Shown one piece after another: positions 1 to 64,000 of a DNA stretch of 64,000 nt. The notes beneath the pieces are model-generated. The model was not told the DNA's origin. It did no database searches and saw nothing but the letters and a program-made list of their open reading frames with translations. This DNA comes from Terrabacter sp. Root85 (lineage in GTDB: Bacteria; Actinomycetota; Actinomycetes; Actinomycetales; Dermatophilaceae). The position numbers and the translations under genes were made by a program. The number at the start of each line of letters is the position of its first letter. Positions within the stretch are counted from its first letter, which is position 1. The stretch spans positions 1 to 64,000 of the forward strand of contig NZ_LMIW01000008.1 of the NCBI RefSeq assembly GCF_001429185.1, in the 5' to 3' direction.

Positions 1-58
1 GCATCAACGGTTCGATCAGCTCCCACTGAGCATCGGTCAGCACGGCAGAACGCGACAT
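1..58 (-). CDS. IS5-family transposase, N-terminal fragment
   Basis: Only the first 19 codons are in the window: MSRSAVLTDAQWELIEPLM read on the minus strand from an ATG at 58. The pattern LTDxQWxLIEPLxP is the hallmark N-terminus of IS5-family (DUF4096-type) transposases. The gene runs off the left edge, so the DDE catalytic domain cannot be examined and it is unknown whether the element is intact. Confidence 0.8.
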   Translation of the reverse strand, partial: MSRSAVLTDAQWELIEPLM

Positions 59-105
59 GCATCAACCATCACAGCCGACCGTGCCCACATTCAGGAGACA
101 CGCCC
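1..105. mobile_element. End of an IS5-family-like insertion sequence (truncated by window edge)
   Basis: The leftmost bases encode the first residues of an IS5-type transposase on the minus strand. Just upstream of that start lies the string ACACGCCC (98-105), which in the other direction reads GGGCGTGT, a kind of terminus common among IS427/IS5-group elements. A TA immediately follows at 106-107, compatible with the short TA-type target duplication of that group. The other terminus lies outside the window, so the boundary at 105 is inferred. Confidence 0.5.
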
Positions 106-112
106 TAGCCCC

Positions 113-164
113 CTCGAGTGAGCGCCCCGTCCCACTCGAGTGAGCGCCCCGTCCCACTCGAGTG
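113..164. repeat. Tandem 22-bp repeat containing CTCGAGTG
   Basis: The unit CTCGAGTGAGCGCCCCGTCCCA occurs at 113-134 and 135-156, and a partial third copy begins at 157. It lies between the IS end and the phosphotransferase gene. No function is evident. Confidence 0.85.
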
Positions 165-201
165 GCCCCGTCGTCACACCGATCCGGTCCGTCGGTGTGG
201 G

Positions 202-263
202 ACCGGTGGGGTTCCGGGGCCACTCGACGGGAGTGACTGGTGGGGTCTCGGGGCCACTCGACG
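202..263. repeat. Imperfect 28-bp direct repeat
   Basis: Two near-identical 28-bp copies (202-229 and 236-263) both end in CGGGGCCACTCGACG and differ at three or four positions. They sit just downstream of the phosphotransferase stop. Together with the 22-bp repeats next door they make this 150-bp intergenic stretch unusually repetitive. Confidence 0.75.
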
Positions 264-279
264 ACGCGGCTTGGGCCCG

Positions 280-1737
280 TTAGCTGCGCGCGTCGTGGGC
301 GGGGTGCTCGGGACGGTGCTCGACCGGCACGAAGTCGGAGGCGCCCTCGTGGAGGTCGAGCACGCCGTCGGCGTCCTCGGGCAGGGCCTCGACCTCGTCG
401 ATCTCGAAGGTGGAGGCGTCGGCGTCCGCGGCCGTGAGCGGCACGGGCTGGGACTCCTCCACGGCCTCGGCGTGCCACGGTGACCGGTCCGGCCCGGCCG
501 TGCCTCCGGGGACCGCTGGCACGTCGTCGGCGGCGACGGCGTCACCCGGTGCGGCATCGGCCGTCTCCGGCGACGTCGTGGGCGGCTCGGCGTCCCCGGC
601 GGTCCAGTCATCGGGGACCTGCGGCTCGTCGAGCAGCGAGGTCATCGAGATCGCCTGGGTCTCGCCGAGCATCGGGAAGGGCACGTGCGGCTGGGTCGCG
701 TCCCACTCGGGCTCGGGCCGCGCGGGGTCGTCGGGGTCGAGGACCGCTGCGGCACGCTCTCGCGACTGTCGGGTGCGCTCGCTGCGCTCGGCGTCATCCT
801 GCGCGTGACGACGGTCGTCGTCCTCGACCCGGCCGTCGAGGGCGCGCAGCTCGTCGGCGGTGCGCTCGACGACGTCGAGCTGGCCCGACGCGAGGGCGTG
901 GAGCAGGGTCCGCAGCGGCGCCATCTCGGCCGCGAGCCGGGCGCGGCGCACGAGGTGCACGTCAGGTCGCTCGATGCGCGACTCGGCGTAGGCCTCGAGC
1001 ACGGCATCGAGCGTCTCGGCCGGCGCCAGGCTGGCGAGCTCGGCGAAGTCGTCCGCCGGGTCGCCGACGCGGCTTGCCTCCCAGGCCAGGACGCCACGCA
1101 CGTGACCGCTCGACGAGTCGTCATCGTCGTCGAACGACGCGAGGACGTTCTCGCCGGTGAAGGTGCCGTGGACCGTGGTCGGGGCGAAGCGCCACAGCGA
1201 GACGTCCTCGAGTGCGTGCTCCCAGCGCGTGAGGAGCCCGGTGGGCACGTGCCCCGTCGCGGCGGCCCGGTCGAGCTCGGAGAGCTGGCGGCGGCGGTAC
1301 GCCTCGGCGTCGTACGAGGGTCGCCCGGCCTCCTCGTAGAGCAGGTGCTCGACATTGTGGATGTGCGCGAGGGTGCGACCCACCTCGGCCGTCAACGGGC
1401 CCGGACGGAGCCCCGCGAAGTCGAGGGGTCGACCGGGGACGCGCAGGTAGACGGCCGCTCGGCCCTCCGGCACCTGGGCGAGGCCGCGGACCATGGGCAT
1501 GGCCACGTCGAGCCGGCGCCCGAGCAGGCCGGACAGGGCGGAGATGTCGTCGAGCATCGCGCCGGCCGCCGACGTGCACGGCGCCTTGACGACCCAGCGG
1601 CGGTCCTGGCTGTCCTGGACGTAGGCGATCTCGAAGAGGTCGCCGGGACGGCCCGGGACACCCTCCACCGTCACCGGGTCGAGGCCCGGCACGGCCGAGC
1701 TCGCCAGGGCGGCGAGGAAGAGCGGGCTGCGCGTCAC
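280..1737 (-). CDS. Phosphotransferase (aminoglycoside/macrolide kinase fold) with long acidic C-terminal tail
   Basis: The product is 485 aa from a GTG at 1737, where the kinase-like homology begins. Residues 1 to about 320 have the APH/choline-kinase layout: an N-lobe with the ATP lysine in RRWVVKAP, the catalytic-loop equivalent HGTFTGENVL, and the metal-loop equivalent GVLAWEASRVGDPADDFA. The usual catalytic HGDxxxxN reads HGTxxxEN and the IDW motif reads LAW, so classical kinase chemistry is doubtful. The last 160 residues are Asp/Glu/Pro-rich and probably disordered. It is divergent from nudC. Homologues stand beside nudC in other actinobacteria; the substrate is unknown, and antibiotic resistance should not be assumed. 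Confidence 0.75.
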   Translation of the reverse strand: MTRSPLFLAALASSAVPGLDPVTVEGVPGRPGDLFEIAYVQDSQDRRWVVKAPCTSAAGAMLDDISALSGLLGRRLDVAMPMVRGLAQVPEGRAAVYLRVPGRPLDFAGLRPGPLTAEVGRTLAHIHNVEHLLYEEAGRPSYDAEAYRRRQLSELDRAAATGHVPTGLLTRWEHALEDVSLWRFAPTTVHGTFTGENVLASFDDDDDSSSGHVRGVLAWEASRVGDPADDFAELASLAPAETLDAVLEAYAESRIERPDVHLVRRARLAAEMAPLRTLLHALASGQLDVVERTADELRALDGRVEDDDRRHAQDDAERSERTRQSRERAAAVLDPDDPARPEPEWDATQPHVPFPMLGETQAISMTSLLDEPQVPDDWTAGDAEPPTTSPETADAAPGDAVAADDVPAVPGGTAGPDRSPWHAEAVEESQPVPLTAADADASTFEIDEVEALPEDADGVLDLHEGASDFVPVEHRPEHPAHDARS

Positions 1738-1855
1738 GTGTCCACCGTAGGTCGAGCAGCGCGCCGAGCGTGGGAGGCGACGCCCGCGCCGGTCGGTTCG
1801 GTGCAGGCTCGACACCGGTGCGCCGGTGCCGGCTCGCCGCCCTAGGGTGGGTCGC

Positions 1856-2833
1856 GTGGCAGTGACCGACGAGACCCTGGCCGACCTCGCGCTCTCGCGC
1901 AGCTCACTGGACCGGGTGGCGCTCGAGCGTCGGCGGCCCGAGGTCCTCACCGAGCTGCTCGACGACCCGCGGACCCGCGTCGCCGAGGTCCGGGGTGACC
2001 GCATGCAGGTGTCGGCCCCAGACGGCGCACAGGTGGCCGGTGACGACGGGCTGGCGCTCGTCCTGCGCGCCCCCGAGCCCGAGGACCACGCCCGGCTCGG
2101 ACTGCACCTCGGCCGCGACGGCGACGGTACGGCATACGTGGGCGTCGTCTCGACGGACGACGGAAGCGCGGCCGACGAGGACCGGCCGCCGGAAGGCTGG
2201 CTCACGCTGCGGCAGGCGGGCGAGGCGCTCGCACCCCGCGACGCAGGCGTCTTCACGACCGCGCTGGCACTGGCCCACTGGCACGCGACGCACCGCTTCT
2301 GCCCTCGCTGTGGCGCCCCGACCCATCCCCGACAGGGTGGCTGGGTGCGGCGCTGCGAGCGCGAGGGCAGCGAGCACTACCCGCGCACCGACCCGGCGGT
2401 CATCATGTCGGTCGTCGACCCCGACGACCGGCTGCTGCTGGGCCGGGGGGCGCACTGGCCCGAGGGTCGTTTTTCCGTGCTCGCCGGCTTCGTCGAGCCG
2501 GGGGAGTCGTTCGAGTCCGCGGTCGCCCGCGAGGTCGCCGAGGAGGTCGGCATCTCCGTCGAGGCGGCGCGCTACCTCGGCAACCAGCCGTGGCCGTTCC
2601 CCTCGTCGGTGATGATCGGTTTCCAGGCGACGACGCGCGAGACCGAGCTGACGATCGACCCCGTCGAGATGGCCGAGGCGCGCTGGGTGAGCCGTGAGGA
2701 GTACCGCGACCTGCTCCGCGACGGCTCGATCCGCACGCCGAGCGGCATCTCGATCGCCAAGCGGATCATCGAGCACTGGCTCGGCCAGACGGTCGAGTCC
2801 GTCGTCGAGCCGGGCACGGGGACGAGCTTCTGA
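1856..2833 (+). CDS. nudC: NAD(+) diphosphatase NudC (NADH pyrophosphatase, possible RNA deNADding enzyme)
   Basis: The product is 325 aa. It cleaves NAD(H) to NMN(H) and AMP, and family members also remove NAD caps from RNA. After a variable N-terminal domain comes a zinc-binding motif CPRCGAP...RRC in which the fourth Cys is replaced, a variation seen in actinobacterial NudC. The Nudix box GFVEPGESFESAVAREVAEE and the NudC signature NQPWPFPSS follow. A GTG at 1856 preceded by AGGGTGG is preferred to more upstream codons because family similarity begins there. It converges on the mycoredoxin gene with a 19-bp gap. Confidence 0.93.
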   Translation: MAVTDETLADLALSRSSLDRVALERRRPEVLTELLDDPRTRVAEVRGDRMQVSAPDGAQVAGDDGLALVLRAPEPEDHARLGLHLGRDGDGTAYVGVVSTDDGSAADEDRPPEGWLTLRQAGEALAPRDAGVFTTALALAHWHATHRFCPRCGAPTHPRQGGWVRRCEREGSEHYPRTDPAVIMSVVDPDDRLLLGRGAHWPEGRFSVLAGFVEPGESFESAVAREVAEEVGISVEAARYLGNQPWPFPSSVMIGFQATTRETELTIDPVEMAEARWVSREEYRDLLRDGSIRTPSGISIAKRIIEHWLGQTVESVVEPGTGTSF

Positions 2834-2852
2834 GCCTAGTCGGCGCGGCCCG

Positions 2853-3122
2853 TCAGCCCGCGAGGCGCGAACGGACCTCGGCGAGCGAGGGGTTCGTCGC
2901 GGCCGAGCCGTCGGGGAAGACGACGGTCGGGACCGTGCGGTTGCCGCCGTTGACGTGCTCGACGAAGTCGACGTGCTCGGGATTGGCCTCGAGGTCGATC
3001 TCGGTGAACGGCACGCCCTCGCGGGTCAGCTGGCCCTTGAGGCGTGTGCAGTAGCCGCACCACGTGGTCGTGAACATCGTGATCGAGCCCTCGTCGGGCG
3101 TGACCTGCGTGGACTGGGGCAT
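2853..3122 (-). CDS. mrx1: Mycoredoxin (Mrx1-type glutaredoxin-like protein)
   Basis: This 89-aa thioredoxin-fold protein has the active site WCGYC (Cys22, Cys25) and the cis-Pro segment NRTVPTVVFPDGS. Spacing and the NGGNRTVPT sequence match mycoredoxin-1, which reduces mycothiol-protein mixed disulfides; the CGYC motif separates it from NrdH (CxQC). It lies between nudC and ppk2/uvrD2, as in mycobacteria. It fits the mycothiol biology shown elsewhere in the window by mycothione reductase and SigH/RsrA. Confidence 0.9.
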   Translation of the reverse strand: MPQSTQVTPDEGSITMFTTTWCGYCTRLKGQLTREGVPFTEIDLEANPEHVDFVEHVNGGNRTVPTVVFPDGSAATNPSLAEVRSRLAG

Positions 3123-3205
3123 CGGTTCCTACTCGTGTCGCGACGTCGTGCGTGGTGGTGGGGACGGCCCCCACGGGCGTCGTCCCTCGGTGCAAGGATG
3201 ACCCC

Positions 3206-4045
3206 ATGGCCAAGCGCGGCGCAAAACGATCCCCCAGGATGGACCTCGACGTCTACGAGACCGAGGTCCGTCGGCTGCAGGCCGAGCTCGTCGCGTTCCA
3301 GGAGTGGGTGCGTTCGACGGGTCAGCGGGTCGTCGTCGTCTTCGAGGGGCGCGATGCCGCCGGCAAGGGATCGGCGATCAAGCGGATCACCGAGTACCTC
3401 AGCCCTCGCGTCGCCCGGATCGCGGCCCTCCCGGCGCCGACCGACCGCGAGAAGACGCAGTGGTACTTCCAGCGCTACATCGCCCACCTGCCCGCGGCCG
3501 GAGAGATCGTGCTCTTCGACCGGTCCTGGTACAACCGCGCCGGCGTCGAGCGGGTCATGGGGTTCTGCACCGACGAGCAGTACGCCCGGTTCCTCGAGCA
3601 GGCCCCGCTCTTCGAGCAGATGCTCGTCGATGACGGTGTCATCGTGCGCAAGTACTGGTTCAGCGTCTCCGACGTCGAGCAGGAGCGCCGGTTCCGCAGC
3701 CGCGCCAAGGACCCCATGCGCCAGTGGAAGCTCTCGCCGATGGACCTCGAGTCCATCACCCGCTGGGAGGACTACTCCGAGGCCAAGGACATCATGATGG
3801 CCGCGACGAGCACCGACTGGGCGCCGTGGCACGTCGTCGAGTCCGAGGACAAGCGGCGCTCGCGGGTCAACGTCATGCACCACCTGCTCAGCTCCATCCC
3901 GCACGCCGCGGTGGCGCCCGTCGTGCCGCCCGTCCCCAAGCGCCCGGCTCCGCGCGGCTACGAGCGCCCGCCCCAGCACGAGCAGAACTACGTGCCGGAC
4001 CACGCCGCGAGCGTGCTGGCCGCCTCGAAGGGTGATCGCTCCTGA
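3206..4045 (+). CDS. ppk2: Polyphosphate kinase 2 (PPK2)
   Basis: The product is 279 aa with the complete PPK2 P-loop kinase fold. It shows Walker A GRDAAGKGS, Walker B with the following motif LFDRSWYNRAGVERVMGF, and the lid region RFRSRAKDPMRQWKLSPMDLES. Single-domain PPK2 enzymes transfer phosphate between polyphosphate and nucleotides. Length and motifs fit class I, but nucleotide preference cannot be read off. ATG at 3206 is preceded by AAGGA. The stop overlaps the proposed CTG start of uvrD2, so the two genes are probably co-transcribed and translationally coupled. Confidence 0.92.
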   Translation: MAKRGAKRSPRMDLDVYETEVRRLQAELVAFQEWVRSTGQRVVVVFEGRDAAGKGSAIKRITEYLSPRVARIAALPAPTDREKTQWYFQRYIAHLPAAGEIVLFDRSWYNRAGVERVMGFCTDEQYARFLEQAPLFEQMLVDDGVIVRKYWFSVSDVEQERRFRSRAKDPMRQWKLSPMDLESITRWEDYSEAKDIMMAATSTDWAPWHVVESEDKRRSRVNVMHHLLSSIPHAAVAPVVPPVPKRPAPRGYERPPQHEQNYVPDHAASVLAASKGDRS

Positions 4046-6171
4046 GCGCAGTACCGTCCGCCGACGAGATCCTCGCCGGGCTCGACCCGGAGCAGCGCGA
4101 GGTCGCGATGGCCCCGCCGGGCCCCCTGTGCATCCTCGCGGGGGCCGGCACGGGCAAGACGCGCGCCATCACCCACCGCATCGCGTATGCCGTCCACTCG
4201 GGTGCGCAGCAGCCGCAGCGGGTGCTCGCGCTGACCTTCACGGCCCGCGCCGCCGGTGAGATGCGCACGCGCCTGCGTGGGCTCGGGGTGCAGGGCGTCC
4301 AGGCCCGCACCTTCCACGCCGCCGCGCTCCGGCAGCTGCACTTCTTCTGGCCGCAGGCCATCGGCGGCGCCGCCCCCGAGGTGATGAGCCACAAGGCGGC
4401 GGCCGTCGCCGAGGCGGCGAGCCGGCTGCGCATGCAGTTCGACCGCACGACCGTCCGCGACCTCGCAGCCGAGATCGAGTGGGCCAAGGTCAACCTCCTT
4501 ACGCCGCAGTCGTATGCCGCCCGCGCCCGAGAGCAGCGACGCGAGCCCCCGGGCCTCGACCTCACCGCCATGGCACGGCTCTTCGAGGCGTACGAGGACG
4601 TCAAGCAGCGTCGCGGCGTCATCGACTTCGAGGACGTCCTGCTCCTCACCGTCGGCATCCTCGACGAACGCGAGGACATCGCCCGCACCGTCCGCGGCCA
4701 GTACCGCCAGTTCGTCGTCGACGAGTACCAGGACGTCAACGACCTCCAGCAGCGGCTCCTCGACCAGTGGCTGGGGGAGCGCAAGGACCTCTGCGTCGTC
4801 GGCGACCCGGCCCAGACGATCTACTCCTTCACCGGGGCCAGCCCGCGACACCTCGTCGGCTTCTCCCAGCGCTTCCCGGGGGCGCAGGTCGTGCGTCTCG
4901 TGCGCAACTACCGCTCCACACCCCAGATCGTCGGGCTCGCCAACACCATCGTCGCGTCCGGCACCCAGGCGGCGCGCGACGGGTCGGTGCGCCTCCTCGC
5001 GCAGTCCGAGCCGGGTCCCACGCCCGAGCTGACGAGCTATCCCGACGACCCGGCCGAGGCTGCCGCGGTCGCCGACCGCATCCGCACGCTCGTCGCCGGC
5101 GGGCACCAGGCGGCCGAGATCGCCATCCTCTTCCGCACCAACGCCCAGTCCGAGGCCTTCGAGTCGGCTCTCACCGACGCCGGGGTGGCCTACCTCGTGC
5201 GGGGTGGCGACCGCTTCTTCGCCCGCAAGGAGGTGCGCGATGCGGTCCTGCTGCTGCGCGGCGCCGCCCGCAGCGACGACGGCGAGAAGCCGCTCGGCGA
5301 GATCACCCGCGACGTCATCACCGGCGCGGGCTGGTCGCATCAGCCCCCGTCGGGCAGCGGGGCCACCCGAGAGCGGTGGGAGTCGCTGACCGCGCTCGCG
5401 ACGCTCGCCGACGACATCGCGGCAGCGGCCCCCGACGCCCGGCTGCCCGAGCTCGTCGCCGAGCTCGAGCGGCGGGCGGCCGAGCAGCACGCGCCGGCCG
5501 TGCAGGGCGTGACGCTCGCCAGCCTGCACGCCGCCAAGGGCTTGGAGTGGGACACCGTCTTCCTCGTCGGCGCCTCCGACGGCCTCATGCCCATCTCGAT
5601 GGCCGAGGGTCCCGACGCCGTCGAGGAGGAGCGACGCCTGCTCTACGTCGGGCTCACGCGCGCCCGCAAACAGCTCTTCCTGTCGTGGTCCGGCGCCCGC
5701 ACGCCGGGAGCCCGGGCCACCCGCCGCGTCTCGAGGTTCCTCGCGCCGGCGGCCGACATCCTCGGCCAGGGCGCCCGCAGCGAGGCGAGGTCGGGCGGCT
5801 CCAAGCGGTCCGCGCCGAAGGTGGCACCCCTCGCGCACTGCCGCGGCTGTGGCGCCGAGCTCGTCTCCGCGGCGCAGCGCAAGACCGGCCGCTGCGACGA
5901 CTGTCCGCCCACCTACGACGAGGCGACGTTCGAGCGGCTGCGCACGTGGCGCCTTGCCGTCGCGCGCGAGGCGAGCGTGCCGGCATTCGTCGTCTTCACC
6001 GACGCGACGCTCACCGCGATCGCCGAGGACGCGCCCTCCGACGAGGGTCGTCTGTCGGTCATCAGCGGCGTCGGTGCGCGCAAGCTCGAGCAGTACGGCA
6101 GCGACGTCCTTGCCATCCTGGCCGGTGCCGACCCGCAAGAAATCTTCGAAAGCCGTTCTGCGGCAAAGTAA
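4042..6171 (+). CDS. uvrD2: ATP-dependent DNA helicase UvrD2, probable CTG start
   Basis: The product is a 709-aa superfamily 1A helicase. It has Walker A GAGTGKT (34-40), DEYQDVN with GDPAQTIYSF (Walker B region), a C4 zinc motif (Cys600, 603, 618, 621) and a C-terminal HRDC domain (about 630-705). That tail architecture identifies UvrD2 of actinobacterial DNA repair. The first ATG (4108) would delete the conserved LDPEQREVA segment. No in-frame ATG, GTG or TTG lies between it and the stop at 4033-4035, but a CTG at 4042 does, behind GAAGGGTGAT and overlapping the ppk2 stop as CTGA. The start is therefore inferred to be CTG. Confidence 0.9.
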   Translation: MSAVPSADEILAGLDPEQREVAMAPPGPLCILAGAGTGKTRAITHRIAYAVHSGAQQPQRVLALTFTARAAGEMRTRLRGLGVQGVQARTFHAAALRQLHFFWPQAIGGAAPEVMSHKAAAVAEAASRLRMQFDRTTVRDLAAEIEWAKVNLLTPQSYAARAREQRREPPGLDLTAMARLFEAYEDVKQRRGVIDFEDVLLLTVGILDEREDIARTVRGQYRQFVVDEYQDVNDLQQRLLDQWLGERKDLCVVGDPAQTIYSFTGASPRHLVGFSQRFPGAQVVRLVRNYRSTPQIVGLANTIVASGTQAARDGSVRLLAQSEPGPTPELTSYPDDPAEAAAVADRIRTLVAGGHQAAEIAILFRTNAQSEAFESALTDAGVAYLVRGGDRFFARKEVRDAVLLLRGAARSDDGEKPLGEITRDVITGAGWSHQPPSGSGATRERWESLTALATLADDIAAAAPDARLPELVAELERRAAEQHAPAVQGVTLASLHAAKGLEWDTVFLVGASDGLMPISMAEGPDAVEEERRLLYVGLTRARKQLFLSWSGARTPGARATRRVSRFLAPAADILGQGARSEARSGGSKRSAPKVAPLAHCRGCGAELVSAAQRKTGRCDDCPPTYDEATFERLRTWRLAVAREASVPAFVVFTDATLTAIAEDAPSDEGRLSVISGVGARKLEQYGSDVLAILAGADPQEIFESRSAAK

Positions 6172-6226
6172 TCCGCGGGTTAGACGCATTGGCCCAAAAT
6201 AAGTTCGGAAAACTTCGTTAAATCAG

Positions 6227-6256
6227 TTGTTCGCCCGCGAGGCGCACGCGTACCCT
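6227..6256 (+). promoter_or_regulatory. Probable whiB7 promoter
   Basis: A -35-like TTGTTC (6227-6232) and a -10-like TACCCT (6251-6256) are separated by 18 bases. An AT-rich patch, unusual for this genome, lies immediately upstream (about 6196-6226). WhiB7-activated promoters are known to need an AT-rich element next to the -35, bound through the WhiB7 AT-hook, so autoactivation is plausible. Transcription would start near 6263, giving a leader of about 615 nt before whiB7. Confidence 0.6.
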
Positions 6257-6326
6257 TGACGAAGTCAAGCCCAGTGGTCTCGGTGGCCAGCTGGGGCCCG
6301 TGAGCAGAAGTGAGGAGGTCGGCCTG

Positions 6327-6590
6327 ATGGACAACACCACGATGACGATGAGCGCAGTCTCCTGCGTCCTTTCCGTGCGTCTGCGGCCGACCACCGGCGA
6401 TGTCCGCCTGGCGGCCACGCGCGCTCCGGAGCAGGGGACCACTGTGTCCATCGCCGCCGTCATGGGCGGCCGTGTCGCCGACTTCCGCGCCCCGATCCAG
6501 GGAGACGTCTCGGTCACCGGCCTCACGTCCGCCCCCGCCTACAAGACCCTCGATGTCGTTCGCTCCCGTTCTGGGAGGCCACCGGTCTGA
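6327..6590 (+). CDS. Candidate upstream ORF in the whiB7 leader (87 codons)
   Basis: An ATG at 6327 follows a strong AGGAGG (6312-6317) at good spacing and opens an 87-codon frame with no recognisable domain. It lies wholly inside the untranslated leader between the putative whiB7 promoter and whiB7, and ends 22 bp before a terminator-like hairpin. In mycobacteria whiB7 is controlled by translation of a leader ORF coupled to transcription attenuation by ribosome-targeting antibiotics. This ORF is in the right place for that role, although it is longer than a typical leader peptide. Whether the peptide itself has a function is unknown. Confidence 0.55.
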   Translation: MDNTTMTMSAVSCVLSVRLRPTTGDVRLAATRAPEQGTTVSIAAVMGGRVADFRAPIQGDVSVTGLTSAPAYKTLDVVRSRSGRPPV

Positions 6591-6612
6591 CAAGACCCGA
6601 AGCCTCACCTCC

Positions 6613-6647
6613 AGGCCGCGAACCCGACATCACCGGGTCCGCGGCCT
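6613..6647 (+). terminator. Attenuator-like hairpin in the whiB7 leader
   Basis: An inverted repeat AGGCCGCG-A-ACCCG ... CGGGT-C-CGCGGCCT is followed by TTCGTGTT. It lies 22 bp after the leader ORF stop and 230 bp before whiB7. Further short hairpins follow (about 6657-6673 and 6719-6735). The position fits a conditional terminator relieved when the leader ORF is translated slowly; the mechanism is inferred from the mycobacterial whiB7 precedent. Confidence 0.6.
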
Positions 6648-6879
6648 TCGTGTTACCCGGGGGAGTTCCCCGGCCGAATGCCGCTCCCACACCGCACCAA
6701 CCGACACCGACAGATGAGCACCCGACCGGGTGCCTGACAGATCAGGGACACAGATGACTCCCCGGATGCCGAGCAGCAGGACCGAGACCCGCACCACCGG
6801 TGCAGGCCTGCGGACCAAGCCAGACACGAGTGAGCAGGGGCACCCCACCACGGGCGCCCAGGAGACGGAGGTGAGAACG

Positions 6880-7167
6880 ATGCAGCTGAGCGAACTGATC
6901 GACATGAGAACCGAGGCGGAGCAGGTCGGCGAGACCATTCCGTGCCGCGACTACGACGCGGAGCTCTGGTTCGCCGAGCGACCCGAGGACGTCGAGTTCG
7001 CCAAGACGCTCTGCGGGCTCTGCCCGGCGCGGGTCCAGTGCCTCGCCGGCGCCCTCGAGCGCCAGGAGCCGTGGGGAGTCTGGGGCGGGCAGCTGCTCGT
7101 CCAGGGCGCCATCGTGGCTCGCAAGCGGCCCCGCGGCCGTCCGCGCAAGCACCCCGTGGCTGCCTGA
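6880..7167 (+). CDS. whiB7: WhiB7, antibiotic-responsive transcriptional regulator
   Basis: The product is 95 aa. Iron-sulfur cluster ligands are Cys22, Cys45, Cys48 and Cys54 (C-x22-C-x2-C-x5-C). The EPWGVWGG turn follows, then a C-terminal AT-hook RGRPRK, the combination diagnostic of WhiB7 rather than other WhiB proteins. WhiB7 binds the vegetative sigma factor and activates intrinsic drug-resistance genes. The ATG at 6880 has GGAGG (6867-6871) upstream; an in-frame frame opens earlier, at 6730, but the extension is not WhiB-like. Its place beside uvrD2 and divergent from the ABC1 kinase matches mycobacteria. Confidence 0.95.
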   Translation: MQLSELIDMRTEAEQVGETIPCRDYDAELWFAERPEDVEFAKTLCGLCPARVQCLAGALERQEPWGVWGGQLLVQGAIVARKRPRGRPRKHPVAA

Positions 7168-7241
7168 GCCTGCGTGACCACGCATGACCCAGACGCCCAC
7201 GGCCACCACCAGCACTTTTCTTCACAGACCAGGAGATCGTC

Positions 7242-7376
7242 ATGAACCAGCTCGAGATGCTGGCTCGCGACCGGATCAACCAGCGCAGTCAGCGCCAGGA
7301 ACGCAGCGGCATCCGTCGCAGCGCCCGGCTGATCGCCCAGGAGATCCGGGACAGTCGACGCCACAGCCAGAAGTGA
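7242..7376 (+). CDS. Small basic protein, 44 aa, function unknown
   Basis: A short frame starts at ATG 7242 behind a well placed AGGAG and ends at TGA 7376. The product is rich in Arg and Gln (RINQRSQRQERSGIRRSAR) with no Cys and no membrane segment, and looks like a small nucleic-acid-binding or helical peptide. It follows whiB7 by 74 bp on the same strand and precedes a strong hairpin at 7427, so it may end the whiB7 transcript. I do not recognise a family. Confidence 0.55.
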   Translation: MNQLEMLARDRINQRSQRQERSGIRRSARLIAQEIRDSRRHSQK

Positions 7377-7426
7377 ACGACCGCGCCACGAGGCGCGTTG
7401 CAGGACAACTGAATCGAGTGAGCGAG

Positions 7427-7454
7427 CCGCGGGTGACGCGCACGTCACCCGCGG
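7427..7454. terminator. Strong hairpin terminator after the whiB7 region
   Basis: A perfect 12-bp stem CCGCGGGTGACG / CGTCACCCGCGG with a 4-nt loop is followed by TTCCG. It has no T-tract, which is common for actinobacterial hairpin terminators. Confidence 0.7.
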
Positions 7455-7591
7455 TTCCGCACGTCCGGGGCCGTTCGCCCAGCTCCTGAACCCCCTGCCC
7501 AGCTCCCTCCTTGCCCGGGCCGAGATCCCGCGTGGCGCCACGAACCACCCCCACGTCGGCGGATACTCGAAGAAGGAGAAGGGAGAACCCC

Positions 7592-7822
7592 GTGAACACC
7601 TCTACCGAAGCGGCGAGCGAACCAGCTACCGACGCCGCAGCCAGTGACGAGTCCCTCGTCTGCTCCGGGTGCGGCACGACCCCGCGGACCGAGGACCGGT
7701 CCGCAGCCCGGCTCACGTGGAGCCGAGGCGCCGACGCCGGGCGCACGACCTGGACGTGCGAGCGATGCAGCCGCGAGAACCTCCGCTCGATCGAGAGCAA
7801 GCTCGACCCCGTCTGGTGGTGA
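7592..7822 (+). CDS. Small zinc-ribbon protein, 76 aa, function unknown
   Basis: The GTG start at 7592 follows a purine-rich AGAAGGAGAAGGGAG. The product has an Ala/Thr/Glu-rich N-terminus and then two CxxC knuckles, CSGCG and CERC, about 33 residues apart, forming a probable C4 zinc ribbon, and ends in DPVWW. Similar unnamed zinc-ribbon proteins are common in actinobacteria and may bind nucleic acid. It converges on the ABC1 kinase gene with a 50-bp gap. Confidence 0.75.
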   Translation: MNTSTEAASEPATDAAASDESLVCSGCGTTPRTEDRSAARLTWSRGADAGRTTWTCERCSRENLRSIESKLDPVWW

Positions 7823-7872
7823 CGAGCAAGGCCGTGTGAGCGCTCCGGGCGATCATCCGTCAATGGCGTCCG

Positions 7873-9204
7873 TCAGTCGGCGTCGACCACGGGCGGTAGG
7901 TCCGCCCCGGGGAGCAGCTCGTCGACGATGGCGCGCCCGTGGACGGTGCCGCCCAGCTGGCTGAGCACGCCGATCCCGCCACCCCACACCCGGTGGATGA
8001 GGAGGTACTCCGGCGGCAGGTTGAGCTTGTAGGCGACGGCGTAGTTGGGCTGGCGCGGGTCGTTGATGTGCGCGAAGACGCCCCGGAGCCAGTCCCGGCT
8101 GAAGGTGAACGTGTCGGTGCGGAACGGCGCCATGAAGGGCTCGAGGTAGTCGAGGAGCCGCTGAGGGTCGAGGTCGATGTTGTCCTTGACGAAGCCGATC
8201 CCGCGCAGACCCTCGAGCACGTCCTCGGCGCTGCCCTCGAGGCCGGTGGTGAGCAGCGGCCCGATCTCGGGCGGCATGCCGTTCGGGAGCCGGTTCACGG
8301 CCCCGAAGTCGATGACGCCCAGGCGCCCGTCGGGCGTCATGCGGAAGTTGCCGGGGTGCGGGTCGGCGTGCAGCAGCCCGGCTCTGGCAGGCCCCGCGAG
8401 CAGGAAGCGCAGGTACAGCTGCGAGGCGGTGTCGCGCTGCTCCTGGGTGCCCTCGGCGATGATCCGCGAGAGGGGGAGCCCGTCGAGCCACTCCGAGACG
8501 ATGACGTGCTCGCGGCCGTCGACGACGTGCGGCACGGCGAAGTCGGGGTCGCCGTCGAAGGCGGCAGCGAAGGTCGCCTGGGACTCGGCCTCGAGGCGGT
8601 AGTCGAGCTCCTCGGCCATCCGGTCGCGCAGCTCGTCGAGGATCGGGCCGAGCTCGATGCCGGGCACCCAGCTCGCCGCGACCTTGGCGACCCGGCTGAT
8701 CTGCCGGATGTCGCTCATCAGCGCGGCGCCGGCGCCGGGGTACTGGATCTTCACCGCGACGTCGCGACCGTCCTTCCAGACGGCCCGGTGCACCTGCCCG
8801 ATCGAGGCGGAGGCCACGGGGTGGTCGTCGAAGGACTCGAACCTGCTGCGCCACCGTGTGCCCATCTGGGCGCGGAGCACGCCGTGCACGGAGGTGGTCG
8901 GCATCGGCGGGGCGCTGTCCTGCAGCTTGGTCAGCATGGTCCGGTAGTGCACGGCGAGGTCCTCGGGCAGCGCTGCCTCGAAGATCGAGAGCGCCTGCCC
9001 GAACTTCATGGCGCCGCCCTTGAGCTCGCCGAGGACCTGGAAGAGCTGCTGCGCCGTGCGGGCCTGCAGCTCCGCGGCCACGATCTCCGCCGGGCGACCA
9101 CCGAGCCGTTTGCCGAGGCCGAGTGCGGTCCGACCGGCGAAGCCAAGCGGCACCGAGGCGAGCTTGGCCGAGCGTACGACGGCCTTGCGTGGCAGGTCGG
9201 TCAC
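7873..9204 (-). CDS. ABC1/AarF (UbiB-like) atypical kinase
   Basis: The product is 443 aa. The family-defining motifs are present: the KxGQ-type segment ELKGGAMKFGQALSIF, the N-lobe lysine in VAVKIQYPG, HADPHPGNF in the catalytic loop, and GVIDFGAVNRL containing DFG. UbiB-family kinases act on isoprenoid-lipid or quinone metabolism and are usually ATPases rather than protein kinases; the substrate here is unknown. The GTG start at 9204 has AGGAGG directly upstream on the minus strand. In mycobacteria the equivalent gene (Rv3197) is next to whiB7, is WhiB7-regulated and affects macrolide tolerance, so a link to antibiotic stress is plausible. Confidence 0.92.
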   Translation of the reverse strand: MTDLPRKAVVRSAKLASVPLGFAGRTALGLGKRLGGRPAEIVAAELQARTAQQLFQVLGELKGGAMKFGQALSIFEAALPEDLAVHYRTMLTKLQDSAPPMPTTSVHGVLRAQMGTRWRSRFESFDDHPVASASIGQVHRAVWKDGRDVAVKIQYPGAGAALMSDIRQISRVAKVAASWVPGIELGPILDELRDRMAEELDYRLEAESQATFAAAFDGDPDFAVPHVVDGREHVIVSEWLDGLPLSRIIAEGTQEQRDTASQLYLRFLLAGPARAGLLHADPHPGNFRMTPDGRLGVIDFGAVNRLPNGMPPEIGPLLTTGLEGSAEDVLEGLRGIGFVKDNIDLDPQRLLDYLEPFMAPFRTDTFTFSRDWLRGVFAHINDPRQPNYAVAYKLNLPPEYLLIHRVWGGGIGVLSQLGGTVHGRAIVDELLPGADLPPVVDAD

Positions 9205-9376
9205 GGCGCACCTCCTCGGGCGGGTCGACGGTCTCGTGCGGGCGCGAGTGTGGTCGGTCCGGCGCCGGTGAACGAGACAACATCGCGCGGCGGCGGGTCG
9301 AGCCCACCCTCGACTCTATGTGCACCCGCCCGGGCTGGTGCGCCCGACCATCTGTCCAGCCTTGGCCCTGCGTCGG

Positions 9377-10351
9377 TCACGCCCCGCGGCGGAGCGACGC
9401 ATCCCCGGTGCCAGTCCACGCGCCGCCGGGGCCGCTCGTGCCGCCTGAGGCAGGGTGCGCCGGGCAGAGCGGGTGCGTCGGCCAGCGTCGGTGGTCCATC
9501 CGTGGCCACGGTGGGCTCACCTCGACCGAGACCCCGGGCGGGGGAGGGTGGCCCTCGAGGACCCCGTTCACGAGGAGGGTCACGCTGCCGACGACGAGAT
9601 GGGACAGGCCCGGAGCGAGGCCGTCGTGCTCGCCCTCGGGCGACCCGGCCGGCGCGAGGGCCCGTGTCGGCGTCGCCTGGCTCATCAGTGTCGGCCACGC
9701 GTCGTCGCGGTCGGCCCGGTGCCGGTCGAGGCACCAGAGGCACGGCGCGCCGGGGGAGCCGTCGACGAGCGGACCGATCACCGTACGGGGCCCGGCCGGG
9801 GCCACGGGCAGGTGCGGGACGCCATGACGCAGCCAGAGGTCGCCACGACGAGGGTCGACGACGGGTGACCCCACGAGGACGACGAGGTCGGGCCGTGGGC
9901 GCAGCGGCGCGGCGACCGCTCTGTCGACCGCGGTCCGGCCGTGCACGACGAGCGTGCCGGCGTGCGCCAGCGCCGCGGCGATGTCGGTGGCGACGTGGCC
10001 ACAGCCATCGACGACGACCCGCCCGGAGGCGCTGGCGCGTGCAGCGGCAGCGGAGCCGGACGACGACACCCCCGCCGGGTGCCGGTCGGTGAGCACGCCG
10101 AGCTCGGCGACGAGCTCGAGCAGGGCACGCCATCGTGCTGGAGCGATGCCAGCGTCGGCCGCCACGCGCTCGGTCGAGACGAGGGGGAGGGCGCCGTCGA
10201 GACGGGCGAGCAGGGCGGCCTCGGTGTCGCTGACCCCCGTGACGACAGGACCGCCCGGGAGCACGCCGAACTGGACCTCGCCGCGTCGTCTCGTCAGCGG
10301 ACGCAGCCAGACGGGCACGCGGGGGTGGGGTGGGACGGCAGCAGCGGACAT
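9377..10351 (-). CDS. Orphan TOMM/bacteriocin cyclodehydratase-like protein (ThiF-fold)
   Basis: The 324-aa product starts at ATG 10351 behind GGAGGT. An N-terminal winged-helix/leader-binding-like region (GVSDTEAALLARLDG) precedes a Rossmann-like region (VVVDGCGHVATDIAAALAHAG). A zinc-type CLWCLDRHRADRDDAWP motif and a terminal HPLCPAHP follow. This is the scaffold or leader-recognition half of azoline cyclodehydratases. No precursor peptide, YcaO protein or dehydrogenase is nearby, and homologues sit at this chromosomal position in many actinobacteria. A housekeeping role unrelated to bacteriocins is likely. Confidence 0.7.
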   Translation of the reverse strand: MSAAAVPPHPRVPVWLRPLTRRRGEVQFGVLPGGPVVTGVSDTEAALLARLDGALPLVSTERVAADAGIAPARWRALLELVAELGVLTDRHPAGVSSSGSAAAARASASGRVVVDGCGHVATDIAAALAHAGTLVVHGRTAVDRAVAAPLRPRPDLVVLVGSPVVDPRRGDLWLRHGVPHLPVAPAGPRTVIGPLVDGSPGAPCLWCLDRHRADRDDAWPTLMSQATPTRALAPAGSPEGEHDGLAPGLSHLVVGSVTLLVNGVLEGHPPPPGVSVEVSPPWPRMDHRRWPTHPLCPAHPASGGTSGPGGAWTGTGDASLRRGA

Positions 10352-10535
10352 CGGACCTCCAGACCCGGTGGCGCCACCAGCGTGCGCCACCCTCGGTCGT
10401 CAGGCTCGCAGCCGCCCGGGTGCGGCGGTGCTCGTCGTCCACAGCCCCTGACGGCGGGTCGAGGACCTGACGCCTCCGGTCGGGCGTCGGCGGGGCCTGA
10501 GTCGGCCTGCGGGCCGGCTCGAGGCGGGTACGCGC

Positions 10536-10567
10536 GAGGGGGCGGGACCGTGTGGTCCCGCCCCCTC
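10536..10567. terminator. Hairpin terminator downstream of the DUF5679 gene
   Basis: A perfect 14-bp stem GAGGGGGCGGGACC / GGTCCCGCCCCCTC with loop GTGT lies 35 bp beyond the stop of the minus-strand DUF5679 gene. Apart from this hairpin, nothing is seen in the 250 bp between that gene and the cyclodehydratase-like gene. Confidence 0.75.
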
Positions 10568-10601
10568 GATCTGCAGCGTCAGCGACGCCGCCGCGACCTG
10601 G

Positions 10602-10763
10602 TCAGGCCTTGCCCAGAATGCGGTTCAGGTTCGTGCCACAGACGGGGCACTGTCCCTTGGCCATGCGGCGACCGTTGTCAGAAACGACAACCTTGCCCTC
10701 GGCCTCGCGCTTCTCCTTGCACTTCACGCAGTAGAACTCGCCCTTGTAGGTCTCGTCAGCCAT
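10602..10763 (-). CDS. DUF5679 small zinc-ribbon protein (53 aa)
   Basis: The product reads MADETYKGEFYCVKCKEKRE and then ends GQCPVCGTNLNRILGK. Two CxxC pairs form a compact zinc ribbon, matching DUF5679, which is widespread in actinobacteria and has no known function. The ATG at 10763 follows AAGGAGA at ideal spacing, so an upstream in-frame start at 10790 is not needed. It is followed by a strong terminator and appears monocistronic. Confidence 0.88.
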   Translation of the reverse strand: MADETYKGEFYCVKCKEKREAEGKVVVSDNGRRMAKGQCPVCGTNLNRILGKA

Positions 10764-10952
10764 TGATGTCTCCTTGTAGATGGCACCCATCCGACGGGTG
10801 CCTCGACTCGTTCAACCCTAGAGCACGCTGAGCACGAAATCATGCTCATCCCCGCTTGGCGCGCCCGTCCGCGATGAGGTATGACGCGCGAGCGCGGCCG
10901 TGTCGGGCCCGTGCTCCGGGGCGTTGTCCCCACGCTGGCCTACCCTGCCCTC

Positions 10953-11504
10953 ATGGCGACGGTGCGACGTGAGGTGGTGCACACGGTGGTCGACGGGGTG
11001 ACCGTCGAGGTCCGCCGCAGCGCCAAGCGTCGCCGCACCGTGTCGGCCTATCGCCAGGAGGGGCGCCTCGTCGTCCTCGTCCCGGCGCGGATGAGCCGCG
11101 CCGAGGAGGGGGAGTGGGTGCGCACCATGGTCGCTCGGGTCGCCGCGTCCGAGCAGCGCCGCCAGCGCAGTGACGGCGACCTCGAGCAGCGCGCGCTCGC
11201 CCTGTCGCGCGAGCACCTCGGCGGGCGCGCCGTTCCCGCGAGCGTTCGCTGGGTCTCCAACCAGAACTCCCGCTGGGGTTCGTGCACCCCGGCCGAGGGC
11301 TCGATTCGCTTGTCCGACAAGCTCCGTGGCATGCCGAGCTGGGTCGTCGACTACGTCCTGCTCCACGAGCTGGCCCACCTGCTGCAGCCGGGGCACGGCG
11401 CGGAGTTCTGGGCCCTGCTGCAGGGCTACCCGCGTCTCGAGCGTGCCCGCGGCTACCTCCAGGGCGTCTCGGCCGCCGCCGGGCTCGACCTCAGCGACGA
11501 GTGA
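10953..11504 (+). CDS. YgjP-like (DUF45 / M48-type) metallopeptidase
   Basis: The product is 183 aa. The C-terminal half carries the zinc motif HELAHLLQPGHGAEFW (HExxH plus a downstream His) and the preceding family signature WGSCTPAEGSIRLS. YgjP-like proteins are short zincins often encoded beside restriction or repair genes; the substrate is unknown. The ATG at 10953 agrees with the start of family similarity. The gene converges on the NUDIX gene, and the 73-bp gap between them contains a hairpin built from two inverted GTATGCCG motifs. Confidence 0.87.
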   Translation: MATVRREVVHTVVDGVTVEVRRSAKRRRTVSAYRQEGRLVVLVPARMSRAEEGEWVRTMVARVAASEQRRQRSDGDLEQRALALSREHLGGRAVPASVRWVSNQNSRWGSCTPAEGSIRLSDKLRGMPSWVVDYVLLHELAHLLQPGHGAEFWALLQGYPRLERARGYLQGVSAAAGLDLSDE

Positions 11505-11526
11505 ACGCGACGACGCGCTCCGCCTG

Positions 11527-11550
11527 ACGGCATACGGCCACGTATGCCGT
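11527..11550. terminator. Bidirectional hairpin made of two inverted GTATGCCGT motifs
   Basis: ACGGCATACG (11527-11536) and CGTATGCCGT (11541-11550) form a perfect 10-bp stem with a GCCA loop, centred between two convergent genes. Each arm is a copy of the over-represented octamer seen throughout the window. Inverted motif pairs serving as terminators are a known feature of uptake-signal sequences in Neisseria and Pasteurellaceae; the parallel is inference. Confidence 0.7.
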
Positions 11551-11577
11551 GACGCCCCGCGCGCGCCGGCCCGTCGG

Positions 11578-12212
11578 TCAGCGTTGGTGCAGTCTCAGGC
11601 CGGCATCCACGAGGGGGCGCAGGTCCTCTCGTGTCCCCTCGGGGAGGGCGTCCACCGGCCACCACCGGACGTCGATCGACTCGGTGCTGACAGCCGACTC
11701 GGCCGACTTCGGGGTGCGCGCCGCGAAGCGGATGTCGAGGTGCTCACGGCACGTGCCGAAATCTCCGGAAAGAAGATGTCGATCGAGCTGCGCGATCTCC
11801 GGAAAGGCCGTGATGTCCGCAATGCCCGACTCCTCACGCGCCTCACGAGTGGCCGCGTGCCACACCGACGCGTCCCCGGGCTCGAAGTGTCCGCCGAACT
11901 GGAACCACGCCCGCGCCCGGCGGTGCAGGGTCAGCAGCGCGGCGTCGCCGTCGTCGTCGAGCACGATGACGCTGCCCGTGAGGTGTGCCGGCGGTCCGGC
12001 CTTGCTCATCGCGTCCGGATGGGCGTGGAGGTGGTCGAGGAACTCCCTGCGAAGGCGCTCCTGCCGCTCGTCCGGCGCAGCCCACGACTCCAGCCGTGCG
12101 ACGGCGTCGTCGTGCAGGCGGCGCCAGGCGGCCGCGTTCGGCCCCTCGAGGGGCTCGAGGGGCTCGCGGGACCCGCGCGGGTCCCGCGGCACCGGCGGGC
12201 GGTGCGCCCCCG

Positions 12213-12216
<4 letters not shown>
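11578..12216 (-). CDS. NUDIX hydrolase
   Basis: The product is 212 aa. The Nudix region is GGHFEPGDASVWHAATREAREE, the GGHxEPGD variant in which Asp replaces the first Glu of the classical box. Substrate preference cannot be predicted. The GTG start (12216) overlaps the stop of the upstream DUF2342 gene as GTGA, indicating translational coupling. The N-terminal 60 residues are proline- and charge-rich. It ends at the inverted-motif hairpin described at 11527-11550. Confidence 0.85.
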
Positions 12217-14063
<1,847 letters not shown>

Positions 14064-14154
14064 GCCTGCTCATCCCCACTCGAACGGATCTCGTGCCGGC
14101 CGTCTGGCCGTACACCAAGACAACCACGGATCGACCTCGTTGGTTCCCCACCCC

Positions 14155-14210
14155 GGGCATGGGCGCGGGCACGGGCGCGGGCATGGGCGCGGGCATGGGC
14201 GCGGGCGCGG
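14155..14210. repeat. Tandem GGGCGCGGGCAT repeat in the DUF2342/moaE intergenic region
   Basis: About four and a half near-perfect 12-bp units (GGGCGCGGGCAT/C), themselves made of a GGGC-rich hexamer, fill much of the 184 bp between the divergent DUF2342 and moaE genes. They overlap the probable promoter area of moaE. A GTATGCCG-type motif lies just downstream at 14230. Confidence 0.85.
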
Positions 14211-14247
14211 AACGCGAGGGCCCGCGCGGCGGCATACGATTGCGGGC

Positions 14248-14697
14248 GTGACGGTCACCCTTGCCGAGATCCGTGAGACACCTCTGTCGGTCGACGAGGT
14301 GCTCACCAGCGTCTCCTCGCCCAAGGCGGGAGGCGTCTGTCTCTTCGTCGGCACGGTGCGCGACCACGACGGGCCCGCCGGCGACGTCGCCGAGGTGACC
14401 GCGGACAAGACGGTGGCCGCCCTCGACTACTCCGCGCACCCGCAGGCGGCCGAGGCGGCCCGTGCGCTCGCCGCCCGTCTCGCGGCCGATGGACGCTCCG
14501 TCCGGCTGGCCGTCGTCCACCGGGTGGGTCACCTCGAGGTCGGTGACGTCGCGGTGGTCGTCGGCGTCAGCGCCGAGCACCGCGGCGAGGCGTTCGACGT
14601 CTGCCGCGAGCTCATCGACGAGTTCAAGGCGACGATCCCGATCTGGAAGCACCAGCGCTTCGCCGACGGTGCCGACGAGTGGGTCGGCCTGCCGTGA
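14248..14697 (+). CDS. moaE: Molybdopterin synthase large subunit MoaE
   Basis: The product is 149 aa and is MoaE throughout. Its features include GGVCLFVGTVRDHD near the N-terminus, LAVVHRVGHLEVGDVAVVVGVSAEHR, and the active-site region ELIDEFKATIPIWKHQRFADG, which contains the conserved lysines. MoaE with MoaD inserts dithiolene sulfur into precursor Z during molybdenum cofactor synthesis. No other moa gene is in the window. The GTG at 14248 is the family start. The stop overlaps the start of the PDZ/Lon-like protease gene (GTGA), so the two are coupled despite unrelated functions. Confidence 0.93.
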   Translation: MTVTLAEIRETPLSVDEVLTSVSSPKAGGVCLFVGTVRDHDGPAGDVAEVTADKTVAALDYSAHPQAAEAARALAARLAADGRSVRLAVVHRVGHLEVGDVAVVVGVSAEHRGEAFDVCRELIDEFKATIPIWKHQRFADGADEWVGLP

Positions 14698-15830
14698 GGA
14701 CGATCAAGCGCGTGCCGGAGCAGCCCACCGGTACCGACCTGCCCACTCGTGCCGAGGTGCTCGAGGGTGAGGACACCGGCAGGCTCACCCGCGGCAACAA
14801 GGCGGTCCTGGCGGCGTTCTTCGTAGCCCTCGTCGTCATGGTCATCGGGTCGGTCGTCCACCTGCCGTATGCCGTCATGAGCCCCGGGCCGACGCAGGAC
14901 ACCCTCGGCACCTCCGGCGCCCAGAACAAGCCGATCATCGCGATCTCGGGGTTGCCGATCTACCCGACCGACGGCGCGCTGCGCTTCACCACGGTGCGCG
15001 TCGAGGGCGGACCGGGCTACCCCGTCGACGCGTGGGACATCCTGCAGGCGTGGGTCGACCCCGCCCGCGACGTCTTCCCCGTCGACGACGTCTTCGACCC
15101 GCAGGTCACCCAGGAGCAGGTGGCCGAGGCGAACGCCGTCCAGATGGAGGGCTCGCAGGAGGAGGCCACGGCCGTCGCGCTGCGCGCGATCGGCAAGGAG
15201 GTGCCGACCCACGTCGCCATCGCGGGCATCACCGACTCGTCGAAGGCCAAGGGTCTGCTCAAGGTCGGCGACCGTCTCGACAGCATCGACGGCGAGCCCG
15301 TGACGACGACGCAGGCCCTGCGCGACGCCCTCCAGAAGAAGAAGCCCGGCGAGAGCGTGTCCCTCACGGTCACGCGCGCCGGCAAGGAGGTGACGGTCGA
15401 CGTCCCGACCGTCGAGGGCCAGGGTGGCCGCACGGCTCTCGGGGTCCTCCTCGGGCTCGACCACGACTTCCCGGCCAAGGTCACCATCGATGCCGGCGCC
15501 ATCGGCGGTCCGTCCGCGGGACTCATGTTCTCCCTCGGCATCTACGACAAGCTGACGCCCGGCCCGCTGGCCGGGGGTCACCAGATCGCCGGCACCGGCA
15601 CGATCGACGACGAGGGCAAGGTCGGCCCCATCGGCGGCATCCGGCAGAAGCTCGCCGGTGCCCGCTCGGACGGCGCCGCCTACTTCCTCGCCCCGGCCGA
15701 CAACTGCAACGAGGTGGTGGGCCACGTGCCCGACGGCCTCGACGTCTTCAAGGTGGGCACCTTCGACGAGGCTCGCACCGCGGTCGAGGCCATCGCCAAG
15801 GGCCAGACGGGCTCGCTGCCCCGCTGCTGA
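14694..15830 (+). CDS. Membrane-anchored PDZ and Lon-like serine protease
   Basis: The product is 378 aa, with one N-terminal membrane helix (about 33-55), a PDZ domain (GLLKVGDRLDSIDGEPV, about 190-235) and a Lon proteolytic domain. That domain contains the nucleophile GGPSAGLMF (Ser274) and a likely general-base Lys319 in GGIRQK. It matches the YlbL/Rv3194c family of secreted-side proteases. GTG 14694 overlaps the moaE stop. The neighbours UPF0182 and DUF2342 are the same as in mycobacteria, which suggests a conserved envelope-quality-control block; that role is inferred. Confidence 0.92.
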   Translation: MRTIKRVPEQPTGTDLPTRAEVLEGEDTGRLTRGNKAVLAAFFVALVVMVIGSVVHLPYAVMSPGPTQDTLGTSGAQNKPIIAISGLPIYPTDGALRFTTVRVEGGPGYPVDAWDILQAWVDPARDVFPVDDVFDPQVTQEQVAEANAVQMEGSQEEATAVALRAIGKEVPTHVAIAGITDSSKAKGLLKVGDRLDSIDGEPVTTTQALRDALQKKKPGESVSLTVTRAGKEVTVDVPTVEGQGGRTALGVLLGLDHDFPAKVTIDAGAIGGPSAGLMFSLGIYDKLTPGPLAGGHQIAGTGTIDDEGKVGPIGGIRQKLAGARSDGAAYFLAPADNCNEVVGHVPDGLDVFKVGTFDEARTAVEAIAKGQTGSLPRC

Positions 15831-15856
15831 CGTCGCGGGAGTGAGCCCTCAGGTGC

Positions 15857-16387
15857 TCAGTCCTCGAAGGTCGCCTTGAGGGCCTCGACGAGCCCGGGCG
15901 CGATGTCCTTGCCGGTCGCGACGGCGTCGTCCGAGTCGTGGTCGCGCTGGCGCAGCAGGCAGATCGAGGTGCCGTCGCGCAGGACGGCCACGACGAGCCG
16001 TACGTCCTTGCGGTCCGGGTGGGCCGCGAGGTGGTCGACGGCGTCGTCGCCGCGGGAGGGCAGCTCGCGCTCGGCCTCCGGCGGCACGACCATGCGCTCG
16101 ATCGCGAAGGCGCAGCCGTCGACCTCGTCGGGCCAGGCGAGCCGGCCGAGCAGCGTCTCGAGCGAGCTCGTCGTGGGCAGGCCCTCCTGCTCGATGGCGG
16201 TCAGGGCGCCGTCAACGAGGTCGGAGGGCCCCATCTGGTCGCGCAGCTGCGGCTCGCGCTCGAGCAGGTCAGCCGTGCGCACGAGCGCGAAGAGCCGGGC
16301 GGGCTGGTCCCAGCCGGAGGCCGCGACGTGCCGCTCGGTGTCGAGGGCGGCGATGGCGAGAGGGTCGATGACGGGCTGCGCGTTCAC
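15857..16387 (-). CDS. PPA1309-family protein, function unknown
   Basis: This 176-aa soluble protein is conserved beside UPF0182 in actinobacteria. Recognisable stretches are IAALDTERHVAASGWDQPARLFALV, DEVDGCAFAIERMVVPP and RLVVAVLRDGTSICLLRQ. No catalytic motif is evident. The GTG at 16387 fits the conserved N-terminus. It converges on the PDZ protease gene with a 26-bp gap and is divergent from the UPF0182 gene. Confidence 0.82.
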   Translation of the reverse strand: MNAQPVIDPLAIAALDTERHVAASGWDQPARLFALVRTADLLEREPQLRDQMGPSDLVDGALTAIEQEGLPTTSSLETLLGRLAWPDEVDGCAFAIERMVVPPEAERELPSRGDDAVDHLAAHPDRKDVRLVVAVLRDGTSICLLRQRDHDSDDAVATGKDIAPGLVEALKATFED

Positions 16388-16417
16388 GCCCCCATGCTGC
16401 CGTATGCCGTCGGGTGG

Positions 16418-16494
16418 CCGGCGCTGACCCGGCGCTGACCCGGCGCAGACCCGGCGCAGACGCGTCGCCGACCCGGCGCGGACCGGGCGCCGCC
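16418..16494. repeat. Seven tandem copies of an 11-bp unit (CCGGCGCTGAC)
   Basis: Units begin every 11 bp from 16418: two CCGGCGCTGAC, two CCGGCGCAGAC, one GCGTCGCCGAC, one CCGGCGCGGAC and one degenerate copy. The period is not a multiple of three, and the array lies in the intergenic region between divergent genes, so it is not coding. An 11-bp period is close to one helical turn, so every copy would face the same side of the DNA. Confidence 0.85.
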
Positions 16495-16670
16495 CCCGGG
16501 ACGGGCCGAACGCATACGCCCTCGACGCTCGGGGTCTCGTGCCGGTCACGTTGCGGTATCGCGCCGCGGGTGCCGCACGAGCGCGGGTTATGGTTGCCGC
16601 AGGCGGCCTCAGGAGGCTGCCCACGGGTCCGCCCGACCACCTGCCCGCCCCAGCACCCAAGGCACTCCAC

Positions 16671-19600
16671 GTGAGCGACAGCAACTTCGGCCCCCCGCCG
16701 GGCAACTTCAACGACGACGACTCGGGCTCGCCCCGACGCCCCGACGCGGCCACGCTGCCGCCCACCCGACGCCCGCTCGTCACGTCCCTCGTCGTGGCGG
16801 CCGCGCTGCTCGTGGTCATCGCCATCGCGGCGCAGTTCTGGACCGAGGTGCTGTGGTACCAGTCGGTCGGCTTCGCGGGGGTCTTCAGCACCCAGATCGT
16901 CACGAAGATCCTGCTGGGTCTCGTCGGTGGGCTGCTGACAGCGGCGATGGTGTGGTCGAGCATCCACTTCGCCTTCCGCAACCGTCCGATCTACGCCCCG
17001 TCGCCCGACACGCAGGCCATGGAGCACTACCGCCAGCTCGTCGAACCGATGCGTCGCACCGCGACGATCGCCGCACCGCTCGCGGTCGGCCTCTTCGCCG
17101 GTCTGTCGGCAGCGACGCAGTGGGACACCTTCCTGCTGTGGCGCAACGGCAGCCCGTTCGGCACCACCGACCCCGAGTTCGGCCTCGACATCGGCTTCTT
17201 CGTCTTCGACCTGCCGTGGATCAACTTCGTCGTCGCGTTCCTGACGATGATCCTCGTCATCGGCTTCATCACGGCCGCCTTCACGCACTACCTCTACGGG
17301 GGCATCGTCGCCGGCAACAAGATGCGCTCGACCCAGGCCGCCCGCGTGCACCTGTCGGTCATCGCGGCGGCCCTCGTGCTCGTGCGCGCCGTCGCCTTCT
17401 GGGTCGACCGCTACAACCTCGCGACCGCGCAGTCGACGAAGATCACCGGCATCCAGTACACCGAGTCGCACGCGATCATCCCGACGAAGGGCATCCTCGC
17501 GCTGGCCGCCGTCATGTGCGCGATCATGTTCCTCACGACGATCTGGACGCGCTCGTGGCGCCTGCCGCTCGTCGGCGTCGCCGTGCTGGCGGTCATCGTC
17601 GTCGCGGTCGGTGGCATCTACCCGGCCCTCGTGCAGTCGCTCAAGGTGCGTCCGTCGGAGAAGTCCCTCGAGGTCCCGTACATCCAGCGCAACATCAACG
17701 CGACCCGGGCGGCCTACGGCTTCAGTGCGATCAAGGTCGACTCGTACGACACGAAGACCGTCGCGGCGCCCGGCCAGCTGCGTGGCGACGCGGCCACCGT
17801 GCCGGGCATCCGACTCATCGACCCCAACGTCGTCGGCCCGACGTTCAAGCAGCTCGAGGCGAGCAAGGGCTACTACCAGTTCGCCGACGTGCTCGACGTC
17901 GACCGCTACCAGATCGAGGGCAAGTCGCAGGACACCGTCATCGCGGCCCGCGAGCTCGACCTCAGCGGCGTGCCCGACGGCCAGCGCAACTGGCTCAACG
18001 ACCACACCGTCTACACCCACGGCTACGGCGTCGTCGCGGCCAAGGGCAACACGCGGGAACCCGACGGTCGTCCGACCTTCATCGAGTCGCAGATCGGCAC
18101 CGAGGGTGCGCTCGGGAAGTACGAGCCGCGCATCTACTTCGGCGAGAACTCGCCCGAGTACTCCATCGTCGGCGGCAACAAGCAGGAGTTCGACTACCCG
18201 GACCCCCAGGGCACCGGGCAGATCAACTACACGTACGCCGGCGTGGGTGGCGTGCAGCTCGACGCCGTCCGGCGCCTCGCGTATGCCGTGAAGTACCGCG
18301 AGATCAACTTCCTCCTCTCCGACGCGGTGACCAACGACTCGCGCGTCCTCGACCACCGAACGCCGCGCGAGCGCGTGCAGCGGGTCGCGCCGTGGCTGAC
18401 GCTCGACGGCAACGCCTACCCCGCGGTCGTCGACGGTCGGGTCCAGTGGATCCTCGACGGCTACACGACGTCGGCGAACTACCCGTACTCCCAGACGACG
18501 ACGCTCGACACGGCGACCGAGGACGCCGTGACGAGCACCCGCAACTCGGTGCGTGCTGTGCAGGCCGGCCAGGTCAACTACGTCCGCAACTCCGTCAAGG
18601 CGACGGTGGACGCCTACGACGGCACGGTGACGCTCTACCAGTGGGACGAGCAGGACCCGGTGCTCAAGGCGTGGATGTCGATCTTCCCGGGCACGGTCAA
18701 GCCGCTCAGCGACATCAAGGGCTCGCTCATGGCGCACCTGCGCTACCCGGAGGACCTCTTCAAGGTGCAGCGCACGCTGCTGGAGAAGTACCACGACCAG
18801 GACGCAGCGTCGTTCTACGGCGGCCAGAACTTCTGGCGCGTGCCCGACGACCCGACGCAGCCCGCCGACAACCTGCTCCAGCCGCCGTACTACCTCTCGC
18901 TCGCGATGCCCGACCAGTCGAGCCCGGCGTTCTCGCTGACCTCGACCTTCATGCCGACCGGTGACCGCAACGTGCTCTCGGGCTTCCTCGCCGTGGACGG
19001 CGACGCGGGCAGCCAGGACGGCAAGAAGTCGTCGGCCTACGGCAAGATGCGCCTTCTCGAGACGACGGGTGGGTCGGTCAACGGCCCCGGTCAGGTCTAC
19101 AACGACATGCGGACCTCGACCGTCACCTCCAACGACGCGTCGCTCGGTCGCCAGCTGACCCTCGCGCAGTTCATCTCGACGACCTCGTCGACCGGGGCCA
19201 GCGTCATCTTCGGCAACCAGCTGACCCTGCCGGTCGGTGGGGGACTGCTCTACGTCCAGCCGATCTACGTCCAGGCCCGATCGAGCGGCTCGGGTACCTA
19301 CCCGCGCCTCTCGGCCGTGGCGGTCGCCTTCGGCGACAAGATCGCCTGGGCCGGCTCGCTCGATGCGGCTCTCAACGACCTCTTCGGTGGTTCGTCGGGT
19401 GCGCAGGCCGGTGACACCGGCACGACTCCGACTCCGACCCCGACTCCGACACCGACACCGGGCAGCACGGCGACGCCGACGCCGACGCCGTCGTCGACCG
19501 CGACGCCCGGGAGCCCGGACGCGGCGGCGCTGTCGAAGGCGCTCAAGGACGCCCAGGCGGCGTACGTCGAGGGCGAGGCTGCTCTCAAGCGGGGTGACTT

Positions 19601-19694
19601 CGCCGCCTACGGTCAGGCGCAGGCCAAGCTCAAGGAGGCCCTGACGCGCGCGGTCCAGGCCTCACCGCGGTCGGCGCCGACCGCGACACCCTGA
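16671..19694 (+). CDS. UPF0182 family large membrane protein
   Basis: The product is 1007 aa. Seven or so membrane helices occupy the first 340 residues, beginning with the family pattern FWTEVLWYQSVGF. A large extracytoplasmic domain follows (PYIQRNINATRAAYG, ENSPEYSIVG, LLLY-type segments), ending in a Pro-Thr repeat linker and an Ala/Lys-rich helical tail. The function of UPF0182 is unknown; the mycobacterial homologue is Rv3193c. The start is taken as GTG 16671, since earlier in-frame codons add unrelated sequence. A strong terminator follows at 19711. Confidence 0.92.
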   Translation: MSDSNFGPPPGNFNDDDSGSPRRPDAATLPPTRRPLVTSLVVAAALLVVIAIAAQFWTEVLWYQSVGFAGVFSTQIVTKILLGLVGGLLTAAMVWSSIHFAFRNRPIYAPSPDTQAMEHYRQLVEPMRRTATIAAPLAVGLFAGLSAATQWDTFLLWRNGSPFGTTDPEFGLDIGFFVFDLPWINFVVAFLTMILVIGFITAAFTHYLYGGIVAGNKMRSTQAARVHLSVIAAALVLVRAVAFWVDRYNLATAQSTKITGIQYTESHAIIPTKGILALAAVMCAIMFLTTIWTRSWRLPLVGVAVLAVIVVAVGGIYPALVQSLKVRPSEKSLEVPYIQRNINATRAAYGFSAIKVDSYDTKTVAAPGQLRGDAATVPGIRLIDPNVVGPTFKQLEASKGYYQFADVLDVDRYQIEGKSQDTVIAARELDLSGVPDGQRNWLNDHTVYTHGYGVVAAKGNTREPDGRPTFIESQIGTEGALGKYEPRIYFGENSPEYSIVGGNKQEFDYPDPQGTGQINYTYAGVGGVQLDAVRRLAYAVKYREINFLLSDAVTNDSRVLDHRTPRERVQRVAPWLTLDGNAYPAVVDGRVQWILDGYTTSANYPYSQTTTLDTATEDAVTSTRNSVRAVQAGQVNYVRNSVKATVDAYDGTVTLYQWDEQDPVLKAWMSIFPGTVKPLSDIKGSLMAHLRYPEDLFKVQRTLLEKYHDQDAASFYGGQNFWRVPDDPTQPADNLLQPPYYLSLAMPDQSSPAFSLTSTFMPTGDRNVLSGFLAVDGDAGSQDGKKSSAYGKMRLLETTGGSVNGPGQVYNDMRTSTVTSNDASLGRQLTLAQFISTTSSTGASVIFGNQLTLPVGGGLLYVQPIYVQARSSGSGTYPRLSAVAVAFGDKIAWAGSLDAALNDLFGGSSGAQAGDTGTTPTPTPTPTPTPGSTATPTPTPSSTATPGSPDAAALSKALKDAQAAYVEGEAALKRGDFAAYGQAQAKLKEALTRAVQASPRSAPTATP

Positions 19695-19710
19695 CCGACC
19701 GATCTCGATC

Positions 19711-19753
19711 ACGACCTGTGGCAGCACGTGAATCGCGTGCTGCCACAGGTCGT
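19711..19753. terminator. Strong hairpin terminator after the UPF0182 gene
   Basis: Perfect 18-bp arms (19711-19728 and 19736-19753) with the core CCTGTGGCAGCACG and a 7-nt loop lie 16 bp after the stop, followed by TCCGG. This isolates the large membrane-protein gene from the downstream tRNA transcription unit. Confidence 0.85.
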
Positions 19754-19797
19754 TCCGGCGTCGATCACGCTGGATCGGAGCACGACCGGGCCTCGAT

Positions 19798-19826
19798 TTG
19801 GTCCTGCGCGAGGTTTCGCGTAACGT
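19798..19826 (+). promoter_or_regulatory. Promoter of the initiator tRNA gene
   Basis: TTGGTC (19798-19803), 17 bp, then TAACGT (19821-19826). This is a good vegetative-sigma spacing, with the tRNA 5' end 13 bases downstream of the -10. Confidence 0.7.
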
Positions 19827-19838
19827 TGCTCTTGCCGA

Positions 19839-19912
19839 CGCGGGGTGGAGCAGCTCGGTAGCTCGCCGGGCTCATAACCCGGAGGTCGCAGGTTCAAATC
19901 CTGCCCCCGCTA
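19839..19912 (+). tRNA. Initiator tRNA-Met (CAT anticodon)
   Basis: A full cloverleaf folds over 74 nt. The acceptor arm CGCGGGG pairs with CCCCGC leaving a mismatched first position, the bacterial initiator hallmark. The anticodon stem ends in three G-C pairs (CCGGG-CTCATAA-CCCGG), also initiator-specific. The T arm is GCAGG-TTCAAAT-CCTGC. The anticodon CAT is at 19873-19875. The 3' CCA is not encoded. It has its own promoter upstream and terminator downstream, so it is an independent unit. Confidence 0.96.
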
Positions 19913-19930
19913 CTGATCGCGTCAGCGACA

Positions 19931-19962
19931 CGAAGGGCCCCAGAGAGATCTGGGGTCCTTCG
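19931..19962 (+). terminator. Terminator of the initiator tRNA
   Basis: The hairpin CGAAGGGCCCCAGA-GAGA-TCTGGGGTCCTTCG begins 18 bp after the tRNA and has a 14-bp stem with one G-T pair. Confidence 0.85.
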
Positions 19963-20056
19963 TCGTTCCCGGGCGGAGCCACTGGCGCGACGACGTCCCG
20001 TCGCGGCAGGCTGGGCCCGAGGCGCCGCGTCCGGTGGTGCACGCTGAGGGGGCACC

Positions 20057-20563
20057 GTGGTGGAGGAGACAGCCCGGGAGCGGGCCACGAGACTCATCGC
20101 CCGGGGCAACCCGGCTGGCCTGCTCTACGGCGCCATCATCACCGGCGCCGTCATGAGCGCGACCGCGAACCACGCACCGTCGACGGGGCGCGTCGTCGTC
20201 GCGGCGGTCTTCGTCCTCGTCGTCTACTGGCTCGCCGACGTCTACGTGCGGGCCTTCTCCGACCAGTTCATCCACGCCGGGTCGCCGTTGCCCCGGCGGA
20301 TGGCCGCCGCGGTGCGCCACGAGTCCCGGGTGCTCCTCGGGGGCGTGCCCGCCCTCGTCGTCGTGCTCGTCGCGACCCTGCTCGGCGCCGATACCGCCCT
20401 CGCGGTGAACCTCGCCCTGTGGCTCACCGTCGTCGAGCTGGGTGCGGTGGGCTACCTCGGGGCGCGCGCCGTCGGCTCGAGCCAGCGCACGGCCTTCCGG
20501 GAGTCGCTCGCTGCAGCGCTCCTGGGCGTCGTCATGGTCGCGGCCAAGACGTTCCTGCACTGA
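20057..20563 (+). CDS. Small integral membrane protein, function unknown
   Basis: The product is 168 aa from GTG 20057, or the adjacent GTG at 20060, behind GAGGGGG. Four hydrophobic segments are visible: GLLYGAIITGAVM, VVVAAVFVLVVYWLADVYV, LGGVPALVVVLVATLLG and AVNLALWLTVVELGAVGYLGA. A short amphipathic N-terminus and a basic loop HAGSPLPRRMAAAVRHESR are also present. I do not recognise a named family. It stands alone between the tRNA unit and the minus-strand DUF1990 gene. Confidence 0.75.
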   Translation: MVEETARERATRLIARGNPAGLLYGAIITGAVMSATANHAPSTGRVVVAAVFVLVVYWLADVYVRAFSDQFIHAGSPLPRRMAAAVRHESRVLLGGVPALVVVLVATLLGADTALAVNLALWLTVVELGAVGYLGARAVGSSQRTAFRESLAAALLGVVMVAAKTFLH

Positions 20564-20626
20564 GCTCCGCCACCGGTCGCCGGCACTCCGCCGGAACCCT
20601 CTGCGGAGCGCGACGCGCCGCGAGGT

Positions 20627-21187
20627 TCAGGACCCCTGGACCAACGACCCCAGGGACCTCAGGTAGCGGCCCGCGACGAGGCGCTGGGCCCGGCGCCCGA
20701 CGGGGCCGATGAGGCGCGCCAGGGCGCCGTCCGGGCGTGAGAACGCGCGCACCGTGAAGGTGACCGCGCCGTCTTCCCCGAGCGACACGACGAACGACTC
20801 CTCGCCCGCCTCCGGGTGTCCCGGGAGCGTGCCGTAGGCGAAACCGCGACGCCGCGGTCCCTCGACGACGTCGACGACGCGTACGGGGGCCCGGAGGGAC
20901 AGCGGCCCGGGGCCGAGGCGCAGGTCGGCGACGACGGCGGGCAGCACGAGGGGGCTGGAGGCGACCACGCGCACGCCGGCGCCGCGCTGGACGGCCCACC
21001 CGAGCAGCGCCTCCGTCGCACGGTCGAGGGCGTCCGGGCCGTGGCCGACGAGGGCGCGCCGTCGCAGGTGCCCGTAGCCCGCCGGGAGGGGGCCCTTGCG
21101 CAGGCTCGCGCCCACCTCGGGATAGGTCAGCGGCGCCAGCGCCAGCTCGGCGAGGCGGTCGCCCGCGAGGAGGAGGGGCCCGTTCAT
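20627..21187 (-). CDS. DUF1990 family protein
   Basis: The product is 186 aa from ATG 21187. Conserved DUF1990 features are LTYPEVGASLRKGPLPAGY near the N-terminus, RGFAYGTLPGHPEAGEESFVV and AVTFTVRAFSRPDGALARL. The family has a START-like helix-grip character and no assigned biochemical role. An earlier in-frame start at 21235 would add 16 residues of low similarity. It is divergent from the hen1-pnkp operon. Confidence 0.85.
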   Translation of the reverse strand: MNGPLLLAGDRLAELALAPLTYPEVGASLRKGPLPAGYGHLRRRALVGHGPDALDRATEALLGWAVQRGAGVRVVASSPLVLPAVVADLRLGPGPLSLRAPVRVVDVVEGPRRRGFAYGTLPGHPEAGEESFVVSLGEDGAVTFTVRAFSRPDGALARLIGPVGRRAQRLVAGRYLRSLGSLVQGS

Positions 21188-21291
21188 GCGCCCAGCATGC
21201 CCGATCGTCGCGGTCGTGCGGCGAGGACGGGTCATCCACAGGAGGTCCGCGCGTCGCCCGCCTCACCCCTCGTCGCGTGCACAATGAGCGC

Positions 21292-22758
21292 GTGCTGCTG
21301 ACCATCACGACGACGGCGACGGGGACCACGGTCGCGAGCGACCTCGGCTACCTGCTGCACAAGCACCCGGACCGTGTGCAGGCCTTCGAGCTGCCGGTCG
21401 GCACGGCACACGTCTTCTACCCCGAGTCGGACGAGCAGCGGTGCACCGCAGCGTTGCTGCTCGAGGTCGACCCCGTCGGCATCGTCCGGGGCAAACGCTT
21501 CGGCGGCGACGGCTTCGCGCTCGCCCAGTACGTCAACGACCGTCCGTATGCCGCGTCGTCGATGCTCGCGGTGGCGCTCGGCAAGGTGTGGGGCACGGCG
21601 CTCAAGGGACGGTGTCCGGCCCGACCGGACCTCGAGGGCGCCGCCCTCCCGCTCACCGTCGCCGTGCCGGCGCTGCCCTGCTCGGGTGGCGTGGACCTCG
21701 TCCGGCGGCTCTTCGCGCCCCTCGGCTGGCAGGTCCGGGCCGACGCCGTCGCGCTCGACCCCGAGGTGCCGCGGTGGGGCGACTCGCGCTACGCCGACGT
21801 GACGCTGACGGGCACCATGCCGCTCGCCGACGCCCTGAGCCACCTCTACGTGCTCCTGCCGGTGCTCGACGGCGCGAAGCACTACTGGGTCAGCACCGAC
21901 GAGGTCGACAAGCTCGTCCGGAACGCCGGCGCGTGGCTGGGCAGCCACCCGGAGCGCGACCTCGTCACCCGTCGCTACCTCAAGCACCAGCGCGTGTTCG
22001 TCGCGGAGGCCACCGAGCGCCTCGACGCGCTCGACGACGTCGCCGCCGAGTCGCTGCAGCCCGAGCCGACCACCGTCGGTGACGGTGTCGAGCCGGCGAC
22101 CCCGCTCGTCCGACTCCGGTCCGCCGCCGTCCTCGCCGCCCTGCGCGACACGGCCTCGCACCGCGTCGTCGACCTCGGCTGCGGCGAGGGCGCGCTGCTG
22201 CGCGAGATGCTGGCCGACCCCGCGTTCACCGAGGTCGTCGGCGTCGACGTCGCGGCCGGTGCCCTCGAGCGTGCCGAGCGCCGGCTGGCGCTGGAGCGGA
22301 TGCCCGACAGCGTCCGTGCGCGCCTGACGCTGCGCCAGTCGTCGGCCACCTACCGCGACCGCGCGCTCGAGGGCTTCGACGCCGTCGTCCTCATGGAGGT
22401 GGTCGAGCACCTCGACCCCGACCGGCTGCCGGCCCTCGAGCGCAGCGTCTTCGGCCACGCGCGCCCGATGGCGGTCGTCGTGACCACGCCGAACGCCGAG
22501 TTCAACGTGCGTTACGAGCGTCTCGAGGCCGGCGCGATGCGCCACCCCGACCACCGGTTCGAGTGGACCCGTGCCGAGTTCGGGCAGTGGGCCTCGGCCG
22601 TCGCCGAGACCCACGGGTATGCCGTCGAGCTGCGTCCTGTGGGCGAGGTCGACCCGGAGGTCGGGTCACCCACCCAGCTCGCCCTCTTCCGACGCGTGGA
22701 CCTCCGTCCGGACTCCGCGGCCGACGCCGGCCTGACGAGCGAAGGTGGTGCGGCATGA
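21292..22758 (+). CDS. hen1: Bacterial Hen1, 3'-terminal RNA ribose 2'-O-methyltransferase
   Basis: The product is 488 aa. The N-terminal half is the bacterial-Hen1 ligase-activating region (LLTITTTATG...DLGYLLHKHPDR). The C-terminal half is the methyltransferase, with an SAM loop VVDLGCGEGALL, the metal-binding MEVVEHLDPDRL, and TTPNAEFN followed by RHPDHRFEWTRAEF. Hen1 methylates the 2'-OH at a cleaved RNA end before Pnkp reseals it, giving repaired RNA that resists recleavage. GTG 21292 matches the conserved start; GTG 21277 is an alternative. The stop overlaps the pnkp ATG as ATGA. Confidence 0.93.
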   Translation: MLLTITTTATGTTVASDLGYLLHKHPDRVQAFELPVGTAHVFYPESDEQRCTAALLLEVDPVGIVRGKRFGGDGFALAQYVNDRPYAASSMLAVALGKVWGTALKGRCPARPDLEGAALPLTVAVPALPCSGGVDLVRRLFAPLGWQVRADAVALDPEVPRWGDSRYADVTLTGTMPLADALSHLYVLLPVLDGAKHYWVSTDEVDKLVRNAGAWLGSHPERDLVTRRYLKHQRVFVAEATERLDALDDVAAESLQPEPTTVGDGVEPATPLVRLRSAAVLAALRDTASHRVVDLGCGEGALLREMLADPAFTEVVGVDVAAGALERAERRLALERMPDSVRARLTLRQSSATYRDRALEGFDAVVLMEVVEHLDPDRLPALERSVFGHARPMAVVVTTPNAEFNVRYERLEAGAMRHPDHRFEWTRAEFGQWASAVAETHGYAVELRPVGEVDPEVGSPTQLALFRRVDLRPDSAADAGLTSEGGAA

Positions 22759-25331
22759 CGACGATCGCGATCCCGGAGCTCGCCCTCGTCGCCCTCGTCG
22801 GGGCGTCCGGGTCGGGCAAGTCGACGTTCGCGGCACAGCACTTCGGCCGCTTCGAGGTCATCTCGAGCGACTTCTGCCGTGGCCTCGTGTCCGACGACGA
22901 GAACGACCAGGCGGCCTCGAAGGACGCCTTCGACGTGCTCGCCTACATCGCCGGCAAGAGACTCGCCGCCGGACGGCTCACGGTCATCGACGCGACCAAC
23001 GTCTCGAAGGACGCTCGACGCCAGCTCGTCGAGCTCGCCAAGGCGCACGACGTGCTGCCCGTCGCCGTGGTCCTCGACGTGCCGGTGGCCGTCGCCGTCG
23101 AGCGCAACCGCGAGCGGCCCGACCGCGACTTCGGCGCCCACGTCGTCAGACGGCACCACGACCAGCTCCGTCGGTCACTCAAAGGCCTTGGGAGAGAAGG
23201 CTTCCGCAAGGTCCACGTGCTGAGCGGCGTCGACGAGATCGCCTCGGTCGAGGTGATCCGCGAGCGACTGCTCAACGACCGTCGCGACGAGCACGGCCCG
23301 TTCGACGTCATCGGCGACGTGCACGGCTGCCGGGTCGAGCTGGAGCAGCTGCTCGACCGGCTCGGCTACGCGATGGTCCGCGACGACGAGGGGCGAGCCG
23401 TCGACGCCAAGCACCCCGAGGGCCGCCGTGCCGTGTTCGTCGGCGACCTCGTCGACCGGGGTCCCGACACCCCGGGGGTGCTGCGCCTCGCCATGGGCAT
23501 GACGGCGGCGGGGCACGCCCTCGCGGTCCCGGGCAACCACGAGCACAAGCTCGTCCGCGCGCTCGACGGCGCCCGCGTCCAGGTGAGCCACGGGCTCGAG
23601 ACGACGCTCGCCCAGCTCGAGCAGGAGCCCGCCGAGTTCCGCACGGCCGTGCGCGACTGGTGCTACGGCCTGGTGTCGCACCTCGTGCTCGACGACGGCC
23701 GGCTCGTGGTCGCCCACGCGGGGCTCAAGGAGGCCTACCACGGACGGGCCTCGGGGCGGGTCCGGTCCTTCGCCCTCTACGGCGACACGACGGGGGAGAC
23801 CGACGAGTTCGGGCTGCCCGTGCGCTACCCGTGGGCGCGCGACTACCGCGGCCGGGCGATGGTCCTCTACGGCCACACGCCGACGCCCGACCCCGAGTGG
23901 GTCAACAACACGATGTGCCTCGACACCGGGTGCGCCTTCGGCGGTCACCTCACGGCACTGCGCTACCCGGAGAAGAAGGTCGTGCAGGTCGCCGCCGAGC
24001 AGGTCTGGTACGCGCCGTCCAAGCCGTTCCCGGTCGCCGGCGGGGGCACCGGAGCTGCGGACGACACCCGCGCCGGGCAGGCCCGTGGCGACGACGACCT
24101 CGACCTCACGGACGTCCTCGGGCGCCGCGTCGTCGAGACGGCCCACCACGGGCGCATCTCGATCCGCGGCGAGAACGCCGCCGGCGCGCTCGAGGTGATG
24201 AGCCGCTTCGCCGTGCACCCGCGCTGGCTCGGCTACCTGCCGCCGACCATGGCGCCGGTCGCGACGTCGCGGCGCCCCGACCTGCTCGAGCACCCCGACG
24301 AGGCCTTCGGCGCCTACGCCGAGGCCGGCGCGGGTGACGTCGTGTGCGAGGAGAAGCACATGGGCTCGCGAGCCGTCGTGCTCGTGTGCCGCGACGCCGC
24401 CACGGCAGCCCGGCGCTTCGGGGCCCGGTCGGGCGAGACCGGGGTCGTGCACACCCGCACGGGTCGGTCGTTCCTCGACGGCCCGCTCACCGAGTCCCTC
24501 CTCGCGCGGGTGCGGACGGACGTGGGGGAGGCCGGGCTCTGGGACGAGCTCGGGACCGACTGGCTCCTGCTCGACGCCGAGCTCCTGCCGTGGTCGCTCA
24601 AGGCCGAGGCGCTGCTGCGCGAGCAGTACGCCTCCGTCGGCGCGGCGGCACGCGCCGCGCTGCCCGCCGCCGTCGACGTGCTCGAGCGGGCTGCCGGCCG
24701 CGGTCTCGACGTCGCGGCCCTGCTCGGTCGCACCACGGCACGGCGGGCCAACGCCGAGGCGTTCACGGCGGCATACCGCCGGTACTGCTGGGACGTCGAT
24801 GGTCTCGAGGGCGTGCAGCTCGCGCCCTTCCAGCTGCTCGCGGGTGAGGGCAGCACGTGGCACGACCGCGGGCACCGGTGGCACCTCGACCGCATCGACC
24901 GCCTCGTCGACGCCGACCCGACGACATTCCGCACGACGCGCCGTCTCGTCGTCGACACCGCCGACCCGTCGTCGGTCGCGGCCGGGGTGCGGTGGTGGGA
25001 GGACCTCACCGCCTCGGGTGGCGAGGGCATGGTCGTCAAGCCGGCCGCCGGCCTGCTGCGCACCCGCGCCGGTCTCGTGCAGCCGGGCCTCAAGGTGCGC
25101 GGCCGGGAGTACCTCCGCATCATCTACGGACCCGACTACACGGTGCCGCACCACCTCGAACGGCTCCGGGAGCGCAACCTCGGGCACAAGCGGTCCCTCG
25201 CCCTGCGCGAGTACGCGCTCGGGCTCGAGTCCCTGGAGCGACTGGCCCGGGGCGAGCCGCTGTGGCGCGTCCACGAACCCGTCTTCGCCGTGCTCGCCCT
25301 CGAGTCGGAACCGGTCGACCCCCGACTCTGA
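22755..25331 (+). CDS. pnkp: Polynucleotide kinase-phosphatase Pnkp, RNA repair enzyme
   Basis: This 858-aa three-domain protein starts with a 5' kinase with P-loop GASGSGKST (16-24). Next is a metallophosphatase with DVIGDVHGC (Asp184, Asp188, His190), GDLVDRGPD and GNHEHK. A nucleotidyltransferase/ligase-like domain follows, with lysine 534 in EEKHMGSR and the later EGMVVKP motif. With Hen1 it heals and seals RNAs cut by ribotoxins. ATG 22755 overlaps the hen1 stop, and GAAGGTGG lies upstream. No toxin or antitoxin gene is adjacent, so the damage it repairs is probably imposed from elsewhere. Confidence 0.95.
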   Translation: MTTIAIPELALVALVGASGSGKSTFAAQHFGRFEVISSDFCRGLVSDDENDQAASKDAFDVLAYIAGKRLAAGRLTVIDATNVSKDARRQLVELAKAHDVLPVAVVLDVPVAVAVERNRERPDRDFGAHVVRRHHDQLRRSLKGLGREGFRKVHVLSGVDEIASVEVIRERLLNDRRDEHGPFDVIGDVHGCRVELEQLLDRLGYAMVRDDEGRAVDAKHPEGRRAVFVGDLVDRGPDTPGVLRLAMGMTAAGHALAVPGNHEHKLVRALDGARVQVSHGLETTLAQLEQEPAEFRTAVRDWCYGLVSHLVLDDGRLVVAHAGLKEAYHGRASGRVRSFALYGDTTGETDEFGLPVRYPWARDYRGRAMVLYGHTPTPDPEWVNNTMCLDTGCAFGGHLTALRYPEKKVVQVAAEQVWYAPSKPFPVAGGGTGAADDTRAGQARGDDDLDLTDVLGRRVVETAHHGRISIRGENAAGALEVMSRFAVHPRWLGYLPPTMAPVATSRRPDLLEHPDEAFGAYAEAGAGDVVCEEKHMGSRAVVLVCRDAATAARRFGARSGETGVVHTRTGRSFLDGPLTESLLARVRTDVGEAGLWDELGTDWLLLDAELLPWSLKAEALLREQYASVGAAARAALPAAVDVLERAAGRGLDVAALLGRTTARRANAEAFTAAYRRYCWDVDGLEGVQLAPFQLLAGEGSTWHDRGHRWHLDRIDRLVDADPTTFRTTRRLVVDTADPSSVAAGVRWWEDLTASGGEGMVVKPAAGLLRTRAGLVQPGLKVRGREYLRIIYGPDYTVPHHLERLRERNLGHKRSLALREYALGLESLERLARGEPLWRVHEPVFAVLALESEPVDPRL

Positions 25332-25406
25332 CGCATTCCCCCTGCCACGCCGGGCACACGTCTGGGACATCCGCTGTCTCGGGGTCCGGCATGCAGGAGG
25401 TGCGTC

Positions 25407-26115
25407 ATGACAGCGAGCACGCGTCAGACAGCCGTGCGTCGGCCGTCCCACCTCACTCGGGACAGCGGCCGGCCCGGGGTGCGCGCCCGGCTCTCCGCCG
25501 CGGCTGCGATGCTCGTGCTCATGCTCGGATCCGTGGTGCTGTCGGCGCAGTCGTCGGCCGCAGCCACGAGCTCGGGCCGCGCGATGTGGGTGTGGTCGTG
25601 GGCCGACGCGGGGTCCGTGGTCCAGCTGGCCCAGTCCCGTGGCGTCGGGACGCTCTTCGTGGGCGTGCCGCCCGACCTCGCGACGAGCCCGCCTCACCCT
25701 GCTCGACCGGCTCGTGGCCGCCAGTGGTGGCCGCCCCGTCGAGGCGGACATCCCCTTCTGGTTCGGCCAGGTCGAGGCCGGCAAGAAGTCGACCCTCGAC
25801 ACGGAGACGATGCGGCGCGTCTCGGCAGTGACGATCAGGGCCTACCGCAACACGGCCGCCGGCCCGGACGGCACCCTCGCCATCGCCGCCGCCGAGCTCA
25901 GGACCGCAGCGGCGCTCGGTAGGCCCGTCCGGATCGGCCAGGAGACGAACGACCTCGGGACCGACCCCACCGAGGTCAAGCAGACCTTCTACGGCCAGAC
26001 CCTGACTCGGATGAACGACCAGCTCGCCCAGGTCGACTCGGGCGCCGCGGCCTACGCGACGTACGCCGGCGTCGCGGTCCACGACGCGACGGGGTATGCC
26101 GCGATGGCGCCGTGA
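25407..26115 (+). pseudogene. Decayed secreted protein gene: frameshift and probable internal deletion
   Basis: An ATG at 25407 behind AGGAGG begins a signal peptide (LSAAAAMLVLMLGSVVLSAQSSAAA) and a mature start GRAMWVWSWADAGS. That frame becomes nonsense after FVGVPPDLATS near 25685. Sensible protein resumes one base out of phase (ARLTLLDRLVAASGG...IPFWFG...VTIRAYRNTA...IGQETNDLG...AVHDATGYAAMAP) and stops at 26115. The joined product would be about 235 aa. The abrupt jump suggests that a central, probably catalytic, section of a TIM-barrel-like secreted protein is missing. Family unnamed. A sequencing error could explain the frameshift but not the missing segment. Confidence 0.75.
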
Positions 26116-26235
26116 CGGCGGACAGCGCTGTGAGGGTGCGGTGACCAGGGACCGGACGCGGCGGCATACGCGAGCGGTCCACGTCGTTGTCCCGGTGACG
26201 TCGCCCGTCGGGCGGCCCGGGCAGCAGGAGGCACC

Positions 26236-27135
26236 ATGAAGGCCATCGTCATCGACCGGTTCGGCGGACCCGAGGAGCTGCACGAGGCGCAGCGGCCCGA
26301 CCCGCAGCCGGCCCCCGGTCAGGTGCGGGTCCGGGTCGAGGCCGTCGGGGTCAACCCCGCCGACGGCAAGGCCCGCAGCGGCCTCATGGCCTCGCCGGAC
26401 ACGACGTTCCCGCTCGTGCCCGGTCTCGAGGCGGCCGGTGTCGTCGACGCGCTGGGGGACGGCGTCACCGACGTCGCTGTGGGCGACCGGGTCGTCGGCT
26501 TCGCGGAGGGCGGTGCCTACGCCGAGCTCGCCGTGCTGAGCACGTATGCCGTCATGCCCGACGCGCTCGACGCCACCGTCGCGGTGTCGCTGCCCGTCGC
26601 GGGCGAGACGTCCCGACGCGTCCTGCGCTTCCTGGGCGTGCAGCCCGGCGAGACACTCCTCGTGCACGGGGCCAGCGGGGTGGTCGGCGAGGTCGCGACC
26701 CAGCTCGCCGTCGCGGGCGGTGCCACCGTCATCGGCACGGCCTCGGCCGCCAACCAGGAGCGTGTCGCGGCCCTCGGCGCCACGCCGACGACGTACGGCG
26801 ACGGCTGGCTCGACCGCGTGCGGGCCCTGGCGCCGAACGGGGTGGACGCCGTGCTCGACGCGAGCGGCGCCGGAGTGCTCGACCAGTCGGTCGAGCTGCT
26901 CGGAAGCCCCGACCGGCTCGTCACGATCGCCGACCCGGCCGCCTTCACCACGGGCATCACCTTCAGCGGCACGTCGCAGCGTTCGGCGCAGGAGCTCGCC
27001 GACCTCGTGGCCCAGCGGGCGTCCGGCGCCGTCACGACGACCATCTCGCGCGTGCTGCCGCTCGCCGAGGCGGCCGCGGCGCAGGCGCTGAGCGACAGCG
27101 GCCGCGCCGGCGGCAAGCTCGTGCTCGTCCCCTGA
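26236..27135 (+). CDS. NADPH:quinone oxidoreductase-like zinc-independent alcohol dehydrogenase
   Basis: The product is 299 aa of the medium-chain dehydrogenase/reductase superfamily. It has an N-terminal GroES-like domain (VNPADGKARSG, PLVPGLEAAGVVDALG) and a Rossmann domain with HGASGVVGEVATQLA. Structural and catalytic zinc cysteines are absent, as in the quinone-reductase branch. The ATG at 26236 follows CAGGAGG. It is convergent with the class V aminotransferase gene, 18 bp apart. The physiological substrate is unknown. Confidence 0.88.
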   Translation: MKAIVIDRFGGPEELHEAQRPDPQPAPGQVRVRVEAVGVNPADGKARSGLMASPDTTFPLVPGLEAAGVVDALGDGVTDVAVGDRVVGFAEGGAYAELAVLSTYAVMPDALDATVAVSLPVAGETSRRVLRFLGVQPGETLLVHGASGVVGEVATQLAVAGGATVIGTASAANQERVAALGATPTTYGDGWLDRVRALAPNGVDAVLDASGAGVLDQSVELLGSPDRLVTIADPAAFTTGITFSGTSQRSAQELADLVAQRASGAVTTTISRVLPLAEAAAAQALSDSGRAGGKLVLVP

Positions 27136-27153
27136 CCTTGCGCGCCCTCCGCC

Positions 27154-28854
27154 TCAGCGCGAGAGGCTGCGGACGGGCAGCTCGAACCACCTGAGGTGGT
27201 CGAAGTCGACGTTGACGTGCGCCTCGTCGCACCGCGCCGGCGTCGCAGCGGCGAGGACCGCACGCGCGTCGTCGAGGTGTCCGGCGAGTGCGTCCTCCCC
27301 AGCCCGCTCGAGCTGCGCCGGGTAGGTCAGGTGGCCCTGCTCGAAGCTCACCTGGTGCAGCCGTAGCGGGGGCTCGACAGGCCCGTCCTGGTGGCGCCAG
27401 AGCCCTGTCGCGGGCTCGAAGTCGTAGTCGCCGAGCAGTCGCCAGCCGTCGCGGGCCACGAGGCGGACGGCCTCGATGACGTAGTCGGCGACGACGTCGG
27501 AGATGAAGTAGTTGAAGTTGACCCGGACCCAGCCGGGCTTGATGCCCTCGCAGCCGCGCCCGATCTCGCGCTCGAACTCGTGCGAGCGCTCGAGGTCGAT
27601 GCCCAGGAGGTAGTGGCCGTAGGGCCCCGCGCACGAGCAGCCGCCGCGGGCCTGGATGCCGAAGAGGTCGTTGAGCACGGCGACGACGAAGTTGTGGTGG
27701 AGGTAGCGCTCGCCCTGCGCGTGGACGACGAAGGAGACGATCGACAGGCGCTCGGCCTCGAGGTTGCCGAGGATCTCGATGGCGGGCTCGTCGCGCCAGG
27801 CCGTGACCGCGCGCTGGAGGAAGTGGTCCTCGCGGGCGCGGATGGTCTCCACGCCGACGGCCTCCTTGAGCTTGAAGACGAGCCCGGCGCGGATGGCCTC
27901 GATGATGGCGGGCGTGCCGCCCTCCTCCCGGTGCGCGGGGTCGGTGAGGTAGTCGTGGGCGTCGGGGTTGACGTAGGCCACGGTCCCGCCGCCGGGCACG
28001 TCCGGCACCCGGTTGGTCATGAGTTCGCGGCGCACGACGAGGACGCCGGGCGTGCTCGGGCCACCGATGAACTTGTGCGGGCTGAGGAAGATGGCGTCCT
28101 TGTATGCCGTCGGGTCGGCGACGCCCCGGCCGCCCCGGCCGTACATCTCGATGTCGACGTACGGCGCGGCCGCGGCGTAGTCCCAGAACGCGAGCGCGCC
28201 GTGCGCGTGGAGCAGGGAGGAGATCGCGTCGGTGTCGGTGACGATGCCGGTGACGTTGCTCGCGGCCGAGAACGAGCCGATGAGCAGGGGCCGGTCGGCG
28301 TGCTCGACGAGACGCTCGCGGAGCACCTCGATGTCGACGTGCCCGTCGAGGTCCTGCGGGATGACGACGACGTCGGCGACGCACTCGCGCCACATCACCT
28401 CGTTGGAGTGGTGCTCGTAGGGCCCGATGAAGATGACGGGCCGCTGATCGGCGGGCACGAGATCGCCGGCGTGCCAACGGTCCTCGAAGTTCGACGGGAT
28501 GCGCAGGCCGAGGATGCCGACGAGCTTGTCGATGGCCCCGGTGCAGCCCGAGCCGGCGAAGACGACGACCGTCTCGTCGTCACCACCCACGGCGTCGCGG
28601 ATGGTGCGCCGGGCGTCCTCGCGCAGCCGCGTCGTCTGCAGCCCGGTGCCAGAGCTCTCGGTGTGGGTGTTGGCGTAGCGGGGGAGCACCTCGTCGCGGA
28701 TGAAGTCCTCGATGAAGGTCAGGCCGCGGCCCGACGCGGTGTAGTCCGCGTAGGTGACGCGGCGTGGGCCGTAGGGGCCGTGCATCACCTGGTCGTCGCC
28801 GATGACGCTCGCGCGGATCGTGGTCAGCAGGTCGTTCTCCGGGGCTCCAGCCAT
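27154..28854 (-). CDS. Class V aminotransferase (cysteine desulfurase-like PLP enzyme)
   Basis: The product is 566 aa, longer than SufS/CsdA (about 410). PLP lysine lies in FLSPHKFIGGPSTPG. YANTHTESSGTG near the N-terminus and VFAGSGCTGAIDKL form the cofactor phosphate region. A Cys pair GGCSCAGPYGHYLLG occupies the substrate-cysteine loop position. Fold type I PLP chemistry is secure; cysteine desulfurase activity is only a possibility. The final 100 residues are an unassigned extension. The start is taken at ATG 28854; ATG 28872 is also possible. An AT-rich promoter lies directly upstream. Confidence 0.82.
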   Translation of the reverse strand: MAGAPENDLLTTIRASVIGDDQVMHGPYGPRRVTYADYTASGRGLTFIEDFIRDEVLPRYANTHTESSGTGLQTTRLREDARRTIRDAVGGDDETVVVFAGSGCTGAIDKLVGILGLRIPSNFEDRWHAGDLVPADQRPVIFIGPYEHHSNEVMWRECVADVVVIPQDLDGHVDIEVLRERLVEHADRPLLIGSFSAASNVTGIVTDTDAISSLLHAHGALAFWDYAAAAPYVDIEMYGRGGRGVADPTAYKDAIFLSPHKFIGGPSTPGVLVVRRELMTNRVPDVPGGGTVAYVNPDAHDYLTDPAHREEGGTPAIIEAIRAGLVFKLKEAVGVETIRAREDHFLQRAVTAWRDEPAIEILGNLEAERLSIVSFVVHAQGERYLHHNFVVAVLNDLFGIQARGGCSCAGPYGHYLLGIDLERSHEFEREIGRGCEGIKPGWVRVNFNYFISDVVADYVIEAVRLVARDGWRLLGDYDFEPATGLWRHQDGPVEPPLRLHQVSFEQGHLTYPAQLERAGEDALAGHLDDARAVLAAATPARCDEAHVNVDFDHLRWFELPVRSLSR

Positions 28855-28902
28855 GCCCCAAGCATACCGCATGGTGATGCTAGCCAAGAAGAGCATAACT
28901 AT

Positions 28903-28930
28903 TAGTTACATGAGATGGAGAGCGCGTCAA
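28903..28930 (-). promoter_or_regulatory. Promoter of the class V aminotransferase gene
   Basis: Read on the minus strand, TTGACG (28930-28925), 16 bp, then TAACTA (28908-28903), inside one of the few clearly AT-rich patches of the window. Transcription would begin near 28896. Confidence 0.65.
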
Positions 28931-28938
28931 GGGTGCGG

Positions 28939-29277
28939 TTATGTGAGCGGCACGACGCACACGACCGTCCCGGTGCCGCCCTGCGACACGGCACTCGTGA
29001 ACGCGCGGGTCGAGCCGTGACCGGCGCAGATGCGGCGGACCGAGGAGTCGTCGGTGAACGCTTCTCGCTGCACGAAGACGACCCTGCCCAGAGCGGCCGG
29101 GTCCGAGCAGTCGACGGCCCGCACGTCTCGGGCCGGGTCCGCAGTGACGCACTGGCCCGTCGAGATGTCCTGGGCGGCATCGTCGGAGGTCACGGCGCGG
29201 AAGACCAGAAAGGCCAGGACCGCAAGCAGTATCGGGCCGAAGCGCCGGAGGCTCGAGGCGTGTGCAGGCTTCGGCAT
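28939..29277 (-). CDS. Small membrane-anchored, cysteine-bearing exported protein (LppU/SCO3897-like)
   Basis: The product is 112 aa from ATG 29277. A short basic N-terminus (ASSLRRFG) precedes one hydrophobic segment, PILLAVLAFLVFRAV. The outer domain has four cysteines in the pattern GQCV...VDCSDPAA...RICAG...VVCVV, compatible with two disulfides. This resembles the LppU/SCO3897 family of small actinobacterial exported proteins, whose function is unknown. It is upstream of and divergent from the M16 peptidase pair. An in-frame extension toward 29388 looks non-coding. Confidence 0.6.
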   Translation of the reverse strand: MPKPAHASSLRRFGPILLAVLAFLVFRAVTSDDAAQDISTGQCVTADPARDVRAVDCSDPAALGRVVFVQREAFTDDSSVRRICAGHGSTRAFTSAVSQGGTGTVVCVVPLT

Positions 29278-29428
29278 GGAGCCGTCCTGTGGCGAGTCGG
29301 TCAACGTGAGGACTCCAGTCGTGGCGGGGTGGTGGCGGGAGGTGCCCCCGCATTCTGCACGTACTCGACGCCCAGGTGTTGCGTTCACGACTCGTCACCT
29401 CCCGCGCTCCGTCGCATAGGGTCGATCC

Positions 29429-30763
29429 GTGACAGCGATCTCCTATCCGCTCGCGGAGCACACGCTCGCCAACGGCCTGCGCGTCATCGTCAGCGAGGAC
29501 CACACGGTGCCCAACGTCGCGGTGAACCTGTGGGTCGGCGTCGGCTCCCGCCACGAGACCCCTGGACGCACCGGCTTCGCCCACCTCTTCGAGCACCTGA
29601 TGTTCCAGGGCAGCCGCGACGTCGCGTCGGGCGAGCACTTCTCGGCCCTCATGGACGAGGGTGCCCGGCTCAACGCCACGACGTGGTTCGACCGCACGAA
29701 CTACTTCGAGACGGTGCCGACCGGTGCACTCGAGCTCGCGCTGTGGCTCGAGGCCGACCGGCACGGCCACCTCCTCGACGCCGTGACGCAGGAGAACCTC
29801 GACAACCAGCGCGACGTCGTCAAGGAGGAGAAGCGCCAGCGCTACGACAACGTGCCCTACGGCTCGGCGCTCATCGACATCTACGCGACCGCGTTCCCCG
29901 AGGACCACCCCTACCACCACCCGACGATCGGGTCGATGGAAGACCTCGACGCCGCGACGCTCGAGGACGTCCACGCCTTCTTCCGCGCGCACTACGGGCC
30001 GAACAACACCGTCCTCACCCTCGTCGGCGACGTGACCCCGGAGGAGGGCTTCGCCGCTGCCGAGACGTACTTCGGCGGCCTCCCGGCCATCGAGCTGCAC
30101 CCGCGGGAGCGGCACGCGCAGCTGCCACCGCTCTCCGAGCCGGTCCGGCTCGACCGCGTCGGTGACGTCCCCAACGACCGGATCTACGTCTCCTTCCGGC
30201 TCCCCGTCGACACGACCCCCGACTACCTCGCCTGCCAGGTCGCCGTCGACGTGCTCGGCGGCCTGGCGAGCTCTCGGCTCGTGCGCCGTCTCGTCCGCAC
30301 CGACGAGACCGCCGTGGCCGTGGGCGGCTGGACGATGGGACTCGTCGACGGCGTCGGCCTCGGCACCATCACCGTGGACGTGTCCGCAGGCGCCGACGTC
30401 GAGAAGGTCGAGGCCGCGGTGTGCGAGGAGATCGGCCGCTTCATCGACGAGGGGCCGGATGCCGCCGAGCTCGAGTCGGTCATCGCCGACACCGAACGCT
30501 CGTGGCTGAGCGCGCTCGCGAGCATCGAGGAGCGCGCCGACCACATCAGCCACCACGCGCTGCTCACGGGCGACCCGGCATACGTCAACACCTTCGTCGA
30601 GCGCATCCGCGCGGTGACCGCAGAGCAGGCCCGCGCCGCCGCGGCGGCGTGGCTCGACCCCGCGTCGCGGGCGGTCGTGCGCTACCTCGCCGAGACGAGC
30701 AAGGACGCTGACCAGCCCGACGACACCGACCGCACCGACAAGGACTCGGAGGAGGCCGCATGA
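29429..30763 (+). CDS. M16 family metallopeptidase, catalytic subunit
   Basis: The product is 444 aa. The inverted zinc motif HxxEH is intact as HLFEH (His52, Glu55, His56) within GRTGFAHLFEHLMFQG. The further Glu ligand is expected in the helix ENLDNQRDVVKEEKRQ. This is the catalytic subunit of a bacterial processing-peptidase-like heterodimer. The stop overlaps the start of the second M16 gene as ATGA. GTG 29429 is the likely start. Confidence 0.92.
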   Translation: MTAISYPLAEHTLANGLRVIVSEDHTVPNVAVNLWVGVGSRHETPGRTGFAHLFEHLMFQGSRDVASGEHFSALMDEGARLNATTWFDRTNYFETVPTGALELALWLEADRHGHLLDAVTQENLDNQRDVVKEEKRQRYDNVPYGSALIDIYATAFPEDHPYHHPTIGSMEDLDAATLEDVHAFFRAHYGPNNTVLTLVGDVTPEEGFAAAETYFGGLPAIELHPRERHAQLPPLSEPVRLDRVGDVPNDRIYVSFRLPVDTTPDYLACQVAVDVLGGLASSRLVRRLVRTDETAVAVGGWTMGLVDGVGLGTITVDVSAGADVEKVEAAVCEEIGRFIDEGPDAAELESVIADTERSWLSALASIEERADHISHHALLTGDPAYVNTFVERIRAVTAEQARAAAAAWLDPASRAVVRYLAETSKDADQPDDTDRTDKDSEEAA

Positions 30764-32148
30764 CCGCCGTCGCCCGCCCCGTCGTCGCACCGCCCGGGCC
30801 GTGGGACTTTCCCGAGGGCAGCGCCCACGACCTGCCCAACGGCCTGCGCCTGCTCACCTACGACGTCCCCGGCCAGTACGTCGTCTCGGTGCGCCTCGGC
30901 CTGCCCGTGTCGCTCCGGGACGAGCCGCGCGAGCGCGAGGGGGTGGCCTCGATCATGTCCCGCACCCTCGACGAGGGCACCGACGAGCACACGGCCGAGG
31001 AGTTCGCCCGGCTGCTCGAGCGCAAGGGTGTCAGCTTCGGCGCGGGGATGGCGGACGCCGGTCTCTCCCTCGACCTCGACGTCGTCAAGGGCAACCTCGA
31101 GCCCGCGCTCGACCTGCTCCGGCAGATCCTCACCGAGCCGGCCTTCCCGCAGACCGAGGTCGCCCGCCAGGTGCGCACCCGTCTGGCCGAGATCGAGCAG
31201 GAGCGCTCGGTCGCCGCGCACCGCGCCGGGCTCGAGTTCGTCCGCACGTTCTACGGCTCCGACGACCGCTCGTCCCGGCCCACGGGCGGCACGCGCGAGA
31301 CCGTCTCGTCGATCACGCGAGACGACGTCGTGGACTTCCACGCGGAGCACGTCGTCGCCGCCGGCGGCACGGTGGTCGTCGCCGGGGACCTCGACGGGCT
31401 CGACGTGCCGGCCCTCGTCGAGGCCGCCCTCGGTGGGTGGGCCCACGGTCCGCGGGACCGGGAGCGCTACCTCCAGCACGCCGCCGTCCTCGCGCCCGAC
31501 CGCGGTCGCATCGTCCTCGTGTCCCGCCCGGGCTCGGTGCAGACCGAGTTCGTCATCGGGGCGCCAGGACCCGACCGCTCCGTCGAGGGTGGGTGGGCGC
31601 CCTACCCGGTGCTCGGCTTCGTCCTGGGAGGCTCTCCGAACGCCCGCATCGACGCCGTCCTGCGCGAGGAGAAGGGCTACACCTACGGCATCCGGTCGAG
31701 CTTCCGCCCGCGGCGTCGCGGCGGTGTGTTCCTCACGTCCGGCTCCGTGCGCGCCGACTCGACCGCGGAATCTCTGAGGCTCCTCGTCGAGATCCTCGAG
31801 AGCGGCCGGGACGGGTTCAGCGACAAGGAGATCCGCTCCGGTGTCGACTTCATCTCCAAGACCGCGCCGGGTCGCTACGCCACCGCTGACTCCATCGCCG
31901 ACGAGGCGGTGGGCATGGCTCTCGACGGTCGCACCACGGCGTTCACGACCGACAACCTCCGCGACCTCGCAACCGTCGACCGCAGCCGGGTCGAGGCGGC
32001 CTACGCCCGCTTCGCCGGAGGAGCCGGCATCGGCAGCGGCGAACCCGGAGCCGGGTGGACGATCGTCGTCGTCGGCGACGCCGCGGCCCACCTGCCAACC
32101 ATCGAGGCCCTCGGCCTCGGCGACGTCACCGTCGTCACCGACGCCTGA
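30760..32148 (+). CDS. M16 family peptidase homologue, non-catalytic partner subunit
   Basis: The product is 462 aa, with M16 fold throughout, but the zinc site is absent: the helix equivalent to HLFEH reads GVASIMSRTLDEG. The C-terminal Arg/Tyr pair region is preserved as EEKGYTYGIRSSFRP, which in M16B heterodimers completes the active site of the partner. ATG 30760 overlaps the upstream stop and has GGAGG in front, so the two subunits are made from one message in equal amounts. A bidirectional terminator follows. Confidence 0.92.
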   Translation: MTAVARPVVAPPGPWDFPEGSAHDLPNGLRLLTYDVPGQYVVSVRLGLPVSLRDEPREREGVASIMSRTLDEGTDEHTAEEFARLLERKGVSFGAGMADAGLSLDLDVVKGNLEPALDLLRQILTEPAFPQTEVARQVRTRLAEIEQERSVAAHRAGLEFVRTFYGSDDRSSRPTGGTRETVSSITRDDVVDFHAEHVVAAGGTVVVAGDLDGLDVPALVEAALGGWAHGPRDRERYLQHAAVLAPDRGRIVLVSRPGSVQTEFVIGAPGPDRSVEGGWAPYPVLGFVLGGSPNARIDAVLREEKGYTYGIRSSFRPRRRGGVFLTSGSVRADSTAESLRLLVEILESGRDGFSDKEIRSGVDFISKTAPGRYATADSIADEAVGMALDGRTTAFTTDNLRDLATVDRSRVEAAYARFAGGAGIGSGEPGAGWTIVVVGDAAAHLPTIEALGLGDVTVVTDA

Positions 32149-32168
32149 CCCCGGAACGACCTCGCGGT

Positions 32169-32210
32169 CGAGGTGATGCCGACACCCGGGTGCGTCTCGG
32201 CATCACCTCG
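32169..32210. terminator. Bidirectional terminator between M16 and GNAT genes
   Basis: Arms CGAGGTGATGCCGA and TCGGCATCACCTCG (14 bp, perfect) lie between convergent genes. The right arm overlaps the stop codon of the minus-strand acetyltransferase gene. Confidence 0.85.
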
Positions 32211-32829
32211 AATCGGGGGAGTGCGTGTCGGTCGGCTGGAGCGGGCGCTCCATGACGTAGTCGTCCTCGTACACACCGCCGACGAGGAAGCGCTTGGTGC
32301 CGACTCGGTCGAAGCCGCTCTTGCCGTAGAAGCGCTGGGCGCGCTCGTTCTGCTGGTTGACGCCCAGCCACACACCGGCGGCGCCGGAGTCGCGTGCCCA
32401 GTCCAGGGCCCGGCTCATGAGCAGCGCCGCAGCGCCCGTGCCATGAGCCTGCGGCAGGACGTAGATCTTGGACAGCTCGACGGTCGGGCGGAGCCGGATC
32501 GCGGCGCTGACGTCCTCGTCCCGTGGGTCGCCGGCGACGAGCATCGCGTACCCCAGTGCGGTCCCGTCGCGCTCGGCCAGGAGGACGTGGCGGTGGGCGT
32601 CGGTGACGTAGTCGGTGAAGCGGGCGGGGGAGAGGACCTCCTCGACGAACGCCTCGACACGGTCACGCGTCATCGACGGCGGACACGCGAGCACGAACGT
32701 CGCTGCGGCGACCTCGGCCAGCGCTGGCACGTCAGCCTCGCGGGCAGGGCGGACCGATGCGACGGGGACCGCCGGGGCGGGTACCGCGGAGTCGGAGGAG
32801 TCGGCGGGGTCGGGGGAGTCGGTGCTCAT
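32203..32829 (-). CDS. GNAT family N-acetyltransferase
   Basis: The product is 208 aa. The first 25 residues are a Ser/Asp/Pro/Ala-rich tail. The GNAT core follows: VRPAREADVPALAEVAAATF (start of fold), GYAMLVAGDP, VELSKIYVLPQAHGTGAAALLMSRAL (acetyl-CoA loop Q/RxxGxG/A in a divergent form) and WLGVNQQNERAQRFYGKSGF. The substrate is unknown; the overall pattern resembles small-molecule or amine acetyltransferases. It is followed by hisN on the same strand upstream, 71 bp away across a triplicated 14-bp repeat. Confidence 0.87.
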   Translation of the reverse strand: MSTDSPDPADSSDSAVPAPAVPVASVRPAREADVPALAEVAAATFVLACPPSMTRDRVEAFVEEVLSPARFTDYVTDAHRHVLLAERDGTALGYAMLVAGDPRDEDVSAAIRLRPTVELSKIYVLPQAHGTGAAALLMSRALDWARDSGAAGVWLGVNQQNERAQRFYGKSGFDRVGTKRFLVGGVYEDDYVMERPLQPTDTHSPDSR

Positions 32830-32842
32830 GCCGAAAGGCTAT

Positions 32843-32884
32843 GCCGCCCAGTGCATCCCGCCCAGTGCATACCGCCCAGTGCAC
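32843..32884. repeat. Triplicated 14-bp repeat (GCCGCCCAGTGCAT)
   Basis: Three direct copies, at 32843-32856, 32857-32870 and 32871-32884, differ only at the first base and the last base. They fill most of the gap between the GNAT start and the hisN stop. The period is 14 bp, so the array is unlikely to be coding. Confidence 0.85.
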
Positions 32885-32900
32885 CCCGACCACCGCGGCC

Positions 32901-33692
32901 TCAGGCGGGCGTGGTGCCGATGCGCGAGAGCACCTCGTCGTGCAGCAGGCCGTTGGTCGCGAGCGCGTTGCCGCTCCAACAGCCGTCCTTGCCGTCGAGT
33001 CCGGTGAACCGCCCACCGGCCTCCTGCACGATCGCGACGAGCGCGGCCATGTCGTGGACGGCGAGCTCGGGCTCGGCCGCGATGTCGGCGGCCCCCTCGG
33101 CCACGAGCATGTAGGACCAGAAGTCGCCGTAGGCACGGGTCCGCCAGCAGTCGTCCATGAGGTCGAGGAAGTCGTCACGCCGCCCGCGCACCCGCCAGCC
33201 GGCGAGCGACGAGTACGACAGCGACGCGTCGCCGAGCCGTCCGACCTGGGACACCGAGATGCGCTTGGCCGACGACAGGGAGCGGCCGCTCCAGGCGCCT
33301 GAGCCGGTCGCGGCCCACCAGCGACGCTGCAGGGCCGGCGCGGCGACGAGGCCCAGCACCGGGACGTTGTCGACGACGAGGCCGATGAGCGTGGCCCACA
33401 CGGGCACGCCGCGGACGAAGTTCTTCGTGCCGTCGATGGGGTCGATGATCCACCGCCGCGGACCGTGCCCGGTCGTGTCGAACTCCTCGCCCTCCACGGC
33501 GTCACGCGGGCGGGTGCGCTTGAGCTGCAGCCGGACGAGCTCCTCGGCGGCCCGGTCGGCGTCGGTGACGGGCGTGAGGTCCGGCTTGCTCTCGACGACG
33601 AGGTCGGCGGCACGGAAGCGTGCCATCGTCACCCTCTCGACGGCATCCGCGAGGACATGGGCCAGACGAAGGTCGTCGTCGTAGGAGGTCAC
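32901..33692 (-). CDS. hisN: Histidinol-phosphatase, inositol monophosphatase family
   Basis: The product is 263 aa. Metal-binding motifs of the inositol monophosphatase superfamily are clear: VEGEEF, WIIDPIDGTKNFVRGVP and, near the C-terminus, AEPELAVHDMAALVAIVQEAGG. Actinobacterial members with this length, lying next to aroA/rsgA, are usually the histidinol-phosphatase HisN of histidine biosynthesis. An inositol or other sugar monophosphatase role cannot be excluded. It follows rsgA with a 65-bp gap and may belong to the aroA-rsgA-hisN transcript. Confidence 0.85.
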   Translation of the reverse strand: MTSYDDDLRLAHVLADAVERVTMARFRAADLVVESKPDLTPVTDADRAAEELVRLQLKRTRPRDAVEGEEFDTTGHGPRRWIIDPIDGTKNFVRGVPVWATLIGLVVDNVPVLGLVAAPALQRRWWAATGSGAWSGRSLSSAKRISVSQVGRLGDASLSYSSLAGWRVRGRRDDFLDLMDDCWRTRAYGDFWSYMLVAEGAADIAAEPELAVHDMAALVAIVQEAGGRFTGLDGKDGCWSGNALATNGLLHDEVLSRIGTTPA

Positions 33693-33757
33693 CGGCTCAA
33701 CCTAGCGGCATCGGTCCGAGCAGTGGCGCTGAGCCCGGCGACGAAGGTCGCTGCGGC

Positions 33758-34804
33758 TCAGTGCTCCTCGGTCGTGCTCCGGCTGCTGAGCAGGCGACGC
33801 AGCGACTCGAGACGTGACGCGCCGGCCGGTCCGGCGTGACCGTCGGCCACCCAGGCGTCGAGCGCGCACTCCTCCTCGTCGTGCGTGCAGCCGCGGGGGC
33901 AGTTGTCGGTGCCCTCGGCGAGGTCGGGGAAGTGGTCGATGATGTGGTCGACGTCGATGTGGGCGAGTCCGAACGACCGGATGCCCGGCGTGTCGATGAC
34001 CCAGCCGTCGTCGGAGCCGTCGGCACCGTGCAGCCGCAGTGCCACGGCGTTCGTCGAGGTGTGGCGCCCGCGGCCGGTCGTGTCGTTGACGACGCCGGTG
34101 GCGCGCAGGGCGCCGGGGACGAGGCCGTTGACGAGAGTGCTCTTGCCGACGCCGGAGTGCCCGACGAGGACGGAGACCTTGCCGGAGAGCCTGGCGCGGA
34201 GGTCCTCGAGGCCGGAGAAGTCGCCGTACTTCCACGACGTCACGACGTGCTCGACCTCGAGCGGCGTGTAGTGCGCGAGGAAGTCGCTCGGGTCGACGAG
34301 ATCGGCCTTCGTCAGCGCGAGCAGCGGCTCGAGGTCCGCGTCGTAGGCCGCGACGAGGCAGCGGTCGACCATGCGCGGCCGCGGCTCGGGGTCGGCCAGG
34401 GCCGTCACGATGACGAGCTGGTCGGCGTTGGCCACGATGATCCGCTCGTAGGGGTCCGTGTCGTCGGCCGTGCGTCGCAGCACCGACCGACGCTCCTCGA
34501 TGCGCACGATGCGGGCGAGCGCGTCCGGACCGCCAGCCAGGTCGCCGACGAGGGCGACGTCGTCACCGACGACGACCCTCGTGCGGCCGATCTCACGGGC
34601 CTTCATGGCCGTGACGACGCGTTCGGGCTCCTTCTTGCCGAGCGAACCCTTGGGGATGAGGCACGTGTAGCGGCCACGGTCGACGCCGATGACCATGGCG
34701 ACGACGGCGTCCGCGTGGGCGGGCCGCTCCTTCGTGCGGGGCCGGGACCCCTTGCGACTGGGGCGGACCCGGATGTCTCCCTCGTCGAGGTCCCGCCAGC
34801 TCAT
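33758..34804 (-). CDS. rsgA: Ribosome small-subunit-dependent GTPase RsgA
   Basis: This 348-aa circularly permuted GTPase has an OB-fold N-terminal domain, TKADL (G4) before the P-loop GHSGVGKST (G1), and [10 protein letters not shown] (G3). A C-terminal zinc motif [14 protein letters not shown] follows. RsgA checks maturation of the 30S subunit. Its ATG (34804) overlaps the aroA stop as ATGA. The aroA-rsgA pair is conserved in actinobacteria, linking aromatic amino-acid synthesis to ribosome assembly only by operon structure. Confidence 0.94.
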
Positions 34805-36183
34805 CGAGTGAGCACCACCGGGCGTGAGCCGTCGAGCATGCCCTGCCACAGCCCGACGAAGTCGGGCAGCGTCTTGCGCGTCGTGTCGATGTCCTCGACG
34901 TGCACGCCGGGCACGCGCAGTCCGATGATCGCGCCTGCGGTGGCCATGCGATGGTCGTGGTAGGTGCGGAACCGGCCACCGTGCAAGGGTGCCGGCGAGA
35001 TGCGCAGCCCGTCGTCGGTCTCGGTGACGTGCGACCCGACCCGACCGAGCTCTGCCGTGAGGGCCGCGAGACGGTCGGTCTCGTGACCGCGGATGTGGGC
35101 CACGCCCCGGATCCACGTCGGCGTCGACGCGAGCGCTGCGAGAGCAGCCACCGTCGGGGTCAGCTCGGCCGCGTCGTGCAGGTCGATGTCGATGCCGACG
35201 AGCTCACCGCTGCCGACGACCGTGAGTCCCGAGCGGTCGAGGCGCACGTCGGCGCCCATGGTGTCGAGGATCTCGCGGAGGAGGTCGCCGGCCTGGGTCG
35301 TGTGCTGGGGCCATCCGGGCACCCGCACCGTCCCGCCGACGACGAGGGCCGCCGCGACGAAGGGCCCGGCGTTGGACAGGTCCGGCTCGACCGACACGTC
35401 GAGGGCGTTGATCTCGGACGGCTCGACACGCCAGGTGTCGGGCTCGCTGTCGTCGACGATCGCGCCCGCGTCGCGCAGCGTCTCGACCGTCATGAGGATG
35501 TGCGGCTCGCTGGGCACCGGCTTGCCGTCGTGGTGCACCGTGACGCCCTCGTCGTAGCGTGCCCCGGCGAGGAGCAGCGCCGAGATGAACTGCGACGAGG
35601 CCGACGCGTCCATCGTCACCGACCCGCCCGGCACCCGTCCGCGCCCGTGGACCGTGACCGGCAGGTGCCCGTCGTGGTCGTCGACCTCGACCCCGAGCGC
35701 GCGCAGCGCGTCGGTGACCGGCCCCATCGGGCGCACCCGCGCCTGGGGGTCGCCGTCGAGCCGGACCGGCCCGTCGGCGAGCGCCGCCACGGCGGGCAGG
35801 AAGCGCATCACGGTGCCCGCCAGGCCGCAGTCGACCGTCACGTCACCGCTCAACGTCTCGGGCGGCGTCACCACCCAGTCGAGCACGCCGCCGACCGCAC
35901 CGACCCCACCGCTGCCGGACTCACCTTCCGGCGCGACGTCGTCGATGCGTACGCCCAGGGCGCGCAGCGCGTCGGCCATGAGGAGCGTGTCACGCGAGCG
36001 CAGTGGCGCCCGCAGCCGTGAACGGTCGCTGGCGAGTGCGGCGAGCACGAGGTAGCGGTTGGTCAGGGACTTGCTACCCGGCAGGACGACCGTGGCATCG
36101 AGCGGTCCGGGCGCGAGCGGCGCCGCCCAGTCGGGCTCCTCGGTCAGGGTGGCGCCGTCGGTGGCGCCGTCCGTCACGGACAT
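34801..36183 (-). CDS. aroA: 3-phosphoshikimate 1-carboxyvinyltransferase (EPSP synthase)
   Basis: The product is 460 aa. It catalyses the sixth shikimate-pathway step, joining shikimate-3-phosphate and phosphoenolpyruvate. Signatures are [17 protein letters not shown] (phosphate-binding N-terminus), [18 protein letters not shown] and, near the C-terminus, [15 protein letters not shown]. Start options are ATG 36183 and an in-frame TTG at 36213; the ATG is preferred by family alignment. The DoxX gene ends 31 bp upstream, so it may lead this operon. Confidence 0.94.
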
Positions 36184-36214
36184 GGGGTGGGGCGATGGAT
36201 CAGCGGGACTCAAC

Positions 36215-36745
36215 TCAGCTCACGACGTCCTGGGCTCGATGGGCGAGCAGGCGCGCCTCACGCTTGGCGGCCCGCTGGGCGTGACGGGCCTCGCGGCGCG
36301 TCGTCTTCGTGGCGTGCTGGGCGCGCCAGGCCAGGCCCGGCTTGCCCTCGGTGTCGACGGCGGCGAGGAGCAGGCCGCCGAGCAGGCCGACGTTCTTGAG
36401 GAAGAGGCTGCGGCTCTGCGCCTTGCGGGTGGGGTCGGTCTCCTCCCAGAAGGCGTGCTCGATCGCCGTCGTCGGCACGACCGAGGCGGCGAGCACCGTC
36501 GAGGCGAGCCGCGGCATCCGACCGGTGGCGAGCAGGATCCCCCCGCCGAGCAGGGCGGCGCCGTTGATCCGGACGAAGAGGTCGGGGTCCTTCGCGGCGA
36601 CCTCGGCCCCCGGCACCTGGCCCGGCACCTTCTGGAGCAGGTGGGCGGCCTGGTCGGTGCGCGCAGCCGGGTGGCGGAGCGCCTCCACGCCGGCGGCGAC
36701 GAAGACGGATGCGAGCAGCGGGCGGGCGAGACGACGGACGATCAT
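36215..36745 (-). CDS. DoxX family membrane protein
   Basis: The product is 176 aa. It has four hydrophobic helices typical of DoxX ([77 protein letters not shown]). A strongly basic tail ([21 protein letters not shown]) follows. DoxX proteins have been linked to thiol-redox membrane complexes in actinobacteria. GAGGAGG stands just before ATG 36745. It is the probable first gene of the doxX-aroA-rsgA-hisN cluster. Confidence 0.85.
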
Positions 36746-36937
36746 GCGTTTTCCTCCTCTGGCCGCGACCCGTTCGAACGCGTCGTGACCATCGTGGACC
36801 TGTGGACACCTACGGTATCGACATACCCGCGGCGCAGGACGTGCCGCCCACGCCGGCCCTCGGGGTCGTCGCGGTCGTGACGGACGCGTATGCCGTCACG
36901 ATCCATGTCGCCGGCCACCCGGCATACGCTGTGGCGC

Positions 36938-37792
36938 ATGTGCGGGAGGTATGCCGCGAGCGCGCGGCCCGACGAGCTCATCGAGGCCTTCGACGTCGAC
37001 GAGGACCACACCGACGAGCCCGCGCGCAGCGTGCTCAAGAACCCCCAGAGCCCGCCGGCCGGCGAGCCCGACTGGAACATGGCCCCGTCCAAGCAGGCGT
37101 TGGTCGTCCTGACCCGGAGGCCTCGCGGCACCGGAGGCACCGACGGCGCAGACGAGGAGGCCGTCCCCGCCCGGCAGCTCCGGATGCTCACGTGGGGTCT
37201 GGTGCCGGCGTGGTCCAAGGACGTCTCGACGGGTCTGCGCATGACCAACGCGCGCGCGGAGTCGGTGCTCGGCAAGGGTGCCTTCGCCAAGGCCGCCCTC
37301 TCGCGCCGCTGCCTCGTGCCGGCCGACGGGTGGTACGAGTGGCAGGTCTCGCCGACCGCGGTCGACGCCAAGGGCAAGCCGCGCAAGCAGCCCTTCTTCA
37401 TCCACCGCGCCGACGGCGCCCCCGTCGCCTTCGCCGGGCTCTACGAGTTCTGGCGCGACCGCGAGCTGCCCGAGGGCGACCCGGCGGCGTGGTTGACGAC
37501 CTTCACGATCATCACGACCGCCGCCGACCCCGGCATGGACCGCATCCACGACCGCCAGCCCCTCGTCCTCGAGCCCGCCCAGTGGGAGCACTGGCTCGAT
37601 CCCGACGAGAAGGACCCGGGCTACGTCCAGGGCGTCCTCGAGTTCGCCGCGCCCGGACGCTTCGAGGCGCACCCGGTCAGCCGTGCGGTGGGTGCGACGC
37701 GCAACAACGGTCCCGCCCTCGTCGAGCCCGTCCCCGAGTCCGAGCTCGAGGGTGTCGTAGACCCGATGACCGGTGAGGTGGTCGGCGCGTGA
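36938..37792 (+). CDS. SRAP domain protein (HMCES/YedK-type abasic-site shield)
   Basis: The product is 284 aa, longer than E. coli YedK (222) because of inserts such as RRPRGTGGTDGADEEA. The catalytic Cys2 directly follows the initiator Met (MCGRYAAS), which fixes the start at ATG 36938. Other family residues are NMAPS, TNARAES, GWYEW and HDRQP. SRAP proteins form a covalent thiazolidine link to abasic sites in single-stranded DNA. Three copies of the GTATGCCG motif lie at or just before the start. The stop overlaps the next gene as GTGA. Confidence 0.93.
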   Translation: MCGRYAASARPDELIEAFDVDEDHTDEPARSVLKNPQSPPAGEPDWNMAPSKQALVVLTRRPRGTGGTDGADEEAVPARQLRMLTWGLVPAWSKDVSTGLRMTNARAESVLGKGAFAKAALSRRCLVPADGWYEWQVSPTAVDAKGKPRKQPFFIHRADGAPVAFAGLYEFWRDRELPEGDPAAWLTTFTIITTAADPGMDRIHDRQPLVLEPAQWEHWLDPDEKDPGYVQGVLEFAAPGRFEAHPVSRAVGATRNNGPALVEPVPESELEGVVDPMTGEVVGA

Positions 37793-38430
37793 GCGCACCG
37801 GCCCGTGAGGCGGTCCGCGAGATCGAGACGCCCGGTGGGCCCGGACGCGCCCACATCCAGCGACCCGCACGCCCACGCGGCACCGTCGTCCTCGGCCACG
37901 GCGCCGGGGGAGGGCTCGGAGCGATCGACCTCGCGATCGCCCGCGAGGTGCTCGTCGGCGCGGGCTGGGCGGTCGTGCTCGTCGAGCAGCCGTGGCTCGT
38001 GGCCGGTCGCAAGGTGGCCGGTCGCCCGCCCACGCTCGACGTCGCCTGGGTGCCGATCGTCGAGGCGCTCATGACCGGCAGGGGCCGCCTGCCGCGCCCC
38101 CTCGTCGTCGGCGGCCGCAGTGCGGGCGCGCGCGTGGCGTGCCGCACGGCCGGACCGCTCGAGGCCGATGCCGGCCTCCTGCTCAGCTTCCCCCTCCACC
38201 TGCCGGGTCAGCCGGAGAAGCTGCGCGCCCACGAGCTCGCGCTCGCGCCAGAGCCGTCATGGGTGGTTCAGGGCACCAAGGACACGTTCGGCACGCCCGA
38301 CGAGGTGCGCGCGCACCTGCCGGTGGGCACGACGCTCGTCGAGGTACCCGGCGCGCACAGCTTCCCGAAGGGCTCGCGCAGCGCCCTCACCGAGGCTCTC
38401 GGCACGATCGCGGGAATGCTGCCCGGCTAG
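37789..38430 (+). CDS. Alpha/beta-hydrolase family protein (KANL3/Tex30-like)
   Basis: The product is 213 aa. The nucleophile elbow is [24 protein letters not shown] forms the oxyanion-hole side, and VPGAHSF near the C-terminus supplies the His. The family is a dienelactone-hydrolase-like branch; the substrate is unknown. GTG 37789 overlaps the SRAP stop, so the two are coupled, perhaps hinting at a shared stress role. The SigH-type promoter of the next gene begins inside its last codons. Confidence 0.85.
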
Positions 38431-38438
38431 GTGTCGTT
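38413..38438 (+). promoter_or_regulatory. SigH/SigR-type (thiol-stress sigma) promoter upstream of sigH
   Basis: GGAAT (38413-38417), exactly 18 bp, then GTT (38436-38438). This is the consensus recognised by actinobacterial SigR/SigH. It overlaps the 3' end of the hydrolase gene and lies 105 bp before the sigma gene, implying autoregulation as known for sigR-rsrA and sigH-rshA. Confidence 0.8.
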
Positions 38439-38543
38439 GCACGGAGCATGGTCACCTGCCCCACCCGTGAGCCCGAGAGCATCGCGACCGTGCCGACCGA
38501 GCACGGTCTGCTGACGCAGCCCACCGGTCTAGGCTGGGAGGCG

Positions 38544-39323
38544 ATGGCAAAGGACAAGAAGACCGATCCGAGCGCCGCCCTGCGGCTGACGGACCCGAGC
38601 ACCGACACGAGCGCGACGACCCGGGGGGCGACGCCTGCACCGTCCGACCCCGACGACCTCGCGCGCGCCGATGCGACCGTCGACGTCGCGAGCGAGAGCG
38701 AGCACGCACGTCGAGCGCGCTTCGAGCGCGAGGCGATGCCCCTGCTCGACCAGCTCTACAGCGCTGCTCTGCGCACGACGCGCAACCCGAGCGACGCCGA
38801 GGACCTCGTGCAGGAGACGTTCGCCAAGGCGTACGCCGCGTTCCACCAGTACAAGCCGGGCACCAACCTCAAGGCGTGGATGTACCGCATCCTCACCAAC
38901 ACCTACATCAACAGCTACCGCAAGAAGCAGCGCCAGCCCCTCGAGTCCGACTCGGCCGAGATCGAGGACTACCAGCTGGCGCGGGCCGAGTCGCACACGT
39001 CGGTCGGGCTCCGGTCCGCCGAGGCCGAGGCGCTCGACCACCTCCCCGACAGCGACGTCAAGCGCGCCCTGCAGGCGATCCCCGAGGAGTTCCGCCTCGC
39101 GGTCTACTTCGCCGACGTCGAGGGCTACGCCTACAAGGAGATCGCCGAGATCATGGACACGCCCATCGGCACCGTCATGAGCCGCCTGCACCGCGGCCGC
39201 CGTCAGCTGCGCGAGCTCCTCTCGGAGTATGCCGCCGACCGCGGTTTCGCGGCGGCCGGCACCTCCGAGGGTGCGGCGATGGGTGCGGGGATCGCTGCTG
39301 GCACGGAAGGAAGCCGGTCATGA
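38544..39323 (+). CDS. sigH: RNA polymerase ECF sigma factor SigH/SigR (thiol-oxidative stress)
   Basis: The product is 259 aa. Region 2 ([26 protein letters not shown]...[19 protein letters not shown]) and region 4 ([44 protein letters not shown]) are those of the SigR/SigH group. An N-terminal extension of about 50 residues (rich in Thr, Asp and Ala) precedes the sigma domain; a later start is possible. The anti-sigma gene overlaps its stop as ATGA. The sigma controls thioredoxin, mycothiol and proteolysis genes in relatives. Confidence 0.93.
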
Positions 39324-39619
39324 ACGACCACACGACGGGTGGACAGGGTGCGTCGGACAGCGCGATGACGCGCACCGACTGCTCCGAGGCGTTGCTGAGG
39401 GTCTACGAGTACCTCGACGGCGAGCTGGGCCCCGACGAGTGCGCCAAGATCCAGGCGCACCTCGACGAGTGCGGGCCGTGCCTCAAGGAGTACGACCTCG
39501 ACACGACCCTCAAGTCCCTCATCAAGCGTTCGTGCGAGTGCGAGCAGGCGCCGGAGGCGCTGCGCCTGACCATCATGTCGCGCATCTCGATGACCATGAT
39601 CCAGGTCGACCGCGGCTGA
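39320..39619 (+). CDS. rsrA: Mycothiol-system zinc anti-sigma factor (RsrA/RshA)
   Basis: This 99-aa ZAS-family redox switch has a zinc-binding HLDECGPC (His47, Cys51, Cys54), with Cys21 and Cys41 upstream. The conserved body is [15 protein letters not shown] and [20 protein letters not shown]. Oxidation of the cysteines releases zinc and the bound sigma factor. ATG 39320 overlaps the sigH stop behind GGAAG. A hairpin terminator follows at 39664. Confidence 0.95.
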
Positions 39620-39663
39620 ACAGCGGCCCACGACGTCAACGTCGGGTCCCACGGACACGACGA

Positions 39664-39695
39664 AGGCCCGCCCCGAGCTGCTCGGGTGCGGGCCT
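39664..39695. terminator. Bidirectional terminator between rsrA and bL37
   Basis: The arms AGGCCCGCCCCGAG and CTCGGG-T-GCGGGCCT form a 14-bp stem with one bulge and a CTG loop between convergent genes. Confidence 0.8.
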
Positions 39696-39709
39696 CTGAC
39701 GTCTGCGGC

Positions 39710-39784
39710 TCAGGCGTTGGGCTTGCGGCCGTGGTTGGCGGCGTTGCCCTTGCGGGAGCGGCGCTTGCGGGCGCGCTTGCTCAT
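39710..39784 (-). CDS. 50S ribosomal protein bL37 (24 aa)
   Basis: The 24-codon frame encodes MSKRARKRRSRKGNAANHG followed by RKPNA. The all-basic start and NHGxxPN ending match the small actinobacterial ribosomal protein bL37, found on mycobacterial 50S subunits. TAGGAG lies at correct spacing before ATG 39784. At this length it is easily missed by gene finders. It has its own promoter-like sequence and faces a terminator. Confidence 0.88.
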   Translation of the reverse strand: MSKRARKRRSRKGNAANHGRKPNA

Positions 39785-39844
39785 CGTCGGCTCCTAATGG
39801 GTCGTACAGTGGTCTCGGGCCCCGGTGCGGGACACGAAGACCCG

Positions 39845-39873
39845 ATTCTTCCACATCCTGCGCGAGTGGCCAA
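39845..39873 (-). promoter_or_regulatory. Candidate promoter of bL37
   Basis: On the minus strand, TTGGCC (39873-39868), 17 bp, then AAGAAT (39850-39845), about 60 bp before the bL37 ATG. The -10 is imperfect. Confidence 0.45.
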
Positions 39874-39882
39874 TTTGGTCGC

Positions 39883-39901
39883 AGGTTTGCCCTGCAAACC
39901 T
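39883..39901. promoter_or_regulatory. Palindrome AGGTTTGC-CCT-GCAAACCT, possible operator
   Basis: A perfect 8-bp inverted repeat with a 3-nt spacer sits in the AT-rich divergent region between bL37 and the 31-codon ORF, just upstream of a -10-like TATAGA (39913-39918). The -35 for that -10 is poor, so an activator bound at the palindrome is conceivable. A second perfect inverted repeat, GATCCGGC-ATGGGTAC-GCCGGATC (39917-39940), follows and would fall at the start of the transcript. Confidence 0.5.
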
Positions 39902-40069
39902 TAAAATCTTCGTATAGATCCGGCATGGGTACGCCGGATCTGCTTCCGTGCGCCCGCGCGCGCAAGGCATCCTGTGCATTGAGGGAAACCTCTGTTGTTC
40001 TGTGCTGCCGCAGCAACGCCCCTCCATGGCGCACGCATCCGGAACATCCATCTATGAAGGAGCCCCCAC

Positions 40070-40165
40070 ATGTTCGCTGCCCTCCTGTCGGCACTCGCGT
40101 CCAACGACCTCGCCACCCGCGCCATCATCTCCCTCGCTGGCGTCTGGGGCTGGACGGGCGGCTGA
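40070..40165 (+). CDS. Candidate 31-aa peptide ORF upstream of the HD-GYP pair
   Basis: ATG 40070 follows GAAGGAG at good spacing. The peptide MFAALLSALASNDLATRAII continues with SLAGVWGWTGG. It is hydrophobic, has only one Arg and one Asp, and has two Trp near the end. A perfect 14-bp hairpin stands 18 bp after the stop, giving a tidy promoter, peptide, terminator unit. It could be a small membrane peptide, a secreted signal or a leader peptide controlling read-through into the HD-GYP genes. I know of no family match. Confidence 0.5.
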   Translation: MFAALLSALASNDLATRAIISLAGVWGWTGG

Positions 40166-40182
40166 GCACTCTGCCTTGCCGG

Positions 40183-40217
40183 ACGGCGTCGGGACCCTCG
40201 CTAGGTCCCGACGCCGT
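40183..40217 (+). terminator. Perfect 14-bp hairpin between the peptide ORF and the HD-GYP operon
   Basis: ACGGCGTCGGGACC (40183-40196) pairs with GGTCCCGACGCCGT (40204-40217) around a 7-nt loop. It ends only 18 bp before the GTG start of the first HD-GYP gene, so transcripts reaching that gene from upstream must read through it. That is the arrangement expected of an attenuator. Confidence 0.8.
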
Positions 40218-40235
40218 GGCACTACCGTGGCTTCC

Positions 40236-41546
40236 GTGACGACAACGGCCATGGCGAGCGCCCAGTCGCGCTGGCTCCCGTACTATCTGGCGCTCGTCGT
40301 CACGACCTCGCTTACCGTCGGTGTCTCCTCCTGGTTCCTGTTGCCTCGGCCGTCCTTCGGCCCGCTCGTCCTCCTCTGCATCATGGGCCTGGTCAGCTAT
40401 CAGATCCGCGAGCCGGAGCTGGGTCTGCGCATCAGCTTCTCCTTCCTCTCGATCATCCTCGTGGCCTCGGCCGCGATCGTCGGGATGTTCGGTGCCTGGC
40501 TGGTCGGAGCCCTGTCCATGCTCGTTGACAGGGAGCAGCCACGTCGGAGCGTCACGATGTTCAACGCGGCGATGTGCAGTCTCCTCGGCGCGAGCAGTGC
40601 TCTCACGTACGCGCTCCTCGGCGGCGTCGAGGGAGACGCGATGGTCGGCATGGGACCGGTCAGGCTTGCCTCCGATGTCGGCTGGCCCCTGCTGGCCGCT
40701 GACATCGCCGCCTGCCTGGTCAACGCGGCACTCCTGTCCGGTGTCATCAGCCTCGACAAGCGCGTGCCCTTCTGGGTGCAGATGCGGCAGGTGCTGACCG
40801 GTTCGGGTGTCGCCTACGTCGGCTACGGCGTCATCGGTCTGCTCTTCGTCATCCTGTGGTTCCCTGCGGGACTCGGCGCCTTCAGTGCATTGCTCGTCCT
40901 CGCGCCGCTGCTCGCGGCCCGGTGGGCCTTCATCCAGTTCGGCGAGGAGCTGCGCTCTCACGAGCGGACCGTCGACACCCTCGTCACGGCGCTCGGCACC
41001 AAGGAACCGGCCGCCGTCGGAAGGAGTCGTCGGGCTGCTGCACTTGCGGAGTGGGTCGCCGAGGGGCTGGGCCTGCCGCCCGGCCAGATCGGCACGGTCC
41101 GCTACGCCGCGACGCTCCACGAGATCGGACATCTGGGAGTGGCCACCCGCCTGCTCCGCCGGGCACCGTCCTCACTCAGTCCTGCCGAGCGGCGCGTCAT
41201 CGACGGCCACAGCGTCGTGGGTGCCCGGATGATCGAGGGGATCGACTTCCTCGAGGACGCCCGATCGGGCATCCGCCACCAGCACGAGCGTTTCGACGGG
41301 AGTGGGCGACCTGACGGCCGGGCCGGGCAGGACATCCCCATCGCGGCGCGAATCGTGGCCGTGACGTCGGCCATCGACGAAGTCGTGCACGCGTCCGACG
41401 CCGGCGCTGGCGTCACCGTCGCTGACGTGGCGCGCGCGCTGAGCGCCGACCCGGGTCGGTTCGACCCCGACGTCGTGGCGGCGGCGATCGCCGCCCTGGA
41501 CCGGCACGGGCTGCCGACGTCCGCACCCGCGGAGGCGGCGACGTGA
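40236..41546 (+). CDS. Membrane HD-GYP-like protein with altered HD motif (HE)
   Basis: The product is 436 aa. About seven membrane helices cover residues 10-230, resembling a MASE-like sensor. The C-terminal HD-GYP-type domain has YAATLHEIGHLGV (His295, Glu296) where HD is expected. It has HQHERFDGSGRPDG (His348, His350, Arg352) where HHERxDGxGYP is expected. The metal-binding Asp to Glu change and the GRP variant make phosphodiesterase activity uncertain. GTG 40236 or ATG 40251 may be the start. The stop overlaps the next gene as GTGA. Confidence 0.8.
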   Translation: MTTTAMASAQSRWLPYYLALVVTTSLTVGVSSWFLLPRPSFGPLVLLCIMGLVSYQIREPELGLRISFSFLSIILVASAAIVGMFGAWLVGALSMLVDREQPRRSVTMFNAAMCSLLGASSALTYALLGGVEGDAMVGMGPVRLASDVGWPLLAADIAACLVNAALLSGVISLDKRVPFWVQMRQVLTGSGVAYVGYGVIGLLFVILWFPAGLGAFSALLVLAPLLAARWAFIQFGEELRSHERTVDTLVTALGTKEPAAVGRSRRAAALAEWVAEGLGLPPGQIGTVRYAATLHEIGHLGVATRLLRRAPSSLSPAERRVIDGHSVVGARMIEGIDFLEDARSGIRHQHERFDGSGRPDGRAGQDIPIAARIVAVTSAIDEVVHASDAGAGVTVADVARALSADPGRFDPDVVAAAIAALDRHGLPTSAPAEAAT

Positions 41547-42835
41547 ACGGTGCTCTCCGTCGCGAGCCGGTCGCCGGATTCTTCGGCGTCCTCGGCCTCG
41601 TCGCGTCTGTGGCGGTCGCGATCCGAAGCGGGGACGTCCCCGCGGCGCAAGACCTCACGACCATCTGGTTCGTCGCCGTGTTCGCCGTGGCGATCGTGGT
41701 CGGTGAGTGGTTCCACGTATCCGCGCCCGGATTCCGCGAGGCAGCCCCCATTTCCATGGGCGCTGCCTTCGGACTGGCACTGACCACGGAGCTGCCCGGG
41801 AGGGTGCAGCTGCCTTATGGCGCCCCACTGGTGCTGGCGGTCACAGCCGCGTCCATGGCGCTCGGCACCACCGTGCGCGTCGTCGCCGGGCGCGACACGA
41901 GCCTCGTCGACGCGGCCGGGCGGTTCGTGGCGATCCTCGCGGTGACGCTTGTCTACCGCGTCGCCGTCCTGGGCCAGAGTCCCGGCGCCACGCTGCGCGA
42001 GGGCTCGTACGCGCCGTGGCAGCAGGCACTCCTGCTGCTCGGGATCTGTCTGCTGGCCCTGGTGACCGATGCCCTCTTCACCTCGCTTCTGCAAGGGCTT
42101 GCGGTCGGCGCCAACGTGCGCCGGATCTTCGTCGAGGAGTTCCGATCCTCGTTCGCGCTGTCGATCGCCGTCGCGGTCACCGGCGTCCTCATCGCGCTCG
42201 CCGCCCCGCCCCTCGGCATCGTGGCCCTGCCGCTCTTCCTCATCCCGCTCGTCCTGACGCTCTTCGCGTTCCGGCGCTACGTCAGCATCCGCGCCACCTA
42301 CCTCCAGAGCATCCGGACGCTCTCGCGCCTCACCGACGCCGCGGGCTACACCCCGTCCGGGCACTCCGAGCGCGTGGCGGCCCTGTCGGTCCAGGTGGGC
42401 CGCGAGCTGGGCCTGTCGGAGCGCGAGCTGCTCGACCTCGAGTACGCCGCGCTGCTCCACGACATCGGACAGGTGGCCCTCGTCGAGCCGATCCCCGGTG
42501 GCGCCACCGTCCTCGCCGCGCCGGCCGACCAGCGGCGCATCGAGGCCGACACCGTCGCCATCGTCCGAGAGACCGGCGTCTTCGAGGGGGTCGCGCGGAT
42601 CCTCGAGCACCAGACGACGCCCTACCGCCAGGTGCGCGAGCTCGGCGAGGAGATCCCCCTGACGAGCCGCATCGTCAAGGTCGTCAACGCCTACGAGGAC
42701 CTCACGGCGGGGGCCCGCAGCGCTCGGGCGCGTGAGGCGGCCGTCGAACGCATCTACCTCGGACTCGGCTACGAGTACGACCCGCGCGTCGTCGACGCCC
42801 TCCTCAAGTCCCTCGGCTCCTCGGCCCACGCCTGA
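41543..42835 (+). CDS. Membrane HD-domain (HD-GYP-like) phosphohydrolase
   Basis: The product is 430 aa. Membrane helices fill the first 235 residues. The HD domain begins LTDAAGYTPSGHSERVAALS and has an intact LLHDIGQVAL (His306, Asp307). The GYP-type segment is only EHQTTPYRQV, so this is a divergent member. If active it would cleave cyclic dinucleotides or a related nucleotide. It is coupled to the preceding HE-type homologue, suggesting a hetero-complex of one active and one degenerate subunit, as in other paired signalling enzymes. Confidence 0.82.
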   Translation: MNGALRREPVAGFFGVLGLVASVAVAIRSGDVPAAQDLTTIWFVAVFAVAIVVGEWFHVSAPGFREAAPISMGAAFGLALTTELPGRVQLPYGAPLVLAVTAASMALGTTVRVVAGRDTSLVDAAGRFVAILAVTLVYRVAVLGQSPGATLREGSYAPWQQALLLLGICLLALVTDALFTSLLQGLAVGANVRRIFVEEFRSSFALSIAVAVTGVLIALAAPPLGIVALPLFLIPLVLTLFAFRRYVSIRATYLQSIRTLSRLTDAAGYTPSGHSERVAALSVQVGRELGLSERELLDLEYAALLHDIGQVALVEPIPGGATVLAAPADQRRIEADTVAIVRETGVFEGVARILEHQTTPYRQVRELGEEIPLTSRIVKVVNAYEDLTAGARSARAREAAVERIYLGLGYEYDPRVVDALLKSLGSSAHA

Positions 42836-43008
42836 GACAGGGGTCACACCGCGCCGGAGGCCCTTGGGTCGGTCCGTGTCGCCGTGCCATGATGGCGACT
42901 TCGGGCAACCCCCGTCGCGAGAACGAAACCTGCAGGCCAGACCCCCGGCACTGTCCACCAGTGAGGGCGCCTGCCCTCTTCGTCTCCATGCGAACGAGGT
43001 GTTCCAGC

Positions 43009-44181
43009 ATGAGTGCGTTGCCCACCAGCCAGCTCTTCGACCCCAGCGACCCGGTCTTCCGGGCCCACGTGGGCGGGAAGCTCGGGGTACACGCCACGTC
43101 GGAGCTGCGCGATGCTGCCGACCTCTCCCTCCTCTACACGCCGGGGGTCGCCCAGGTCTCCCTCGCCATCGCGGCCGACCCGACGCTGGCCGCCGTCTAT
43201 ACGAGCCGACGCAACACTGTCGCCGTCGTCAGTGACGGCACCGCAGTCCTCGGGCTCGGCGACGTCGGACCGCTGGCCGCCATGCCCGTGATGGAGGGCA
43301 AGGCGGTGCTCTTCAAGCACTTCGCCGACGTCGACGCCGTCCCCGTCTGCATGGAGACCGGCAGCGTCGACGAGATCGTCGACGCGGTGGCGCGGATCGC
43401 ACCGACGTACGGCGGCATCAACCTCGAGGACATCTCGGCGCCGCGGTGCTTCGAGATCGAGTGCCGGCTCCAGGACCGTCTCGACATCCCGGTCTTCCAC
43501 GACGACCAGCACGGCACGGCGGTCGTGGCCCTGGCCGCCCTGCTCAACGCGGTCAGGGTCGTCGACAAGGACCTCGCCGACCTCACGGTCGTCGTCTCCG
43601 GCGCCGGTGCCGCCGGTGTCGCCGTGAGCCGGATCCTCGTGTCGGCCGGCGTGGGCGACGTGGTCGTCGTCGACTCCCGGGGCGTGCTCGGTCCCGACCG
43701 TGACGACCTGGCCGCCCACAAGCGCGAGCTCCGGGAGGTGACCAACCGGTACGGGGTGACCGGCGCCATCGGCGACGCGCTCTCCGGGGCCGACGTCCTC
43801 ATCGGCGTCTCCGGGGGCACGGTCGCCGAGCGCGACCTCCTGCGGATGGCACCGCGCGCGATCATCTTCGCGCTCGCCAACCCCGACCCCGAGGTGCACC
43901 CGGCCGTCGCCGCCCGCTTCGCCGAGGTGGTCGCGACCGGCCGCTCCGACTTCCCGAACCAGATCAACAACGTCCTCGCCTTCCCCGGCATCTTCCGCGG
44001 CGCACTCGACTCTGGGGCCCGCCGGATCACCGAGGAGATGAAGCTCGCGGCAGCGCATGCCATCGCCGGGCTCGTCGACGCACCGACGGCCGACCGGATC
44101 GTGCCGAGCGTGTTCGACGAGCGCGTGGCGCCGGCCGTGGCCGAGGCCGTCTCGGGCCGGGTCCTCGGGGGAGTGCGTTAG
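43009..44181 (+). CDS. NAD(P)-dependent malic enzyme
   Basis: The product is 390 aa and converts malate to pyruvate and CO2. It has the short bacterial form: [31 protein letters not shown] (catalytic Lys region), [18 protein letters not shown] and [11 protein letters not shown] (metal-binding Asp). The Rossmann motif [15 protein letters not shown] follows. ATG 43009 behind GAGGTG fits the family start. A short GC hairpin (GAGGGC-GCCT-GCCCTC near 42963-42978) precedes the gene. Its stop overlaps the stop of convergent bioN by 4 bp. Confidence 0.93.
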
Positions 44182-44846
44182 CCGGCCGACCGTGACGACG
44201 CTCCCGGTCCGTCCGGGCCGGGAGCGTCGTCGTCGGCCGGGTCGGTGAGTCCTCTGGCCGCGAGGGCCTCACCCGTCGAGCGTGCGAAGGCGACGACGTG
44301 CACGACCGTCGGCACGACGACGGCCCGTGGGTTGCGGTCGAGACCTCGGGCGCGGGCCGACTCGCGCACGCTGGAGAACGACCCCGCCACCCAGGGCACC
44401 GAGCGCACGACGACGCCGAGGGTGAGTGCCACGACCTCGGGGTCGACGACGCGGCGCAGCGGGCGGGCCGCCCGCACCACGCCGTCGAGCAGGTCGGTGA
44501 CCGGCGTCGTCGCCGTGAGGATGCCCGCCGCGACGAACGCGTTGACGATGCCGAGGACGACGCGGACGGCATACGCGAGGTCGCGCGACCACCACTGGAA
44601 GGCCAGCAGGACGACGAGGACGGGGAGGAGGCCACGCATCGAGCGCACGAGGCGGCGCGCCGGGAGGCGCGCTGCCAGCACGACCCCGACCAGGACGACG
44701 GTCGTGACGGCGAGCGGCCACACCGACTGCGCGAACCAAGGCGTCGCCCCGACGACGAGGACGCCGACGAGCTTGAGCCACAGAGGCATTCGATGCACCA
44801 CCGACGTGCCGGGGACGTGCGCCGTGAACAGGCCGGGACCGTTCAC
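44178..44846 (-). CDS. bioN: Biotin ECF transporter T component BioN
   Basis: The product is 222 aa with four or five hydrophobic helices. The EcfT coupling signatures [12 protein letters not shown] (ArgGly motif) and [14 protein letters not shown] lie in the C-terminal cytoplasmic part. The start GTG 44846 overlaps the bioM stop as GTGA. Its extreme 3' coding sequence also contains the hairpin that probably terminates the convergent malic-enzyme transcript. Confidence 0.9.
44182..44240. terminator. Long inverted repeat inside the bioN 3' end, terminator for malic enzyme
   Basis: CCGGCCGAC-CGT-GACGACGCTCCCGG and CCGGGAGCGTCGTC-GT-CGGCCGG pair over more than 20 bp with a small internal loop, starting at the malic-enzyme stop codon. 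Confidence 0.75.
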
Positions 44847-45553
44847 GTGGCGTCGGACAGCGCGAGGTAGCGCTCCACGGCCGTCGCCGGCTCACCGTCG
44901 AAGACGATGCGCCCCTCGTCGACGACGAGGGTCCGGTCGGCGTGGAGGGCGAGCTCGAGGTCGTGGGTCGCGACGACGACGGACTGGGGGAGCGAGTCGA
45001 GCAGGGAGCGCAGCCGGAGGGTGTTGCGTCGGTCGAGGAGCGTCGTCGGCTCGTCGAGGACGAGCAGACCCGGTTCGGTGGCGAGGACGACGGCGAGGGC
45101 CATGAGCTGACGCTCACCCCCGGACAGGTCGTAGACGCTCTGGTCGGCGAGGGGGGCCAGTCCGAAGCGCTCGAGCACCCGCTCGGCGGCGGCCCGGCGC
45201 TCGGTGCGCGACCGGTGCAGGCGCCGCAGGGAGAGCTCGACGTCCTCGCGCCCCGTGGGCATGACGAGCTGCGAGATCGGGTCGGTGAAGGCGAACGCGA
45301 CGCGGCGGCGCACGCGGGCCCCGTGACGCACCGTGTCGAGGGCGTCGACGGTGACGGTGCCCGACGTCGGGGTGACGAGACCGTTGAGGAGGCGGAGCAA
45401 CGTCGACTTGCCCGACCCGTTGGCGCCGATGACCGTCACCCGCGACTCGGTCAGGACGAGGTCGACGGGACCGAGGATGGTGCGCGTCCGCTGCCCGGGC
45501 GAACCGTCGACGGGCACGGTCACCGTCGCGGCCTCGAGGCGGACCTCCGTCAC
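44843..45553 (-). CDS. bioM: Biotin ECF transporter ATP-binding protein BioM
   Basis: This 236-aa ABC ATPase has Walker A GANGSGKST, a Q-loop region DPISQLVMP, signature LSGGERQLMAL, Walker B LLVLDEPT, and the switch ATHD. Its position between bioY and bioN makes it the energising subunit of the biotin uptake complex rather than a general ECF ATPase. The GTG start at 45553 lies 7 bp after the bioY stop. Confidence 0.92.
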   Translation of the reverse strand: MTEVRLEAATVTVPVDGSPGQRTRTILGPVDLVLTESRVTVIGANGSGKSTLLRLLNGLVTPTSGTVTVDALDTVRHGARVRRRVAFAFTDPISQLVMPTGREDVELSLRRLHRSRTERRAAAERVLERFGLAPLADQSVYDLSGGERQLMALAVVLATEPGLLVLDEPTTLLDRRNTLRLRSLLDSLPQSVVVATHDLELALHADRTLVVDEGRIVFDGEPATAVERYLALSDAT

Positions 45554-45560
45554 GGACGGG

Positions 45561-46274
45561 TCACGCGCTGGGGCGCCGCGGGCGCACGAGGACGTCCGGG
45601 AAGGCGCGGTGCACGGCGACGGCGGCGACGACCGCGACGACGTCCTTGACGAGGTCGCCCGGGAGGAAGGGCAGGTCCGCGCTGATCGCGGCCGACAGCG
45701 GCAGCCGGAGGTTGACCATGAGCCCGACGACCCCGAGCGCGTGGACGACCGCGACGGTCGTCGCGAAGGAGGCGAGCAGGAGCAGTGGCACCCAGAGCGA
45801 CCGGTTGGTGCGGCGGACGACCACGCGGGCGGCAACCCCCACGACGAGCGCCGCGACGAGGAACGACACGAGGTAGCCGGCCGTCGGTCCGCTCAGCACC
45901 TGCAGGCCGGACTGACCCCGGCTGAAGACCGGCAGCCCGACGAAGCCGAGCAGCAGGTAGAGCGCCACGGCGAGGCCGCCGCGGAGGGGCCCGAGCACGA
46001 GCCCGGTGAGCACGACTGCGAGGGTCTGCAGCGTGATCGGCACCCCGAACCCGCCCACGGGGATGCCGGGCACGACGGCGGCCGCGACGAGGAGCGCCGT
46101 GAAGACGGCGACGAGAGCGACCGACTGCGCGTCGACGCCGTGGGTCTGCTGACCGGCGCCGCGATCGCCGGCCCGGGAGGCCTGGCCGGTCGTGGTGGCG
46201 CTCGACTCGGCACGGTCCCGGGTCGCCGTCGTCGTCTGCGCGGGCTCGTGGCGCACGGGGGTGTTGTCGGTCAC
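45561..46274 (-). CDS. bioY: Biotin ECF transporter S component BioY
   Basis: The product is 237 aa. After a 50-residue Thr/Ala/Arg-rich N-terminus come six membrane helices. BioY hallmarks are VPITLQTLAVVLTGLVLGPLRG, LPVFSRGQSGLQVLSGPTAGYL (biotin-binding loop) and FLPGDLVKDVVAVVAAVAVHR. GTG 46274 is the likely start. It is the first gene of bioYMN. Since no biotin synthesis gene is in view, scavenging may be the main biotin source, but that cannot be judged from one window. Confidence 0.93.
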   Translation of the reverse strand: MTDNTPVRHEPAQTTTATRDRAESSATTTGQASRAGDRGAGQQTHGVDAQSVALVAVFTALLVAAAVVPGIPVGGFGVPITLQTLAVVLTGLVLGPLRGGLAVALYLLLGFVGLPVFSRGQSGLQVLSGPTAGYLVSFLVAALVVGVAARVVVRRTNRSLWVPLLLLASFATTVAVVHALGVVGLMVNLRLPLSAAISADLPFLPGDLVKDVVAVVAAVAVHRAFPDVLVRPRRPSA

Positions 46275-46326
46275 GGGCAGGACCCTACCGGGGCGCCGTT
46301 CGGCCTCCGGTCACTATGGTGCTGGA

Positions 46327-47298
46327 ATGCTCGCTGCCTACGCCGCCGGTCAGTCCGCCTCCGACCCGCTCTCCGGTCTCGTCGTCGGGGACCGCCCCGA
46401 TCCGGAGGCCCGCCCGGGCTGGACCGTCGTCGACCTGCGCGCCGCCGCGCTCAACCACCACGACGTGTGGTCGCTGCGTGGCGTCGGCCTCGCGGCGGAC
46501 CGGCTGCCGATGGTCCTCGGCTGCGATGGCGCCGGGGTCGACGCCGACGGAAACGAGGTCATCGTCCACGCCGTCGTCCCCTCGGAGGGCTGGCGCGGCG
46601 ACGAGACCCTCGACCCGCGACGCACCCTCCTGTCAGAGCTGCACGACGGCACCCTCGCCGAGAAGGTCCTCGTCCCCGAGGGCAACGTCGTGCCGAAGCC
46701 GGCGTCGATGTCGTGGGAGACGGCTGCCTGCCTCTCGACGGCGTGGCTCACGGCATATCGCATGCTCTTCACCAACTCCGGAGTGCAGCCGGGCGGCACT
46801 GTGCTCGTCCAGGGCGCCGGTGGCGGTGTCGCCACGGCGCTCATCCAGCTCGGCTCGGCCGCCGGCTACCGGATGTGGGCCACCTCCCGCGACGAAGCCC
46901 GGGGTCAGCGGGCCCTCGAGATCGGCGCTGACCGCGTCTTCGGCTCGGGCGAGCGGCTGCCCGACCGCGTCGACGCCGTCATGGAGACCGTCGGCGCGGC
47001 GACGTGGTCGCACTCGGTCAACTCGCTCCGCCCCGGCGGGACGATCGTCATCTCCGGGGCGACGTCCGGCGACGCCCCGGCGAAGGCCGAGCTGACGAAG
47101 ATCTTCTTCAAGCAGCTGCGCGTCGTCGGCTCGACGATGGGCACCCGCGAGGAGCTCGGGCAGCTGGCCCGCCTCGTCGAGCAGGCACGCATCGAGCCGG
47201 TCGTCGACTCGGTCCTGCCACTCGCCCGGGCCCGTGACGGCTTCGCACGGATGGTCGACGGCGACGTCTTCGGCAAGGTCGTCTTCACCGTCGGGTGA
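46327..47298 (+). CDS. Zinc-binding dehydrogenase family oxidoreductase
   Basis: The product is 323 aa of the medium-chain dehydrogenase fold. The GroES-like part is ALNHHDVWSLRGVG...MVLGCDGAGVD. The Rossmann nucleotide loop is VQGAGGGVATALIQLGSAAGY. Catalytic and structural zinc cysteines are not evident, so it is probably a quinone-oxidoreductase-like NADPH enzyme. It is divergent from bioY and convergent with fbiB. The substrate is unknown. Confidence 0.88.
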   Translation: MLAAYAAGQSASDPLSGLVVGDRPDPEARPGWTVVDLRAAALNHHDVWSLRGVGLAADRLPMVLGCDGAGVDADGNEVIVHAVVPSEGWRGDETLDPRRTLLSELHDGTLAEKVLVPEGNVVPKPASMSWETAACLSTAWLTAYRMLFTNSGVQPGGTVLVQGAGGGVATALIQLGSAAGYRMWATSRDEARGQRALEIGADRVFGSGERLPDRVDAVMETVGAATWSHSVNSLRPGGTIVISGATSGDAPAKAELTKIFFKQLRVVGSTMGTREELGQLARLVEQARIEPVVDSVLPLARARDGFARMVDGDVFGKVVFTVG

Positions 47299-47332
47299 CG
47301 TCCGCGGGTTCGTCCCGCCCTGCCCCCGGAGG

Positions 47333-48391
47333 TCACGACCCGTGCGCGCCCGAGACGTGCACGACCGCCGACAGGCCGTCCGCCGACGGCGAGCCGGCCT
47401 CGCCGACCAGCCACTCGCACCACAGCGCGGCCCGCAGCCGGGCGACGAGCTGTCCGAGCTCGTAGGGGCTCTCGGCGCCGAGGGTGACCGAGAGCCGGCC
47501 CACGTCGGCGGTGCCCGACTCGACGCCGTGCAGCGCAGCGCGAACCGCCCGGGACACCGCGTCGAGGCGGGTGTCGGTGCCGGCGGGGGCGATGCCCACG
47601 GCAACGGCCTCCGGGCTGCCCGGCTCGATGCCCAGAGCGGCACGCACGGCCTCGACGCGTCCGTAGCCGAACCAGTCCCCGGGGCCGGTGCGCACGAGGT
47701 CGCGTCCTCGGGGGTGGGACTCGAGGGGCTCGTCGACGAGGATCCCCGGCAGCCCCCGCAGCACGGCGGCGGGCACGGCGGACACCTTGCCCTTCGCGAG
47801 GTCTGCCGCGGCGGCGATCTCGTCGGCGACCGCGCGGGTCGTTACCTCGAGCGGCTTGCCGTCGGCGTCGGTGCCCCCGCGCAGGTCGTCGAGGACGCGC
47901 AGCCCGTGGGCGCCGAGGGCGAAGTCGACCTGTCCGACGCGCCAGGCACGTCCGGCGGTGTCGCTCAGGACCACCCCGACTCGGACGCCGTGCCGCGCGA
48001 CGAGGGCGTCATGGACCTGCTCACAGATGCCGTCGGGGTCGTGGGGGAGCAGCAGCCACCCGCCGCGCGCCCCCGTGTTGGAGCCGTCGACACCCGCAGC
48101 CGCCATGATGGGCCCGGCCTTGGCGCGGACGATCCGCGTGACGCGGTCGCCCACCGAACGCTCGGCGACGACGTACTCGGTCTCGCCGTGCACGACGCGG
48201 TCCTTGTCGGGGTCGTGCGTCACGAGACCGAGGGCCTTGCTCGCGATCTTGCTCGAGACGACGACGACGTCGCCGTCGGCGAGCCGGATGCCCGCGTGGT
48301 CGAGACCGACCTGGAGCACATCGGCGAGGTCGTCCCCCTCGCGCACCTCGGGTATGCCGGTGAGCGGGGTGATCGTGATCGGCGCGGTCAC
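47333..48391 (-). CDS. fbiB: Coenzyme F420-0:L-glutamate ligase (FbiB/CofE)
   Basis: The product is 352 aa. Residues 1-240 match CofE (ADGDVVVVSSKIASKALG, LPHDPDGICEQVHDAL, VVLSDTAGRAWRVGQVDFALGAHGLRVLDD, LEVTTRAVADEIAAAADL). Mycobacterial FbiB carries a C-terminal nitroreductase-like domain of about 200 residues; here only about 110 residues follow (DWFGYGRVEAVRAALGI...), without clear FMN-binding motifs. The GTG start overlaps the fbiA stop as GTGA. It adds glutamates to F420-0. Confidence 0.92.
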   Translation of the reverse strand: MTAPITITPLTGIPEVREGDDLADVLQVGLDHAGIRLADGDVVVVSSKIASKALGLVTHDPDKDRVVHGETEYVVAERSVGDRVTRIVRAKAGPIMAAAGVDGSNTGARGGWLLLPHDPDGICEQVHDALVARHGVRVGVVLSDTAGRAWRVGQVDFALGAHGLRVLDDLRGGTDADGKPLEVTTRAVADEIAAAADLAKGKVSAVPAAVLRGLPGILVDEPLESHPRGRDLVRTGPGDWFGYGRVEAVRAALGIEPGSPEAVAVGIAPAGTDTRLDAVSRAVRAALHGVESGTADVGRLSVTLGAESPYELGQLVARLRAALWCEWLVGEAGSPSADGLSAVVHVSGAHGS

Positions 48392-49392
48392 GCCCGGGCT
48401 CGCTCCGTGCGCAGCCGCAGACCGAGGTCGAGGGCCGCCCCGGCCATGTCGGCCGCCGCCTCGACCGAGCTCATGAGCAGCGGGCGGCGCAGGACCTCGA
48501 GACCCCGGCGTGCCGGCATGGGGTCGTCCTCGTCGACGAGCCAGCCGTCGAGGAAGTCGGCGTAGAGCCCGGCGACGCCGGCGCTCGACTCCTCGACCCC
48601 GATCGTGCGCAGGCACACGTCGGCGTGGCCCCGCACCGGGCGCCCGCCGACGAGGGGGGAGACCCCGACGACCGGCGCGCGGGTGCCGCGCAGCGCGTCG
48701 CGCACACCCGGGACGCCGAGGATGATGCCGATCGAGACGACGGGGTTGCTCGGCGGCAGGATGACGACGTCGGCCTCGCGGATCGCGTCGAGCACGCCGG
48801 GAGCCGGCGTGGCCCGGTCGAGGCCGGCCACGACGAACCGGTCGGCTGTGAGCTCTGCGCGGTGGCGCACCCACCACTCCTGGAAGTGGATCGCCCGCTG
48901 CTCGCCGTCCTGCTCGACGACGACGTGCGTCTCGACGGGGGTGTCGGTCATCGGCAGGAGGCGTACGCCGAGCTCACCGAGCCCCCAGCGTTCGGAGAGC
49001 CGCTCGACGACGCCGCTCAGCGGCATACCCTGGCCGAGCAGCTGCGAGCGGTAGACGTGGGTGCCGAAGTCCCTGTCTCCCAAGGTGAACCACTGTGGCT
49101 CGGCGCCGAGCGCGGCGAGCTCCTCGGCGAGGTGGTGCGACTCGTCGGCGCGCCCCCAGCCCTGCCCCTCGTGGATGCCTCCGCCCAGGGTGTAGAGCAG
49201 CGTGTCGATGTCGGGGCACACCCGCAGGCCGAAGAGCGTGATGTCGTCGCCGGTGTTGCCGATGACCGTCAGCTCGAGCGGATCGGGGCGGTCGGGATCG
49301 GCGACCAGTGGGTAGGTCTGTCGGGCGTGGTGGAGCAGGCCCCGGAGGAACCGGGCGCCGCCGACTCCTCCGGCCAGGGCGGTGATGCGCAT
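48388..49392 (-). CDS. fbiA: 2-phospho-L-lactate (or phosphoenolpyruvate) transferase FbiA/CofD
   Basis: The product is 334 aa. The N-terminal GGVGGARFLRGL and TVIGNTGDDITLFGLRVCPDIDT are the CofD/FbiA signatures, with ILPPSNPVVSIGIIL later. It transfers the phosphoenolpyruvyl or phospholactyl group to Fo in coenzyme F420 synthesis. Together with fbiB it forms a two-gene operon divergent from whiB2, the same arrangement as in mycobacteria. ATG 49392 is an unambiguous start. Confidence 0.95.
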   Translation of the reverse strand: MRITALAGGVGGARFLRGLLHHARQTYPLVADPDRPDPLELTVIGNTGDDITLFGLRVCPDIDTLLYTLGGGIHEGQGWGRADESHHLAEELAALGAEPQWFTLGDRDFGTHVYRSQLLGQGMPLSGVVERLSERWGLGELGVRLLPMTDTPVETHVVVEQDGEQRAIHFQEWWVRHRAELTADRFVVAGLDRATPAPGVLDAIREADVVILPPSNPVVSIGIILGVPGVRDALRGTRAPVVGVSPLVGGRPVRGHADVCLRTIGVEESSAGVAGLYADFLDGWLVDEDDPMPARRGLEVLRRPLLMSSVEAAADMAGAALDLGLRLRTERARA

Positions 49393-49477
49393 GCGCCGAT
49401 CCTCTCAGCAGTCTGCCCCCGTCCCGTCGTGCGGGGTCGGCCCGGACATTTCGAACCTGCGAATATCACCAACGGGC

Positions 49478-49507
49478 TTGACGTAGGGCATATGACACGC
49501 ATGTAAT
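49478..49507 (+). promoter_or_regulatory. Probable whiB2 promoter
   Basis: TTGACG (49478-49483), 18 bp, then TGTAAT (49502-49507) lies in an AT-rich stretch between fbiA and whiB2. It predicts a leader of roughly 125 nt. Both hexamers match the vegetative consensus at five of six positions. Confidence 0.7.
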
Positions 49508-49636
49508 TTCATTGTTGTATTCGGTCGGGGTTGGATCGCTGGGAATCTTGGACGCATTTGTCCGGAACCTCCGGAGAACGGTGCCGCTCGGTGCGACAGT
49601 GCTGACACAAAGTGCAGTCAGGGTCGAGGAGGGGTC

Positions 49637-49903
49637 ATGCACGAGTTGATGGTGGTTTGGTCGGACACGGGCGAGCAGGAGGGTGAGCTCTCCTGGCAGG
49701 AGCGTTCGCTCTGCGCCCAGACCGACCCGGAGGCGTTCTTCCCTGAGAAGGGCGGCTCCACCCGCGAGGCCAAGAAGGTCTGCGTGGGATGCGAGGTGCG
49801 ATCCGAGTGCCTCGAGTACGCCCTGTCCAATGACGAGAGATTCGGCATCTGGGGCGGACTGTCCGAGCGAGAGCGCCGCAAGCTGAAGAAGCGCGCGGTC
49901 TGA
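49637..49903 (+). CDS. whiB2: WhiB-family transcriptional regulator WhiB2 (WhmD)
   Basis: The product is 88 aa. Cluster ligands are Cys26, Cys49, Cys52 and Cys58. RFGIWGGLSERERRKLKKR forms the turn and basic tail. There is no AT-hook. The genomic position (fbiA on one side, cell-envelope genes on the other) points to WhiB2, which controls septation and sporulation genes with WhiA-like partners in relatives. GAGGAGG precedes ATG 49637. Confidence 0.92.
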   Translation: MHELMVVWSDTGEQEGELSWQERSLCAQTDPEAFFPEKGGSTREAKKVCVGCEVRSECLEYALSNDERFGIWGGLSERERRKLKKRAV

Positions 49904-49940
49904 TCGTGAGGTTCCAGCCCGGCACCTCGCTGGTGTCCGG

Positions 49941-52900
49941 GTGCAGGTAGCCGCTGTGCCCGACGAGCTCGCCGAAGACCTGAGCACCCCCGCTGGCGCG
50001 GGGAGTGCGTCGTCCGTGTCGTTGTCCGCCCCTCCCTCCACCGGGCAGCGACCGAACGGAACGGTCGACGCGATCGTCGTCGTGCACAACGGAGCTGCGT
50101 GGCTGGCGCAGTGTCTCGACGGCCTGGCCGCCCAGACACTGCCGCCAGCGCGGCTCGTCATCGTCGACGTCGCGAGCAGCGACACGTCGAACGCCATCGC
50201 GCGCGCCCACACCGGCGTGCGTCGGGCGATCCCCTCCGTCGAGATCGTGCGTCTCGACGGCCGCGCGCCGATCGGTCGCGCCATCGACGCCGGTGTCGCG
50301 GCGCTCCCCGTCGGCGCCGACGCGTCCACGAGCTGGGTGTGGGTGCTCCACGACGACACCGTGCCGCGTGCCAACGCGCTCGCCCAGCTGCTCCAGGCCG
50401 GGCTCCGCTCGAAGTCCGTCGGGGTGGCCGGGCCCAAGATCGTCGACTGGGACGACCCGCGACGCCTCGTCGAGATGGGCATCCAGATCACCCGCACGGG
50501 CCGCCGCCTGGCCTCGCCCGCCCGCGGGGAGGCCGACCAGGGCCAGTACGACCACCGCGCGGACGTCCTCGCGGTGAGCACGAGCGGCATGCTCGTGCGA
50601 CGCTCCGCCTACGACGACATCGGTGGCTTCGACCCCGCGTTCGTCGAGCACGGAGCCGATCTCGACCTCGGCTGGCGGGCGCAGCTCGCCGGCCACCGCG
50701 TCATCGTCGTGCCGGGTGCGGTCGTGCGCGACGCGTCCGCCGGCATCGACGGTGAGCGACCGGGTGTCCCCAGGCCTCGTGAGCTCGAACGCCGCGGGCG
50801 CCGGGCCGCCCGACAGGTCACGCTGGCACGCTGCTCGCCGCTGGCCGCACCGTTCCTCGCCGTCTGGATGGCGCTGTCCGCCCTCGTGTCGTCCGTGACC
50901 CTGCTCGTGGCCAAGCGCCCGAGGCAGGCCTGGCGCGAGCTGACCGACGTCAGCGCGCTGCTCCACCCGTTCGCGACCCTCGGCGCCCGCTGGCGTGGAC
51001 GCCGGACCAAGCGGTTGCGTCGGGACCACCTCGGCACGCTCTTCGTCGCACCGGCCGTGGCCGCCCGCACCACCATCGACCACATCCAGGACGCCATCAC
51101 CCCCGAGCGCAGCCGCGCGCGGCGCGAGGCGGCCCTCACCACCGAGACCGGCCCCGTCGCCGACGACTCCGAGTCGCTCGACCACCTGCCGGCATCGCTG
51201 CCGCGTCGCATCGTCTCGCACCCCGGGTTCCTCGCCGTCCTCGCCGTGCTCGTCGCGACGACGGCCGCCTGGCGCGACGCCATCCGGGCCGGGGCGCTCT
51301 CACCCACGAACGCCGGCGTGGCCGGCGGCGAGCTGCGACCCGTGTCGACCGACGCCTCTGGCCTGTGGCACGCGTTCCGCGACGCCTGGCACGGCGCGGG
51401 ACTCGGCACCGGCGCCGAGTCCGGCCCCCATCTCGCCGTGCTCTCCGCCCTGACGTGGCTCGCCGAGCGGGTCCCCGGCGTCGCCGAGAGCCGGTCGAGC
51501 GCCGGGGTGACCATCGCCTGGCTGCTCTTCCTCACACCGGTGCTCGCGACGTGGTCGGCCTACCTCGCCGGACGCGTCGTCACCTCCTCGCGGGTCGCCC
51601 GGGCGCTGGGTGCCCTGGCCTGGGGCACGGCCGGCGTCGCCGCGACCGGCATCGCGCAGGGCCGGGTCGGCGTGGCCGTCGTCCACGTCCTGCTGCCCTT
51701 CGTCCTCGCCGGCTTCTGCCTCGCGGCCCGCCGCGACGGCACCTTCACCGCCTCCTTCGCGACGGCGCTCGCGACGGCGGTGGTCGGGGCCTTCGCGCCG
51801 CCGCTGCTCGCGCTCTCGGTCGTCGCGGCCCTGCTGCTCCTCGTCCTCGGCCCGGGCCTGCGCCGGGCCCGTGCTCTCGTCCTGCTCGTCGTGCCCACCG
51901 CGCTCCTCGGACCGTGGGTGGCCCAGTTCGTCGAGGACGCACGGCTGCTCCTCTCCGGTCCCGGCCTCGTCACGACCGTCGACGACCGCGGCCCGTCGGG
52001 GGTGCTCGCGCACGTCCTCGGCGAGCCGGGGGCGACCAGCTGGGCCGTGTGGCTCGGTGCGCCGCTCGTCGTGCTCGGGGTCCTCGGGCTCGCGACGCGG
52101 GGACGCAGCCGCGCCGAGTCCGTCGGTCTGCTCGTCGGTGGGGTGCTCGCGCTGCTCGGGCTCGCCGCCGCCCTATTGTCCGGGCGGGTCGTCCTCGGCT
52201 CGGCCGAGACCGGGGTCGGACAGTCCGCCACGGCACACCTCTGGGCGGGCGTCGGCGTGCAGCTCTGGCTGGCCGGCCTGCTCGTCGGGGTGCTGGCGGG
52301 CAGCAGGCCCGTGCTCGAGTCGCTGGCCCGTCCGGGTCGTCGCTGGGGGTTCGCCGCAGCCGTCGCCGCCGCGGCGCTCGCCGTCGTCCCGGTCCTGGCA
52401 AGCGCCGCCTCCTGGGGCGTCCAAGGAATCGGCCACACGCTCTCGGTGGGGCAGGCGACCCTCCCCGCCGTCGCGATCGAGCAGGGCAGCGGCCCGCTCG
52501 GCAACCGCCTGCTGCTCCTGCGCCCGTCCGACGACGTCGTGGACTTCGTCCTCGCCGGTCAGGAGCCGGGCGAGCTGCTGCGTGACCTCGACCGCACCCC
52601 CGACGCCGATGACGCGCCGCTCGTCGACGCCGTGGCCAACCTCGTGGGCGGCCGCGGGGCCGACTCCCTCGACTCCACCGCCCTGGCCCGCCTCGGCGTC
52701 GGCTTCGTGCAGGTGCGGGCGACGGCCGACTCCGCGCTCGCCCGCCGCCTCGACTCCTCCGGGGGTCTGAGCCGTCTCGGCACGAGCGAGCGCGGCATCC
52801 TCTGGAAGGTGCAGCCGCTGCCGGCCGCCGACGGCGGGGTCGCTGCGACCGCTCCGTCCCGGGCCCGCCTCGTCGACGCCGACGGAGCGCTGCTGCGGGT

Positions 52901-53210
52901 CGTGCCCACGTCGGGACCGCACGCCGCGGTCGACACGATGCTTCCGGCCGGGAAAGCTGCACGCTTCGTCGTCCTGGCCGAGCCCGCCGAGTGGTCGCAG
53001 CAGGCGCTCGTGACCTTCGACGGCCGAGAGCTCCTACCGGTGGCCGGGGCCGCCCAGCCCACGTATGCCGTGCCCCCCACCGCCGGGGAGCTCGAGATCG
53101 ATCTCGCTGCAGCACAGCCGTGGTGGCGGCTCGGCCAGGGTCTGCTGCTCGGCTTCGTGGTGTTCATGGCCGTGCCCTTCGGCAACCGACGCTCGAGGAG
53201 GCGCACATGA
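49941..53210 (+). CDS. Large membrane-bound family 2 glycosyltransferase
   Basis: The product is 1089 aa. An N-terminal GT-A domain (about 45-330) has IVVVHNGAAWLAQCLDGL, WVLHDDTVPRANAL (acidic metal site) and GGFDPAFVEHGADLDLGWR. It is followed by about twelve membrane helices (residues 430-880) and an outer domain. This architecture is shared by actinobacterial envelope polysaccharide enzymes near whiB2. Start GTG 49941; GTG 49956 is an alternative. The stop overlaps the next start as ATGA, coupling it to the DUF5719 gene. The product glycan is unknown. Confidence 0.87.
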   Translation: MQVAAVPDELAEDLSTPAGAGSASSVSLSAPPSTGQRPNGTVDAIVVVHNGAAWLAQCLDGLAAQTLPPARLVIVDVASSDTSNAIARAHTGVRRAIPSVEIVRLDGRAPIGRAIDAGVAALPVGADASTSWVWVLHDDTVPRANALAQLLQAGLRSKSVGVAGPKIVDWDDPRRLVEMGIQITRTGRRLASPARGEADQGQYDHRADVLAVSTSGMLVRRSAYDDIGGFDPAFVEHGADLDLGWRAQLAGHRVIVVPGAVVRDASAGIDGERPGVPRPRELERRGRRAARQVTLARCSPLAAPFLAVWMALSALVSSVTLLVAKRPRQAWRELTDVSALLHPFATLGARWRGRRTKRLRRDHLGTLFVAPAVAARTTIDHIQDAITPERSRARREAALTTETGPVADDSESLDHLPASLPRRIVSHPGFLAVLAVLVATTAAWRDAIRAGALSPTNAGVAGGELRPVSTDASGLWHAFRDAWHGAGLGTGAESGPHLAVLSALTWLAERVPGVAESRSSAGVTIAWLLFLTPVLATWSAYLAGRVVTSSRVARALGALAWGTAGVAATGIAQGRVGVAVVHVLLPFVLAGFCLAARRDGTFTASFATALATAVVGAFAPPLLALSVVAALLLLVLGPGLRRARALVLLVVPTALLGPWVAQFVEDARLLLSGPGLVTTVDDRGPSGVLAHVLGEPGATSWAVWLGAPLVVLGVLGLATRGRSRAESVGLLVGGVLALLGLAAALLSGRVVLGSAETGVGQSATAHLWAGVGVQLWLAGLLVGVLAGSRPVLESLARPGRRWGFAAAVAAAALAVVPVLASAASWGVQGIGHTLSVGQATLPAVAIEQGSGPLGNRLLLLRPSDDVVDFVLAGQEPGELLRDLDRTPDADDAPLVDAVANLVGGRGADSLDSTALARLGVGFVQVRATADSALARRLDSSGGLSRLGTSERGILWKVQPLPAADGGVAATAPSRARLVDADGALLRVVPTSGPHAAVDTMLPAGKAARFVVLAEPAEWSQQALVTFDGRELLPVAGAAQPTYAVPPTAGELEIDLAAAQPWWRLGQGLLLGFVVFMAVPFGNRRSRRRT

Positions 53211-54676
53211 CGACGAACGTGCCCGGAATGGTCCGGGCGGGTGCCGTGGCGCTCGTCGCCGCGGGACTCGCGGTCGGAGCGACCCGGGTGAGCGGCTCCG
53301 TGCAGCTCGCGACCCCGGGCGGGCAGGCCGGCCTGCCCGAGTCCTCCACCGTCCTGCTCGACGAGTCCTCCCTCGTGTGCCCGGGCCAGCAGCGACTCGG
53401 AGCCACGGGGCTGAGGGACGTCGAGGGCACCGTCACCGTCGCGGCGGCCACTCCCGACCAGGGTGTCGTCGCCGGTGCGCCGGCGGGCGGCTCCGGCACC
53501 GTGGCGCTGCTCGGCGGGTCGTCGTCCACCGGGCTCGCCCAGAGCTCAGACCGGGGAGCGGAGGTCTCGGCCGGCACCGCCGCCCCCGACGTCGTCATCG
53601 CGAGGGCGCGGGGCGCCTTCGCCCCGGGGCTCGTGGCCACCCAGGTGTGGCGCCACGGCGGTGACGACGACCGCGGCCTGACCGTGACCCCCTGCCAGCT
53701 GCCGTCGTCCGACGTCTGGCTCGTCGGTGGCGGTGGGGGGCCCTCGCGCACCGAGCGCGTCATCGTCAGCAACCCCGGAGCCAACGCCGTGTCCGTCTCC
53801 CTCGAGGTCCTGGGGCGAGGGGGGCCCGTCGACGCGGCCGGCGCGCGCAGCATCTCCATCCCGCCTCTCTCGCGGGAGGTCGTCTCGCTCGACGCCCTCG
53901 CGCCCGACGAGGCCGGTCCGGTCGTCCACGTCACCGCCACCGGTGGCGTCGTGTCGGCCGTGCTCGACGAGCAGTGGATCCTCGGTGCCACCGGCCGCGG
54001 CATCGACGATGCGACCCGCGCCGCCTCGCCGAGCACCGACCTCGTCGTGCCCGGTGTCGAGACCGGCGGCGGCATCTCGCTGCGCCTGGCCAACCCCGGC
54101 AGCACCGAGGCCCTGGCCCAGGTGCGACTGCTCACCGACAAGGGGGCGGTGCAGCCGGAGGACCTCCGGGCCGTACGCGTGCCGGCGGGCTCGACGCTCG
54201 ACGTGGCGATCCCGTCCAACCCGGCTGCCTTGGGTGTCGGTGTCCGGTCCGACCAGCCGCTCGTGGCTGCGGCCTGGACCGAGCGCCGGGCGACGACCGG
54301 GGACCAGATGGGCGACTTCGCCTGGACGCCCGCGACCCCGGCCCTCCGGGGAGTCGCCGGAGTCCTGCTGCCCGGACTCGACGGCACCACGAAACGCCTT
54401 CTCCTGACAGCAGGTTCGGCTCCCGCGACGGCTCAGGTGCGGCTGGGCTCCGGCGACAGCGCCCAAGTGTCCACCGTCGACGTGCCGGCCGCCTCGACCG
54501 TGGCCGTCGACGCCAAGGACGCGAAGGGCGTGTGGGTCGTGCCGACGAAGGGGACACTGCGAGGCGCCGTCTCCGTGGCAGGGATCGACGGGGGAGTGCC
54601 GTTCTTCTCGGTGGCCTCGCTCAGTGACGCGCCCGTGCGGGCCCTGTCGGTGCCGGTGCGTCAGGTGCGCAACTAG
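53207..54676 (+). CDS. DUF5719 family secreted/anchored protein
   Basis: The product is 489 aa. A single N-terminal hydrophobic segment (AGAVALVAAGLAVGATRV) acts as signal or anchor. The rest is beta-rich, Gly/Val/Thr-heavy extracellular sequence with repeated motifs such as ERVIVSNPGANAVSVSLEVLG and ISLRLANPGSTEALAQVRLL. It is always coupled to the preceding glycosyltransferase in actinobacteria, so it may be an accessory factor at the cell surface. Function unknown. Confidence 0.85.
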   Translation: MTTNVPGMVRAGAVALVAAGLAVGATRVSGSVQLATPGGQAGLPESSTVLLDESSLVCPGQQRLGATGLRDVEGTVTVAAATPDQGVVAGAPAGGSGTVALLGGSSSTGLAQSSDRGAEVSAGTAAPDVVIARARGAFAPGLVATQVWRHGGDDDRGLTVTPCQLPSSDVWLVGGGGGPSRTERVIVSNPGANAVSVSLEVLGRGGPVDAAGARSISIPPLSREVVSLDALAPDEAGPVVHVTATGGVVSAVLDEQWILGATGRGIDDATRAASPSTDLVVPGVETGGGISLRLANPGSTEALAQVRLLTDKGAVQPEDLRAVRVPAGSTLDVAIPSNPAALGVGVRSDQPLVAAAWTERRATTGDQMGDFAWTPATPALRGVAGVLLPGLDGTTKRLLLTAGSAPATAQVRLGSGDSAQVSTVDVPAASTVAVDAKDAKGVWVVPTKGTLRGAVSVAGIDGGVPFFSVASLSDAPVRALSVPVRQVRN

Positions 54677-54707
54677 CGACGGCCCCGGCCGGCCCGGTGT
54701 CGGCGGG

Positions 54708-55142
54708 TCACTCGCCGAAGCCGGGGTCGAGCTCCTCGGGAGCGACCCCGAGCAGCCCGGCGACCTGCTCCGTCACGATGTCGGCCACGAGGGCAGCGAC
54801 GTCTCGCCGGTCGGTGACGCGCGTCTCGACGGGCCGACGATAGACGACGATCCGCGCCGGACGCGCGCTCGTCGCCGGGTAGAGCCGGCCGAGCGGCACC
54901 TCGCGGTGGTCCCACGGAGCAGGTCCGCGGGGCACGTCCTCGACGGCGAACTCCACTGCGGGAAAGGCACGCCCGCACGTCGCCTCGAGCCGGGCCGCGG
55001 CGTCGAGGACGAAGTCGTCGAACTCGTCGCGGCGCGAGGTCATGGCGGGGACCGGCGGCCAGGCCAGAGGCCCCCGGCGGCCACGTCCGTGCCGGTCACG
55101 CCGACGACGGCGCCCGGGCGTGCGGGGTGAGGCGGTGTCCAC
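54708..55142 (-). CDS. Metallopeptidase-fold family protein (Rv3259-like, zincin_1)
   Basis: The product is 144 aa. The N-terminus RRRRRDRHGRGRRGPLAWP and the segment FAVEDVPRG...RIVVYRRPVETR match the actinobacterial family of Rv3259. The helix that would contain HExxH reads VADIVTEQVAGLLGVAPEELDP, so the metal ligands are missing. The label metallopeptidase describes the fold, not the activity. GTG 55142 is the start. The order zincin, DUF3499, phosphomannomutase is as in mycobacteria. Confidence 0.83.
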   Translation of the reverse strand: MDTASPRTPGRRRRRDRHGRGRRGPLAWPPVPAMTSRRDEFDDFVLDAAARLEATCGRAFPAVEFAVEDVPRGPAPWDHREVPLGRLYPATSARPARIVVYRRPVETRVTDRRDVAALVADIVTEQVAGLLGVAPEELDPGFGE

Positions 55143-55270
55143 GTCTCCACTCTAGATCGACCGTCACCTCGCGCACGGACGCCACCCGGCGGCATACGCC
55201 CTCGGTGATCTCGTGCTCGGACGGCGTGGTGATTCGTCCTCTTCGGGAGGGCGGACTAGAGTCCCGGATC

Positions 55271-55663
55271 GTGGGTCTGACACGTGGTTGCTCGAAGACG
55301 GGATGCGCCCGTCCTGCCGTCGCGACCCTGACGTACGCCTACGCCGACCGTGCGGTCGTCGTGGGCCCACTCGCGACCTACGCCGAGCCGCACACCTACG
55401 ACCTGTGCCTCGAGCACGCCGAGCGGATGACCGCTCCCCGTGGCTGGGAGGTCGTGCGTGTGGGTGGAGACTTCCCCGAGCCGGCCCTGGCCGCCGACGA
55501 CCTCCTCGCCCTGGCCGACGCCGTCCGCGAGGCCGGCCGCCCGCGCACGAGCCGCCCCGGAGAGACCCGCACGACGTCCCGGGGCCAGGCCGCCGCGGAG
55601 GCCGAGTCCGGCGCCGTCGAGTCCGGCCGCCGCGGACACCTGCGCATCCTCAAGGACTCCTGA
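55271..55663 (+). CDS. DUF3499 family protein
   Basis: The product is 130 aa. The N-terminus GCSKTGCARPAVATLTYAYAD is followed by GPLATYAEPHTYDLCLEHAERMTAPRGWEVVR. Three conserved Cys and two His suggest a zinc-binding treble-clef or ribbon. The family is actinobacteria-specific, function unknown, and sits between the Rv3259-like gene and phosphomannomutase. The start is GTG 55271, where family similarity begins. The C-terminal 45 residues are Arg/Glu-rich. Confidence 0.87.
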   Translation: MGLTRGCSKTGCARPAVATLTYAYADRAVVVGPLATYAEPHTYDLCLEHAERMTAPRGWEVVRVGGDFPEPALAADDLLALADAVREAGRPRTSRPGETRTTSRGQAAAEAESGAVESGRRGHLRILKDS

Positions 55664-55680
55664 CCACTAGGGTGTTCGGC

Positions 55681-57162
55681 GTGCCCCACCTCGCAGACTT
55701 CGTCAAGGCCTACGACGTACGTGGAATCGTGCCCGACCAGCTCTCACCCGACGTGGCCCACGCCCTCGGCGCCGCGTTCGCCGAGGTCGTCGCCGTCCCG
55801 GACGGGGCCAGCGGTGTCGTCATCGGCCACGACATGCGCCCCAGCTCGCCGGAGCTCTCCGCGGCCTTCGCCGCCGGTGTGACCTCGCGCGGCGTCGACG
55901 TGACCGTCATCGGGCTCTGCTCGACCGACGGCCTCTACTACGCCAGCGGCGCCCTCGACCTCCCCGGCGCCATGTTCACGGCGAGCCACAACCCGGCCCA
56001 GTACAACGGCATCAAGCTGTGCCGGTCGGCGGCCCGCCCCGTGGGCCAGGACTCGGGACTCGCCGAGATCCGCGACCTCGCCCAGTGGCTGCTCGACGGT
56101 GGGACCGGCCTCGCTCACCCGGCCGGGGGTCCCGGCTCGGTGACGACGCGCGATCTGCTCGGTGACTACGCCGCCTTCCTGCGCGGCCTCGTCGACCTGT
56201 CCGGTTCGCGCCCGCTCAAGGTCGTCGTCGACGCCGGCAACGGCATGGGCGGCCACACGGTGCCGGCCGTGCTCGGCACGGGCGCCGGCCTGCCCGAGCT
56301 GCCGCTCGAGATCGTCCCGCTCTACTTCGAGCTCGACGGCACCTTCCCGAACCACGAGGCCAACCCCCTCGACCCGGCCAACCTCGTCGACCTCCAGGCC
56401 GCCGTGCGTCAGCACGGTGCCGACATCGGCCTCGCCTTCGACGGTGACGCCGACCGCTGCTTCGTCGTCGACGCCGACGGCGAGCCCGTCTCGCCCAGCG
56501 CCGTCACCGGGCTCGTCGCGGTCCGCGAGATCCTCCGCGCCCGCGAGGGCGGCGACACCGAGGTGTCCATCGTGCACAACGTCATCTCGAGCGCCGCGGT
56601 GCGCGAGATCGTGCTCGAGCACGAGGCGACGCCGGTGCGCACCCGCGTCGGCCACTCGTTCATCAAGGCCGAGATGGCCCGCGCCGGAGCCGTCTTCGGC
56701 GGCGAGCACTCGGCTCACTACTACTTCCGCGACTTCTGGTACGCCGACACCGGCATGCTCGCCGCCATGCACGTGCTCGCCGCCCTCGGCGAGCAGGACG
56801 GCCCGCTGTCCGACCTCTGTGACGAGTACGAGCGCTACGTCGCATCCGGCGAGATCAACTCGACGGTGACCGACCAGGCCGCCGTCGTCGAGCAGGTGCG
56901 GGCCTGGGCCCAGGTGCGCGGCGCCGGCACCGACGAGCTCGACGGGCTCACCGTCACGAGCCCCGAGGGCGACGCCCCGATGTGGTGGTTCAACGTGCGC
57001 GCCTCCAACACCGAGCCCCTCCTGCGGCTCAACGTCGAGGCCGCCGACCGTGAGACGATGCAGGACGTGCGCGACGAGCTGCTCGCCCTCATCCGGTCGG
57101 GTGCCACCGTGAGCGACGAGACCGGGTCCACCCCCGCCCAGGACGCAGGAGACGCTTCGTGA
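55681..57162 (+). CDS. manB: Phosphomannomutase/phosphoglucomutase ManB
   Basis: This 493-aa alpha-D-phosphohexomutase has the phosphoserine loop FTASHNPAQYNG, the metal loop AFDGDADRC, the sugar-binding GGEHSAHYYFRDFW and the phosphate-binding VRASNTEPLLRLNVE. It interconverts hexose 6- and 1-phosphates, supplying GDP-mannose or UDP-glucose precursors for envelope glycans. GTG 55681 gives VPHLADFVKAYDVRG, the expected beginning. The stop overlaps the next gene as GTGA. Confidence 0.93.
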   Translation: MPHLADFVKAYDVRGIVPDQLSPDVAHALGAAFAEVVAVPDGASGVVIGHDMRPSSPELSAAFAAGVTSRGVDVTVIGLCSTDGLYYASGALDLPGAMFTASHNPAQYNGIKLCRSAARPVGQDSGLAEIRDLAQWLLDGGTGLAHPAGGPGSVTTRDLLGDYAAFLRGLVDLSGSRPLKVVVDAGNGMGGHTVPAVLGTGAGLPELPLEIVPLYFELDGTFPNHEANPLDPANLVDLQAAVRQHGADIGLAFDGDADRCFVVDADGEPVSPSAVTGLVAVREILRAREGGDTEVSIVHNVISSAAVREIVLEHEATPVRTRVGHSFIKAEMARAGAVFGGEHSAHYYFRDFWYADTGMLAAMHVLAALGEQDGPLSDLCDEYERYVASGEINSTVTDQAAVVEQVRAWAQVRGAGTDELDGLTVTSPEGDAPMWWFNVRASNTEPLLRLNVEAADRETMQDVRDELLALIRSGATVSDETGSTPAQDAGDAS

Positions 57163-57404
57163 GCCAGAGCCAGCAGACGATCGAGCCGTGGCTGCGCGGC
57201 ATCCTCCGGTGCCCGCAGTGCAAGGGCGAGCTCATCGACGCCGTGCACACCGCGGGTGAGCACGCCGGCACGAGTGAGACAGCCGCGACCGGCGAGACCG
57301 CCGAGACCGCCGAGCTGCGCTGCGACACGTGCCACCTCGCCTACCCCGTCGAGGGCGGCGTCCCCGTCCTGCTCGTCGACCTCGCCCGCCGCACCGACGG
57401 CTGA
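57159..57404 (+). CDS. Trm112/YcaR-like small zinc-binding protein
   Basis: The product is 81 aa. IEPWLRGILRCPQCKGELID and ELRCDTCHLAYPVEGGVPVLLVD give two CxxC pairs and the LAYPVxGGVPVLL ending of the Trm112 family. A hydrophilic insert rich in Thr, Glu and Ala separates the pairs. In eukaryotes Trm112 activates methyltransferases; the bacterial role is unclear. The gene is coupled to manB and lies 5 bp before the SIS gene. Confidence 0.88.
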   Translation: MSQSQQTIEPWLRGILRCPQCKGELIDAVHTAGEHAGTSETAATGETAETAELRCDTCHLAYPVEGGVPVLLVDLARRTDG

Positions 57405-57409
57405 GACCC

Positions 57410-58558
57410 GTGGGCGCCGTGTTCGACGAAGCCCGCCTCGACGACGAGGGCGCCCTGGCCGCTCTCGACTCCAGCGACACGTTGCGCGCCCTGGCGGGCG
57501 CGGGTGCCCAGGTGCGGCGCACGGTCGCGGCCTCGACCGAGGCCGGCCTCGACCGGCTCCGTGACGTCGAACCCCGTGGGGTCGTCGTCGCGGCCGCCGG
57601 CGGGTCCGTCGCCGTGGCCGACCTCTTCGAGGCCGTGTCCCGCGGCGCGTCGGCCCTGCCGGTCCAGAGCTGCTGTTCGGGATCGCTGCCCGGCTGGGTG
57701 GGGGCCCTCGACGTCGTCATCGCCGTGTCCCAGTCCGGTCGGGCGGCCGGCACGCTCGCCCTCGCCGCCGAGGCGGCGCGGCGTGGCGCCTTCCTCGTCA
57801 CGGTCGGGGCGGCCGACTCGCCGCTGGCCGAGGTCTGTGCCCGGGCCCACGGCGTGCACGTCCCGATCGCGGTCAGCGGGGCATCCTCCCGCACGTCGGT
57901 GTGGGCCCAGGCCACTCCTGCGCTGCTGGCCGCCGACGCCATGGGCATCGCGTCCGTCAGCCACGAGACGCTCGCCGAGCTCGCCGACGTGCTCGACCGC
58001 ACGGCCACCGACGCGCGCCCGTCGTCCGAGTCCTTCGTCAACCCCGCCAAGGTGCTGGCGACCGAGCTTGCCGAGTCGACGCCCATCGTCCTCGGCGAGG
58101 GCCGCTTCGGGGACGTCACGGCCCGCCGGGCGGCCGCGATGTTCGGTCGCACGGGCCGCGTGCCCGTCGCGCACGGCGCCCTGCCCGACGCCGCGAGCCA
58201 GATCGTCGCGTGCTTCGACGGACCCCTCGCGCCGGGCCAGTCCGGTGGCGGCGGGAGCGACGACATCTTCGCCGACCCGTTCCTCGACGGCCCGACGCGG
58301 CCACCGCTGCGGCTCATCATGCTGCGGGACACCTCGCCGGGTGAGCCGCACAGCCTTGCCGAGACCGTCGTGTCCGTGGCCGAGGACGCGGGCGTGCGCG
58401 TCTCGCTCGTCGACGCCCCGGCGGCCGACCCCCTGCTGCGCCTCGCGCACCACGTCGCCCTGACCGACTTCGCCGCGACCTACCTCGCCCTCGGCTTCGG
58501 CTTCGACCCCGCCACCTCGCCCCACGTGCGCCTGCTGCGGGGCGCCCGCGACACCTGA
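57410..58558 (+). CDS. SIS-domain phosphosugar isomerase-like protein
   Basis: The product is 382 aa. Two SIS modules are visible; the first has GVVVAAAGGSVAVADLFEAVSRGASALPV and VVIAVSQSGRAAGTLALAAEAARRG (phosphosugar-binding Ser). Its position after manB matches mycobacterial Rv3256c. It may be a mannose/glucose-6-phosphate isomerase of the PGI/PMI type, acting just before ManB. No separate manA follows; mycothione reductase is next instead. GTG 57410 is the start. Confidence 0.85.
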   Translation: MGAVFDEARLDDEGALAALDSSDTLRALAGAGAQVRRTVAASTEAGLDRLRDVEPRGVVVAAAGGSVAVADLFEAVSRGASALPVQSCCSGSLPGWVGALDVVIAVSQSGRAAGTLALAAEAARRGAFLVTVGAADSPLAEVCARAHGVHVPIAVSGASSRTSVWAQATPALLAADAMGIASVSHETLAELADVLDRTATDARPSSESFVNPAKVLATELAESTPIVLGEGRFGDVTARRAAAMFGRTGRVPVAHGALPDAASQIVACFDGPLAPGQSGGGGSDDIFADPFLDGPTRPPLRLIMLRDTSPGEPHSLAETVVSVAEDAGVRVSLVDAPAADPLLRLAHHVALTDFAATYLALGFGFDPATSPHVRLLRGARDT

Positions 58559-58653
58559 CCCGCCCGGCACGCCGAGGGCGTATGCCGTGTGCCGACCGCG
58601 TGCGGAACGGATGCCGTCCGGGGTCGGTCGGGTCTCCCACGTAGGCTGCCACG

Positions 58654-60045
58654 GTGACGGAGCACTACGACCTGGCCATCATCGGCAGCGGTTCGGGCAA
58701 CTCGCTCGTGACCCCCGACTTCGACGACAAGCGCGTCGCGATCATCGAGGGTGGGACGTTCGGCGGCACCTGCCTCAACGTCGGCTGCATCCCGACGAAG
58801 ATGTTCGTCTACGCCGCGGACCTCGCGCGCGACGTGCGCGAGGCCGGCCGCTACGGCGTCGACGCCACGCTGGAAGGTGTGCGCTGGGCCGACGTCCGCG
58901 ACCGCGTCTTCGGGCGCATCGACCCCATCTCGGACGGTGGCCGGCGCTATCGCGTCGAGGGACCCAACACGACGGCCTACCTCGGGCACGCGCGCTTCAC
59001 CGGTGACCGGACGCTCACGGTCGACCTCGGCGACGGCCGCGAGGAGACGGTGACGGCCGACCAGGTCGTCGTGGCCGCCGGCGCCCACCCGGTCGTGCCC
59101 GACGTCGTCACCGAGTCGGGCGTGCCGTTCCACACCTCCGACACGATCATGCGCATCGACGCGCTGCCCGAGCGGCTCGCGATCATCGGCGGCGGTTTCA
59201 TCGCGGCCGAGATGGCCCACGTCTTCGCCTCGTTCGGCGTGAAGGTGACGGTCGTCGTCCGGTCGTCGCTGCTGCTGCGCCACCTCGACACCGACATCGC
59301 ACGGCGTTTCACCGACCTGGCCCGCGAGCAGTGGGACGTGCGCACCGAGACGGCGGTCACGGCCGTCGAGACCGGCGTCGGGGGGGCGGGCGTACGCCTG
59401 CGCCTCGACGACGACACGGCCGTCGACGCCGACCTGCTGCTCGTCGCCACCGGTCGCCGGCCCAACAGCGCCGACCTCGGCGTCGAAGCCGGGGGCCTGC
59501 GGCTGCTCGACGACGCGCGCATCGAGGTCGACGCCTACGGCCGCACGAGCGCCGCGGGTGTCTGGGCCCTCGGCGACATCAGCGCGCCGCACCAGCTCAA
59601 GCACCTGGCGAACGCCGAGGCCCGGACCATCGCGCACAACCTCGTGCACCCCGACGACCTGCGCGTCCTGCCGCACGAGAACGTGCCGTCCGGCGTCTTC
59701 AGCCACCCGCAGATCGCCACGGTCGGCCTGACCGAGCAGGAGTGCGTCGAGCAGGGCCGCGCGCACACGGCGTACGTCCAGGCCTACGGCGACACGGCAT
59801 ACGGCTGGGCCATGGAGGACACGACGGGCATCTGCAAGCTCGTGGCGGACCCCACGACGGGTCTCCTCCTCGGAGCCCACCTCATGGGTCCGCAGGCGAC
59901 CTCCCTCATCCAGCCGCTGGTGCAGGGGATGGCGTTCGGCACGACCGTCCACGACCTCGCCCGCGGGCAGTACTGGATCCACCCGGCTCTCGCGGAGGTC
60001 GTCGAGAACGCGCTGCTCGGGCTGAAGCTCGACGACCCGGCCTGA
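58654..60045 (+). CDS. mtr: Mycothione reductase
   Basis: This 463-aa flavoprotein disulfide reductase has an FAD loop IIGSGSGNS, the redox disulfide GGTCLNVGCIPTK (Cys40, Cys45), the NADPH-binding IIGGGFIAAEMAHVF and ATGRRPN, and the C-terminal His-Glu pair in YWIHPALAEVVENAL. GSGSGN with the DFDDKRVAIIE segment separates it from lipoamide dehydrogenase. It regenerates mycothiol, so with mycoredoxin and SigH/RsrA it shows that the host uses mycothiol. Confidence 0.93.
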   Translation: MTEHYDLAIIGSGSGNSLVTPDFDDKRVAIIEGGTFGGTCLNVGCIPTKMFVYAADLARDVREAGRYGVDATLEGVRWADVRDRVFGRIDPISDGGRRYRVEGPNTTAYLGHARFTGDRTLTVDLGDGREETVTADQVVVAAGAHPVVPDVVTESGVPFHTSDTIMRIDALPERLAIIGGGFIAAEMAHVFASFGVKVTVVVRSSLLLRHLDTDIARRFTDLAREQWDVRTETAVTAVETGVGGAGVRLRLDDDTAVDADLLLVATGRRPNSADLGVEAGGLRLLDDARIEVDAYGRTSAAGVWALGDISAPHQLKHLANAEARTIAHNLVHPDDLRVLPHENVPSGVFSHPQIATVGLTEQECVEQGRAHTAYVQAYGDTAYGWAMEDTTGICKLVADPTTGLLLGAHLMGPQATSLIQPLVQGMAFGTTVHDLARGQYWIHPALAEVVENALLGLKLDDPA

Positions 60046-60087
60046 GCGCGTTCCCAGCGGGCTCCCAGACCACCCTAGGATGACGCC

Positions 60088-61029
60088 ATGGCAGGCGGAC
60101 TCGTAGCGCTCCTCGACGACATCGCGGCACTCGTGAAGCTCGCGGCGGCATCCGTCGACGACGTGGGCGCTGCAGCCGCGAAGGCCAGCGTCAAGGCCAC
60201 CGGCGTCGTCGTCGACGACACGGCCGTGACCCCGCGCTACGTGCAGGGTCTGGCACCCGAGCGCGAGCTGCCGATCATCAAGCGGATCGCCCTCGGCTCG
60301 CTGCGCAACAAGCTGCTCATCATCCTCCCGGTCATCATGGTGCTCAGCCAGTTCGTGCCGTGGCTGCTGACGCCGATCCTCATGGTCGGCGGCGCCTACC
60401 TCGCCTACGAGGGCGCCGAGAAGGTCTGGGAGATCGTCTCGGGCCACGAGGAAGAGGAGGCCGAGGTCGGCGAGGTCGACGAGAAGGCCGTCGTCTCCGG
60501 CGCGATCCGCACCGACTTCATCCTGTCGGCCGAGATCATGGTCATCGCCCTCAACGAGGTCGACACCGAGCCCTTCGTCTCGCGCCTCATCATCCTCGTC
60601 ATCGTGGCGCTGCTCATCACGGCGCTCGTCTACGGCGTCGTCGGCCTCATCGTCAAGATGGACGACGTCGGCCTGCACCTCGCCGGGCGCGAGTCAGGGG
60701 CCTCGCAGCGCATCGGCCGGGGCCTCGTCAAGGGGATGCCGAAGCTGCTCTCGGTGCTGTCGACCGTCGGCATCGCGGCGATGCTCTGGGTCGGTGGGCA
60801 CATCCTGCTCGTCGGCGTCGACGAGCTCGGCTGGCACGCGCCCTACGACCTCGTCCACCACCTCGAGGAGGGCGTGGCCGGGGTGGCCGGCATCGGTGGC
60901 TTCCTCGCCTGGGTCGTCAACACGCTCGCGTCGGCCCTCATCGGTCTCGTCGTCGGCGCCGTCGTCATCGCCGTCCTGCACGTCATCCCGCGCCGCACGA
61001 AGCACGACGAGGCCGCAAGCACGCACTGA
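60088..61029 (+). CDS. DUF808 family membrane protein (YedI-like)
   Basis: The product is 313 aa. Conserved DUF808 stretches are MAGGLVALLDDIAALVKLAAA, YVQGLAPERELPIIKRIALGSLRNKLLIILP and SGAIRTDFILSAEIMVIALNEV. Six or so membrane helices are visible. The function is unknown in all bacteria, although conservation is high. ATG 60088 is unambiguous. A hairpin follows at 61072. Confidence 0.92.
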   Translation: MAGGLVALLDDIAALVKLAAASVDDVGAAAAKASVKATGVVVDDTAVTPRYVQGLAPERELPIIKRIALGSLRNKLLIILPVIMVLSQFVPWLLTPILMVGGAYLAYEGAEKVWEIVSGHEEEEAEVGEVDEKAVVSGAIRTDFILSAEIMVIALNEVDTEPFVSRLIILVIVALLITALVYGVVGLIVKMDDVGLHLAGRESGASQRIGRGLVKGMPKLLSVLSTVGIAAMLWVGGHILLVGVDELGWHAPYDLVHHLEEGVAGVAGIGGFLAWVVNTLASALIGLVVGAVVIAVLHVIPRRTKHDEAASTH

Positions 61030-61071
61030 CCCGCACCGCTGGAGCCGGCCGCTCGGCGTATGCCGTGTGCT

Positions 61072-61098
61072 GGCCTCTCCCGAGTCGCTGGGGAGGCC
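61072..61098 (+). terminator. Hairpin terminator after DUF808
   Basis: GGCCTC-T-CCC pairs with GGGGAGGCC (9 bp with one bulge) across an 8-nt loop, about 45 bp after the DUF808 stop. Confidence 0.6.
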
Positions 61099-61277
61099 GC
61101 GGGGTGGGACCCGTCGCCACGCCCGTCATACGTCCGTCCGGGCGGAGGAGGTGTGGCGGTTTCGGGTCTGGCGACAGCACCAACTCCGCCGGGGCGGGGG
61201 TAGGTGCCGCCGAGACAACATATGCGCTCAGACCGCGGGGAGCTGTGGGGCGTGGCAGCGCAGGCCTCGACAGGGGA

Positions 61278-61307
61278 TTCGAGGCCGACGAGGCTCGCGG
61301 CTAGACT
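61278..61307 (+). promoter_or_regulatory. Candidate sahH promoter
   Basis: TTCGAG (61278-61283), 18 bp, then TAGACT (61302-61307). The -10 is good and the -35 weak. The leader of about 85 nt ends in AAAGGAAAC, a strong ribosome-binding site 10 bp before the sahH ATG. Confidence 0.55.
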
Positions 61308-61398
61308 GGGCGACTGCCGGCGTGGGTGATGACCCGCCAGATGAGCCCAGAGGGGCGCGCCGGGTCTGCAGACCGACGATCAAAGGAAACGATCACTC

Positions 61399-62835
61399 AT
61401 GTCCTTCGACTACAAGGTTGCCGACCTGAGCCTCGCCGAGGCCGGCCGACACCAGCTCCGACTCGCCGAGCACGAGATGCCCGGCCTCATGGCGATCCGC
61501 GAGGAGTACGCCGAGGCCCAGCCGCTCAAGGGCGCCCGCATCGCCGGCTCCCTTCACATGACGGTGCAAACGGCCGTGCTCATCGAGACGCTCACCGCGC
61601 TCGGTGCCGAGGTCCGCTGGGCCTCCTGCAACATCTACTCGACGCAGGACGAGGCCGCCGCGGCCGTCGTCGTCGGCCCCCAGGGCAGCGCCGACGACCT
61701 CCAGGGCGTCCCCGTCTTCGCCTGGAAGGGCGAGACGCTCCCCGAGTACTGGTGGTGCACCGACCAGATCCTCACCTGGCCCGGCGGTGAGGGCCCGAAC
61801 ATGATCCTCGACGACGGCGGCGACGCGACGATGCTCGTGCACAAGGGCCGCGAGTGGGAGCAGGCCGGCCAGGTGCCGCCGACCACCGAGGAGGACTCCG
61901 AGGAGTTCGGCGTCTTCAAGGAGCTCGTGCGCCAGACGCTGACCACCGACCCGCAGAAGTGGACGACGGTCGCGGCCGGCATCAAGGGTGTCACCGAGGA
62001 GACCACGACCGGTGTCCACCGCCTCTACCAGCTGGCCGAGGCCGGCGAGCTGCTCTTCCCGGCCATCAACGTCAACGACGCGGTGACGAAGAGCAAGTTC
62101 GACAACACCTACGGCTGCCGCCACTCGCTCATCGACGGCCTCAACCGCGCCACCGACGTCCTCATCGGTGGCAAGGTCGCCGTCGTCGCCGGCTTCGGCG
62201 ACGTGGGCAAGGGCTGCGCCGAGTCCCTCCGTGGCCAGGGCGCTCGCGTCATCGTCACCGAGATCGACCCGATCTGCGCCCTGCAGGCCGCCATGGAGGG
62301 CTTCCAGGTCGCTCGCCTCGAGGACGTCGTCGAGTCCGCCGACATCTTCATCACGACGACCGGCTGCTACGACGTCGTCACGGCCGAGCACATGACGAAG
62401 ATGAAGAACAAGGCGATCGTGGCCAACATCGGCCACTTCGACAACGAGATCGACATGGCCGGCCTCGCCCGCGTCCCCGGCATCCAGAAGACCGAGATCA
62501 AGCCGCAGGTCCACGAGTGGACGTTCACCTCGGGCAGCTCGATCATCGTGCTCTCCGAGGGTCGCCTGATGAACCTCGGCAACGCCACCGGCCACCCGAG
62601 CTTCGTCATGAGCAACTCGTTCTCCAACCAGACGATCGCCCAGATCGAGCTCTTCACGAAGACCGGCGACTACGCCAAGCAGGTCTACACCCTGCCGAAG
62701 CACCTCGACGAGAAGGTCGCGCGCCTGCACCTCGACGCCCTCGGCGTCCGGCTCACCGAGCTGACCAAGGGCCAGGCCGAGTACCTCGGCGTCGACGTCG
62801 CCGGGCCGTACAAGCCGGAGCACTACCGCTACTGA
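61399..62835 (+). CDS. ahcY: S-adenosylhomocysteine hydrolase
   Basis: The product is 478 aa. It splits S-adenosylhomocysteine into homocysteine and adenosine. Hallmarks are [39 protein letters not shown]-binding [13 protein letters not shown], and the C-terminal [20 protein letters not shown]...[11 protein letters not shown] 40-residue insert typical of actinobacterial enzymes ([19 protein letters not shown]) is present. The ATG has AAAGGAA in front. A very strong terminator follows. Confidence 0.97.
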
Positions 62836-62880
62836 GCCCACCCCGGTGCCGCCCCGCACCGGAGCGGCACCCCACGGCGT

Positions 62881-62918
62881 ACGGATGCCGCCCACCTCAC
62901 GAGGTGGGCGGCATCCGT
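62881..62918. terminator. Bidirectional terminator after sahH
   Basis: Perfect 17-bp arms, ACGGATGCCGCCCACCT and AGGTGGGCGGCATCCGT, lie around a 4-nt loop between sahH and the convergent membrane-protein gene. TGTGTTC follows on the plus strand. Confidence 0.9.
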
Positions 62919-62943
62919 GTGTTCGGGGTGGGAAGTGCTGCCG

Positions 62944-64000
62944 TCAGCGCGGGGCGCGGAGCAGGACGTACTCCGAGCCGCGCTGCACGACCGTCCACTG
63001 CGCCTGCTCCGTCAGCGCCTCGATGACCGGCTGCCCCTTGGTGAGCAGGGCGTACGTGCAGCCGGTCCGGCGCACGTAGGCCTGCCAGGCCGGGGCTGCG
63101 CGCTCGAAGTCGAGGTGCTCCTTGACGTGTCCGGTCGCGTAGACCTCGACGCGCCCGTCGATGGTGGGACGCACGTTCGGGTGGCGCCAGATGAGCCAGC
63201 CCCCGACGCCGTAGTCGTTGCACACGACGGTGCCCTGCGGCAGGGCCGACAACGGCGTGTCGAGGTCGTTGGCCCCCCACGTCGGGACGGCCGCTCGGGT
63301 CGGCAGGATCAGGGCTGCGACGAGCAGCCCGAGCGCCGCGAGGCCGACGGTCAGGCCGACCTCGCGCCGAGTCACGGGTTCGCGGTCCGGCGGGAGCAGG
63401 CCCTGGATCGTCGCCGCGGCGACCGGGGCGATGACGGCGGCTCCGACGGCGACGGTCCGGCTGTAGAGCAGGGCCAGCCCGATGGCGAGCCCGACGAGGA
63501 GGATGTCGGTCCAGCGGGCGCGGTGCCGGGCGCGAGCCCAGACGAGGACGACGGCGCCTGCGAGGGCGAGGAAGGCGAGGAAGCCCGGCTGCCGGAGCGA
63601 CGGCGGCATCCACTCCTCGATGTACTGGGTCGTCTCGTTGACGGCGAAGGGCGACAGGAGCAGCTCGGGTCCGGTCGGCGTCACGGCGGCGGCCGCGAGG
63701 GAGGCCAGTGGCACGAGCGCGAGGCGCAGCCACTGCCGGCGGGTCACCGCACGGTCGAGCGCGATCCCGAGCAGCGCGACGACCCCGATGACGACACCGA
63801 AGAACCACATGCCGTGCGTGCAGGCCCAGACCCACGTGACGGGCACGAGCCACCACCGCGGGCGAGCGTCCGCGGCCGAGCGCAGCCAGGCCGCCGTGAA
63901 GGCCACGGCGAAGGCGAACGAGAGCAGGTGCGGCCGCAGCGACAGGCTCTGGCTCATCGCCACGAGGGCGACGGACGTGACGGCGGCCGAGGCGAGGAGC
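62944..64000 (-). CDS. Polytopic membrane protein, 5'-truncated by window edge
   Basis: The visible 352 residues run off the right edge with no stop or clear start. Nine or so hydrophobic helices are seen, with LSLRPHLLSFAFAVAF, a feature of GT-C-like integral membrane proteins. They end in a soluble tail (VPTWGANDLDTPLSAL...GTVVCNDYGVGGWLIWRHPNVRPTIDGRVEVY). The tail pattern CNDYxxGGxLIW is common in large actinobacterial membrane proteins of unknown role. A glycosyltransferase-related function is possible but unproven. Confidence 0.75.
   Translation of the reverse strand, partial: LLASAAVTSVALVAMSQSLSLRPHLLSFAFAVAFTAAWLRSAADARPRWWLVPVTWVWACTHGMWFFGVVIGVVALLGIALDRAVTRRQWLRLALVPLASLAAAAVTPTGPELLLSPFAVNETTQYIEEWMPPSLRQPGFLAFLALAGAVVLVWARARHRARWTDILLVGLAIGLALLYSRTVAVGAAVIAPVAAATIQGLLPPDREPVTRREVGLTVGLAALGLLVAALILPTRAAVPTWGANDLDTPLSALPQGTVVCNDYGVGGWLIWRHPNVRPTIDGRVEVYATGHVKEHLDFERAAPAWQAYVRRTGCTYALLTKGQPVIEALTEQAQWTVVQRGSEYVLLRAPR

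Follow-up and report, generated by a model that had tools for sequence, protein, structure and literature searches.

The octamer GTATGCCG, over-represented throughout the genome of Terrabacter sp. Root85, probably serves naturally transformable Intrasporangiaceae/Dermatophilaceae as a DNA uptake sequence, as judged from its arrangement in sequenced genomes, and in the best reading this putative role evolved apart from the systems of Neisseria and Haemophilus, which choose DNA for uptake by a 'self' tag word. GTATGCCG is a genome-wide, strand-symmetric and noncoding-enriched word that is maintained by selection or drive on DNA, and it is, within the sampled genomes, confined to one family of the Micrococcales. 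A preliminary description of the window, i.e., of the whole 64-kb stretch of DNA analyzed here, had offered an uptake-like motif as one of two readings; this reading is supported by DNA-level maintenance, by the surplus of noncoding copies and by inverted pairing near gene ends, and further by lineage-specific words, scarcity in integrated elements and the presence of Com and Tad genes.

All 29 exact GTATGCCG/CGGCATAC sites listed in the preliminary description were recovered at the same starts (Table 1), compared with a mean of 0.69 and a maximum of 4 in 100 dinucleotide shuffles of the window and an expectation of 1.5 under an order-3 Markov model, by which GTATGCCG and its one-base shifts are the top three 8-mers by z. 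The over-representation extends to the whole genome, in which 2,300 copies in 4.87 Mb contrast with 237 of the reversed word. As had been described, the 3′ neighbor is usually T or C (54% and 33% of 225 own-genome sites), and the 5′ neighbor is C at 64% of own-genome sites; these flanking preferences give a fuller form, (C)GTATGCCG(T/C), also written CGTATGCCGT/C.

Table 1. Sites of GTATGCCG in the window, with coding status as assigned by a simple gene caller of our own rather than a standard program.
Feature	Position	Strand	Remark
Site	2130..2137	-	coding
Site	4185..4192	+	coding
Site	4512..4519	+	coding
Inverted pair	11526..11551 (11528 -, 11542 +)	.	both noncoding; 10-bp hairpin between convergent genes; terminator-like
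Site	14230..14237	-	noncoding
Site	14867..14874	+	coding
Site	16402..16409	+	noncoding
Site	18281..18288	+	coding
Site	21546..21553	+	coding
Site	22617..22624	+	coding
Site	24769..24776	-	coding
Site	26094..26101	+	coding
Site	26162..26169	-	noncoding
Site	26544..26551	+	coding
Site	28102..28109	+	coding
Site	30576..30583	-	coding
Triplet, alternating orientation	36888..36956 (36888 +, 36920 -, 36949 +)	.	divergent gene start, not gene end
Site	39227..39234	+	coding
Site	44567..44574	-	coding
Site	48352..48359	+	coding, called gene 47333-48391 (-)
Site	49021..49028	-	coding
Site	53063..53070	+	coding
Site	55190..55197	-	noncoding
Site	58580..58587	+	noncoding
Site	59795..59802	-	coding
Site	61058..61065	+	noncoding

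Ten of the 29 sites are noncoding, as initially counted, including the first two of the triplet, whose third site lies within a gene called from 36938; the accompanying estimate of about 9% noncoding sequence was too low, as the share is 12.6% in a larger own-genome sample. Against this share, 65 of 253 own-genome sites are fully noncoding (P=1e-8). The excess was also found in seven of ten other rich genomes with gene calls and was not found in the remaining three, namely G143 (5/32 sites noncoding versus 28%, with gene calls that look incomplete), G060 (4/31 versus 17%) and G123 (1/28 versus 15%); G003 was dropped from this count because the caller gave no genes in its 20 kb. Within genes the word leaves a strong imprint on codon usage: in 564 kb, 112 of 223 TAT codons and 20 of 31 ATA codons fall within GTATGCCG, and the rare ATA codon reported at 48352 is indeed read there, in the frame ..C GGC ATA C... 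A codon-pair or protein-level effect might be suspected, since of 164 copies within genes 138 are read as Tyr-Ala or Ala-Tyr, each from one frame. However, TAT-GCC is flanked by G..G in 112 of 130 cases and the synonymous TAC-GCC in just 41 of 215, so over-representation is not accounted for by the codon pair; together with the noncoding excess and the conservation of noncoding copies, this flank bias supports maintenance at the DNA level, as proposed, rather than at that of protein or codon pair, and the codon-pair explanation, already contradicted, is scarcely credible.

Sites are also conserved between relatives: 137 of 169 are kept in seven congeners, compared with 36-70% for composition-matched octamers, and among noncoding sites 42 of 51 are kept versus 91 of 298 flanking octamers. 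Integrated elements carry three copies in 30 kb where 13.5 are expected (P=7e-4; the sample is small, two of its four elements being incomplete). Tetrasphaera phage TJE1, the only phage examined, has two copies in 45 kb versus 0.6 expected by its own composition and is thus not depleted.

In 20 stretches along the 1.35-Mb contig C1 the word is strand-symmetric (99 + and 97 -), and it is so in either half of these stretches, split irrespective of the origin (44/43 and 55/54). Octamers of the Chi/KOPS type, in contrast, are polar and show a strong strand skew with replication. Spacing between copies has a coefficient of variation (CV) of 0.78, and equal evenness was reached in 1 of 4,000 random placements; when a 17-kb gap at an integrated element is included, the own-genome CV is 0.92 versus 1.00 +/- 0.06 for random placement and spacing is not clearly even. 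Close pairs are inverted rather than direct (12:1, i.e., 13 pairs among 225 sites), and 10 of the 12 inverted pairs are located 9-94 nt beyond a gene end, where hairpins with stems of 17-19 pairs occur. Folding of three inverted pairs gave strong hairpins (z -4.3, -8.1, and -8.4), the first being the pair at 11526..11551 with -21.3 kcal/mol. These ten gene-end pairs would suit a terminator or another transcriptional element that has spread through the genome, but close pairs are few relative to all sites, and most copies are single, intragenic and found on either strand (103 coding copies on the strand of the gene, 61 on the opposite one), by which this explanation is largely contradicted for single coding copies; we regard it as very improbable.

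Across 149 sampled genomes of Intrasporangiaceae/Dermatophilaceae the abundance of GTATGCCG is bimodal, with 82 rich genomes, 60 poor ones and 7 between. Rich genomes span 30 of 53 family genera, and the word is present in all nine sampled genomes of the genus of the window. In 229 genomes from 19 other families of the order the word is at background, none exceeding 177 sites. One genome (G123) has the variant word GTATGACG. An unrelated word, CCCCTTCG, is present in 1,746-3,180 copies in 11 of 11 sampled genomes of genera g38 and g39, both without GTATGCCG, compared with 87-396 copies in the remaining 138 family genomes. The anatomy of both words is similar to that of GTATGCCG. No clear replacement word was found in g2 (G083), g11 (G088) or g49 (G081), with 60-100 kb searched in each. 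GTACGCCG was rejected as a further dialect in G069, G081 and Kribbella, as it is nearly coding-only (noncoding 1/45 and 1/37) and is raised in other actinobacteria as well (median ratio 1.72); a supposed origin as a fossil of synonymous decay gained no support, as none of 12 aligned I. flavum sites reads GTACGCCG.

This distribution bears on two further explanations. The preliminary description had proposed a chromosome-architecture motif as its other reading. In such a case, folding, segregation or repair of the chromosome would rely on a family-specific DNA-binding protein, such as a nucleoid protein, acting at the roughly 2,300 copies. The genome-wide, even spread and the occurrence in every sampled genome of the genus would agree with such a role, but it is weakened by the strand balance, which is unlike that of polar segregation or recombination octamers, by the gene-end hairpins, by the replacement of GTATGCCG by the unrelated CCCCTTCG with similar anatomy in two genera, and by the 60 of 149 family genomes that are poor in the word; we therefore consider this role unlikely. 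The second explanation is a repeat held by DNA methylation or repair, in which a methyltransferase or a mutational bias makes the word abundant. It recalls HIP1 of cyanobacteria, a palindromic octamer that is likewise over-represented genome-wide, and mismatch repair in actinobacteria is unusual. Yet GTATGCCG is not palindromic, CCCCTTCG takes its place in g38 and g39, and mutational bias does not readily explain the long gene-end stems or the limitation to one family, so that this explanation appears quite improbable.

The candidate uptake sequence GTATGCCG shares with the known uptake words (DUS and USS) its abundance, presence on both strands, inverted pairs at gene ends with intergenic excess, dialects, scarcity in mobile DNA and accompanying competence genes. 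The Neisseriaceae DUS is described, in excerpts of the source, as a short word whose copies can number in the thousands and are commonly intragenic; its intergenic inverted pairs are associated with terminators, and its dialects track phylogeny, with more than one sometimes found in the same genome (PMC3630211). GTATGCCG resembles it in copy number, intragenic copies, terminator-like inverted pairs and lineage-specific dialects, but is an 8-base core in high-GC actinobacteria, its candidate pilus is of the Tad/Flp rather than the type IVa kind, and the g38/g39 word is unrelated to it and not a one-base dialect. For the Pasteurellaceae USS, excerpts report a spacing of about 1 kb and an accumulation explained by molecular drive (PMC7811141, PMC12616744); the spacing of GTATGCCG, about 2 kb, is of the same order, while its extended profile lacks AT-tract flanks and it belongs to another phylum with another cell envelope.

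The machinery for DNA uptake is widespread in the family. ComEC was found in 145 of 149 genomes, ComEA adjoins it in 30 of 30 loci tested, and TadE was found in 144 of 149. The type IVa pilus marker PilM is present in just 5 of 149, which renders a ComP-type machinery unlikely and leaves the Tad/Flp pilus as the candidate. Excerpted reports on Micrococcus luteus describe competence with a Tad/Flp pilus, which transformation requires, and ComEA/ComEC (PMC4322843, PMC8467076, PMC6370729), and the family genomes, where examined, are similar in having a tad-1 cluster beside an FtsK/SpoIIIE-family gene as well as comEA-comEC; neither PMC4322843 nor PMC8467076 uses 'uptake sequence', 'uptake signal' or 'sequence-specific' in its main text. 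A tad-1-type locus was observed in 28 genomes. It is broken in 8 of them, and in 6 of these the junction bears a large serine recombinase; in the genome of the window tadC is interrupted. These interruptions resemble those of competence genes by prophages elsewhere, as described in part of PMC4774983.

Candidates for the switch between rich and poor genomes were sought among genes and residues. ComEC and TadE are near universal and were rejected, as were an FtsK-like gene (absent in 7/60 poor and 3/82 rich genomes, P=0.10, in a search that counts paralogues too) and a secreted lamin-tail-domain gene adjoining tad-1, matched in 56 of 149 genomes, rich and poor alike on inspection rather than by a statistic. 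No ComEA column divides the two groups; ComEC columns 747 and 748 are kept in rich genomes, compared with just 7 of 15 poor ones, and one column goes the opposite way. Residues of Flp and TadA, B, C, E, F, and G gave no clean separation. In Flp, TadF, TadG, and TadC a small number of columns are variable among poor genomes. TadF had more flagged columns than any other protein, and its position 113, the best candidate, was rejected as its 'poor' residue is present in the rich genome G018. As no gene or residue cleanly separates the groups, this search identified no receptor, and the machinery appears to be retained in poor genomes.

In the proposed mechanism, GTATGCCG would be bound by a receptor on the cell surface that probably belongs to the Tad pilus or is associated with it. 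This receptor would favor uptake of tagged, i.e., kin, DNA via ComEA/ComEC, and recombination of tagged fragments would let the word accumulate by molecular drive, a process also invoked for the DUS of Neisseria and the USS of Haemophilus. Should the receptor lose its preference or acquire a different one, the word would erode or be replaced, which would account for rich, poor and differently tagged genera. Uptake words outside the families of Neisseria and Haemophilus were not found among the matches listed in a literature search (excluding bioRxiv and including few subscription papers). We hold it somewhat likely, on genomic grounds, that GTATGCCG represents a third uptake-sequence system of independent origin, built on a Tad pilus and with no precedent in a monoderm phylum. 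The family would have exchanged one word for an unrelated one and would have lost its word on several occasions, and integrases would repeatedly have cut the putative uptake pilus genes. If true, this third origin, in cells that lack an outer membrane and have another kind of pilus, would enable comparative tests of long-open questions, i.e., why DNA is tagged, what the receptor is, and whether drive or benefit maintains the tag, and many Intrasporangiaceae would be transformable with tagged DNA, providing a practical genetic tool.

The octamer GTATGCCG (the word), counted on both strands, is best read as a DNA uptake sequence for natural transformation, likened to the Neisseria DUS and the Haemophilus USS. 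The 29 sites listed for the window in the preliminary description are all present at their positions (29/29); the shuffled window contains on average 0.69 and at most 4, and the word and its extensions CGTATGCCG and CGTATGCCGT rank top among 8-10-mers under an order-3 model. The suspected over-representation extends genome-wide, with 1,168 + 1,132 copies of the word vs 112 + 125 of the reversed word in the 4.87 Mb Terrabacter assembly (G000; 15 contigs), where the window occupies G000:C8:1-64000. In the window and 20 further stretches of this genome (464 kb), 225 sites comprise 58 that are fully noncoding, 103 genic on the same strand, 61 genic on the opposite strand and 3 at edges. The intergenic excess first noted in the window holds in a 524-kb sample, in which 65 of 253 sites are noncoding vs 12.6% of the sequence (P=1e-8), and density is 0.71-1.25 per kb between genes vs 0.40 per kb within them. 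Strand bias, raised as a possibility, is not seen in the stretches of contig C1 (99:97) or in its halves (44:43 and 55:54). Spacing is more regular than random (CV 0.78; 1 of 4,000 placements as low); with the ComEC and tad regions added, which contain a 17-kb gap at an integrated element, the CV is 0.92 and not clearly below random. Thirteen neighbouring pairs lie <60 bp apart, with 6.5 pairs expected by chance in any orientation, and 12 of these are inverted. Ten of the 12 are entirely intergenic, 9-94 nt beyond a gene 3' end, and two are part of the cluster 36888/36920/36949 in the window; three that were folded form 10, 17 and 19 contiguous base pairs (z -4.3, -8.1 and -8.4).

Selection or drive on the word works at the level of DNA. 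Across 564 kb, the word contains 112 of 223 TAT and 20 of 31 ATA codons, vs 55 of 2,741 TAC codons, and G..G flanks surround 112 of 130 TAT-GCC pairs vs 41 of 215 TAC-GCC pairs. Conservation between related genomes, proposed as a check, was borne out in seven congeners with 83-94% identity over aligned sequence: 137 of 169 comparisons show the G000 site retained, vs 36-70% for octamers of the same composition. This applies to noncoding sites (42/51 vs 91/298 for octamers 12-24 bp away), to coding sites (95/118 vs 294/708 for comparison octamers) and to TAT codons, kept in 54 of 60 cases inside the word vs 13 of 31 elsewhere. At 78-80% identity, 6 of 10 aligned sites are kept in Humibacillus and 3 of 5 in Intrasporangium oryzae, both rich in the word, and 0 of 12 in the similarly distant but word-poor I. 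flavum.

Word density is bimodal across the family Intrasporangiaceae/Dermatophilaceae (149 genomes, 53 genera), with 82 rich (>=110 copies per Mb), 60 poor (<60 per Mb) and 7 intermediate genomes, at least one rich genome in 30 of 53 genera and a maximum of 4,724 copies. Outside the family, a draw of 248 genomes across the order included 229 that represent 19 other families; none of these has more than 177 copies, and their counts are similar in size to reversed-word controls. A ComEC-based search of named genomes found rich loci including those of Knoellia remsis, I. oryzae and Ornithinimicrobium sp. F0845, and no word at the loci of I. flavum, Dermacoccus abyssi and one Phycicoccus isolate; 62 other loci, mostly from other families by title, hold 13 copies in 1.2 Mb. 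Since rich and poor lineages interleave in a single-gene ComEC tree (47 sequences), with rich ones branching first, the tree suggests that the word was lost several times within the family.

Word loss does not imply machinery loss, because ComEA, ComEC and tad-1, a Tad pilus locus, are conserved about equally in poor and rich genomes, the TadA count being depressed by interrupted copies. ComEC is present in 145 of the 149 genomes, the remaining four being drafts with 58-95% completeness, ComEA was found in 30 of 30 ComEC loci searched, immediately upstream of ComEC in G000, and PilM is scarce (5/149). The G000 Tad locus (FHA-FtsK/SpoIIIE gene, TadA, TadB, TadC, Flp, TadE, TadF, TadG) is similar to the Micrococcus luteus tad-1 cluster with its FtsK neighbour. 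In the available part of the M. luteus study, the tad-1 proteins are termed essential for transformation/pilus assembly, and the FtsK-gene mutant is one of three strains with at least 1000-fold lower values (PMC8467076). A tad-1-type locus was seen in 28 genomes, 9 of them from the window's genus or its sister genus, so that draws are not independent; 8 additional stretches carry other Tad loci or none. A secreted lamin-tail-domain protein is encoded directly downstream of tad-1 in G000, and the protein was found in 9 of 9 drawn genomes of the window's genus. In I. flavum, the word-poor sister of this genus, the Tad-linked FtsK-like gene contains one in-frame stop, besides the tadA interruption.

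In 8 of 28 genomes tad-1 is interrupted. In six of these (G000, G113, G122, G130, G028, G088) the gene right at the junction encodes a large serine recombinase; none was found at the interrupted loci of G143 and G026. The recombinases share 27-37% identity in the comparisons made, three contain Pfam Resolvase and Recombinase domains, and the elements differ among the six genomes. Over the 30 kb of four elements from rich hosts, two of which are partial, 3 sites occur vs 13.5 expected. Prophages are described as breaking the competence genes comYC, comK, comFA and comM in other bacteria (PMC4774983), in an article whose available text does not contain the term 'tad'. We take the insertions to favour tad-1 as the uptake pilus, and, because the element interrupts its tad-1 locus, the sequenced strain may not be competent while it is in place.

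Positions of tad-1 interruptions, integrative elements, neighbouring genes and other words
Feature	Position	Genome or stretch
tadC interruption	codon 265	G000, G026
tadC interruption	codon 302	G088
tadA interruption	Walker A, codon about 204	G113, G028
tadA interruption	near codon 290	G122, G130
tadA interruption	codon 230	G143
Integrative element at tad-1	G000:C13 about 100133-110301	L226/L142
Integrative element at tad-1	12212-17690	L228
Integrative element at tad-1	4415-14474	L264
Integrative element at tad-1	9214-17826	L265
Integrative element at tad-1		L263/L234
Integrative element at tad-1	3592-14015	L259
Interrupted tad-1, no recombinase found		L247, L255
Lamin-tail-domain protein, directly downstream of tad-1	G000:C13:113396-113851	G000
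Tad-linked FtsK-like gene	G028:C23:402111-406511	G028 (I. flavum)
CCCCTTCG, second genome-wide word		L093-L096, L089-L092, L257 (g38, g39)
GTACGCCG, elevated		L101-L104, L123-L124, L156, L163 (G069, G081, Kribbella)

Among ten gene-called rich genomes, GTATGCCG is over-represented in noncoding sequence in seven (G129, G119, G068, G039, G015, G018, G043) and not in the other three (G143, G060, G123); in these ten and G003, close pairs are inverted in 7 cases vs 2 direct. The bases flanking the core vary by genus (e.g., C..T in Humibacillus; C..C then T in G015). In G123 (genus g28), nearly all GTATGCCG copies are coding (1/28 noncoding) and may be relics; the variant GTATGACG occurs there 34 times in 80 kb, 11 of them noncoding, with three inverted and zero direct close pairs. 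GTACGCCG, elevated in two family genomes and Kribbella, is almost confined to genes in G069 and G081, and candidate readings are a fossil, a codon effect or another dialect.

By analogy with Neisseria and Haemophilus, a receptor would bias uptake, and recombination would then lead to accumulation of the word. The unrelated CCCCTTCG reaches 1,746-3,180 copies per genome in 11 genomes of genera g38/g39 vs 87-396 in the other 138, and these genera lack GTATGCCG abundance (7-41 copies per genome). Its anatomy resembles that of uptake sequences and of GTATGCCG: 22% and 28% of copies are noncoding where noncoding sequence makes up 7% and 17%, genic copies lie 33 on the same and 39 on the opposite strand, 6 of 6 close pairs are inverted, and the one pair folded forms 17 contiguous base pairs (z -6.5). 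Such mutually exclusive, unrelated words within one family would be expected from a changed receptor preference.
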